A DNA stretch of 38,022 nucleotides from Opitutia bacterium (lineage in GTDB: Bacteria; Verrucomicrobiota; Verrucomicrobiia; Opitutales; Opitutaceae). The stretch spans positions 1 through 38,022 of the forward strand of contig CANHAH010000013.1 of the NCBI GenBank assembly GCA_947458705.1, read 5' to 3'. Under the pieces are notes generated by a model that made no database searches, was not told the origin of the DNA, and saw only the letters and a list, made by a program, of their open reading frames with translations. Below are positions 1 to 38,022 of this stretch, piece by piece. The stretch's first letter is position 1. Each line of letters opens with the position of its first letter. Position numbers and translations under genes: made by a program.

Positions 1-2670
1 CCAATCCGGTTGCACGAGTTTGCTGGCATGAGCTGAGTTCGTCGCGGGCGCGGCCATGATCAGGTCCATTTTTCCGTCAGCATGTTTTACGCGGACGGCA
101 ATATGTGAGTCGTCAGCCACCGCGCCGGAGGGCATCTGTAAATCTAGGCGGGTGATCTCTCCGAGCTTTGTTTCTCCAGCGTAAGGTTCGAGCACCGCGA
201 CGAAGGTCGATTGCAATGGCGCGGTTGTGGGAGCCGTTCGACGGATCAAAAGACTGGGGACCCAAGCTTCTTGGCTGATGCCCTTTTCAGCATACATGAG
301 CCAGCTTTCGGCTAAGGAGGCATGGGCACCGCGCGTATGATCGGTGGTGCGCAGGTGGATGGTTTGGCCGGCGGGTAGGTAGCCGTAGCGATCCTCAGCT
401 TTCCAATCTAAGTGCCAGCCCGGAGAGGCGGGCCCGCCGCGAAAGTTACGCATTTGCACGTCGTGGCCGAAGTCTGCAACGGGTGCTAGAGCTAGCCCCT
501 TAGCGCTGGCGGTACCAAAATAGCCGTGGAGAAATCGGGTGTGTTCTTGGCCGCCACTGACCCGAAAGATATCCAACACATAGCTGTCGACGGGTGAAAT
601 ATCTATCAACACCAAGGAGCGCTCATAAGTTTTTAGCGTGGAGGTTTGCACCAGTTTTGGACCCGCCGCCCGGACCCACTGGGTGTGCTGGCCGTTGGCC
701 CAGGCCGTGATTTTCCCTAGCACTTGTTTTTTTCGCGGCTCGAGTTGGAGGCTCAAGGGATCGGTCTCGGGTTGGCCAAAACCAGCGAGTTGATTTTTGC
801 CATCAACAACCACCGTGTTGTGCGCCGCAGTCATTTTATACCAGTTGGCTCGCGGGGAATGCCAACCGCCAAACTGTACGGGCGGATAACCAAACCCGGA
901 GAGCAATTCCAGTCCATGCGCGTACAGGCCCACGTTCATGCCGTCCCCGCGGCCATGGTTACCGCCGATGTCGTAATCAAGCCACACTCCGCGCTCCTTG
1001 TCTCCGGATCCGGAACGCAAAATAGCCAGACCCCATTCGCTCTTATTTACGGAGGCTGGATGCAAGGCTACGCCTTTTTGCTGTATCACTTGGGCTACCA
1101 TCGCTTGAAACGCCGCCGAATCTTGATGTAAAAGATCGTACGGCAGGTCCGTTAAGCTTCGTTGGTTGGCGCGGTACAGCAGTTGCACATAAGTCGGATC
1201 ACCCGTGATTTCGTAAAGTTTTCCAAAGAGCGTAAAATCGGAGACGAATGGAATCCCTCCCAGCACGGGATCGAAGGCAAAGCGGCTGAATGCGGCCCCG
1301 GCATACACCGTGTCCTTCACGCCGAAGGCTCCGGCGTCACCGATTTTCGGGTAATAGGTCTCGCCCAGCCACGTATCCACGTGGAAAAGAAACAGCTGTT
1401 TCACGCTAGGCACACGCTCGACCAGCGTCGCGAGTAAATCGGGGGCCAGACGATCAAAAAGCGCGAGGACGTTGGCCATACTGCGCGGCGCAAAGGTGCT
1501 GTACGCGCCGAGGCCTTTTTCTCCACTCAAGCCATCGACAGCGGTGGCGCGCGCCAACGTGGTTTGGAGGGCATCGAGTAGGGCCGGGCGATTGCGTGGC
1601 CAGTCCAACACCGCTTGATTGATAAGCAGCGTCGTATCCGTGTTGGGGAAGTTGCTAAAAATTTTCTCTGGTTGGCGCAAGACGTGGCGCAAGATGCCGT
1701 CCTCAATGTTGCGCTGAATATCGGCCATCGATTTTTTTGGGTTCGCCAAATGATAGGTCGCGGCCTTCGCAGCTAAAAACTCAACGGCGGTGCGATCTTC
1801 GGCGAGCGCCGGGAAAATCATGTCGTAAGCCAGTGCTAGCTCCATTGTCTCGCGGCATGCGTCATGCCAGACAGTGACTAGACCGGCGCCAACAATTGGA
1901 TCCGCTTTCTCATAGGAGATACCTTGAGTAAGAAAATCGAAGCTCGGATAAAGATCGGCCACACGGTCCAACAAAATGACTGCCTTGTGCGCGTATCGGG
2001 ATTCGCCGGTCAGCACGTAGCTCATGGCGAGCGTACGGATCCCGGCCATCACGACCTGTTTCCACTGACCATAGATCAGATAGGCACTAATGAAATGCCA
2101 GCGCTGAACCCCGTCATAGTAGCCGGTGCCATCGTCCACGCCAAACTGCCGTTGTGGATCGTCGGCACCCGGGTGCTCGGCGTTGAATAACAGCGTTCGA
2201 TCCGCTCGCGCCGGCGCGAAGACGCCGTGCGCATCAAGTCCAGAGCGATAAAATCGAGCGAAGTCGTTTTTGGGAAATAGTTCGTGGCAATGCGGGCAGG
2301 CCGCCTTCCAAGGCTGGCGTATCCCGTCTATTTTCCAGCCATACATCGGCACATCTTTCCGGCAGGAGGGACAAAAGCCGTTCGACCACACCATCCACGA
2401 GCGTCGAAGGGTGGCTCCAAACATCGCCGACCAAAGTTCATCATCTGATTTGTCCAGCCAGACCTGGGCCGCTTTTAAGCACGCCTGAGCCTGGGCCTGA
2501 GCCGCGGGATTACGCTTCAGATTGGCCTGTAAAATATCGGTCGTCGCTTTAGGAAAAAATACGGATTGCTGCTTGGTTTCACCCCTCGCTTCTAGCTTAG
2601 CGGGTGCAGCCCAGCTTACCCCCATAGCCAACATTGCCGAACACCAGACCAGTTTCAGGGTGTAAACCAT
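1..2670 (-). CDS. Heparinase II/III-family polysaccharide lyase, 3' part beyond the left edge
   Basis: An uninterrupted minus-strand frame of 890 codons runs from an ATG at 2670 to the window edge with no stop, so the C-terminus is missing. The first 22 residues form a signal peptide ending near WAAPA, so the protein is exported. Residues 100-128 hold two CxxC pairs (C100/C103 and C125/C128), followed by LFPKND, an arrangement I associate with heparinase II/III-like proteins of Verrucomicrobia and Planctomycetes; it may bind zinc. An alpha/alpha-toroid-like helical region follows. Near residue 571 lies NHGRGDGMN, then a beta-rich part with AAHNTVVVDG, typical of the heparinase II/III C-terminal domain. 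The family cleaves uronic-acid polysaccharides by beta-elimination (PL12, 15, 17 and 21 members); the substrate here is unknown. It is divergent from the NosR-like gene across 206 bases with no clear operator. Family confidence is high, substrate open. Confidence 0.85.
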   Translation of the reverse strand, partial: MVYTLKLVWCSAMLAMGVSWAAPAKLEARGETKQQSVFFPKATTDILQANLKRNPAAQAQAQACLKAAQVWLDKSDDELWSAMFGATLRRSWMVWSNGFCPSCRKDVPMYGWKIDGIRQPWKAACPHCHELFPKNDFARFYRSGLDAHGVFAPARADRTLLFNAEHPGADDPQRQFGVDDGTGYYDGVQRWHFISAYLIYGQWKQVVMAGIRTLAMSYVLTGESRYAHKAVILLDRVADLYPSFDFLTQGISYEKADPIVGAGLVTVWHDACRETMELALAYDMIFPALAEDRTAVEFLAAKAATYHLANPKKSMADIQRNIEDGILRHVLRQPEKIFSNFPNTDTTLLINQAVLDWPRNRPALLDALQTTLARATAVDGLSGEKGLGAYSTFAPRSMANVLALFDRLAPDLLATLVERVPSVKQLFLFHVDTWLGETYYPKIGDAGAFGVKDTVYAGAAFSRFAFDPVLGGIPFVSDFTLFGKLYEITGDPTYVQLLYRANQRSLTDLPYDLLHQDSAAFQAMVAQVIQQKGVALHPASVNKSEWGLAILRSGSGDKERGVWLDYDIGGNHGRGDGMNVGLYAHGLELLSGFGYPPVQFGGWHSPRANWYKMTAAHNTVVVDGKNQLAGFGQPETDPLSLQLEPRKKQVLGKITAWANGQHTQWVRAAGPKLVQTSTLKTYERSLVLIDISPVDSYVLDIFRVSGGQEHTRFLHGYFGTASAKGLALAPVADFGHDVQMRNFRGGPASPGWHLDWKAEDRYGYLPAGQTIHLRTTDHTRGAHASLAESWLMYAEKGISQEAWVPSLLIRRTAPTTAPLQSTFVAVLEPYAGETKLGEITRLDLQMPSGAVADDSHIAVRVKHADGKMDLIMAAPATNSAHASKLVQPDW

Positions 2671-2876
2671 GCTCAGAGCTTTTACGTTCGAAACAACAAT
2701 AGGGAGTAAATTCTAGGTTCAGCCCAGTGGCATTTAATGAACGATCACGCGAGATTTCCCCCGGCGGCTCCACGTACAGCGAGGAGATGGGAACGGTTCA
2801 AAGGGCTCGCCAAAATCGTGGTATACGCAAATGACTTAGCGTCCCGCTGCGGCCTCCTCCGCGGCGATACCCGGCG

Positions 2877-4142
2877 TTGAAAACCTTACTTATCCAGCTC
2901 TACCGTTTTGCTGTCGTTGTTACCATCGCGTGGTTAATCCGCGACGTCGCGGTGCGTCAGCGTGTGCAGGGCGATTCCCCAGTCGTCGCGAGCGAAATCG
3001 TTTCTTTGCTTCCGGAGGCGTTTAAATTGCGTCCTGATGACTCGGCGCGTGATGGACTTTTTGTGCTCGATCGCGCCGGTCGCGAACTTGGCTATGTGGT
3101 GCGCACCCAACCGGCGTGCCGGGATATCATCGGCTACGCGGGTACCACCGACGCGCTCATCGTACTTGACCGTGATTGGAAAATCCTGGGTTTAAAAATT
3201 CATGCCTCGGAAGACACCGCCAGCTACATCAACGACATCACCTTGGATCGGCGCTTTTTAAAGAAATGGAACGGCCTTACCTGGGACGCCGCGGCGGGAC
3301 TCGATCTGAAAGCAGCCGGGATCGAAGGTGTTTCGGGCTCTACGATGACGAGCATGGCTATTGCTCAAAGCGTAAAAGCTCGGCTTCAACTCAGCCGCGA
3401 TCAACTCGCCTCACGTGTGCCCTTGCGCTTTGCCGCAAGGGACTTCGCGCTGCTCGGGGTGCTTGCCGCCGCGGGTGTCATGGCCTTCGGCCGCGCGCAG
3501 TGGCGGCAGCGTTGGAAAAGACCTTACCAAATCGCACTGCTCGTTTATGTGGGTTTTATCGCGAGTGATTTCATCGCGCAAAAAATTCTGATGGGTTGGG
3601 CGCGCGGCGGCGTGCCATGGACGACCGCGCCCGGTTTACTATTGCTCACGGTGGCGGCCCTCGTTGTGCCCTGGGCGAGTGGGAAACCATTTTATTGTCA
3701 CCACATCTGCCCGCATGGCGCCGCGCAGGAACTTATCAGTCAAATTCGGCCTAAGCGTTTTCAACTCACGCTCTCGGCTGATGTGATCCGAGGTTTAGAA
3801 ATTTTGCCGGGTGCTTTGCTCTTTTTCACCTTGGTCGTCGCCATGGTCGCGTTGCCGTTTGACCTCGCCGGACTCGAGCCGTTTGCGGCCTATGTAATCC
3901 GCTCCGCCGGAGTCGCGACGCTCGCGGTCGCAGGGATTGGTTTAGTCGCGGCATTTTTCGTACCGCAGGCTTATTGTCGTTTCGGTTGTCCCACGGGTGC
4001 ATTGCTCAATTTCGTGCGTGCACGTGGAGCGACAGATTCTTTTTCGCGCCGCGATGCGGTGGCGCTAGGCTTGGTCATTTTAGCCTTCGCTTTGAACCTC
4101 AATCAGCTCGCGCTGCTACGTTGGATCCAGGGCGTCCCATGA
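2877..4142 (+). CDS. NosR-like FMN-binding membrane redox protein
   Basis: 421 residues starting at TTG 2877; no good ATG precedes the first membrane segment. Residues 5-22 are a membrane anchor. A periplasmic FMN-binding domain follows, with the flavinylation-type motif SGSTMT at 153-158; T156 is the likely FMN attachment residue by analogy with NqrC, RnfG and NosR. The C-terminal half has several membrane helices and two CxxxCP motifs (C274/C278 and C367/C371), as in the membrane part of NosR/NirI. The 8-iron ferredoxin tail of full NosR is absent and no nosZ is nearby. It probably passes electrons across the inner membrane to an unknown acceptor. The stop overlaps the apbE start in ATGA (4139-4142), so the flavoprotein and its flavin transferase are made together. 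Role as a flavinylated electron carrier is well supported; the partner is not known. Confidence 0.85.
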   Translation: MKTLLIQLYRFAVVVTIAWLIRDVAVRQRVQGDSPVVASEIVSLLPEAFKLRPDDSARDGLFVLDRAGRELGYVVRTQPACRDIIGYAGTTDALIVLDRDWKILGLKIHASEDTASYINDITLDRRFLKKWNGLTWDAAAGLDLKAAGIEGVSGSTMTSMAIAQSVKARLQLSRDQLASRVPLRFAARDFALLGVLAAAGVMAFGRAQWRQRWKRPYQIALLVYVGFIASDFIAQKILMGWARGGVPWTTAPGLLLLTVAALVVPWASGKPFYCHHICPHGAAQELISQIRPKRFQLTLSADVIRGLEILPGALLFFTLVVAMVALPFDLAGLEPFAAYVIRSAGVATLAVAGIGLVAAFFVPQAYCRFGCPTGALLNFVRARGATDSFSRRDAVALGLVILAFALNLNQLALLRWIQGVP

Positions 4143-5152
4143 AATTGGGGCGGGAATTTTTTTTGGCGTTAGGATTTTTCGTGGCACCGCTAATGGCCAC
4201 GGAGCCCGTGGTGCTGAACGGTCGCGCGATGGGTACGACCTGGACGGTGAAATTTTTTCAACCCTCGCTGCCGCTTAATCCTGCGTCCCTGCACCCGCGC
4301 ATCACAGAGAAATTGGAGCAACTGGAGCAGCAATTTTCCACGTACCGGCCTACGTCGGAACTTTCGCGTTTTAACGCGGCGAAACGTACGGAGTGGATCG
4401 CGGTTTCACCTGAAATCGCGCGGGTCGCGGCGGCAGCCCAAGCGTTGAGTTGGCGCACCGAGGGCGCCTTCGATGTGACGGTGTCACCGTTGGTGCAGCT
4501 TTGGGGTTTTGGGACGCAGCGCCGGGCCTCACCGCCGCCGGCCCAGGAAATCGCGATTGCGCGCGCGCTGGTGGATTGGCGTCGGCTCGAAGCAAGGCAG
4601 TCACCGCCGGCGCTACGTAAAACGCAGCCGGATCTGTCGGCGGATTTTTCGTCGATGGCTAAAGGCTTCGCGGTGGATGAACTCGCTGAACAGCTCCTCG
4701 CGCTCGGCGTGGCTGAGGGTTGGGTGCAGATCGGCGGCGATATTAAAACGGTGGGCGCACGTGGTTGGCGTGCCGGGATTGCTTCGCCGGGAGCGTCGGG
4801 GTCGGAGCCGGCAGCGACGGCACAGACGCTCGAATTGGTCGGGCGCGCGCTTTCGACCTCGGGCGATACGAATAATTTTTTCCTGTATGAGGGGCGACGT
4901 TACGGGCACATCATCGATCCGCGCACCGGCGATCCGGTGCGTGGTGAAGTGGCGGCGGTTAGTGTGATGGATACCTCATGCGCGACTTCGAGTGCGCAGG
5001 CGACGGCGTTGTTTGTGCTCGGCGCGGAGCAGGGTTTTACTTTCGCGGTGCGCGAGCGAATCGCCGCGCTGTTTATCGTGCGTACGGGCGAAAAATTTAC
5101 GCTCAAACCGACGCCGGAGTGGCCTCAAGGCCCGGCTTCGGGTGGGCGCTGA
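4139..5152 (+). CDS. apbE: FAD:protein FMN transferase (ApbE family)
   Basis: 337 residues from the ATG that overlaps the NosR-like stop codon; longer upstream readings lie inside that gene. ApbE proteins transfer FMN from FAD to a threonine of target flavoproteins outside the cytoplasm, here presumably the upstream protein. Residues 1-20 look like a signal peptide. Family motifs seen: RAMGTTWTV (29-37), STYRPTSELSRFN (67-79), FDVTVSPL (111-118), SSMAKGFAVD (171-180), QIGGDIKTVG (197-206), STSGD (239-243) and HIIDPRTG (257-264). An oddity is the usual AD(A/L)xxT metal site near the C-terminus, which reads SSAQAT (284-289): Ser285 stands where a metal-coordinating Asp is expected, while Thr289 is kept. 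Membership is certain; full activity is less sure because of that change. The last 28 bases overlap the convergent gene on the other strand. Confidence 0.92.
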   Translation: MKLGREFFLALGFFVAPLMATEPVVLNGRAMGTTWTVKFFQPSLPLNPASLHPRITEKLEQLEQQFSTYRPTSELSRFNAAKRTEWIAVSPEIARVAAAAQALSWRTEGAFDVTVSPLVQLWGFGTQRRASPPPAQEIAIARALVDWRRLEARQSPPALRKTQPDLSADFSSMAKGFAVDELAEQLLALGVAEGWVQIGGDIKTVGARGWRAGIASPGASGSEPAATAQTLELVGRALSTSGDTNNFFLYEGRRYGHIIDPRTGDPVRGEVAAVSVMDTSCATSSAQATALFVLGAEQGFTFAVRERIAALFIVRTGEKFTLKPTPEWPQGPASGGR

Positions 5153-5967
5153 GATTTGGAACTGGGCTCGGTGAGTTCGCTCACGGAGGTGGTGCGCCAG
5201 TTAAGTGTGATGGAGAGAATGCGAAAAACAAAAGTAAGACCAATGGCTCCTACGGCCGCGTGCGTCGGCGTGAGTTGGAGTTGGGTGACGAAAAATACAA
5301 ACAGCACGGAGCCGGCGAGGGCGGCGAGGGCGTAGAATTGGCCGGGTTTAAAAACAAGCGGCTCTTCGCGCGTAATGAGATCACGGAGCAGGCCGCCGCC
5401 GGCGGCGTTGATTACGCCGACTAGGACGGCCGCAGGAATGGCGAGGCCGGCGAATAGGGCTTTTTGGGTGCCAAAGGCGGCGTAGGCGCCGAGGCCGAGG
5501 GCGTCGATAATGGCGATAGCGCGCCGGAAGTGTTTGATGCGGCGACCAAAGATCGCGCAGACGATCGTCGCAGCGATTATGACCTCGATGTAGCGTGCAT
5601 CGGTGAGGAGCGGTGTCGGGGTGGTGGCGGGGATAAACACGCCGTCGCGAATGAGCCCGCCCCCGATGCTGGAGACCAGCGCGAGGAAGAATACCCCGAC
5701 GATATCGTAGCCGCGCTTAAGGCCAGCCAGCGCACCGGTAAGAGCGAAGGCGAAGGTCGCGCCGAGATCAAAAATGACAGGAAGTTGAAACGTGGTGGCT
5801 GGCACAGGACGCACTATGGTGCCGCGGTTACAGCACGCAAGGCGCCGCGTTGTTGTAGCCAAGCCGTCAAATTCGGATTCAAAGTCGATGGTTTTACCGT
5901 CGCCGGCTGCGCGGCCCTCCCTACGGGCTTTGGTCTTGGAGAGGACCAAGGTTGTGGTCTCGCTCAC
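5125..5967 (-). CDS. TRIC/YadS-like membrane protein (UPF0126 repeats)
   Basis: Up to 280 residues, with about seven hydrophobic segments after residue 62 arranged as two similar halves: FDLGATFAFALTGALAG followed by GGGLIRDG, and IIDALGLGAYAAFGTQKAL followed by GGGLLRDL. This is the duplicated UPF0126 (Gly_transporter/TRIC-like) pattern of bacterial YadS/YicG proteins, which act as small-molecule or cation channels or glycine transporters; the substrate here is unknown. The ATG at 5967 adds about 50 hydrophilic residues not typical of the family. GTG codons at 5814 or 5805, just before FQLPVIFDLG, give the usual length near 225 residues and may be the true start. The gene converges on apbE with a 28-base overlap, so the two transcripts are antisense at their ends. 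Confidence 0.82.
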   Translation of the reverse strand: MSETTTLVLSKTKARREGRAAGDGKTIDFESEFDGLATTTRRLACCNRGTIVRPVPATTFQLPVIFDLGATFAFALTGALAGLKRGYDIVGVFFLALVSSIGGGLIRDGVFIPATTPTPLLTDARYIEVIIAATIVCAIFGRRIKHFRRAIAIIDALGLGAYAAFGTQKALFAGLAIPAAVLVGVINAAGGGLLRDLITREEPLVFKPGQFYALAALAGSVLFVFFVTQLQLTPTHAAVGAIGLTFVFRILSITLNWRTTSVSELTEPSSKSQRPPEAGP

Positions 5968-5997
5968 GAATGCGATTTGAGGCAGTGCGGCCTAATA

Positions 5998-6018
5998 GCG
6001 TGAATTTAAAGTTCACGC
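5998..6018. repeat. 7-base inverted repeat between two genes
   Basis: GCGTGAA (5998-6004) and TTCACGC (6012-6018) pair perfectly around TTTAAAG, in the 163-base gap between the UPF0126 gene and the end of the sulfatase gene. There is no T-run on either side, so a Rho-independent terminator is unlikely; a protein-binding site upstream of the UPF0126 gene is more likely. Two shorter perfect palindromes lie nearby at 6065-6075 and 6092-6104. Function is not established. Confidence 0.4.
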
Positions 6019-6130
6019 TGAGTTTAAATGATACCTTAACCCGAACCAATTTTTAGAAAACGCGCCTTGCCAAGGATCATGAGTTCGGGACGGCTAACTT
6101 AGCCCCAATTTTGAAATGTGAGACCGGCGG

Positions 6131-7564
6131 TTATGGGGCCGACGGCATGGCGGCACGGGCCGAAGTAAGGATCCGATCGAGTTCGACTTCCATTACCTTT
6201 CGAACTGCGGCGGCTGTCGGAGCAGTGATGAGATTGGAAACCTCGAAGGGATCTTCCTGTAGGTCATAGAGCTCGTTCATATCCTTGAGATCGCGGTAGC
6301 GTATGTATTTGTAGCGCTCGGTTCTCACGGCGTCGTAGCCCATCTTTAGTGTACGCGGGAACACGATATCGGTCGTATACTCGATCAGAAACGATTTGCG
6401 CCAATCCGCCGGCGTGCGCGCGAAGAGTGGCATGAGCGAGTGCCCGTCGATGTTGGGCAGGGCCGGCGCGCCGGTGAGTTCCACGATCGTGGGGGCAAGA
6501 TCGGTAGTAAGCGCCATGCCGGTCGGTTCCGCGCCGGCTTTCACGCGCGGCGGGTAGCGCATCAGGAGAGGCAGCCGAATGGATTCCTCGTAGGCGAGGC
6601 GACGTTCTTCGCTGAGGCCGTGCTCGCCGTAGAAATAGCCGTTGTCACCGATCACCATCACCACGGTCTGGTTCAGTGTGCCCTGTTTTTCCAATTCGGC
6701 CAGAATCTGGCCGAGGCCTTCGTCGACGGCGGCCAACATGCGCAGGCGGTCGCGAATTGTCTCATCAGGAGTCACGGTATCCGGGCCTAGAGGCTTCAAG
6801 CCCGGGATGGGGCGTTCGAGCGCCGGTTTGTCTTTGGGCGGCACGGCGTAGTTTCCCCGGCGCGACGGTTGAGCGTCGGCATAGAGCGTCTTGTGGCGCT
6901 CGGCTGGAATGAAGCCGCCTTCGCCGATCGCAACCGAAGTGCCATCCGCCCGCTGAACCTTGTTCGGGTGAAGTGCTTTGTGGGAGACAATCAGTAGGAA
7001 GGGCGTAGTGCGGGGTTGCTGAATGAAACTCAACGCGCGTTGGGTGAAAATATCCGTCACGTATCCCGGCGCGCGGGCCAAGCGACCGTTCTCAAACAGT
7101 TCGGGATCCGCCACCTCGCCCTGGCCTTTCATTGAAACCCAATAATCGAAGCCGGGCCGCGGGGTGGGGTCGTTGCCCATGTGCCACTTGCCGATGAAAC
7201 CCGTGTTGTAACCGGACGCACGGAGCGTCCGCGCGAACGTCGGCAGTTCGTGGCTGCGCGGGCTGCGGTCGGTGTTGTCGAGGATGCCGTGGTGGCGGGT
7301 TTGCAGACCGGTAAGGATATTGGCCCGGCTCGGGGAACACAGCGGCGTGACGGCGAAGAAATTTTTGAACTGCGCGCCTTCGCGGGCGATGCGGTCAATA
7401 TGGGGTGTGCGCGCGAACGGATGGCCGGCGGCGCCGAAATCGTCGAAACGAAGATCGTCCACGATCACGAGCAAGATATTGGGCCGCGGCTCGGCGGCGG
7501 ACGTGGCCGACGCGAGCAGGAGACCGGCGAAGGCGGAGAGGAGCGGAAGCAGCGCGGTTCTCAT
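6131..7564 (-). CDS. Secreted sulfatase, formylglycine type
   Basis: 477 residues from ATG 7564. A signal peptide (1-23, ending TSAA) sends it out of the cytoplasm. The N-terminal metal site NILLVIVDD (29-37), the CSPSR signature with Cys76 as the residue to be converted to formylglycine, the TG that follows, and GKWHMG (125-130, Lys126/His128) are the standard alkaline-phosphatase-fold sulfatase motifs; GDNGYFYGEHGL later holds the second metal Asp-Asn pair. It should remove sulfate esters from a carbohydrate, most like N-acetylglucosamine-6-sulfatase or heparan/arylsulfatase relatives. No formylglycine-generating enzyme or anSME is in the window. It is the last gene of the sigma-FecR-receptor operon, 38 bases after the serine hydrolase, which suggests its substrate is the ligand sensed by the receptor. 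Family is certain; exact substrate is not. Confidence 0.93.
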   Translation of the reverse strand: MRTALLPLLSAFAGLLLASATSAAEPRPNILLVIVDDLRFDDFGAAGHPFARTPHIDRIAREGAQFKNFFAVTPLCSPSRANILTGLQTRHHGILDNTDRSPRSHELPTFARTLRASGYNTGFIGKWHMGNDPTPRPGFDYWVSMKGQGEVADPELFENGRLARAPGYVTDIFTQRALSFIQQPRTTPFLLIVSHKALHPNKVQRADGTSVAIGEGGFIPAERHKTLYADAQPSRRGNYAVPPKDKPALERPIPGLKPLGPDTVTPDETIRDRLRMLAAVDEGLGQILAELEKQGTLNQTVVMVIGDNGYFYGEHGLSEERRLAYEESIRLPLLMRYPPRVKAGAEPTGMALTTDLAPTIVELTGAPALPNIDGHSLMPLFARTPADWRKSFLIEYTTDIVFPRTLKMGYDAVRTERYKYIRYRDLKDMNELYDLQEDPFEVSNLITAPTAAAVRKVMEVELDRILTSARAAMPSAP

Positions 7565-7602
7565 AAAGGCGAAAAATGTGGGTTAGCGGAGGACAGGTGG
7601 AC

Positions 7603-8844
7603 TTATTCGAGTGCTTGGAGCACGGTTGCCGAGATAATATGCCGCAGCCGATTGCGGATTTCTCCGGGGGCCGCCGCCATCAGCACCACGGAGAGTTCCT
7701 CTTTGCGATCGACCCAAAAATAAGTGCCGCTGCCGCCGCCCCAATTGAAATCTCCGGGCGTGCCCAACATGCCGGAACCGACGGTGGCGCGGCGCACGGC
7801 CACGCTCAGGCCGAAGCCGTAACCCTGGACATTTCCTCTCGACCACAACCGGTCCAAATTGATCTCGGGCGTCATCTGGTCCGAAGTCATGAACTCGACC
7901 GATTTCCGACCGATGTAGCGGTGGCCGTCGAGCGTGCCGTGCTGACGGAGCATTTCCGCGAAGTGCAGGTAATCGAGGGCCGTCGAGTAGACGTGGTTGC
8001 CGCCGCTATCGCGCAAGGGCGGTGTGGTGCGGAGCCGGGAGTTGGTCGGTTCGCCGGTGAGCGGATCGGTCTTAAACGGTCGGGCAAAACGGAGGGCTTT
8101 GGCGGGAGGCACGAAGTAGCCGGTGTCGATCATGCCCAGCGGCCCGAAGAGGTTCTCCGCCTGATAGTCGCCCAGTCGTTGCTTGGTCAGCGTTTCGATG
8201 ACGGCCCCGACTACTTCAAAGCCCACGCCGTAGTCCCAGCGCGTGCCCGGATGGTTGTGCAGGGGCAATCGGCCCAGACGTTCGATCAGGTCTATCGCCG
8301 TGCGGTCAGTCGCGGTGAGTTCGAGGTATTTGCGCTCAAGCTCGTTTCCGGTGGCGACTCCGTTGGTCATGCCGGCGGTGTGGCGCATCAGGTCCTGCAT
8401 CGTCGGTTGGCGGCGGGCGGGCTCGGTGCCGGCGGCGGTGACAACCTGCCGGTCGGCGAGCTGGGGCAAGTGCCGGGACACCGGATCTTCGAGCAGCAAC
8501 TGCCCGGTTTCGACGAGCCTGAGGGCACCGACCGTCGTCATCGGCTTCGTCAGAGACGCGATGGGAAAGATCGCGTCCTTCGGCATCGGCGTGCCGCTGG
8601 CCGGATCAAGCGCGCCGAAGGCTTCATGGTAAATTAGCTTACCACGCCGGGCGATGGCGACGACAGCGCCGGGAATCGCGCCCTGCTGCACCTCCGCATG
8701 GAGCGCGGCTCCGATCTGCTCCAACCGCACGGCGGAGACTCCTACGGCCGACGGCACGGCGGGCTCCAACGCCGCCCCGTCGGCGGCAACCGAAAGGGCG
8801 AAAAGAAGCGCTCCTCTGCTGACGAGCCGAGTTTTCGTCGTCAT
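7603..8844 (-). CDS. Serine hydrolase of the class C beta-lactamase/esterase (S12) family
   Basis: 413 residues, ATG 8844, with a likely signal peptide (about 1-24). The beta-lactamase fold motifs are visible: nucleophile S97-L-T-K100, HTAGMT (155-160) and the second motif as Y205-G-V, where classic enzymes have YxN; this variant is common in family VIII esterases and EstB-like proteins. The C-terminal GGGSGTYFWVD region replaces the KTG box. The likely activity is hydrolysis of an ester, for example an acetyl group on a glycan, or of a small peptide or lactone, outside the cytoplasm, rather than antibiotic resistance. It starts 9 bases after the TonB receptor stop and precedes the sulfatase, so the three probably serve one substrate. 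Family confidence is high; substrate unknown. Confidence 0.88.
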   Translation of the reverse strand: MTTKTRLVSRGALLFALSVAADGAALEPAVPSAVGVSAVRLEQIGAALHAEVQQGAIPGAVVAIARRGKLIYHEAFGALDPASGTPMPKDAIFPIASLTKPMTTVGALRLVETGQLLLEDPVSRHLPQLADRQVVTAAGTEPARRQPTMQDLMRHTAGMTNGVATGNELERKYLELTATDRTAIDLIERLGRLPLHNHPGTRWDYGVGFEVVGAVIETLTKQRLGDYQAENLFGPLGMIDTGYFVPPAKALRFARPFKTDPLTGEPTNSRLRTTPPLRDSGGNHVYSTALDYLHFAEMLRQHGTLDGHRYIGRKSVEFMTSDQMTPEINLDRLWSRGNVQGYGFGLSVAVRRATVGSGMLGTPGDFNWGGGSGTYFWVDRKEELSVVLMAAAPGEIRNRLRHIISATVLQALE

Positions 8845-8853
8845 CGTTCGTTT

Positions 8854-11800
8854 TTAGAACTTCAGGCCGGCGCTCAGATACCAAAGACGACCGATCGGAT
8901 TGTAGGTCGCGAGGTCGGCGCCGACGTCGCCACCAAAAGCCTGCGGAGCCATGGGCGGCATCCGGTCGGCGAGATTGTTGACGCCGAGGGTGAGCTTGAG
9001 CCCCGAGAGGGTTTTCTTCCAGCCCGGGATGCCGAGGTTCTTGAAGGCGTATGAGACCGAGGTATCCCAAGACGTATAAGAGGGCACCGATACGCGCCGG
9101 AGGCTCGTGCTGTTGGCGAAAATGATGCCGCCGGCGCCAAGATCGACGACGCTGGAGATGTAAGTGTTATTGAGCGTGGCGGACCAACGATCCCGGCTCC
9201 AATTGAGCGCGGTAAACCACTTCATCCCCGGAATGGTGCCTTGGCCCTCGGCAAGGGTCGTCGCGTGGCCGGCGTATTCGTAGTAGCTCTGCGTGGGAAG
9301 AGCCTGAAATTGGTAGTCGATAAAGAACGTCCCGGCCGTGCTGACGTTGAAATTGCCAAACGTGGATTTTGGGAATTCGTAGTTTGCCGACACGTCTACC
9401 GCTTTCAATTTCTGACCGGCGATGTTGATGCGGGAGTCAGTGACAAAAACGACATTGGGCGACACCCCCGAAAGCAGTAGGGATGAGAGCTGGCCGGCGC
9501 TGGTGATGCGCATGGGCGCGGGGAGCGATGGATCGGGATTTGTGGGGAAGTTACCGATCGCCACTTGGCCGATGAAAGGCGACGCCGTCCCGGACGCATT
9601 GACGCTCCCGAGGATGTTGGCGGCACCGGCCACGCCGACCAAGGAGAGCTGCCGGACCTCGATGTAGTCGATCCCGAGGGTCAGACGCTTGATCGCCTTC
9701 GGCGAATAGACGGCGCCAAACGACGACGTTTTGGCGGTAGACGGTTTGAGATTCGGATTTGCACCGGAGCGCTGCCGGGCGAAACCGGGCACACCGAAAA
9801 CCGTCTGGATGACGCCGGCGGCGGTAGCGCCTTCGGTCGTGGGTCCGAAGAGTGCGAAGAGCGAAGGGGCGACGAAGGCCTCTGAATACGTGCCGCGCAC
9901 GGTGAGCTCATCGCCGAAGGGACGCCAGCGAACGCCGTATTTCGGGACGCGGGAGGCACCGGCGTCGCTGTATTTCTCATAGCGGTAAGCGGCCGAGAGC
10001 TCGAGCAGGCGCAGACCTGGCAGGTTCATTTGCTCGTTCGTCACCGGCACACGAATCTCGGCGAAGCCGGCGTCGATGGTGCGTTTGCGGGAGATGGGAT
10101 CGAAGAAATTTCCGTTTTGCCAGCGGCGGGAAGTAGGGCCGGTGCTGAACGAGTTTTCGTCGGGAGTTCCGATCAGCTTCTCCTCGCGATAGTCTAGGCC
10201 GAGGGCGGCGCCGAAGGGACCGGCGGGCAGCTCGAAGACCGAACCGGAGACGCGGGCGTCGATCTGCGTGAGGCCCGCCTCAAAAACATTGGCGGTCGCG
10301 CCCCGGATGTTGTCGAAAACGGACCGTGAAATGCCTTCCGGCCGCGCAAACACGTCGATGGCGGGCTGGACGACGGAGTTGGCCGAGGTGAGGGCGGCCT
10401 GCCATTGCGCGAGAGTGGTCGTGTTGGCCGGGGCGTTGTAGTCGCGAAACACCCTGGCAAAGCGCCCGCCGACCAGGGGGTTGCCGTTAGCGTCGTAGCC
10501 ACCGGCGATTGCGAGTTGGAAATTGGGGGCGTAGTATTGCCCGCTTTGAGAGTTATCGAGGCGGTTGACGTTGGTGTTGTAGCCGGCCTCCCATTGGAAA
10601 CGCTCGCCAATCTTCCCGCGAAAACCACCGACGAAACGGCGCAGGTGCCCGGAGCTATCGGCGCGACGGACATCGGGATTATTGCGGAACGCGGCAAATA
10701 CGGACGAGCGGGTGGGATTGAAAGGAGCGTTGACCGGGACGGTGGCCGTAATGCCGAGCGCGCCCTGCTGTAACCAGCTTTCACTGAGGGAGTCCATGGC
10801 CTCGGCGAACAGCTCAAGCCGATCCGGGATGAGTTTGGCCGTGGTCGCAAACGTGATCGCCCGCTTGCGGGATTGGATCGTGAGGGTGACGAACGGAGCC
10901 AAATCGAAGGTGTCGGCGATCGGCTGGACCGAGGAGGCTTGGTAAATGCCGGAAGCGACGAGTTCGTTAAGGTTGGCAAAAACCGCAGCGGGCCCGGTCG
11001 GGGTCGCGAGGCTCGGTGAATTCAAGCCAGGTCGCAAAAAGGCCGTCGGGAACGCCGTCGAAGACTGGCCGAGCGCGCCGGAAATCGTCGCCGATTTGCC
11101 GCGCTGAGGATTGGAGAACGGGCGTTCAGACTGAAGCAACGGTGTGATATCGGACTCGGTTAAGGAAACCGTTACGCTGATCCGGTCAGTCTTGGCCCCG
11201 GCCACCAAATAGGCGGAACGTTGCGTGTAATCTCCGTCGCCGGTAGACCGGGCATAGCGGGCGCCGACCTCGAGCCCATCGTAGTCGTGCTTTAGCTTCA
11301 CGTTGACGACGCCGCCGACCGCATCGGAACCGTAGATGGCCGAAGCGCCGTCGGTCAGCACCTCCATCGATTGGATGGCGGCCAGAGGGATCTGGTTCAC
11401 GTCTACGAAGGAACGGCCGCCGCGGGCGCTGGCGCCGGAGTCGGGCAGGCGGCGACCGTCGAGCAGTACGAGGGTCGAGAGATTGCGCAGCGAAACTTGC
11501 GAACCGCCGGAGGTGGCGGTGCCGCCGGCGATATTGCCGTTGGTCGCACCGAGGTTACCGCTGCCCGCGAAACTGGGCATGCGGGTTTGCATGAGTTCAA
11601 GGAGATTGGATCCAAGCCCGGAGCGCTCGATCTCGGCTTGGCTGATCACTGTGACCGGGGCCGCGAGCGCATCGGCGGCGGTGGGGATGTTGGAGCCGGT
11701 CACGACGAATGCGGCCAGTTTGACCGTGTCTTTGACGGGGTTGATGGCTGGGGCGTTCTCGGCTGAAACCGGTGCGCCGGCGAGTACAAGGAGCATGCCG

Positions 11801-12234
11801 GCGAGCCGGACGGAGAGAGGTTTTTTCACTGAGGTGGTTGGGTTGGCTTTTGGTTGAGGAGACGGGGTGCGCTCGGGCGCGACTAGGTTAATCAGAAGGG
11901 CGCCGGTTTTTTGGTCCTCGACGACAACGAGGTGTGTGCCGGCAACGAGGCGGTGAAGGGCGTCACGGGTGGTGAACTCGCCGCGCACGGGATTGGTTTT
12001 AACGCCGCGCACCTTGGTGACCACATAGACGATCTGTTCGCCCGACTGTTCGACGAACTGCCGGAGGGTCAATTGGGCCTCGCCGGCCTCGAGCGCGTAG
12101 GACCGGGTGGATGACGGCGTCGCACCATCCGCTGCCGAAGCCAGCGCGGCGAGCACGAGCAGTAAAATCACGCGACGCAGGGCATCAAGCGAGCGGCACA
12201 CGCGGAGAAGAAAAGGGGTTAAGAATTGGGGCAT
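8854..12234 (-). CDS. TonB-dependent receptor with N-terminal STN signalling domain
   Basis: 1126 residues from ATG 12234. Order: signal peptide (about 1-38); STN domain (about 46-116), the short periplasmic module that talks to FecR-type anti-sigma factors; a linker; an unexpected second signal-peptide-like stretch (about 137-158); a TonB-box-like region (171-180); a plug with VTVISQAEIERSG, LLDGRR and GASAIYGSDAVGGVVNV (to about 312); and a long beta-barrel ending in Phe, as outer-membrane barrels do. It should import a large ligand and signal its presence to the FecR and sigma genes directly upstream. The internal stretch could begin at a GTG (11829), giving a receptor without STN, but no Shine-Dalgarno is seen there. 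The gap to FecR is 96 bases, enough for its own promoter. Ligand unknown; sulfated glycan inferred from the downstream sulfatase. Confidence 0.93.
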   Translation of the reverse strand: MPQFLTPFLLRVCRSLDALRRVILLLVLAALASAADGATPSSTRSYALEAGEAQLTLRQFVEQSGEQIVYVVTKVRGVKTNPVRGEFTTRDALHRLVAGTHLVVVEDQKTGALLINLVAPERTPSPQPKANPTTSVKKPLSVRLAGMLLVLAGAPVSAENAPAINPVKDTVKLAAFVVTGSNIPTAADALAAPVTVISQAEIERSGLGSNLLELMQTRMPSFAGSGNLGATNGNIAGGTATSGGSQVSLRNLSTLVLLDGRRLPDSGASARGGRSFVDVNQIPLAAIQSMEVLTDGASAIYGSDAVGGVVNVKLKHDYDGLEVGARYARSTGDGDYTQRSAYLVAGAKTDRISVTVSLTESDITPLLQSERPFSNPQRGKSATISGALGQSSTAFPTAFLRPGLNSPSLATPTGPAAVFANLNELVASGIYQASSVQPIADTFDLAPFVTLTIQSRKRAITFATTAKLIPDRLELFAEAMDSLSESWLQQGALGITATVPVNAPFNPTRSSVFAAFRNNPDVRRADSSGHLRRFVGGFRGKIGERFQWEAGYNTNVNRLDNSQSGQYYAPNFQLAIAGGYDANGNPLVGGRFARVFRDYNAPANTTTLAQWQAALTSANSVVQPAIDVFARPEGISRSVFDNIRGATANVFEAGLTQIDARVSGSVFELPAGPFGAALGLDYREEKLIGTPDENSFSTGPTSRRWQNGNFFDPISRKRTIDAGFAEIRVPVTNEQMNLPGLRLLELSAAYRYEKYSDAGASRVPKYGVRWRPFGDELTVRGTYSEAFVAPSLFALFGPTTEGATAAGVIQTVFGVPGFARQRSGANPNLKPSTAKTSSFGAVYSPKAIKRLTLGIDYIEVRQLSLVGVAGAANILGSVNASGTASPFIGQVAIGNFPTNPDPSLPAPMRITSAGQLSSLLLSGVSPNVVFVTDSRINIAGQKLKAVDVSANYEFPKSTFGNFNVSTAGTFFIDYQFQALPTQSYYEYAGHATTLAEGQGTIPGMKWFTALNWSRDRWSATLNNTYISSVVDLGAGGIIFANSTSLRRVSVPSYTSWDTSVSYAFKNLGIPGWKKTLSGLKLTLGVNNLADRMPPMAPQAFGGDVGADLATYNPIGRLWYLSAGLKF

Positions 12235-12330
12235 TCACGACGGGTCCGCTGCCGGGAAAGCGGCGCAGAAGTGGACCGGTCATGAGTTCAGACGGATGGG
12301 CAAGGCGGCCGGGCTATGCCGGAGGGCGAT

Positions 12331-13434
12331 TTATTTGGCCCGCCGCAGCACGAGGCGCGACGCGTCCGCCCGCTCTACGGAGACATCGCCACCGGATTCG
12401 AGCAGACGGACGAAGGCTTCGACATTTTCCGGGCGAAAGCTGCCGCCGACGGGAAGCGTGGCGAGTTCGGCGTCGGCGAGGACAAGCTGGACCGAGTTGC
12501 GCCGGTTGAACTGGGCAATGACCTCCGCGAGCGGCGTATCGACAAAGACGAGGCGCGGTCCCTGCCATGCAAGGGCATCGCGGACAACTTCGGGGGCCAC
12601 GCGCTCGACCACCGGCGCTGTCAAAGCCCCGGAGGTCGCCGCGCGCACCTTGGAAACTACGGCGCGTTCGTTGGCGACAAGGAAGGTGTCCGGCACCGGC
12701 GTGCGCGCGCCTCCGGTGGTCGCGGTGAACTCGGCCGGGGTGTTTCGCACGGCCGCGATCAACGGATTGGCCTCAGAGACGGAGACTTTGCCCTCGGTCA
12801 CGAGCACCTCGATGTCGCGGGCGCCGAGACGGACGTTGAAGGCAGTGCCCACGGCGCGCACGGCGACGCCGCCGGCTTCGACCCAAAAGGGGCGGGAGGT
12901 ATTTTTGGCTACGGTGAAATGGGCTTCGCCCCGCAAAAGACGCACCCAGCGTTCGGTCGGTTGAAACGCGACGTCCGCGACCGTGTCGCCGTTCAACTCC
13001 AGCACGGAGCCATCGTTTAGCACGACCCGCTGATAGCCCCCGGCAGTGGTGGCGTAGTGGACGCTGGTCGAAGAGGTAGGGCGAAAGACCCACAAGCCGA
13101 CGGCCACGATTAGGGCTGCGGCGAGGGCGAGGGCTGCGGTGCGCAGCGGTGAACCGAGCCGGTTGGGTCGCGAGCATGCGGCGAGCAGATCACGATCGGG
13201 ATGGCGGGCGGCCGAGGGGCGGAAATCACGCAGGGGCTGGAGTGCAACCCAGGTGTTTTCTAAACGCACGACGGCCGCGTCGTGGCGCGGGTCCGCGGCG
13301 CGCCAGCACTCAAACGCTGCGGCCTCGGCGGCGGTGAAGGCGTCGTCGCGCTGGGCTAGCCAAGCGGCGGCGGTGGCGGCGATGGATTCATCGTCGGATG
13401 GGCGCGGGGGAGGTGAGCCGGAGGGAGGTTTCAT
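12331..13434 (-). CDS. FecR-family anti-sigma factor / sigma regulator
   Basis: 367 residues. Its ATG overlaps the stop of the sigma gene (ATGA, 13431-13434). The N-terminal cytoplasmic part (about 15-70) resembles the DUF4880 sigma-binding domain, with AAAWLAQRDD and FECWRAADPRHDAAVVRLE. One membrane helix spans about 98-117. The periplasmic FecR domain follows, with GGYQRVVLNDGSVLELNGDT, LLRGEAHF (166-173) and AVGTAFNVR (194-202). A C-terminal STN-like/DUF4974 module (about 275-345) contains DTPLAEVIAQFNRRN. The protein holds the sigma factor inactive until the receptor's STN domain signals ligand. Order and overlap with sigma and receptor genes are those of a fecIRA-type cell-surface signalling system. 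Confidence 0.93.
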   Translation of the reverse strand: MKPPSGSPPPRPSDDESIAATAAAWLAQRDDAFTAAEAAAFECWRAADPRHDAAVVRLENTWVALQPLRDFRPSAARHPDRDLLAACSRPNRLGSPLRTAALALAAALIVAVGLWVFRPTSSTSVHYATTAGGYQRVVLNDGSVLELNGDTVADVAFQPTERWVRLLRGEAHFTVAKNTSRPFWVEAGGVAVRAVGTAFNVRLGARDIEVLVTEGKVSVSEANPLIAAVRNTPAEFTATTGGARTPVPDTFLVANERAVVSKVRAATSGALTAPVVERVAPEVVRDALAWQGPRLVFVDTPLAEVIAQFNRRNSVQLVLADAELATLPVGGSFRPENVEAFVRLLESGGDVSVERADASRLVLRRAK

Positions 13435-13985
13435 GGTGTATCCTCGGCGCCGGGGCGACGAAGCGTGCTGACGCCGCGTTGCTCAAAATATTCGGCACAG
13501 CGGCGCATGCCTTTGGCGAGTTGGGCTTTCACGGTGTGCTCGGAGATGCGGAGTTCGGCGGCGATTTCTTTATGAGACAGGGCGTAGAGCAGGCGGAGGG
13601 TGAGGACTTGGCGGCAGCGCTCGGGCAGGTCGCCCACGGCCGCGGAGAGCATGGCCAGTTCCTGCTGTTTGTTGACGGAAGCGGCGACATCGGGGCGGTC
13701 CTCGGCGATGGGCAGGGCCGAAAGATCCGCGACACTCTCAATTAAAACGACCTTACGGCGCCGGAAGAAATCGAGCGCGGCGTTGCGCGCGGTGGTGAAT
13801 AGAAAGGCCTTGGCATAGCCGACGGTGCCAGTTTCGCGGGCGCGGATCAGGCGGGCGTAGGATTCTTGGACGAGATCGTCGACGTCGGGGAACGAAGGGA
13901 AAACAGCGCGCAGATACGAGCGAAGGGAGGATTCGTGGGGCTGAACCTCCTCGTTGAACCAACGGGTGTTTTCTGATTTCGGCAT
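13431..13985 (-). CDS. ECF sigma factor, FecI-like
   Basis: 184 residues from ATG 13985; a TTG at 14066 would add 27 residues that do not look like the family. Region 2 is DVDDLVQESYARLIRARETG followed by FLFTTARNAALDFFRR; region 4 is LPERCRQVLTLRLLYALSHKEIAAELRISEHTVKAQLAKGMRRC, a clear helix-turn-helix that contacts the -35 element. It directs RNA polymerase to its own target promoters, expected in front of itself and in the 96-base gap before the TonB receptor. Its stop overlaps the FecR start. The receptor downstream carries the matching STN domain, so ligand binding outside the cell should switch on the operon. Confidence 0.94.
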   Translation of the reverse strand: MPKSENTRWFNEEVQPHESSLRSYLRAVFPSFPDVDDLVQESYARLIRARETGTVGYAKAFLFTTARNAALDFFRRRKVVLIESVADLSALPIAEDRPDVAASVNKQQELAMLSAAVGDLPERCRQVLTLRLLYALSHKEIAAELRISEHTVKAQLAKGMRRCAEYFEQRGVSTLRRPGAEDTP

Positions 13986-14187
13986 GGGCGCTGGGGTGGG
14001 AACGCAACGGGATGAGGCGGGCGCCGCAGAAAATGGGCAAGCGCGCGGTGTGAAAAAAAGGCTCAATCAGGCGTAGCCCGATATTGGCGGCCGTCCGTCT
14101 AGAGGTGGTGGTGACGATGGTCCGTGGTTGGTCAAGGTGTGCGATTTACCTCCTCATGCGGGTGGTTTCGGGCACCGTGGGGTAAAC

Positions 14188-15030
14188 ATGGCTCTCATTG
14201 GTAAACGTAATTTGCTCCCATTTGTCCGCGAAGCGACCCCGGGGTTTTATCTCAACGGCGGCACCCACGGCGAAATCTTGCTGCCCGGTCGCCAACTTAA
14301 AAAACGTCCCGCTGTCGGTGAGCTCGTTGATGTGTTTGTTTATCGTGATTCCGAGGATCGGCTCGTTGCGACTTCAGCCGCGCCGTACGCTATGGTCGGG
14401 GAATTCGCCTACTTGCGCGTCGTAAGCGTGAATCCGCGGATCGGCGTCTTTCTTGATTGGGGGCTGGAAAAAGATCTGTTGCTGCCGATTCGCGAGCAGA
14501 CGGTGCCGTTACGCGAGGGCGCGTGGTTAGTCGTGCATGTCGCGCTTGATGTGAAGACGGAGCGCATCATCGCCAGCGCACGGTTAAATCGTTATCTCAA
14601 TCTCACGCCGGCGCGGTTTGTCGCCGGGCAACCCGTGCAACTGCTCGTCACGGGTGAGTCACCGCTGGGTTACAACGCGATTATCAACCACACGCATCGC
14701 GGGCTATTTTATTTCAGCGATCTGACGGGCGCGCTGGCGACCGGGCAGGCGCTCGACGGTTTCATCAAAGCCGTACGTCTCGACGAAAAAATTGATCTCA
14801 CGCTCAATGGTCCGCGCGTGGGTTATCAAAAAATAGCTCCGCTCACCGAAAAAATCATGGATGCGCTTAAGGCGAGTCCGGCGGGTCGGCTGGCACTGCA
14901 CGATGGGAGCCCGCCGGAGGAAATCCGCGCCACCTTTGAGGTGAGCAAAAAGGCGTTTAAGCAGGCGATCGGTGTGCTGTTTAAAGCGAAGCAGATCGTG
15001 ATCGAAAAAACGGGCATTCGCCTGCCGTAG
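14188..15030 (+). CDS. CvfB/YitL-like S1 RNA-binding protein
   Basis: 280 residues from ATG 14188; an upstream TTG at 14128 adds 20 residues not typical of the family. Two or three S1-type OB folds are visible: MALIGKRNLLPF through the stretch ending HGEILLPGRQ, then GEFAYLRVVSVNPRIGVFLDWGLEKDLLLP, then GYNAIINHTHRGLFYFSDL. A C-terminal winged-helix part (about 225-280) has EEIRATFEVSKKAFKQAIGVLFKAKQI. This is the architecture of B. subtilis YitL and S. aureus CvfB, RNA-binding proteins that affect gene expression after transcription. The molecular role in this organism is unknown. It is transcribed away from the sigma operon across about 200 bases. Confidence 0.88.
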   Translation: MALIGKRNLLPFVREATPGFYLNGGTHGEILLPGRQLKKRPAVGELVDVFVYRDSEDRLVATSAAPYAMVGEFAYLRVVSVNPRIGVFLDWGLEKDLLLPIREQTVPLREGAWLVVHVALDVKTERIIASARLNRYLNLTPARFVAGQPVQLLVTGESPLGYNAIINHTHRGLFYFSDLTGALATGQALDGFIKAVRLDEKIDLTLNGPRVGYQKIAPLTEKIMDALKASPAGRLALHDGSPPEEIRATFEVSKKAFKQAIGVLFKAKQIVIEKTGIRLP

Positions 15031-15047
15031 CGCGCGTCGGACGCGAA

Positions 15048-15082
15048 CGGTTGGGTATAGGCCAACCGGAAGATTGAAATCT
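15048..15082. promoter_or_regulatory. Two adjacent inverted repeats upstream of the hicB-like gene
   Basis: CGGTTGG (15048-15054) and CCAACCG (15062-15068) pair perfectly around a 7-base loop. AGATT (15071-15075) and AATCT (15078-15082) follow directly, spaced by 2 bases. They lie between the end of the CvfB-like gene and the start of the antitoxin-like gene. With no T-run after the first, they may be a toxin-antitoxin operator rather than a terminator, but the first could still end cvfB transcription. Confidence 0.35.
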
Positions 15083-15102
15083 CCTACGGCCGGGCTACTC
15101 TG

Positions 15103-15306
15103 GTGATCACGACGGAGATTATTTTTGATGTGCGTGAAGGCGAGGTGGACGGCGGTTACACCGCTACGGGGTTGGGCGTGGGCATTCACACTCAGGGCGA
15201 AACCCTTGAAGAGTTGCGCTCGAATTTGAAGGAAGCGGTGGATTGTTATTTCGACGAAGCGATCGTGGCGCCGAAAGTCATCCGCCTTCATTTTGTGCGC
15301 GACTAG
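15103..15306 (+). CDS. HicB-like antitoxin (HicB_lk core only)
   Basis: 67 residues starting at GTG 15103. The sequence EIIFDVREGEVDGGYTATGL, then GIHTQGETLEELRSNLKEAV, is the partial RNase H-like HicB fold; it ends PKVIRLHFVRD with no C-terminal DNA-binding domain, as in the short HicB variants. HicB proteins bind and block the HicA mRNA-cleaving toxin. The HicA-like frame starts 11 bases downstream but is broken, so this antitoxin may have no intact local partner. It is intact, with no stop or frameshift inside. Confidence 0.82.
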   Translation: MITTEIIFDVREGEVDGGYTATGLGVGIHTQGETLEELRSNLKEAVDCYFDEAIVAPKVIRLHFVRD

Positions 15307-15317
15307 GTCTTGGCGCG

Positions 15318-15559
15318 ATGAAGTTGCCGAGAGACGTGTCGGGACCGGAACTCGTCAAAGCCCTACGGATTCTCGGCTAGATGTGAGTCGGCAAAAGGGA
15401 TCGCACGAGCGAGTGACAACCCCACGCAACGGTGATCATCACGAGGTCGTTCCCCATCACCAGCCGATCAAGACCGGTACGCTTTCGGGCATTCTCAAAA
15501 GCGTCGCCGCGCACCATCGCATGAATGTAGAGGAGTTGGTTCGCCTGCTGAGCCTTTGA
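15318..15559 (+). pseudogene. HicA-like mRNA interferase toxin, broken by a single-base frameshift
   Basis: Starting at ATG 15318 the first 20 residues, MKLPRDVSGPELVKALRILG, match the N-terminus of HicA/YcfA toxins and then hit TAG (15378-15380). Shifting frame by one base restores the rest: DVSRQKGSHERVTTPRNGDHH (15380 on), with the GSH motif that carries the catalytic His, then IKTGTLSGILKSVAAHHRMNVEELVRLL and a stop at 15557-15559. The total of 242 bases is one short of an 81-codon gene, so exactly one base is missing inside the expected LGY codon, near 15378-15380. Either the toxin is inactivated or the base was lost in sequencing or assembly. It is paired with the intact antitoxin-like gene just upstream. 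Confidence 0.82.
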
Positions 15560-15587
15560 GATTCGCGGAACCCGCCACCATCCTCGC

Positions 15588-16589
15588 TCAGTAGTCGAAG
15601 AAAAATTCCTGCAAGGCCTTCGGGTCGCTCGTTTGCGTAAGCCCGAGCATGAGTAAAATGCGGGCTTTTTGGGGATTAAGTTCGTCGGCGACGACAAAGC
15701 CGAGGCGGTCGTCATCGATCTCGATGTTGCGCTCGACCACGCCGCCGCCGGTGCGCGAGCTGCGCACGATGGCGACGCCTTTTTTTGCGGCGGCGGCACA
15801 GGCGGCGAGCGCAGGAGCGCCGAGGTTGCCGTCACCGACGCCGGCGATCACTAGGCCGCGGGCCCCGGCAGCGACAGCGGCGTCGATAAGCGCACGGTCC
15901 ATGCCGGCGTGAGCGAAGATTAGGTCGACGCGGGGGAGCGCGGCGCGGGCGGGTAAAATAAATTCACTCCCAGCGGTGTGGCGACGTACCGGCGAGGCGT
16001 AGAAGTGCGCTCGGCCGGAGTTGACGAGGCCGGCCAGGCCGCGTTGGCCGCTGTGGAAGGTGCCGAGCTGGGTCGTGTTAGTCTTGGCGACTTCGCGGGC
16101 GCAGTGAATTTCGTCGTTGGCCACGATAAGGACGCCCCGGCCATAGGCGGCAGGGGTGGCGGCGACGGCAATCGCGTTGAACAAATTCATCGGGCCATCG
16201 GCGCTCATGGCGGTGGCCGGGCGCATGGCGCCGACCAAGACGATCGGTTTGGTGGACCGGACGATGAGGTTTAGAAAATACCCGGTTTCCTCCATCGTAT
16301 CCGTCCCATGGGTGATGACGACGCCGGCGATCGCGGGGTCGTCGAGGGCGGCTTGCGCGCGGGCGGCGAGTTTGCGCCAGACCGTTTCGTTCATGTCTTG
16401 GCTGCCGAGTTTGGCGACTTGCTCGACTTCGAGGCGGGCGAGCGTGGCAAGTTGGGGGACGGCGGCGACGAGGGCTTGGATCGAAAGCGCGGCGGCGCGG
16501 TAACCGCGGCCCGTGGTCTGAGCGCCCGCGATCGTGCCGCCGGTGGCGAGAAGTCGGATGCGGGGGAGGGGCATGGCAGCGGGCGGCAT
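15588..16589 (-). CDS. ansB: L-asparaginase, type II family
   Basis: About 333 residues from ATG 16589 (a TTG at 16610 abuts the upstream stop, and ATG 16574 would start MPLPRIRLL directly before the core). Every type II asparaginase motif is present: LLATGGTIAG with the nucleophilic Thr, the flexible-loop Tyr in GRGYR, KLGSQDMNE, THGTDTMEET (Thr-Asp pair), GAMRPATAMSADGPMNL, and AKTNTTQLGTF. The C-terminus LNPQKARILLMLGLTQT closely follows E. coli AnsB. It hydrolyses L-asparagine to aspartate and ammonia. No signal peptide is visible at any start, so it may be cytoplasmic despite resembling the periplasmic enzyme. It follows the cytochrome-domain gene with at most about 20 bases between, apparently in one operon; the functional link is unclear. 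Confidence 0.94.
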   Translation of the reverse strand: MPPAAMPLPRIRLLATGGTIAGAQTTGRGYRAAALSIQALVAAVPQLATLARLEVEQVAKLGSQDMNETVWRKLAARAQAALDDPAIAGVVITHGTDTMEETGYFLNLIVRSTKPIVLVGAMRPATAMSADGPMNLFNAIAVAATPAAYGRGVLIVANDEIHCAREVAKTNTTQLGTFHSGQRGLAGLVNSGRAHFYASPVRRHTAGSEFILPARAALPRVDLIFAHAGMDRALIDAAVAAGARGLVIAGVGDGNLGAPALAACAAAAKKGVAIVRSSRTGGGVVERNIEIDDDRLGFVVADELNPQKARILLMLGLTQTSDPKALQEFFFDY

Positions 16590-16610
16590 GAGAAGAGTAC
16601 GGGCGCTCAA

Positions 16611-17516
16611 CTACGGCTGGGCACCGGCGGTGATCCACTCGGCGATGAGTTTGATCTCGGCGGCACTGAGGGCGGGTTTGCCGTCGGTGGGCATGAATTC
16701 TTCGTCGTCGGTTGGGAGGGTGATGCGTCGGTAGAGATCGCTCTTTTCAAGGGAACCGGCGACGATCGGCGGTCCGCTGTCGCCGCCCTGCATGAGCAAA
16801 GTGTAAGTGTCCATGCGGAGGTTACCCTTGTGCTTGGAGGGTTTGTGGCAAGCGACACAGTGTTTCTCTAGGATCGGCGCGATCTGGGTGGCAAACAGCG
16901 AGGTGCCGGTCGCCTTGGCGGCGGGCGGCGTAGCGAGAGGCACGCCGAGAAATTTACGCAGACCGGCCGGCATGTGCTTGGTGAGGTAATCCTCACCGTG
17001 CGTGATGATGCTACCTTGGTGGCTGGTCCACGCCATCGCTCCGACAGTCGCAAACAGTAGCGGAATATAACTGAGGCGAACAAGGACTAGGCCCTCGCGC
17101 GATTTATAAACCTGACGAAACGCGACCAACACGAGACACGCGCCACTCGTGGCGATACCACCCCAAAGGTGGTTCATGACCGTCTCGCCTTGATAGCCAC
17201 CGCTCCACGCAAGCAACCAGCCAGCGACGGTGGCGACGAGCGCGCCACTCGTGGCTAAACCGAGGACGAGGCCCGCGGATTTTTGTAAATGCGACCAAAT
17301 CGAGACCAGTCCCAGCACTTCAAACAACGGGACCAGTACGAGCAGCCCAATCGGCAGGTGCACGATGGCCGGATGTAGGCGTCCGAAAAATTGCGCGAGT
17401 GAGGCGCGCTCCACGCCGTCAGGCGGCAGCACAAACGGCAGGACGGCGAGTCCGCCCATAAAAATGAGGCCGCAGATATATGGCGTCAGGCTGCGGGGTT
17501 GGTTTTCTTCGGACAT
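16611..17516 (-). CDS. DUF2231 membrane protein fused to a planctomycete-type cytochrome c domain
   Basis: 301 residues from ATG 17516 (a start at 17576 adds 20 residues and lacks support). The first 165 residues hold about five membrane helices, beginning with one at 11-31, then HPAIVHLPIGLLVLVPLFEVLG (48-69), the DUF2231 signature with two His that could ligate heme. A periplasmic tail (about 205-301) carries one c-type heme site C220-V-A-C-H224 with the KHKGNLRMDT stretch and a candidate distal Met in EEFMPTDG (Met275), as in the planctomycete cytochrome C (PSCyt1-like) family. It is probably a membrane-anchored electron carrier in the periplasm. It precedes the asparaginase gene and is divergent from the TonB receptor at 17586, with only 69 bases between. 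Confidence 0.85.
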   Translation of the reverse strand: MSEENQPRSLTPYICGLIFMGGLAVLPFVLPPDGVERASLAQFFGRLHPAIVHLPIGLLVLVPLFEVLGLVSIWSHLQKSAGLVLGLATSGALVATVAGWLLAWSGGYQGETVMNHLWGGIATSGACLVLVAFRQVYKSREGLVLVRLSYIPLLFATVGAMAWTSHQGSIITHGEDYLTKHMPAGLRKFLGVPLATPPAAKATGTSLFATQIAPILEKHCVACHKPSKHKGNLRMDTYTLLMQGGDSGPPIVAGSLEKSDLYRRITLPTDDEEFMPTDGKPALSAAEIKLIAEWITAGAQP

Positions 17517-17585
17517 GGTGGTGGTTAAGGGTTCACCGAGGTTCGGGATTGAAATAAACGCAAATTCTCCGCGCAATCGTGTTTC

Positions 17586-19886
17586 TTGTCCAACCCCGAC
17601 GATACTGTTTTTTGGCGTTACCTAGCCATACTCGCCTGCTCTGCTGCGCTCTCGTTGCGCGCGCAGACCCCCCCTGCGGCCTCGGTCCCACCCGCGACGC
17701 CGACGCAAGCTGCCCCGACCGAAAAGCTACGTCCATTGGGCGCAGTTATTCCCTTACCATTACCGGGTGGACCGCCCGCCGCTGATAAGCCGATTCAACT
17801 TGGAGCCCTGCGGGTCGCTGGTGATTTATTTGACGAGACGATGGATCCTACGGGCATGGATGCTCCTGAGGCTGAGCGCTCGGAATCACCCTTTTCCAAC
17901 GACCTGATCATGGCGGAGACCGTCGATGATAACTTGCTCGACGACATCGGCGCGGAGTTGGCGGCGATTAATTCGGTGCCCGCGATGGACGCGGCCGCGG
18001 GAGTGAATCGCGTCAACTTGAAGGGCTTTCCTACGCCGCGCCAACGCAACGGTTTCACGCAAATCGGCATGCCTGAAATTCTTAATACCAGTGGCTCGGA
18101 ATCAATCATGGGCCCGCTTACACCGGTTGTGGGTCGCGCCGCACCCGGCGGCATTCATAACACCCTGACCGCGAGGCCCCGCGGTCGGAAATATTCGCGA
18201 TTAGATTTTGCGATGACCAGTCATGCGACGCAGAGCGCCAGCTTAGAATACAGCGGGCAACTCGTGCCGAAACGCTCATGGGATCGCTTCGCGCTGGCGT
18301 GGGATCAAAAAAGTGGCCCCGAGCCCTATACGTACAGCCGGCACCGCGCTTACGACGCAGCGGTCATCTGGAAATTTAACCGCGCGTGGAGCTCGATGCT
18401 CCAATTCGACTACGACGAACGTGCCAGCAACGCCGCCTCCGGCATCCTTGAATATCGACCCACCGCCTCCGCTAAAATCGTCGAGCCCTACCGGCCTCTG
18501 GCCTATTTCAACCTCTACGGCCCTAACGCCGGTTTTCGCAAACGCACCGCCAGCATAGTCATCCAGATTGAGGGCCAACTCGCGCGTAACGTGAGTGTGC
18601 GCGCGAGCGTGCAAGCCCTGCAACGCAGCCTCGATCAAGACTCGTGGACCTCGGGCCAGTACTTACTTGATACAAAAAAAATCGGCGGCACCCGCGAACC
18701 CCAACACACCGAACAACCTTTCAGCGGTTGGACCGGGCAAGTCGATATGACCACGCGTTTCCATTTCTGGCGCGCCGATCACAAGATCACCCTCGCAGTC
18801 GACAGCACGCAGACCGATTACGAACGCGTGCAACGCGCCTTGACCACAGCCGATCGCGCCGCGCAACCGCTCGATATCCGCGTCTTTGATCCCGCCGCAC
18901 CTAATTACGACCGCCCCGCGTATTCGACCGCGCGTTATTCTCGTTTCATTACTAACCGCGCAGAGCTCAACACATACTCAGGAGTTTTTATCAGCGATCG
19001 CACCGCCTTTATGAAAGGCCGTCTCGTCATGACGGCTGGTGTGCGCAAAGATTTTGTCACCATTGACGTCACCGACCGCCGCGTCGGCGCCGCGCTCCCG
19101 CACGTGCGGGATAAGACAGGTCAAATCTCCAGTCACCTCGGCGCGAACTACATTCTCGTGCCCGGCCGCATCCTCGGATTCGCCAACATGAGTACGGCGT
19201 TTGAACCCTCATCGCGCGTCGATGCACGCACGGGTCGCGTGCAAGGCAACGAGACCACACTCGGCTACGAACTCGGCGCCAAAGGGTTATTTTTTCAACG
19301 CCGCCTCGCGCTCATCGGTATGGGTTTTGCCTATTTTAACCAAAATATCTCGCGGCGTAATCCCCGTTACGACGATCCGATCTTTGACGCCAATCAGACC
19401 CAACCACAGCTTGTCGCCGCGGGCGAGGAGCGTTTTACGGGCGGCGCGCTTGAAGGCCGTTTTAAAGTTTCTGAAGTCTGCTCCTTCAGCGGACGCCTCA
19501 CCTATAACCAGGCGCTCACGACGCGTTCACCGGATCTGCCCGAGGAAATCGGTCGGGCGCTGACCCGTTTCCCAAGACTCACTGGCAGTTTAAGCGGGCG
19601 CTACGCGTTTGGCACGGAAGGCAAGAAAGCGGGGCTTAGTATGGGAGGGGCGCTCACGCACGTGAGTAGCACGGTGGCCAGTTACGAGACGGCCACGCAC
19701 GCGTATCAACAGTATCCCAGCTACACGTTGGCGAGTCTCAGCCTGAGTTATCGGATGAAACTAGGTAACTACAACCACGGCGTCACGGTTAGTGTGCGCA
19801 ATGCGCTCGACCGCGACCTGCTCGCTCAAGTCGCCCGCGTCGGCGCCGGCCGCGAGTTCGCGCTCAATTACGGCGTGGGTTGGTGA
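17586..19886 (+). CDS. TonB-dependent receptor-like barrel with very short plug
   Basis: 766 residues from TTG 17586, which directly precedes a signal peptide (about 10-26, ending LRAQ). A Pro/Ala-rich linker (27-68) comes next. The plug-like segment is only about 80 residues (roughly 115-195), with VNLKGFPTPRQRNGF, ESIMGPLTPVVGRAAPGGI; the usual TonB box and the DGxR loop are not recognisable. The remainder is a beta-barrel with repeated amphipathic strands (TLGYELGAKGLFFQRRLAL, NHGVTVSVRNALDRDL) and an aromatic end (GVGW). It should sit in the outer membrane. It has no FecIR pair. The cytochrome gene is divergent and LacI follows at 19976. Ligand unknown; barrel confidence high, active transport less sure because of the reduced plug. 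Confidence 0.82.
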   Translation: MSNPDDTVFWRYLAILACSAALSLRAQTPPAASVPPATPTQAAPTEKLRPLGAVIPLPLPGGPPAADKPIQLGALRVAGDLFDETMDPTGMDAPEAERSESPFSNDLIMAETVDDNLLDDIGAELAAINSVPAMDAAAGVNRVNLKGFPTPRQRNGFTQIGMPEILNTSGSESIMGPLTPVVGRAAPGGIHNTLTARPRGRKYSRLDFAMTSHATQSASLEYSGQLVPKRSWDRFALAWDQKSGPEPYTYSRHRAYDAAVIWKFNRAWSSMLQFDYDERASNAASGILEYRPTASAKIVEPYRPLAYFNLYGPNAGFRKRTASIVIQIEGQLARNVSVRASVQALQRSLDQDSWTSGQYLLDTKKIGGTREPQHTEQPFSGWTGQVDMTTRFHFWRADHKITLAVDSTQTDYERVQRALTTADRAAQPLDIRVFDPAAPNYDRPAYSTARYSRFITNRAELNTYSGVFISDRTAFMKGRLVMTAGVRKDFVTIDVTDRRVGAALPHVRDKTGQISSHLGANYILVPGRILGFANMSTAFEPSSRVDARTGRVQGNETTLGYELGAKGLFFQRRLALIGMGFAYFNQNISRRNPRYDDPIFDANQTQPQLVAAGEERFTGGALEGRFKVSEVCSFSGRLTYNQALTTRSPDLPEEIGRALTRFPRLTGSLSGRYAFGTEGKKAGLSMGGALTHVSSTVASYETATHAYQQYPSYTLASLSLSYRMKLGNYNHGVTVSVRNALDRDLLAQVARVGAGREFALNYGVGW

Positions 19887-19922
19887 GGCAGAGAAAGGCT
19901 CGATTTTAGGTTTAGCTGTTTC

Positions 19923-19940
19923 TGCAAAAACATTTTTGCA
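19923..19940. promoter_or_regulatory. Perfect palindrome before the LacI gene, likely autoregulatory operator
   Basis: TGCAAAAA (19923-19930) and TTTTTGCA (19933-19940) are exact inverted arms spaced by CA, 35 bases before the LacI-family start. The 16-base core GCAAAAACATTTTTGC matches 13 of 16 positions of the core GAAAAAACGTTTTAGC found twice at 25479-25494 and 25767-25782. LacI proteins often bind their own promoter, so this is probably a third site of the same regulator. Confidence 0.6.
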
Positions 19941-19975
19941 TAATTGAGCCCTAGGTGTCTGTATGAGTTTCTTTT

Positions 19976-21037
19976 ATGCCTAAATCCCGATCCAAGTCCC
20001 CGGTGCGTGCGACCGTGCGTGGTATCGCCGATGCGGCGGGGGTGTCGATCGGCTCGGTTTCCTCGGTGTTAAACAATCGTCACGTTGAGCGCAGGATTTC
20101 TCCGGCGACGGTGGAAAAAATCCGCGCGGCGGCGGCGGAGTTGGGCTATTTGCCTAATATCAGCGCGCGGCGGCTGCGCAGTGGCGGATCGAGTAAAAAC
20201 ACGGTCGTGTTGGCGTTAATCACCAGTTTCGAGGCCCCGATACCGCTGGTGAAGCATTTCATCGCGGCCTTGCAGCGCGCGGTCGCGGCGGGGAGCGATC
20301 ATTCCTTCTCGTTGTTGATCGAGATGTTTCCAGCGGGGTATCTGCGAGAGATGCCAGGTTTACTCACGGGGGATCATTTTAACGCGGCGTTGATCATGAA
20401 TACGACGGCGTCGGATGATGCGTTTCTCACGCGGGTACATCTGCCTTATCCCTCCGTTTTGGTGAATCGAGCGATTCCAGGGTACGCTTCTGTGGTCGAA
20501 GCCGTCACCACGGGCGCGAGGCCTGCGGAGATTCTTTTTCGCAGTAAGCGGCGGCGCTTGGCGGTGTTGCACGGTAGTCCTTTGACGCAGAGTACACGCG
20601 CGCGCGTGGATACGTTTATGCAGCGTTCGGCCCAGCTGACGGGAAGCGCTCCAGCGGAGATCGTCGCCGAGAATCTATCGGAGACGGCCGGTTATGAGGC
20701 GTTGCAGGCTTTTCTTGAACGCGGAGGTAAATGCGATGGGTTGTACGCGGTATCGGATGCGTTGGCGTTGGGGGCTTATCGCGCGATTAAAGAGCGTGGA
20801 TTAACCATCCCAGCGGATATGGCGGTAATGGGGGTGGGCGACTATGATATCGCGCCGTTTTTTGATCCACCGCTTTCTTGTGTGGGCGTCTCGCATCGGG
20901 AGTTGGCGGAGCAGGCAAGTGCCTTGTTGTTACAACAACTCGCGCGCGGGGCCGAGCCAGGACGCACGGTGGCAGTACCGCTGGTGGAGGCGCTGCGGGC
21001 TTCTTCGGGTCACCGGGAAACATCCTCCCTTGGGTGA
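19976..21037 (+). CDS. LacI-family transcriptional regulator
   Basis: 353 residues from ATG 19976. The helix-turn-helix is TVRGIADAAGVSIGSVSSVLNN (13-34), followed by ISPATVEKIRAAAAELGYLPN and the hinge SARRLRSG (63-70), whose Leu68 matches the residue that wedges into a central CG step of LacI operators. A periplasmic-binding-protein-like sensor domain fills residues 75-340 (VALITSFEAPIPLVKHF, LYAVSDALALGAYRA, MGVGDYDIAPFFDPPLS). It should be a sugar-responsive repressor or activator. A palindrome lies just upstream, and two near-identical sites flank the divergent promoters at 25431-25846, so its likely targets are itself, the PhyH-aldolase-hydrolase operon and the TonB receptor operon. It converges on the hydrolase gene with a 31-base gap. 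Confidence 0.93.
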   Translation: MPKSRSKSPVRATVRGIADAAGVSIGSVSSVLNNRHVERRISPATVEKIRAAAAELGYLPNISARRLRSGGSSKNTVVLALITSFEAPIPLVKHFIAALQRAVAAGSDHSFSLLIEMFPAGYLREMPGLLTGDHFNAALIMNTTASDDAFLTRVHLPYPSVLVNRAIPGYASVVEAVTTGARPAEILFRSKRRRLAVLHGSPLTQSTRARVDTFMQRSAQLTGSAPAEIVAENLSETAGYEALQAFLERGGKCDGLYAVSDALALGAYRAIKERGLTIPADMAVMGVGDYDIAPFFDPPLSCVGVSHRELAEQASALLLQQLARGAEPGRTVAVPLVEALRASSGHRETSSLG

Positions 21038-21068
21038 GGCTTTAGACCCCACCCTCGAGAAAATTCGT

Positions 21069-23597
21069 TTAGCGGGCGGTTTTAGGACTTACCGTCTTTT
21101 TCTCGAGCCAGACTTCGCTGATACTGCAACCGCTACCGTTGCCTCCAAGACCGGGCTCCCGGGTCCAGTTCAATGAGAGAGTGCCAGAGGCCGTAGCGGC
21201 GCGCGGGATATCAAAGGCGACGGGCGCGATGGGATTGGCGCGCGTGATGTAGGGGTGGACTTCGATCGTGCCGTTGGCGACGAGGCGGATTTTGGCCTTG
21301 GAGCGGATGTCGGGGTAGACGACGCGTACGCGGTACTCGGCGGTGGGATCAAGCTGGGTGTAATTGAGGGTGACGCTGTTGTCGTTGAGACCCCAAGCGA
21401 AATCGACCCACGAGGTGCGCAGAGGCAGAGGCGAGCCGACACCGGCCGCGATATGTCCGTCAAGAGGGGTGCGGAGGAAAGCAGGATCGCGTTCGTGACC
21501 CAGACCGCGATCGAGGTGCGGTGAGGCGGAGGCGTTGCCGAGGTCGTCATAGAAGCCTCCGGGGCCGGGATTGGTCCAAGTTGTGATTTCCTGGAGTTGC
21601 GCGAGGCGCGTTGGTTCCCCATCGATTTGGCGAATGGCGGTGAAACGCGCGCTTAGCCACGCGCGGTTGTTAAGTGGGTAATCGAGGGTGTCCAAGCCGG
21701 CACCGCGACCTTGGCTAATCGCGCGATACAGCGGCACGCTCAGTTTCATTTTAATACTTTGAAATAGCGCTTCGGCGAGTTGGTGGGTGCGCGTGCGCCA
21801 AGCCTGGGCGGTGGGTTGGGTGATGGCTTGGTTGAGGATCTCCTCCGCTCGAGCCATCGCTGGGGCGGCACCAAGGGAGGGCGCGGTGCGGAGTGCTTCC
21901 ATGGCACTGGCCTCGAGCGCCGTTTCATGGATCAAGCGCGCGCGTACGGTGGCGTCGAAATACGCACGGTAGAGCCCCATCTGAAAGCGCCAATTTTGCA
22001 GGTCCCGCGGAGTGGCCGCGCGTTCCATCGCTTGGAATTGATTGAGGGTGGTATACACCTCTTCGTGAGGCAGCAGTGGGCCTTGCCAGTTGCGCTCCAA
22101 GGCAAAAATACCCTGGGCGAAATCATCCGCGAGTCGTTCGCTAATAAAGTAACGCCCGTAGTCACGCATAACCTCTTGGAGCGAAGCGTCGGGATCCCAG
22201 CTCAGGCGGGACCAGACAGTTTTATTAATATCATCCGTGCAGCCTTCGGAATAGGTGATCGCGCCAATGGTGTGGGGTTGGAGCAGGCGGATGATATTCG
22301 CCATGTCGTGCGGCCGGGTAGTGATCGGCTCGCGTGTCTGGGTGAGCACAAAGGCACGGTCCCAATTGGCGATCGGGTATTGGCAACTGCGAGTGTGGGT
22401 GATGTCGGGGTAGTAGCGGATCGGGTAGGAGGCGGGGATGCGCCGGCGGAATTCGGCCAGATCCATGTGCACCCAGGGCGCGAAAACGGCACCGGCGAGC
22501 CAGGCAGGTTTTTGCTCGGTGAGATAGCCGATGAAATAATCCATATCGCTCTGGTTAAAACCCTGCGGCGAGAGCCACATAGTGGCTTTGGGATGAAAAC
22601 GGCGAAGGCTAGCGGTCTGTTTTTCTAGCAACGGAAACATGAGGCGCGGCGGGGTGTGGCCGGGGTCGCCGCCGGGGACCAGAATGGCATCGATGCGGGG
22701 CAGGGCGCTGAAAACTTCCGCCCACTCTTTGAGCGCGAAGGCGACCGTCTCCGGTTTGCTGTAATCTTCATCCATCGCCGGATACCAGATCCACACATCC
22801 AGACCATATGAGGCGGCGATGCGGGACATGCCGACCATCATGTCGATTTGGGGCCGGGGAAAATGAGGGCTATCCGCATCGTCGTCGGTGCGCGGAGGCA
22901 GAAGCTCGATCGCGTTACATCCAAAAATAGTGAGCTCGCGAATGTAGCGTTCCCACTGAGGCAGATCCCAGCCGCTATAAGAGTTGGGTTTGGGACGGTA
23001 AGCGAGTTGATGGCCGCGTAAAGGGTAGCGCGGAGAAGTGGAAAGATTAAGCGGGCTTAGTAATCCGGCCCGAGCGGGCCCGAAATGAAGAGTGCGCAAC
23101 AGGTGTCCCACCCCGAAGAGCACGCCCCGCGCGTCACGACCAGCGATAATGATCATCGGTTTAGCTGAACCGGCCGCACCCAGAGTGATGAGCTGATAGC
23201 CCTCAGCGCCGACGGTGTTTTCATTGAGCCCAGCTTCCGATGCGCGCTCGCCCAAAAGTGTACGCACTTCCGAAAAGCGCCCGACGATGATCGTCGGCGA
23301 GTCGACGGCCGGTAGCGTATGGGTGATGGGCCATCGTACCAAGGTGCGTGATTCCGTTTCCTCAACCAACATGGCCACGGCTTTCTGTTCGGGGCCGGAG
23401 ACGGTTAGCGGTGTGATGACCGTTGCTCGGGTCAGATCATAGCTTAGAGCTGGAAGTCCGACGTTACGAGCAGCCGCAAATTTTTCTAAGGCGGGTGAAA
23501 TTTGCGGTTGGGCTGTGAGAATCGTGGCGCATAAGGCCGTGGCGAGACTCATGAGCGCTATGAGTCGTTGGGTGGGGCGTAGGGTAGGGGTATACAT
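21069..23597 (-). CDS. Large secreted glycoside hydrolase-like protein (GH20/GH67-type layout)
   Basis: 842 residues from ATG 23597; longer readings overlap the aldolase gene. Signal peptide about 1-30 (ending TAQP). Residues about 35-165 resemble the GH20b/GH67 N-terminal zincin-like domain: DSPTIIVGR, GYQLITLG, IIIAGRDARGVLFGVGHLLRTL. A TIM-barrel-like centre follows, with PRYPLRGHQLAYRPKPNSYS, WERYIRELTIFGCNAIELLPP, GLDVWIWYPAMDEDY, AILVPGGDPGHTPP and MWLSPQGF. A helical region and a C-terminal beta-sandwich (LNYTQLDPTAEYRVRVVYPD) end the protein. I cannot assign catalytic acids: the GH20 DE pair is not evident. It probably acts on a glycan in the periplasm or at the surface. It is the last gene of a three-gene operon, 17 bases after the aldolase. 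Exact family uncertain. Confidence 0.78.
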   Translation of the reverse strand: MYTPTLRPTQRLIALMSLATALCATILTAQPQISPALEKFAAARNVGLPALSYDLTRATVITPLTVSGPEQKAVAMLVEETESRTLVRWPITHTLPAVDSPTIIVGRFSEVRTLLGERASEAGLNENTVGAEGYQLITLGAAGSAKPMIIIAGRDARGVLFGVGHLLRTLHFGPARAGLLSPLNLSTSPRYPLRGHQLAYRPKPNSYSGWDLPQWERYIRELTIFGCNAIELLPPRTDDDADSPHFPRPQIDMMVGMSRIAASYGLDVWIWYPAMDEDYSKPETVAFALKEWAEVFSALPRIDAILVPGGDPGHTPPRLMFPLLEKQTASLRRFHPKATMWLSPQGFNQSDMDYFIGYLTEQKPAWLAGAVFAPWVHMDLAEFRRRIPASYPIRYYPDITHTRSCQYPIANWDRAFVLTQTREPITTRPHDMANIIRLLQPHTIGAITYSEGCTDDINKTVWSRLSWDPDASLQEVMRDYGRYFISERLADDFAQGIFALERNWQGPLLPHEEVYTTLNQFQAMERAATPRDLQNWRFQMGLYRAYFDATVRARLIHETALEASAMEALRTAPSLGAAPAMARAEEILNQAITQPTAQAWRTRTHQLAEALFQSIKMKLSVPLYRAISQGRGAGLDTLDYPLNNRAWLSARFTAIRQIDGEPTRLAQLQEITTWTNPGPGGFYDDLGNASASPHLDRGLGHERDPAFLRTPLDGHIAAGVGSPLPLRTSWVDFAWGLNDNSVTLNYTQLDPTAEYRVRVVYPDIRSKAKIRLVANGTIEVHPYITRANPIAPVAFDIPRAATASGTLSLNWTREPGLGGNGSGCSISEVWLEKKTVSPKTAR

Positions 23598-23614
23598 AAA
23601 AAAGCTAAAAAACT

Positions 23615-24433
23615 TCAGACGGTGGTCGCGCCCTCGTCGGTGGTGGCGCGGCCAGCCTCGCTCAGGTGTTGCCGGAGGGCATTCACTTCCGCGGTGAGTG
23701 TGGTGCGAGTGGCGATGATATCGGAGCTGTGGATAATAAAATTTGCGCCGGCCGCGCACCAGCCAGCCTCCCGGGAGGCAGACATCCAAGAGTGAATGCC
23801 AGCCCCGATACCGGCGGCGCGTGCCCGCCGAAAAATATCCGTTACGGCCGCTTCGAATTCAGGCGTATCGTAGCGTTCCGGCTGGCCTAAGCTGCACGAC
23901 AGATCATGGGGTCCGATGAGGACGGCATCGAGTCCGTCCACCGCGAGAATCTCATCCAAAGCCTCAATGGCGGGCACGCTTTCGATGTTAACAATCAGAG
24001 AGTGGGCGCGATTCTGCGTGGCGACATAACTCTCCAGTTCAGGCTCAAAGGGCGTTTGGAGAGACAGTGCCGCCCTAAGTTTGGCGCCTTTGACCGGTCG
24101 ACGTTTGACGGCGCCGACCAACTCGCGCACCTCTGCCGCAGTTTCCACGTAGGGTGCAATCAAACCACACGCACCGCCGTCTAGGATTTGGCAGGCGGCA
24201 TAGGGATCCGGGGAGCCAATGCGGACGAGCGGGGCGAGGCCGGCGTAGCGGTAGGCTTGGCACATCCAGGACAGTTTTTCGCGATCGATGGTGATGTGCT
24301 CGGTGTCGATGAAAACAAAATCTAAAGGCATGCTGGCGAGCAGTGGCACCCAGCGCGGCGAGGTGGACGCGATCATCGTGCCATACACGCGCCGACCTGA
24401 ATGGAGCGCGTCACGAAATTCAGAACCGTTCAT
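23615..24433 (-). CDS. HpcH/HpaI-family (class II) 2-keto-acid aldolase
   Basis: 272 residues from ATG 24433. It carries the pyruvate-aldolase TIM-barrel signature: FVFIDTEH with the base His46, Arg71 in LVRIGS, IAPYVETA, Glu151 in VNIESVPAIEALDEILAVDGLDAVLIGP and Asp177 in GPHDLSCSLG. These positions agree with the His45, Arg70, Glu149 and Asp175 of E. coli HpcH, which bind the metal and pyruvate enolate. Relatives cleave 4-hydroxy-2-keto acids such as 2-keto-3-deoxy-L-rhamnonate or 2-keto-3-deoxyglucarate to pyruvate and an aldehyde. It is cytoplasmic (no signal peptide). It sits between the dioxygenase and the glycosidase-like gene, so it likely finishes breakdown of the sugar released by this locus. 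Confidence 0.9.
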   Translation of the reverse strand: MNGSEFRDALHSGRRVYGTMIASTSPRWVPLLASMPLDFVFIDTEHITIDREKLSWMCQAYRYAGLAPLVRIGSPDPYAACQILDGGACGLIAPYVETAAEVRELVGAVKRRPVKGAKLRAALSLQTPFEPELESYVATQNRAHSLIVNIESVPAIEALDEILAVDGLDAVLIGPHDLSCSLGQPERYDTPEFEAAVTDIFRRARAAGIGAGIHSWMSASREAGWCAAGANFIIHSSDIIATRTTLTAEVNALRQHLSEAGRATTDEGATTV

Positions 24434-24494
24434 ACAAAAAGGAATGACGCACAGAGATGCCGTTGCACCAGCCAGCGCTTAAAAATTAACTCGA

Positions 24495-25430
24495 TTAGCA
24501 TACACGTCCGAGCCGTTGCGCGGTTGTGTGGCCCGGGGGGTTATCTCCGATCCAGCGAGGATCGGCGGGTTCGGCGGCGAGTTGATAGCGCGTGTCGGTG
24601 GACAGCCGGAAGCGATCTGTCTGATTATCCAAACTGCCGTGCACGAGCGTCATGTTAAAAATCATGGCGTCGCCCAAGCGAAATTCAGGCGAAGTTAGCC
24701 AGCGCCCGCCTAAGCTTGCTTGGAGAGCGGTGGCGTTTTTTGAAAGTGTGCCATCCCACCATTTTTTCCCCGAAGCGTAATCGGCGGCGTCTTCGCGGTT
24801 GGTGCAGTATTCATCAACGTCGCGGGAGAGATAGGGTTTGAGCTCGGTGTTTTTTTTGTGCGAACCCTCAAGCACCATTAATCCGCCCAGATCTAAGCTC
24901 ACATCGCCAAGGGGGACCCAAGTTGTGTAAAGATTATGGGTGCCTCGGCCCATATAAACGAGATCACAGTGAATTGGGCTGCCCAGACCAGGACCTTTGG
25001 TGCGAAACCAGATGAAATCAAAATGCCTAACTGGCCCACCGAGAAAATTTTTGAAAAAATCAATGATACGCGGACCGAAAACGAGGTTTTGCAGTAAAGG
25101 ATCTTGTTGATTGAGCGGGTTGCCCATCGCTCGGCCAACTTCACGGCCATGGAAGCGGGCTTCATCTCTGGGGGCTCCTGGCTTTAGAAAGCCCAATGCG
25201 TCCAATTGGCCAGTGATGGAGTCCCGCACCGCTTGGACCTGCGCGCGCGGCCAAAATTCGCGGAGGTAAAGATAGCCGTCAGTATCCATGCGCTCTTGCA
25301 GAATTGCCGGCAGCTCCGCAGGATTTGATTCCAAGAGAAACCCGAATTTATCGCTGCTGAGTTCAAGTGGTAGCCCGTGGGCGTACAAGTGCGGCGGCGC
25401 GACCGAGACAGGGGGGTTCGATGCAGACAT
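24495..25430 (-). CDS. Phytanoyl-CoA dioxygenase (PhyH) family Fe(II)/2-oxoglutarate oxygenase
   Basis: 311 residues from ATG 25430; no signal peptide. The double-stranded beta-helix iron site is visible: His154-x-Asp156 in SPIHCDLVYM and distal His264 in TLVHGSLDNQ, with Arg275 in DRFRLSTDTRYQ to bind 2-oxoglutarate. Such enzymes hydroxylate a C-H bond of small metabolites; bacterial members commonly act on alkylated or methylated groups, and the substrate here is unknown. It is the first gene of the minus-strand arm, followed by the aldolase after 61 bases. A palindrome-cored operator lies 48-64 bases upstream of its start. It might remove a methyl or other cap from the imported sugar, which is inference. 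Confidence 0.9.
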   Translation of the reverse strand: MSASNPPVSVAPPHLYAHGLPLELSSDKFGFLLESNPAELPAILQERMDTDGYLYLREFWPRAQVQAVRDSITGQLDALGFLKPGAPRDEARFHGREVGRAMGNPLNQQDPLLQNLVFGPRIIDFFKNFLGGPVRHFDFIWFRTKGPGLGSPIHCDLVYMGRGTHNLYTTWVPLGDVSLDLGGLMVLEGSHKKNTELKPYLSRDVDEYCTNREDAADYASGKKWWDGTLSKNATALQASLGGRWLTSPEFRLGDAMIFNMTLVHGSLDNQTDRFRLSTDTRYQLAAEPADPRWIGDNPPGHTTAQRLGRVC

Positions 25431-25477
25431 GGGGGTTGAGACGCATTTATCTTTAAAGCGCCGCCGCGCCCGTCACA

Positions 25478-25494
25478 AGAAAAAACGTTTTAGC
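25478..25494. promoter_or_regulatory. LacI-type operator, PhyH side
   Basis: AGAAAAAACGTTTTAGC with the perfect palindrome AAAACGTTTT (25482-25491) and the central CG typical of LacI-family operators. It lies 48-64 bases upstream of the PhyH start codon, where a bound repressor would block transcription of the minus-strand operon. The same 17 bases recur at 25766-25782. Confidence 0.72.
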
Positions 25495-25765
25495 ATTTGG
25501 TAAATGATCAGTCTTAGTCTGCAGAAGTGCCGCCCAGCCCTATGCGATTAAAGGCAGGATCGAGTTGGTCGGGTGCGAGTCAATTAGTGTGGGTTTAATT
25601 TATTTTCCCTCGAAAACGAGTGCATCAAAGACAAGTATCACTTGGTGCGGCCCGGTTTCAGTGCGCCTTCATTTCATTTCTAGGGCCAAGGACTCTCCGG
25701 ACAGCTTAAGCCAAGCGGGCTCACCCCGCTAAACAGAAAGTAATTGACCTTTGTAATGAGTCTAT

Positions 25766-25782
25766 AGAAAAAACGTTTTAGC
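25766..25782. promoter_or_regulatory. LacI-type operator, TonB receptor side
   Basis: The identical 17 bases AGAAAAAACGTTTTAGC, ending 64 bases before the receptor ATG and just after a TTGACC box at 25744. Including the flanks, TAG and CTA extend the dyad to 20 bases with 16 symmetric positions. Its centre is 288 bases from that of the first site, so one regulator could act on both promoters or loop between them. Confidence 0.72.
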
Positions 25783-25846
25783 TAAACTAGCCACAGTGCT
25801 GGTAAGCCGGTTTTCCGAAAAAATCCCCAACCCCTCCGACCTACCC

Positions 25847-28813
25847 ATGAACGTAGTTATTCCTGTTAAGATCCGTCGTGCTCAGGCATTGACGCTTTGC
25901 TGCGCATTAATTTTTAGCGTGTTAAGCGTGCTGCTACCCACGGCTACACAGGCTCAGGTGCCAGCCGAAGGCTCCATTAGCGGTTCAGTACGTAACGCGC
26001 AAACGAACGCTTTTTTGGAAGGCGTGGTGGTTTCATTGGAAGGCACAGCTTTTAGCACCACCACTCAACGTGGCGGCAGCTTTAATTTTAATCGAGTGCC
26101 CGCGGGTCGTTACACCCTGAAGGCTTTTTACACGGGCTTGGATGCTAAGGATTCCCCAGTGATCGTTGTAGCGGGACAAGCTCTGGATATTGCCGTCGGC
26201 TTGACCTCTGATGTTTATAAACTCGAAGCCTTTACGGTAGCGGGCGCGCGTGAAGGCAATGCAGCTTCAATCACTAAGCAGCGTAACGCTCAAAATGTGG
26301 TCAACGTAGTCTCCATGGATGCTTACGGTAACGTGAACGACGGCAATATTGGTAATTTTCTTCAAAAACTACCCGGCGTGGCCGTCCGCAAGGAAGCCGG
26401 TGAGATCGTCGGCGTGGGTTTGCGCGGGACACCACCTGAATTAAATTCGGTGATGCTCGACGGTGTCCGCACTGCGGCCGCGATCGCTGGGTTTACCCCG
26501 CAAGGTGATCGTGCCGCTTTGATCGACCAGATCCCTTCTGAATTTATCAAAGAAATTGAAGTCGTGAAGGGTAACATGCCGGATCAGCCGGCCGATTCGT
26601 TGGGTGGCTCTATCAATTTGGTGACCAAATCGGCCTTTGATTATCCCGGTCGAGTGGTGAGCTATCGTACGGGTCTGGCGCAAAACAGCTATCGCAGCAC
26701 GCTCGAAAACAAATTTGGCCCGAACGCCGCTTTGACTGTAATGGACACTTTTGGACCCGAACGCCGACTCGGCGTTGCTATATCCGGTAGCTATTCAAAA
26801 ACCTATAGTTTTCGTGATCGCGTCCAGATGCAACACGCAGAGCTCGATGGGCGTAACACCCAAGCTCGCACGCTCGATGACTTATACTTACGCGTGCGCG
26901 CCGGCATCGGCTCCAAGTTAGAGTATCGTTTTGATCCGTCCACCCGCATCTATCTTGATACCAGTCTTAATTATTTCGCCTCCGATCTCGATCGAGTGAA
27001 CTGGCAAGGCGCTGCGAGCAACCGCCTAGTGGCGGACTACAATGTGGTCAGCCGAGCCGCTATCGAAGCGGGCTCTGTACCGCGCACGAGCGCGGGAGCG
27101 GCTGCGGGCGTCGCGCCCGGTTATACTGATACTTATACGGAAATGTTGAACATGAATTGGACGAACCAAGCCGCCAAAGAGCACAAACGTTCGCATCAAT
27201 ACAAAGTCGGCGTTGGAGCTGAAAAAAAATGGACCGATTCCAAATTGGAATTCTCGGCCTCCTATAACCCTTCGTCCTACGATAATAATTTTTACGGCTT
27301 CACGACCACCCTTTCAGGCATCGGCATGGCTGTAGACACGCGTAATGATGCTACTCGGCCTAACTACGTCCAAACCTACGGCACCTCGGTTGCGGCGGGC
27401 ACCGATTTCAAGCGTTACCTCGCACAACGCTTTGAACAGCCCGACATCACGCGCGAAGAGGTCTCCTCGGTTCGTGCTGACTACGAGAAAAAATTTACCG
27501 ATTTAAAATTCCCTGTTACCTTTAAGAGCGGATTCAATTATCGCCACCAGCACCGCTGGTATCGCACCTACCGGCCGGTTTGGAATTATGTCGGCGCAGA
27601 CGGAGTGCGCGGCACCGTCGCGGCCACCGGAGTTAATGACGATAACATCGCTCAATTCCGCGATGCAGCTCCAGGCTATGGTGTTTTCAATAATCAGTAT
27701 CCTCAGCGCGATAAATTAAACCTCGCCCCTGTCGAAGCCCTGTTCCGCAGTACGCCAGCGTATTTTGCCCCTAACGGTACCAGCGTCTCCTTCCGTGCTC
27801 CTGCTAGCATCGCGGCTGAAAGCGTTCCCGCCACTTACGTTCAAGGTAACGTGAAATTTGGCGCCCTCTCTGTGTTGGGCGGCCTTCGCTATGAAGCCAC
27901 TAATGTGGATGCCCAAGGCGTCTTTAGTGATTCGCTTAATCCTAATCAGACCGTGCTCCGCAAAGAAGGTGATTACGCGAAATATTTCCCCAGTATCCAT
28001 TTCCGCTACGAACCCCGGCGCGATTTGGTCATGCACGCAAGCTACTCGACCAGTAGTGCGCGCCCGGCGATCAGTGTAATCGTTCCCGGCACCACGGTGA
28101 GCTATAACTCTTCCACGGGCTTGGGTTCCGTTTCGCAAAACAATCCCGGCTTGAAACCGCAATACACAGAGAATTACGACCTCTCGCTCGAGTATTATTT
28201 CGAACCCGCGGGCGTCCTTTCGGGCGGTTGGTTTCACAAGGATATTCGCGATTTCATTCAAGGTAGCTCGCGGATCGTCGGCACGGGCGCCGACAACGGT
28301 TTCGGCGGTAACTACGCGGGCTTCGATTTTTCAACACGGACCAACTTGGGCGAAGCGAAGATCGACGGCCTTGAGTTTAATTATAATCAACGCTTCACCA
28401 ATTTGCCTAAACCTTTTGATGGTCTCGGTCTCTTTGCTAATTACACCAAACTCACGACTTCCGGTAAATATTCCGACGGAGCCAACGTTTTGGCTAACTT
28501 TGTGCCCAAGACTTACAACGTCGGCCTCAGTTATGACTGGCGTGGGTTCGGCGCTCGGGTCGAATACCACTACAAGAGCGCTTATGTGAGCGGTGTGGAT
28601 AATTCCAACTTTCTGCTCAGTAACACGGTGACGGATGATCCCACGGTCGACCTCAACCTGTCCTATAAGTGGAAGCCTTGGCTCACGGCATTCGTCGATG
28701 TTGTTAACATCTACAACAACTCGCCGGATTGGTACATCGGTAACCAACAGCGCATCGTCATGAGCGAGCTTTATGGCACACGCCTAAACTTCGGTATCAG
28801 TGGTCGCTTCTAA
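25847..28813 (+). CDS. TonB-dependent receptor with carboxypeptidase-regulatory-like N-terminal domain
   Basis: 988 residues from ATG 25847. Signal peptide about 1-37 (ending TQAQ). Residues 43-120 form a carboxypeptidase-regulatory-like fold (GSISGSVRNAQTNAFLEGVVVSLEG, FNRVPAGRYTLKAFYTG), common in glycan receptors. YKLEAFTVAG (124-133) is TonB-box-like. The plug has NFLQKLPGVAVRKEAGEIVGV, MLDGVR and IKEIEVVKGNMPDQPADSLGGSINLVTK, then the beta-barrel ends GISGRF with the terminal Phe. It should carry the locus substrate across the outer membrane using TonB energy. It is first in the plus-strand arm, with a LacI-type operator about 65-80 bases upstream and a strong terminator after its stop, so it is probably expressed more than the genes behind it. 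Confidence 0.94.
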   Translation: MNVVIPVKIRRAQALTLCCALIFSVLSVLLPTATQAQVPAEGSISGSVRNAQTNAFLEGVVVSLEGTAFSTTTQRGGSFNFNRVPAGRYTLKAFYTGLDAKDSPVIVVAGQALDIAVGLTSDVYKLEAFTVAGAREGNAASITKQRNAQNVVNVVSMDAYGNVNDGNIGNFLQKLPGVAVRKEAGEIVGVGLRGTPPELNSVMLDGVRTAAAIAGFTPQGDRAALIDQIPSEFIKEIEVVKGNMPDQPADSLGGSINLVTKSAFDYPGRVVSYRTGLAQNSYRSTLENKFGPNAALTVMDTFGPERRLGVAISGSYSKTYSFRDRVQMQHAELDGRNTQARTLDDLYLRVRAGIGSKLEYRFDPSTRIYLDTSLNYFASDLDRVNWQGAASNRLVADYNVVSRAAIEAGSVPRTSAGAAAGVAPGYTDTYTEMLNMNWTNQAAKEHKRSHQYKVGVGAEKKWTDSKLEFSASYNPSSYDNNFYGFTTTLSGIGMAVDTRNDATRPNYVQTYGTSVAAGTDFKRYLAQRFEQPDITREEVSSVRADYEKKFTDLKFPVTFKSGFNYRHQHRWYRTYRPVWNYVGADGVRGTVAATGVNDDNIAQFRDAAPGYGVFNNQYPQRDKLNLAPVEALFRSTPAYFAPNGTSVSFRAPASIAAESVPATYVQGNVKFGALSVLGGLRYEATNVDAQGVFSDSLNPNQTVLRKEGDYAKYFPSIHFRYEPRRDLVMHASYSTSSARPAISVIVPGTTVSYNSSTGLGSVSQNNPGLKPQYTENYDLSLEYYFEPAGVLSGGWFHKDIRDFIQGSSRIVGTGADNGFGGNYAGFDFSTRTNLGEAKIDGLEFNYNQRFTNLPKPFDGLGLFANYTKLTTSGKYSDGANVLANFVPKTYNVGLSYDWRGFGARVEYHYKSAYVSGVDNSNFLLSNTVTDDPTVDLNLSYKWKPWLTAFVDVVNIYNNSPDWYIGNQQRIVMSELYGTRLNFGISGRF

Positions 28814-28834
28814 GCCCCTGTCGCTATCGTGCTA

Positions 28835-28868
28835 CGGCCGGTGCGCCTCAGGTGCGCCGGCCGCTTTT
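28835..28868 (+). terminator. Rho-independent terminator after the TonB receptor
   Basis: A 13-base-pair GC-rich stem (28835-28847 with 28851-28863, two G-U pairs, loop TCA) is followed by CTTTT. It starts 22 bases after the receptor stop. It overlaps any longer reading of the next gene, which supports the ATG at 28904. It may be partial, letting some transcription continue into the catabolic genes. Confidence 0.75.
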
Positions 28869-28903
28869 CTCCGCCGCTCAGATTATTTGCTCGGACTCAC
28901 TCC

Positions 28904-29818
28904 ATGTCTATTCCTGCTGCTCCTCGTCAGGGTGTATTTGCCGCCCTTTGGATACCAACCGACTCTCGTGGCCGGTTGATGAAACGCGCTCTTGCTGCGC
29001 ACCTCGCCTTTCTTCGAAAGAGTCGTGTACATGGCGTACTGGCCCTCGGTAGCACGGGTGAATTTGTTCGAATGAACCTGGCGCAGCGCCAGGAAGTGCT
29101 CGAGACCGTGGCCGAGCTGGCGGGTTCGCTCCAAGTGATTGCCAATATTTCCAGCATCCGCTTGGATGAGGTGACCGCACTCGGCAAAGTTGCGCGCCAA
29201 CTGCGCTTGCCCGGAGTAGCCATGATGCCGCCGACATTTTTTCCGGTTTCGCAGGCTGATATGCTGGAATTTTTTCTGCGGGCCGCCGAAGGCGTACAAC
29301 TTCCTGTTTATTTGTACAATTTTCCTGAGCTCACCTCAAATCGCATCGGCCTTGAACTCATCACCCAGTTCGCCAAGCGCGCGCCGATGGCGGGCATCAA
29401 GCAAAGCGGCGGGGAGTTTGCCTACCACAAAGAATTAATCGCGCTCGGTCGCGCAAAAAACTTCTCCGTCTTCTCGGGCGCGGATACCCGCTTGCCGGAG
29501 GTTTTTGCCCTAGGAGCGAATGGTTGCATCGGTGGTTTGGTGAATTTCGCACCCGAGTATATGGTGGCTATTTATGAAGCCTGCCATGCGGGCCGACCTG
29601 AAGCGTGTAAGATCGAGGCGGCGCGGATGCGTGAGATCGGTCCGGTGGTCGATCGCTTGTTGTTTCCCTTAAGTGTAGCAACCGGAATTGAAGCTCGCGG
29701 TTTTGAGCCTGGCGCACCCAAGACCGTAGTCTCGCCCGCATCTGCCAAGATTTACCGCGGCATCGTCGCTGAATTTCGGCGCAAATTTAAAGCTTGGGCT
29801 CTGCCGGTGCGCGGCTAG
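28904..29818 (+). CDS. DapA/NanA-family (class I, Schiff-base) aldolase
   Basis: 304 residues from ATG 28904. It has the (beta/alpha)8 family motifs: GSTGE (49-53) that binds the 2-keto-acid carboxylate, Tyr138 in YLYNFPELTSN, and the Schiff-base Lys166 in AGIKQSGG. The C-terminal helices follow. The family splits or joins pyruvate with an aldehyde: N-acetylneuraminate lyase, 2-keto-3-deoxygluconate aldolase and dihydrodipicolinate synthase. Placement among import and sialidase-like genes favours a catabolic lyase of a 2-keto-3-deoxy acid over lysine synthesis. It is cytoplasmic. This is a different aldolase mechanism from the HpcH-type enzyme in the other arm of the locus. Exact substrate unknown. 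Confidence 0.9.
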   Translation: MSIPAAPRQGVFAALWIPTDSRGRLMKRALAAHLAFLRKSRVHGVLALGSTGEFVRMNLAQRQEVLETVAELAGSLQVIANISSIRLDEVTALGKVARQLRLPGVAMMPPTFFPVSQADMLEFFLRAAEGVQLPVYLYNFPELTSNRIGLELITQFAKRAPMAGIKQSGGEFAYHKELIALGRAKNFSVFSGADTRLPEVFALGANGCIGGLVNFAPEYMVAIYEACHAGRPEACKIEAARMREIGPVVDRLLFPLSVATGIEARGFEPGAPKTVVSPASAKIYRGIVAEFRRKFKAWALPVRG

Positions 29819-29846
29819 CGCCCTAGCAAGACAGGGTCTTTCCCCC

Positions 29847-31271
29847 GTGGCTTTTCGCTCCTTCCGCGCTCTTTGCCATTTAAAATTCCTGGGATGGGCG
29901 GTCTGCATTAGCGGAATTTTCCCTACCCAATCCTCGGCTACGACTACGCCCGCCAGGACCGAGCGACAGCTCACTTTTGCCCCGCACAATCACAATCTCG
30001 ACAACAACGATAATTTCTCGCCCGACAATCAGTGGTTGGCGTTTGATCCGCGCGAAGACGAGACCGCCATCGCGGGTAACGCTGTCATCGCTCGCGTCTC
30101 CGTCGTTACAGGTGAAGTGCAGGAACTGTATCGTGAGCCTCTCGCGCAGCAATGGGGCCCGGGTGTCGGCGCAACTAACGTCAATCCAGTCGATGGGAGC
30201 GTGGCTTTTATTCGTGGTCTTAACAAGGCCACGGCTGAGCGACCCTATGCGATGTGGCGCCGGGTTGGCGCTTATGTGAGGATAGCCTCGCCCGGTACGC
30301 TGGGTTTTCTTGATGCTCGCGATGTGATCGCGCCGTTCACGCCGGGAGCGTTGCGCGGTGGAACCCATCGCCATGAGTGGAGCGCTGATGGTCGCTGGAT
30401 CGGTTTCACGTATAATGACGCGCTCTTGGCGGCGCGGGAGGAAAGCACCGGAGAAAAAGTGAATCTGCGCACTATCGGCGTCGCTACACGCCTCGATCGA
30501 GGCAGAGTGCGAGTGCCGCCCGGTCCAGAAAACAACGACGGTGAAATGTTTGCCGCTATCGTCGTGCGCGTTGTGCCGTCGCCTCGCCCGGGATCCGATG
30601 AAATCAGTCGCGCGTTTGAAGATGCTTGGGTGGGTCGTGAGGGTTATCGCCGGGCTGATGGCGGCCGGCAGCGCCTCGCGCGGGCCTTTCTTGGTAACGT
30701 GCGCACCAGCGAGGGCCGCGAACTCACGGAGGTGTTTATCGTGGATATTCCCGAGCGCATTGACGTACCGGGCCCCAACGGCCCGCTCGAAGGTACGACC
30801 ACCTTGATGCCCCAACCACCGCTTGGCGCAGAGCAACGGCGTTTGACTTATACCGCCACGCGAAAGTTCCCCGGCGTTGTCCTCGAACCGCGTCATTGGT
30901 TGCGCTCCTCTCCGGATGGTACCCGCATCGTGTTTTTAGCGAAAGATGATGCGGGTGTGGTGCAGGCCTATTTCATCGCGCCGCAGGGCGGCGCGATCAC
31001 GCAAATTACCCAAGGCCAAACTTCCGTGCAAAGTTGTGTGCGTTGGAGTCCTGATGGGGCTTCGATTGTTTATGTCAGCGGCCAAGCGGTGATGGTTTGC
31101 GACGCTCGACCCTCATCCAAGAGCTTTGGCGTCGCTCGAGCTTTAACGCAGCCCACTCAGCAATTGCCCGAAAACTTAGTTTGGTCGTACGACGGCCGTA
31201 CGATTGCCTTTAATCGTCGCGTGCTCACCGCTGGTCTTTGGCGGCAACAAATTTTCCTCGTCCAACCCTGA
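29847..31271 (+). CDS. DUF3748 family secreted protein (YidR-like, beta-propeller)
   Basis: 474 residues from GTG 29847, 28 bases after the aldolase. The N-terminus (about 1-32) is a signal peptide. The first recognisable block, HNHNLDNNDNFSPDNQWLAFDPRED (48-72), and repeated TolB-like WSADGRWIGFTYND, SSPDGTRIVFLAKDD, WSPDGASIVYVSG and WSYDGRTIAFNRR blades match DUF3748, whose E. coli member is YidR. The family has no established function; the blades suggest a beta-propeller that binds or cleaves a carbohydrate outside the cytoplasm. It lies between a DapA/NanA-type aldolase and a sialidase-like protein. It is probably in the same operon and acts on the same substrate, which is inference. Confidence 0.82.
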   Translation: MAFRSFRALCHLKFLGWAVCISGIFPTQSSATTTPARTERQLTFAPHNHNLDNNDNFSPDNQWLAFDPREDETAIAGNAVIARVSVVTGEVQELYREPLAQQWGPGVGATNVNPVDGSVAFIRGLNKATAERPYAMWRRVGAYVRIASPGTLGFLDARDVIAPFTPGALRGGTHRHEWSADGRWIGFTYNDALLAAREESTGEKVNLRTIGVATRLDRGRVRVPPGPENNDGEMFAAIVVRVVPSPRPGSDEISRAFEDAWVGREGYRRADGGRQRLARAFLGNVRTSEGRELTEVFIVDIPERIDVPGPNGPLEGTTTLMPQPPLGAEQRRLTYTATRKFPGVVLEPRHWLRSSPDGTRIVFLAKDDAGVVQAYFIAPQGGAITQITQGQTSVQSCVRWSPDGASIVYVSGQAVMVCDARPSSKSFGVARALTQPTQQLPENLVWSYDGRTIAFNRRVLTAGLWRQQIFLVQP

Positions 31272-31319
31272 CGCACGGATTCGCTCTTTCCAGCGTATCA
31301 TCCCATCCCCCAGTTCTCC

Positions 31320-32447
31320 ATGAAAATACCCCATTCGTTATTGGTCCTCAGCCTCATATTTGTTTGCGCCTCGCTCTCGGCTTATGCCGCCCCAGTGCAT
31401 CCCGCGGTGGTGCGCGCTGAGTTCATTCATGAGCCCACGGCTTATCCTGAATGTCATGCTTCGACTATCGTTGAGACGACCGCAGGCGGGTTATTAGCGG
31501 CGTGGTTTGGCGGCACGGCGGAATCCAATCCCGATGTTTGCATCTACGTTTCGCGCTATGAAAATGGCCGTTGGTCCTTAGGTGAGAAGGTTGCTGACGG
31601 CGTGCAGCATGACAAAAAAAGGTACCCATGCTGGAACCCGGTGTTGTTCCAGCTTCGGGATGGGCCTCTGCAGCTTTATTACAAAGTCGGTCCTCGTCCC
31701 GAGACGTGGTGGGGTATGGTTATGACTTCTCTGGATGGTGGACGCACTTGGGATCAGCCGCGGCGTCTGCCGGAAGATGTGTTAGGGCCCATCAAAAATA
31801 AACCTATCCAATTAGCTGACGGTACCTTGATTTCGGGCTCGAGCACGGAGGATCGCTCATCACGTCGCTGGGATGTCCACATCGAGCGCTCAACGGACCT
31901 TGGGCGCACTTGGCAATTGATCGGACCCCTGCCGTCCGAGGGTAAGTTTAACTCGATCCAACCCAGCGTCCTCAACCACGCCGATGGACGCTTGCAGATT
32001 CTTTGTCGCAGTAAGGAAAAAACCCTAACCACCAGCTGGTCGAGTGACCAGGGTCTCACCTGGAGTCCCCTCGTATCGTCGGGACTTTTTAATCCAAATT
32101 CAGGCAGCGATGCCGTGACGCTCGCCGATGGTCATCAACTCCTAGTTTATAATTTGCGGGAACGCGCCGGGGGTGCACCCACTAATCCTAAAGCCAACGC
32201 TCTAGGTGGCGCGCAGCCCAATATTGCTGACGCGAATGAAGATTGGGGCGTGCGCTGGCCGTTGAATGTCTCGCTGTCCGCGGACGGCCTTAAATGGGAT
32301 ATGCGTGTCACCTTAGAGGACCAGCCACTCAAGCACGGTTATGCTTATCCCGCCGTGATTCAGACCCGAGATGGTTTAGTTCACATCACCTACACGTGGA
32401 ACCGAGTGAAAATTAAACACGTCGTCATCGACCCCAAAAAATTGTGA
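31320..32447 (+). CDS. Sialidase-like Asp-box (BNR) exo-glycosidase family protein, exported
   Basis: 375 residues from ATG 31320, 48 bases after the DUF3748 gene. Signal peptide 1-23 (ending AYAA). Three clear Asp boxes, SLDGGRTW (137-144), STDLGRTW (191-198) and SSDQGLTW (241-248), and a weaker fourth (320-326), show a six-bladed beta-propeller of the BNR_2/sialidase type. The N-terminal YRIP/FRIP motif with the first arginine of true sialidases is absent; the equivalent region reads HEPTAYPECHASTIVET. It could be a glycosidase or lyase for a sialic-acid-like or uronic residue rather than a neuraminidase. It is coded in line with the aldolase and transporter of the plus arm. Confidence 0.82.
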   Translation: MKIPHSLLVLSLIFVCASLSAYAAPVHPAVVRAEFIHEPTAYPECHASTIVETTAGGLLAAWFGGTAESNPDVCIYVSRYENGRWSLGEKVADGVQHDKKRYPCWNPVLFQLRDGPLQLYYKVGPRPETWWGMVMTSLDGGRTWDQPRRLPEDVLGPIKNKPIQLADGTLISGSSTEDRSSRRWDVHIERSTDLGRTWQLIGPLPSEGKFNSIQPSVLNHADGRLQILCRSKEKTLTTSWSSDQGLTWSPLVSSGLFNPNSGSDAVTLADGHQLLVYNLRERAGGAPTNPKANALGGAQPNIADANEDWGVRWPLNVSLSADGLKWDMRVTLEDQPLKHGYAYPAVIQTRDGLVHITYTWNRVKIKHVVIDPKKL

Positions 32448-32578
32448 GCGGCCAACGCTCTAGCACCCGCTTCCACGTTTTGCGGCCACGAAGCGTGCTG
32501 CTGGTCTTTTTCGTGCACCATGCAGTTGCGCTCGCCCCCGTGAACGCCTCGTGAAACAAACCCTGACCCCTTGCTCCT

Positions 32579-33817
32579 ATGAACCCTGCCCCTAACGCCC
32601 TTCGCTACGCTTGGTTTATCGTCGCGCTTTTGTTTCCCGTCGCGCTGCTCAATTATCTCGATCGTCAGATGATGGCCACAATGAAGGCCTCCATGGTGCT
32701 CGATATCCCGAGTATCGCCAATCGCGCTGACTGGGGATTGGTGCTGGGTTGTTTCAAATGGACTTACGCCATTCTCAGTCCGTTTGGCGGCTACATTGCG
32801 GATCGTTTCAGTAAACGCTATGTGATTGGGGCGAGCCTCTTCGTCTGGTCCTTGGTCACGTGGTGGACGGGACATACGACAACTTTTAATGAATTAATCG
32901 CCGCGCGCGCTTTGATGGGCCTCAGCGAGGCATTTTATATCCCGGCTGCATTGGCGCTGATTTCAGAATATCATTTAGGCCCCACGCGTTCGCGGGCCGT
33001 GGGCGTACATCAGACCGGTATCTACGTCGGGCAGATTCTTGGCGGGTTTGCCGGCTATATGGCGGATTCACCCGATCATGGCTGGCGCTGGATGTTTTCG
33101 ACCTGCGGTATGATCGGGGTGATTTATGCGATTCCGTTGCTTGCGGCATTGCGCGATCCGGTTCGAAGCACGGCGCCGGCGGAAACGGCGGCGAGCGGTA
33201 AACCGGCCGCGTGGCGAGAGTTGCTGGGAAACCGGAATTTTATTTTACTCGTGCTTTATTTCACGTTGCCCGCGATCGCTGGTTGGGTCGTGCGCGATTG
33301 GATGCCGGAAATTTTACGCGAAAAATTCTCCCTTGGCCAAGGCAAGGCGGGCGTGAGCGCAATTCTCTATGTGCAGATCGCTTCAATTATCGGCGTGTTG
33401 ATCGGCGGCACGCTAGCCGACCGCTGGATGAAGAGCACAAATCGTGGACGCATCTTTACGAGTGCGATTGGCATGGCGTTATTTCTACCGGCGCTTTTCG
33501 GCGTGGGTAATGCGCCCACGCTCACCCTTGCTATCGTCGGACTCATCATCTTCGGCCTCGGGTGGGGATTTTTTGACTGCAACAACATGCCGATTCTTTG
33601 CCAGATTGTGCGACCCGAATCACGGGCCACGGGCTACGGGATCATGAATTTGGTAAGTATCAGTTGCGGCGGTTTCGGCGACTGGGCCTTTGGCGCCCTG
33701 CGTGATCGCCACGTTCCTTTGAATGTAATTTTTGGCGCTTTTGCCGGCGTGGCTTTATTGTCGATTTTCATCGTGTTGATGATCAAGCCGGCGCGAACGG
33801 ACCCAGTGGCGACGTGA
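32579..33817 (+). CDS. MFS transporter, anion:cation symporter-like
   Basis: 412 residues from ATG 32579 with about twelve membrane helices. NYLDRQMM in helix 1, GGYIADRFSKRYVIG after helix 2 (the MFS A motif) and ARALMGLSEAFYIPAALALISEYHLGPTRSRAVG resemble the anion:cation symporter group that moves hexuronates, glucarate and similar sugar acids. It should carry the periplasmic product of the exported enzymes into the cell. The 131-base gap before it holds no strong terminator and no full operator. It is followed 30 bases later by the sugar kinase, so both probably form the end of the plus-strand operon. Confidence 0.88.
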   Translation: MNPAPNALRYAWFIVALLFPVALLNYLDRQMMATMKASMVLDIPSIANRADWGLVLGCFKWTYAILSPFGGYIADRFSKRYVIGASLFVWSLVTWWTGHTTTFNELIAARALMGLSEAFYIPAALALISEYHLGPTRSRAVGVHQTGIYVGQILGGFAGYMADSPDHGWRWMFSTCGMIGVIYAIPLLAALRDPVRSTAPAETAASGKPAAWRELLGNRNFILLVLYFTLPAIAGWVVRDWMPEILREKFSLGQGKAGVSAILYVQIASIIGVLIGGTLADRWMKSTNRGRIFTSAIGMALFLPALFGVGNAPTLTLAIVGLIIFGLGWGFFDCNNMPILCQIVRPESRATGYGIMNLVSISCGGFGDWAFGALRDRHVPLNVIFGAFAGVALLSIFIVLMIKPARTDPVAT

Positions 33818-33847
33818 GGCGAGCATGGGTCGGGTGATTTTTTATTT

Positions 33848-35503
33848 ATGAATTATTATTTAGGAATCGATGTCGGCACGGGCAGTGCCCGCGCGGGAAT
33901 TTTTGATGCGCGTGGTTGTATGGCGGGTTCGGCCTCATTTCCGATTAAGCTCTGGCACCCGGCGCCAGATCACGTCGAGCAATCCAGTGAAGACATCTGG
34001 CGTGCTTGCGCTCGTGCCACCCGCGCAGCCTTACGCGGCGCGGGGCTGAAAGCGGCCGCCATCAAGGGCATCGGTTTCGATGCCACCTGTTCACTCGTCG
34101 CGCTTGATGCCCAAGACCGTCCGGTGACGGTGAGTACGACGGGTCGAGCCGAGCAAAATGTCGTGGTCTGGATGGATCATCGCGCCCTCGAGCAGACCGA
34201 ACGAATCAACCGCACCGGCCACGCGGTACTGCGTTACGTAGGCGGGGTCATTTCCCCTGAGATGGAAATGCCGAAACTGCTTTGGTTGAAAGAGCATCTC
34301 CCCGCGAGCTGGCAGCGGACGGCGCGGTTTTTCGATCTGCCCGATTTTCTCACCTACCGCGCGACCGGGGACGAGACCCGCTCGCTGTGCAGCACGGTTT
34401 GCAAGTGGACCTACCTCGGCCAACGCGGGGGAGACGGCGCAGGATGGAGCCGCGAATTTTTTCAGCAGATTGGCCTCGGGGATTTGGCCGCCGAGAACTT
34501 CCGGCGCATCGGCCAAACGATCCGCCCGATGGGCACTCCCTTGGGCGGCGGGCTGACTGCGCGCGCGGCCAAGGAGCTCGGTCTGATCGCGGGCACGCCC
34601 GTGGGCGGGTCTATCATCGACGCCCATGCGGGCGGCTTGGGAATGTTGGGCGCGAAGCTGGGGGGTCGAGCACCGAGGTCCTCGGCGCTCAATCAGCGCT
34701 TGGCGCTGATCGGCGGCACTTCGTCCTGCCACATGGCGGTGTCGGCGCAGCCGCGCTTTATCCGCGGCATCTGGGGGCCATATTTCTCCGCGATGATTCC
34801 GGGACTCTGGCTGACTGAGGGCGGGCAGTCGGCCACGGGAGCGCTGATCGACCACGTGATCTTCAGTCACGCGGCCTCAGCGGGACTTGTGCTCGAAGCG
34901 AAGCGCTCAGGCCGGACCATCTACGAATTACTTAACGCCCGCCTCGACACCTTGGCCGAGAGCGAGCGGGCGCCGTTTCCCGCCGCGCTTACTCGCGAGT
35001 TGCACATCCTGCCGGATTTCCACGGCAACCGGTCGCCGCGTGCCGATCCCACGCTAAGAGGAGTGATTAGCGGACTCACGCTTTCGGCCACGGCCGACGA
35101 TCTGGCGCGCCGGTATCTGGCCGCAATCCAAGCGGTCGCTTACGGGACGCGGCACATCATCGAAGAAATGAATCGCCAGGGCTATGCGATCGACACCGTG
35201 CTGATCTGCGGCGGCGGCACGAAGAACCCCGTTTTTCTGCGCGAACACGCCGATATCACGGGCTGCCGACTCGTGTTACCCGCCGAGCCGGAAGCGGTGC
35301 TACTTGGATCTGCTGTATTGGGTGCAGTCGCGGGCGGCGAACACGCTACCGTGCTCGGCGCGATGCAATCGATGAACGCAGCAGGTCGAATTATCGCACC
35401 AACGCGCGGGTCGGTGGCGCGTTTTCACGCCGCGAAGTATCGGGTGTTCCACCGTCTGCACGCGGATTTTCTGGCCGTGCGCAAGCTGATGTCCGCCGTA
35501 TAG
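33848..35503 (+). CDS. FGGY-family carbohydrate kinase (D-ribulokinase-like)
   Basis: 551 residues from ATG 33848. The phosphate-1 loop [15 protein letters not shown] (6-20), [13 protein letters not shown] (75-87), the WMDHRA stretch (108-113) and [14 protein letters not shown] with catalytic Asp258 place it in the FGGY ribulokinase/YDR109c-like branch; GGTSSCHM and [13 protein letters not shown] are the later ATP-binding signatures. It phosphorylates a ketopentose, pentitol or related sugar in the cytoplasm. Being last in the plus arm, it likely handles a product of the aldolases or of the imported sugar. It converges with the GntP-type permease at a gap of only three bases, with no terminator visible between. 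Confidence 0.9.
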
Positions 35504-35506
35504 GCG

Positions 35507-36910
35507 CTAGCGGCCCAATTGGGGAAAGAAGGCCGAGAGCAACAGCAGCAAGGCGAGGCCAGTCAGGGCGACGACGGCGATCGCGGGAGTCCAGGTGCGC
35601 AGCGTCTGGCCTTCGCTCATGCCGCTCATGCGGCTAAAAATCCAGAAGCCACTGTCGTTCATCCACGAAATCGAAAGTCCGCCGTAGCCGCAGGCAGCGA
35701 AGATGTAGAGCGAGTTGACCGAGAATCCCGTCGGGCCGGCGAGGGAGAACATAATGCTCGCCGCCGTGATCATCGCAACCGTGGTCGAGCCCTGAGCGAT
35801 ACGCAGCACGCAGGCGAGCAGCCACGCAAGGAGCACCGGATTCACGGCGAAATCGGTCGTGAGGCTACGCACGGACTCGCCGACGCCGGCGAGCTTGATC
35901 ATCGCGCCAAACGCTCCGCCGGCGGCCGTGATCAGAATGATCGTACCGGCGGTTTCAAGGGGCGGTCCGATGACCGGCCCGGCGTCACGCCAGCCGATCC
36001 GTTTTTGGCGGATAAAAACACCGACGGCGATTAATGCGCCAAGAAAGAGCGCGGTATTTTTATTACCGATAAACGCGAGTGCGCCGGCGAGATCTGGGGA
36101 AAGTTTTCCCGGCATCCCGGCGGCGACAGAGGATATTCCGATCAGAATGAGCGGCAGCACCACCGGCGCGATGGAAGCGAAGAAGCCAGGTAAGGCTGAC
36201 TCGGGTACCTCAGGTGGAATTACCGTGCCGGGCGGAAGCGAGGCGGAAACCGGGAAAGGATTGCGGCGATTGCACCAACCGGCGAATGCCAGGCCCGCTA
36301 GGGCGGGCAAGATCCCCACCGCCAAACCGAAGAGAATTGAGGCGCCAATATCGATCTTGAGCAGTTCGGCGACGGCGAGCGGACCGGGCGTCGGCGGAAC
36401 TGTGGCGTGGGTCACAACCCCGCCTACGCAGATCGCGAGTAGGTACAGCGTGAAATCGCGGCCGGTGCGTAGGGCAAGCGAGCGTGCGAGCGGGACTAGG
36501 AGAAAAAAGATCGTGTCGAAGAAAACCGGGATCCCTAGAACGAAACTGCACGCCATCAGAGCGAGCGGCGCGCGGGATTCGCCGAGCACAGCGATGAAGC
36601 GGCGAACGATTTTCTCGGCGGCCCCACTCTCCATCAACGCAGCGCCGATCACGGAGGCGATGGCGATGGTGAAGGCAAGCTTGCCCGTAGCGGTGCCGAG
36701 CTCGGCCATGACAGCGTCTACTGATTGAACAAGCGTCGGTCCGCCGGGGGTGAGCAGCGAGTTCAGAATGCCCACCACGATGGCTGCAAAGATGAGAGCG
36801 AAGAAGGCGTGGAGGCGCAGAGCGACAATCGCAGCGATAATGAACGCGACGCTGATCAACAAAATGACAAGTGGAGTAAAGCCGGTGGCGGCGAGGATTA
36901 GGGGCATCAT
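35507..36910 (-). CDS. GntP-family gluconate/idonate permease
   Basis: 467 residues, ATG 36910, with about 12-14 membrane helices. Motifs characteristic of the family include FFALIFAAIVVGIL, AFTIAIASVIGAALMESGAAEKIV, SFVLGIPVFFDTIFFLLVPLA, THATVPPTPGPLAVAE and LRIAQGSTTVAMITAAS, then SWMNDSGFWIFSRM near the end. GntP proteins are proton symporters for gluconate and related sugar acids. It lies 48 bases after the SDR gene on the same strand. With the SDR and the zinc dehydrogenase it makes the same three-family set as idnD, idnO and idnT of E. coli, so L-idonate or 5-keto-gluconate is a plausible substrate. Confidence 0.92.
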   Translation of the reverse strand: MMPLILAATGFTPLVILLISVAFIIAAIVALRLHAFFALIFAAIVVGILNSLLTPGGPTLVQSVDAVMAELGTATGKLAFTIAIASVIGAALMESGAAEKIVRRFIAVLGESRAPLALMACSFVLGIPVFFDTIFFLLVPLARSLALRTGRDFTLYLLAICVGGVVTHATVPPTPGPLAVAELLKIDIGASILFGLAVGILPALAGLAFAGWCNRRNPFPVSASLPPGTVIPPEVPESALPGFFASIAPVVLPLILIGISSVAAGMPGKLSPDLAGALAFIGNKNTALFLGALIAVGVFIRQKRIGWRDAGPVIGPPLETAGTIILITAAGGAFGAMIKLAGVGESVRSLTTDFAVNPVLLAWLLACVLRIAQGSTTVAMITAASIMFSLAGPTGFSVNSLYIFAACGYGGLSISWMNDSGFWIFSRMSGMSEGQTLRTWTPAIAVVALTGLALLLLLSAFFPQLGR

Positions 36911-36958
36911 TTTTGGGGTAAACGGGGTAAGGGGTAATTAGCCTGTGGAGGCGCAGAG

Positions 36959-37750
36959 CTAGGGGCGGGGGAGGGCCCGGGTGTCGTTGACGGAGATGCC
37001 GCCGTCCACGAGCAGCGTTTGCCCCGTGATGTAGGCGCTCGCATCGCTCGAGAGAAAAAGTAGCGAGCCCGTGAGGTCATCAATCGCGCCGGGGCGCCGT
37101 AAGGGAATTTTCGCGCTTAGGTACGACACCCACTCGGCGTTTTCATACATGACGGCGTTTTGCGCGGTTTTGAACCAACCGGGAGCAAGGCAATTGACGG
37201 TAACTCCCGCTGGGCCCCAATCGGCGGCGAGACTCATTGTGAGTTGTTTGATGCCGCCGCGACTAGCGCCGTAGGGGGCGAGGCCAGCGTAACCAGCCAC
37301 ACAGGTGACGGAACCCAGGTTGATGATGCGCCCGCGTCCAGCCGGCACCATGTAACGCGCAGCGGCTTGAGCGACGAAGAACGGACCGCGCAAATTGGTG
37401 TCCAAGACCGTATTCCAGTCTTCCCAGGAAATATCGGCGGCCGGTTTACGGATATTGCAACCGGCGTTATTGATAAGGATATCGAGCCGGCCAAGGGCGG
37501 CGTGCGCGGCATCGACGGCGGCGGTGATCGCAGCGTGATCGCGCACATCAAGGACAAGCGGCACCGCTCGGCGGCCGAGCGCGCGAATCGCCGTGACCGT
37601 GGGCTCGAGCGAATCGAGCGCGCGCGCGGTGACGGCAACATCGACACCGGCGCGTGCAAGCTCGATGGCGAAGTGCCGGCCGAGGCCGCGGCTGGCGCCA
37701 GTGACCAGGGCCATCTTGCCCGCAAGATCGAAAGTGGCGGGGAGGTTCAT
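36959..37750 (-). CDS. Short-chain dehydrogenase/reductase, gluconate 5-dehydrogenase-like
   Basis: 263 residues from ATG 37750, which overlaps the upstream dehydrogenase stop as ATGA. Rossmann fold with cofactor motif TGASRGLG (17-24), NNAG (94-97), Asn119, Ser147 in INLGSV, and the C-terminal ITGQTLLVDGGIS. The catalytic tetrad position that is normally YxxxK reads Tyr160-Gly-Ala-Ser-Arg164, with a Lys only at 168. NADP preference is suggested by the Arg after the glycine motif and TAR at 41-43. The closest roles are 5-keto-gluconate reductase (IdnO) and gluconate 5-dehydrogenase. Its neighbours, a zinc dehydrogenase and a GntP permease, support sugar-acid catabolism. Confidence 0.9.
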   Translation of the reverse strand: MNLPATFDLAGKMALVTGASRGLGRHFAIELARAGVDVAVTARALDSLEPTVTAIRALGRRAVPLVLDVRDHAAITAAVDAAHAALGRLDILINNAGCNIRKPAADISWEDWNTVLDTNLRGPFFVAQAAARYMVPAGRGRIINLGSVTCVAGYAGLAPYGASRGGIKQLTMSLAADWGPAGVTVNCLAPGWFKTAQNAVMYENAEWVSYLSAKIPLRRPGAIDDLTGSLLFLSSDASAYITGQTLLVDGGISVNDTRALPRP

Positions 37751-38022
37751 GGTGCGAGAATGACCTTCATGAATTTGGCGCCGTCTTTGGCGGAGAGTTT
37801 TTCGAACCACGCAGCGCCATCGGCGAGCGGGGCGACGGCGCTGATCATCGGTTCGACGCGGATTACGCCGCGAGCGATGAGATCGAGGCAAAGCGGGTAT
37901 TCGCCGGCGGAGCCGCAGGTGCCGTGGAGCGTGAGCTCGCGGGTGACGACGGCTTGGAGCGGGAAATCGGTTTTTGCGGCGAGGTTGCCGACGAGGACGA
38001 CGGAGCCGCCGCGGCGGACGGA
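37747..38022 (-). CDS. Zinc-type alcohol dehydrogenase, C-terminal part (gene begins beyond the right edge)
   Basis: An open frame of 91 codons plus the stop enters from the window edge. It reads SVRRGGSVVLVGNLAAKTDFPLQ, then VTRELTLHGTCGSAGEYPLCLDLIARG and ends AKDGAKFMKVILAP. This is the C-terminal substrate/cofactor part of medium-chain dehydrogenases of the sorbitol, threonine or L-idonate dehydrogenase type. Catalytic zinc ligands lie outside the window. Its stop overlaps the SDR start (ATGA, 37747-37750), so the two are translationally coupled. By analogy with idnD it may oxidise L-idonate to 5-keto-gluconate; this is inference from neighbours. Confidence 0.8.
   Translation of the reverse strand, partial: SVRRGGSVVLVGNLAAKTDFPLQAVVTRELTLHGTCGSAGEYPLCLDLIARGVIRVEPMISAVAPLADGAAWFEKLSAKDGAKFMKVILAP

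Follow-up and report, generated by a model that had tools for sequence, protein, structure and literature searches.

A predicted LacI regulon in an Opitutia bacterium and its possible role in the use of 2-keto-3-deoxy ulosonic acids

Which sugar is served by a locus that combines two aldolases of different families with a dioxygenase, exported hydrolase-like proteins, and an FGGY kinase? Such a gene set lies at positions 19923-35503 of a 38,022 nt stretch of DNA from an Opitutia bacterium (the window), and a sequence-only reading had claimed it to be a divergent ten-gene locus under LacI control. ORF, Pfam, and NCBIfam checks confirmed all ten genes (Table 1). The left arm on the minus strand comprises the genes for PhyH, HpcH, and the exported hydrolase and ends at 21069; the right arm, entirely on the plus strand, codes for the TonB receptor, the DapA-family protein, the DUF3748 and BNR_2 proteins, the MFS transporter, and the FGGY kinase. 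The two arms are divergent as described, but lacI itself reads toward the left arm and is convergent with it. Consequently, it is the 365-bp intergenic region from PhyH to the receptor gene (25431-25795) that serves as the divergent promoter. Much of the gene arrangement recurs in relatives. All ten genes together were found in no other fetched stretch, and most of these stretches end at contig ends.

Table 1. Genes and putative regulatory sites of the locus, with bit scores and family cut-offs.
Feature	Position	Strand	Evidence or remark
LacI-family repressor, 353 aa	19976..21037	+	PF00356 47.4 bits (cut-off 27); PF13377 68.7 bits (cut-off 26.5)
Exported hydrolase, GH115/GH67-like predicted fold, 842 aa	21069..23597	-	no Pfam model
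HpcH/HpaI-family class II pyruvate aldolase, 272 aa	23615..24433	-	PF03328 93.3 bits (cut-off 25)
PhyH-type Fe(II)/2-oxoglutarate dioxygenase, 311 aa	24495..25430	-	PF05721 60.4 bits (cut-off 22)
TonB-dependent receptor, carboxypeptidase-like N-terminal domain	25796..28813	+	TIGR01782 426.8 bits (cut-off 310); PF00593, PF07715, PF13620
DapA/NanA-superfamily class I Schiff-base aldolase	28829..29818	+	PF00701 137.3 bits (cut-off 22.1)
DUF3748 beta-propeller, exported by eye	29847..31271	+	PF12566 111.8 bits (cut-off 27)
BNR_2 (Asp-box, sialidase-fold family) exported protein	31320..32447	+	PF13088 286.8 bits (cut-off 31.4)
MFS transporter, organic-anion/galactonate type	32579..33817	+	PF07690 154.6 bits; TIGR00893 127.8 bits (cut-off 395 missed)
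FGGY pentulose kinase, proposed D-ribulokinase	33848..35503	+	TIGR01315 673.9 bits (cut-off 408.7)
Putative LacI operator 1, 17-mer AGAAAAAACGTTTTAGC	25478..25494		PhyH side
Putative LacI operator 2, identical 17-mer AGAAAAAACGTTTTAGC	25766..25782		receptor side
Probable LacI autoregulatory palindrome TTCTGCAAAAACATTTTTGCATAA	19920..19943		upstream of lacI; inverted repeat

Predicted LacI operators in the divergent promoter

Identical copies of AGAAAAAACGTTTTAGC precede both arms. The inverted repeat TTCTGCAAAAACATTTTTGCATAA has 11-nt arms that are 91% complementary and shows 2 mismatches to the operator pattern. An exact 14-mer operator core occurred only at the two promoter sites in the whole 2.9-Mb host assembly, which is 80.6% complete. 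When one mismatch was allowed, the assembly contained 3 matches, and the reversed control pattern likewise gave 3. Since the counts are equal, the scarcity of the core in the genome is little proof by itself; what makes the case is the pairing of the sites and their conservation. In 49 stretches, the core with at most one mismatch was found 26 times versus 2 times for the reversed pattern; 21 matches remained once stretches fetched twice or more were removed. The core precedes both arms in the genomes of several relatives, and in other genera it is also present upstream of DapA operons. Because the divergent promoter holds two identical LacI-type palindromes whose core is kept in relatives, the ten genes are, by these predicted operators, one LacI regulon, as had been claimed. 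LacI relatives also share a stretch with a hydrolase relative in five other loci (L063, L064, L066, L067, L068).

The left arm and its exported hydrolase

For the hydrolase, ATG 23597 is a more likely start than TTG 23789; it gives a signal-peptide-like N-terminus, and the TTG start would overlap HpcH. The protein matched no Pfam family (E up to 0.01), no NCBIfam model, and no PDB sequence (E up to 1). Its AlphaFold2 model (pLDDT 90.2) was compared to the PDB by Foldseek, with GH115 as the best match (E 4e-21), followed by GH67 (1.5e-15), GH84, and GH20; ranks 1-11 were GH115 and ranks 12-14 GH67. The earlier designation as GH20/GH67-like thus agrees with the predicted fold. The resemblance to GH115 and GH67 is partial, with TM-scores of 0.36-0.49, a large rmsd, and an identity of only 9-16%, so that the protein matches these families by fold but not by sequence. 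It shares with these alpha-glucuronidases the predicted fold, the signal-peptide-like start, and an acidic-sugar context; unlike them, it lacks a Pfam match and represents a separate conserved family that often adjoins HpcH aldolases. Relatives of the hydrolase are encoded on 479 contig stretches, 80 of which were kept for locus comparison. HpcH was present in 32 of these 80 loci, and 27 of 84 scanned genes adjoining hydrolase relatives belonged to PF03328. The pairing was seen in Verrucomicrobiota and Acidobacteria, and the paired HpcH proteins form two groups with a mutual identity of only 22-29%.

The window HpcH protein is a member of the PF03328 superfamily, and its nearest solved structure is YfaU (2vws, E 6e-30). 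Residues E45, H46, R71, E151, and D177, which we take to be the catalytic positions, are near-invariant among 29 aligned sequences. The protein shares these residues and the PF03328 domain with HpaI, GarL, and RhmA, but it reaches only about one fourth to one third of the bits that each equivalog model needs (HpaI 117.6 of 368.8, GarL 103.8 of 406.75, RhmA 108.9 of 441). Diacids are among the known substrates of this group. The PhyH protein exceeds its family cut-off and carries the HxD...H motif with a distal arginine; the pattern HCD...H...R was present in the window protein and in at least 7 of 8 related loci scanned. PhyH of the window type was found in only 6 of the 80 hydrolase loci.

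These features could also fit a locus for (methyl)uronate glycans, e.g., those with 4-O-methyl-glucuronate, which we consider unlikely. The hydrolase would then be an alpha-glucuronidase, PhyH would demethylate, and HpcH and the DapA-type enzyme would act on keto-deoxy acids arising after oxidation or dehydration. The top fold matches of the hydrolase and the nearest models or structures of HpcH (HpaI, RhmA, GarL, YfaU) are consistent with this view. The same applies to the model of the DUF3748 protein (pLDDT 88.3), which matches many propellers, oligogalacturonate lyase (3pe7) and other lyases of this fold among them, to the RefSeq annotation of E. coli YidR as a galacturonate catabolism protein, and to the UxuA-, DHDPS-, and PhyH-family genes close to a hydrolase relative in genome G082. 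However, families of uronate isomerases, uronate dehydrogenases, and aldonate dehydratases are absent from the ten genes, the hydrolase is distant in sequence from GH115 and GH67, and the pentulose kinase would have no evident role.

The right arm and the proposed cleavage of Kdo

The kinase scored well above the cut-off of the pentulose kinase subfamily TIGR01315. It fell short of the equivalog cut-offs for AraB L-ribulokinase (PRK04123, 262.5 of 428 bits; TIGR01234, 211.8 of 583.25 bits) and xylulokinase (XylB, 150.5 of 380.25 bits). A TCSLV motif, presumably a pointer to substrate specificity, is present in the window kinase and in all 17 related loci scanned. From its sequence we propose that the enzyme is a D-ribulokinase. 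A DapA/DHDPS-family gene was located within 15 kb of the kinase gene in 9 of 16 genomes (0.43 expected, P ~4e-11) and was absent from this distance in the other 7; counted by genus, the ratio was 7 of 11 (0.42 expected, P ~1e-8), or 6 of 10 without the genus of the window. The linked DapA proteins form two visibly different groups in the alignment. An isomerase gene (Fucose_iso_C or similar) directly adjoins the kinase gene in three genomes (G484, G018, G133), and in a fourth (G298) an isomerase with 34% identity is encoded close to it. The surroundings of the kinase, isomerase, and DapA genes in G298 form an amino-sugar-like cluster, with genes of the NagB, BadF, SIS, and amidohydrolase families.

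The route had been claimed to be complete, which did not hold: the ten-gene locus contains no aldose isomerase, and neither PF02952, PF02610, nor the type of the relatives was found in the 80.6%-complete host assembly. Among 387 sampled genomes, 48 carry the isomerase family, including 28 genomes from the family of the window, and as it is so common, its mere presence is weak evidence. No kinase match was found anywhere in G006 (91% complete) or G001 (88%), two genomes of the window's genus that have the receptor, DapA, DUF3748, and BNR_2 genes, in G006 together with the whole left arm.

The DapA-type aldolase shows the GSTGE and GIK motifs of the DHDPS/NAL superfamily in the alignment and falls below the equivalog cut-offs for DapA, KDG aldolase, and NanA (TIGR00683, 81.9 of 382 bits; PRK04147, 106.7 of 281 bits). 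Together with HpcH, aldolase families of both class I and class II are present, as had been noted. Translation may start at ATG 28904 for this aldolase and at ATG 25847 for the receptor.

The type of the pentulose kinase, its DapA neighbors, and the isomerase of the relatives point to a C8 acid that yields a pentose, namely Kdo (3-deoxy-D-manno-octulosonate). Our preferred reading, to which we assign a probability of about 0.42, is that one LacI regulon imports and degrades glycans bearing 2-keto-3-deoxy ulosonic acids, with Kdo cleaved by the DapA-type enzyme. Points against it are the 7 kinase genomes without a nearby DHDPS gene, the absence of the kinase from G006 and G001, the amino-sugar-like setting in G298, the isomerase missing from the host assembly, and the few hydrolase loci with window-type PhyH. 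The exported sialidase-fold and GH115-fold proteins would release acidic sugars with the DUF3748 propeller, for which we propose a lyase- or mutarotase-like role; the BNR_2 protein is proposed to be an ulosonic-acid glycosidase. Uptake would proceed through the TonB receptor and then the MFS carrier. The DapA-type protein, by analogy a proposed Kdo aldolase (EC 4.1.2.23), would split Kdo into D-arabinose and pyruvate; D-ribulose would then be formed by an isomerase whose gene lies outside the locus, and the kinase would deliver D-ribulose-5-phosphate to the pentose phosphate pathway. An import and catabolic route for a glycan or sugar acid, as suggested before, is supported. Of the substrates named then, a sugar acid is retained, but the kinase and its neighbors favor Kdo over sialic acids (C9) and ordinary uronates.

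Known nan loci comprise the NanA lyase, the NanM mutarotase, a sialidase, and a SASA esterase. The window resembles them in its sialidase-fold protein, NanA-superfamily aldolase, beta-propeller, and dedicated transporter, and SASA-type genes are found in two related loci, next to DUF3748 in L018 and, by similarity, as a 47% match to that gene in L053. Together with the amino-sugar-like cluster around DapA in G298, this would suit a locus for Neu5Ac, Kdn, or a similar nonulosonate, with BNR_2 as sialidase, DapA as NanA-type lyase, and PhyH and HpcH acting on modifications. We regard this as quite improbable: the aldolase misses the NanA cut-offs, BNR_2 resembles sialidases of known structure only weakly in sequence, a pentulose kinase stands in place of ManNAc kinase and epimerase, neither of which is among the ten genes, and the window adds class II HpcH, PhyH, and the GH115-fold hydrolase.

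Cleavage of Kdo by such an enzyme has precedents. As cited in PMC4412817, a KDO aldolase of E. coli, purified in 1966, gave D-arabinose and pyruvate. N-acetylneuraminate lyases are described to form Kdo from these two compounds with 1-1.5% of their ManNAc activity (PMC4016182), and KDO cleavage is described for E. coli NanA and human NPL (PMC13220900). In the limited literature searched, no dedicated Kdo catabolic gene and no phrase match for Kdo catabolism were found. The later steps resemble the D-arabinose/D-ribulose use described for E. coli DarK and Citrobacter rodentium Rbl (PMC12307932) in the proposed D-ribulose FGGY kinase and in the fucose-isomerase-type gene near the kinase in the four relatives. 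DarK is described there as a D-ribulokinase that is needed for D-arabinose metabolism and encoded in the fucose locus. In the window, by contrast, an aldolase would generate the pentose within the cell, the kinase is linked to the DapA family, and no pentose transporter was identified in the locus. A further point against the preferred reading is a 2011 survey (PMC3245297) that gives annotated D-ribulokinases only for Alphaproteobacteria.

Sugar sources and the two modules

More speculatively, the substrate of HpcH would be Dha (3-deoxy-lyxo-heptulosaric acid), a C7 diacid that the enzyme would split into pyruvate and a four-carbon aldehyde acid, while PhyH would uncap 5-O-methyl-Kdo by oxidative demethylation. 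Candidate sources would be green-algal scales or theca, rhamnogalacturonan-II (RG-II), and bacterial lipopolysaccharide, which contains Kdo. In Mesostigma, the main scale components are reported to be Kdo, 5-O-methyl-Kdo, and Dha, accompanied by Gal, GalA, and Gul (PMC1413533), and prasinophyte scales and the Tetraselmis theca are further sources of this type (PMC10762512); in plants, according to PMC12168206, Kdo and Dha occur only in RG-II. It is doubtful that the full algal-scale or RG-II pathway applies, with DapA acting on Kdo, HpcH on Dha, PhyH as O-demethylase, and the GH115-fold and DUF3748 proteins as new ulosonic-acid enzymes.

The locus joins two modules that are apart elsewhere. 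DapA was present in only 6 and the kinase in 1 of the 80 hydrolase loci, many of which are on short stretches. Since most hydrolase loci show neither gene, the two arms may serve different sugars. It is rather unlikely that they are unrelated modules under one repressor, using substrates from the same biomass that are neither Kdo nor Dha. The frequent pairing of the hydrolase with HpcH rather than DapA, DapA operons without labeled PhyH or HpcH (L052, L165, L178), and the dispensable kinase in G006 and G001 would agree with this. On the other hand, the operators are conserved upstream of both arms in several genomes, PhyH, DapA, and the hydrolase are joined in L071, and L014/L069 has PhyH, hydrolase, DUF3748, and kinase genes in a row. 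Related genomes keep the genes together, so the observation that would have spoken against the earlier proposal, namely that they never occur together, was not made. Since the modules are separable in other organisms, the two arms may, but need not, serve a single substrate.

Like Bacteroides-type polysaccharide utilization loci, the window has a TonB receptor, exported proteins, a local regulator, and sugar catabolism. It differs from them in LacI control, in an MFS carrier (MFS or SSF in relatives), and in the lack of SusD, for which Pfam found no domain among the ten proteins.

If the full algal-scale or RG-II pathway is real, it would link genes to the Kdo aldolase activity known since 1966. 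Both aldolases would gain a use, and a function could be assigned to the conserved family of the hydrolase, which spans several phyla. It would also give the DUF3748 and GH115-fold families and O-demethylation by PhyH roles that are testable by cheap and specific assays.

The ten-gene locus and its predicted operators

Gene calls, made by script as simple open-reading-frame choices, and profile searches with Pfam and NCBIfam returned exactly the ten-gene order that the sequence-only reading had stated for 19976-35503, and the observed locus is real. The assembly from which the window derives comprises 2.9 Mb and is 80.6% complete. The start of the exported hydrolase is better placed at 23597, directly behind the HpcH gene. 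Judged by eye, the hydrolase, the DUF3748 protein and the BNR_2 protein have signal-peptide-like N-termini, and none was seen for PhyH, HpcH and the kinase.

The 365-bp gap between the divergent arms contains two identical copies of AGAAAAAACGTTTTAGC, one per arm and with a spacing of 288 bp, and a related palindrome is located upstream of lacI. Exact matches to the 14-bp operator core in the assembly were limited to these two copies. With one mismatch, the core was found 3 times in the whole assembly, as often as the reversed control (3), so that we claim no remote regulon members from the genome-wide search and the regulon case draws its weight from conservation. Across the window and 48 chosen loci (49 stretches, 821 kb), allowing up to one mismatch gave 26 matches to the core versus 2 to the reversed pattern; removal of repeats of the same stretches (L014/L069 and L020/L036/L067) left 21 matches, whose loci could include one species under two names. 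Nine of these precede PhyH, seven precede the right-arm receptor, and one more is present in L063. Matches were also found just before DapA in another family (L165), before a row of receptor, FG-GAP and DapA genes in another genus (L178), and, in another genus (L181), in the interval separating LacI from the receptor in a DapA operon. The operator-like match in L176 (16601) falls inside a predicted ORF, and chance is its probable cause. Three genes separate the arms in the related genome G009, and each arm has retained an operator. The paired physical sites and the conservation across relatives uphold the earlier view of a single LacI regulon, which is well supported with operators that are predicted.

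Some neighboring genes were also recorded. The 766-aa protein encoded next to lacI has no Pfam match and by eye resembles a barrel of the TonB-receptor type; similar proteins share a stretch with lacI or the hydrolase in L063, L066 and L068, and the gene may be part of the locus. The neighboring GntP/SDR set, to which relatives add a zinc alcohol dehydrogenase, resembles an L-idonate/gluconate operon and is probably outside the LacI regulon. The row of ECF sigma factor, FecR and receptor looks like a cell-surface-signalling system.

Features of the window and of related stretches (G, genomes of relatives; L, stretches fetched from relatives)
Source	Position (strand)	Feature
Window	8854-14066 (-)	ECF sigma factor, FecR, TonB-dependent receptor (1126 aa), consecutive
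Window	17586-19886	766-aa protein
Window	19976-21037 (+)	lacI
Window	23615-24433 (-)	HpcH aldolase
Window	28829-29818 (+)	DapA-family aldolase
Window	33848-35503 (+)	FGGY kinase
Window	35507-38022 (-)	GntP permease (35507-36910), then SDR (from 36959)
L022	8730-9884	Zinc alcohol dehydrogenase
G009, L038	1842	Operator
G009, L024	5584	Operator
G009, L038 / L024	1998-7919 / 1-5420	Inter-arm genes: DUF7133/cytochrome/DUF6807 protein; MFS; 3-hydroxyisobutyrate-dehydrogenase-type (GarR-like) reductase
G006, L036	9361-15857	Second set: RraA-type aldolase, MFS, DapA, BNR_2, FAD oxidoreductase
L018	14213-15832	Divergent Fucose_iso_C-type family, about 540 aa
L052	5726-7357	Divergent Fucose_iso_C-type family, about 540 aa
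L185, E. coli K-12	6063-7310	YidR
G484		Receptor, sulfatase, FG-GAP, DapA, SSF-like, BNR_2, DUF3748, kinase, isomerase
G018		DapA, MFS, receptor, BNR, GH32, DUF3748, SASA, kinase, isomerase, LacI
G010		LacI, DapA, receptor, BNR, SSF, DUF3748
G218		DapA, MFS, BNR_2, two sulfatases, DUF3748

The exported hydrolase and its HpcH neighbor

The hydrolase has no Pfam model. An order-level search (2 of 223 sampled genomes, one of them the window's own) had suggested a rare family, and this was overturned by a contig scan, which returned 479 stretches with relatives. Among the labels of the best 80 of these 479, a non-independent sample, were Verrucomicrobia, Acidobacteria, Planctomycetes and Omnitrophota. 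Identity to the window protein was at least 45% throughout an alignment of 68 sequences (66 of the 75 intact hydrolases, the window and L032). The folds closest to the predicted model (pLDDT 90.2) were those of GH115 and, next, GH67, both alpha-glucuronidases, followed by GH84 and GH20; identity was 9-16%, and TM-scores for GH115 and GH67 reached at most about 0.5. A PDB sequence search with the hydrolase gave no match.

HpcH was the commonest neighbor, present in 32 of the best 80 of 479 loci. A scan of directly adjacent same-strand genes, for which the near-duplicate loci L064, L065, L066 and L068 were dropped before the genes were chosen, covered 84 of 94 chosen genes (10 short ones omitted); 27 of the 84 were HpcH, and MFS came next with 7. 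The HpcH proteins paired with the hydrolase form two groups with 22-29% identity between them, one located upstream in Opitutus-type loci and the other downstream in the remaining loci. Such dissimilar groups suggest that the pairing probably arose or re-formed more than once. A scan of viral contigs with HpcH gave 16 pattern matches, none of them a relative.

No sugar-acid dehydratase was seen among 25 of the 73 families from the adjacent-gene scan, which fits a ready-made 2-keto-3-deoxy acid as substrate, directly cleavable by a pyruvate aldolase. In G082, however, a UxuA-family gene is located near a hydrolase relative, and a different PhyH-family gene is found near it too. PhyH of the window type occurred in 6 of the best 80 of 479 loci, each of which carries the label Opitutia, Opitutae, Opitutaceae or Opitutus.

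The right arm in relatives

The set of DapA, BNR_2, carrier and DUF3748 genes, in some cases with the kinase, recurs with MFS or SSF-like carriers in four related genomes (G484, G018, G010 and G218; see table); tblastn gene labels on relatives' loci rest on similarity only. A gene of the DHDPS family (DapA superfamily) was present in 13 of 21 fetched DUF3748 stretches, all above the family cut-off and some labelled by similarity, and the places lacking one include short contigs. The DapA-type protein did not reach the model cut-offs for a true NanA, and this assignment was dropped. Sulfatase genes adjoin the DapA/BNR_2/DUF3748 genes in G484 and G218 (L052, L055, L181), suggesting sulfated substrates in these genera. 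The second set adjoining the locus in G006 encodes an MFS protein with 82%, a second DapA with 60% and a second BNR_2 with 50% identity to the window proteins; the pair of DapA and RraA-type aldolase was seen again in L175 (by similarity).

The DUF3748 model is a beta-propeller (pLDDT 88.3). In the fold search it was matched best by a lasso-peptide isopeptidase, S9 peptidases, TolB and, as polysaccharide lyases, LOR107 and Uly1; of the listed lyases, the closest fit was to oligogalacturonate lyase 3pe7 (TM 0.50/0.61). The invariant residues H174, H176 and H350 suggest a metal or catalytic site. YidR of E. coli K-12 has the RefSeq name 'DUF3748 domain-containing galacturonate catabolism protein', and yidR is one gene distant from the D-galactonate (dgo) genes. 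Two readings are considered for DUF3748, a lyase or a mutarotase; mutarotases with a propeller fold exist, NanM being one.

The kinase clearly belongs to the FGGY pentulose-kinase subfamily (673.9 bits against a cut-off of 408.7), and all 17 related kinase loci scanned have kept the TCSLV motif, which we take to be a mark of D-ribulokinases. It did not reach the model cut-offs for a true AraB, which was dropped. Among 387 sampled genomes, 16 had the kinase; a DHDPS-family gene lay within 15 kb of it in nine, versus 0.43 expected, and in seven there was none at this distance. Counted by genus, the proportion was 7 of 11 (0.42 expected), and 6 of 10 once the window's genus is removed. A search of 12 more relatives found the kinase in five, which were not added to this count: DapA adjoins it in G008 and G012, contig ends truncate the stretches of G033 and G007, and the fifth genome is G010. 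The kinase-linked DapA proteins fall into two visibly different groups in an alignment (no tree), which argues against inheritance of the pairing as a single block.

The kinase gene has an isomerase gene as its direct neighbor in G484, G018 and G133. In G298 the two are close together, and the kinase/isomerase/DapA cluster there looks amino-sugar-like. This isomerase, of the divergent Fucose_iso_C-type family, was downgraded as strong proof of a pathway, since its genes are widespread: 48 of the 387 genomes sampled in the phylum have one, and 28 of the 48 belong to the window's family. A search of the incomplete assembly that holds the window gave neither this isomerase nor one of the AraA type. 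For the AraA type (PF02610), no gene was found in G000, G006, G009 and G012, and G018 and G484 encode one at another place. A PDB sequence search with the isomerase gave no match.

A candidate route for Kdo

A NanA-superfamily aldolase, a fucose/D-arabinose-type isomerase and a pentulose kinase are coherent if the aldolase releases a pentose. When a 2-keto-3-deoxy acid loses pyruvate, the remainder is a pentose only if the acid is C8, and the common one is Kdo. The DapA-type aldolase would thus cleave Kdo to pyruvate and D-arabinose, which isomerase and kinase would convert to D-ribulose-5-phosphate; we rate this route a little below even odds. HpcH might cleave the C7 diacid Dha, which would suit the known use of diacids, among other substrates, by its group, but we consider this doubtful. 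Still less probable is that PhyH, an Fe(II)/2-oxoglutarate dioxygenase, would act as a demethylase and strip the O-methyl group from 5-O-methyl-Kdo.

The cited sources describe relevant activities. An E. coli KDO aldolase forming D-arabinose and pyruvate from Kdo was purified in 1966, the gene not being given (cited in PMC4412817). With D-arabinose and pyruvate, N-acetylneuraminate lyases show a Kdo-forming side activity of 1-1.5% (PMC4016182). Cleavage of Kdo is described for E. coli NanA and human NPL (PMC13220900). DarK is a D-ribulokinase required for D-arabinose metabolism of E. coli (PMC12307932), and in a 2011 survey all annotated D-ribulokinases fell within Alphaproteobacteria (PMC3245297). 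The scales of green algae have Kdo, 5-O-methyl-Kdo and Dha as their main sugar acids, together with Gal, GalA and Gul (PMC1413533; PMC10762512). In plants, Kdo and Dha are confined to RG-II (PMC12168206), and Kdo is also a constituent of lipopolysaccharide (PMC13220900).

The kinase had no match anywhere in the assemblies of G006 (91% complete) and G001, both of the window's genus. Receptor, DapA, DUF3748 and BNR_2 are present in both, and G006 has LacI and the entire left arm as well. In these genomes the kinase step is dispensable, is taken over by a different enzyme, or falls in a gap of the assembly. This absence lowered the probability of the Kdo explanation as a whole to about 0.42 and slightly raised two rivals.

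We infer the substrate of the locus as a specific, testable proposal. A phrase search within a limited literature collection found no publication on Kdo catabolism, three that use 'Kdo aldolase' or a synonym, and one that mentions DUF3748; the 'Kdo aldolase' of PMC4016182 is an engineered L-KDO aldolase. We regard the locus as a new version of a sialic-acid-type catabolic locus rather than a new type of system.
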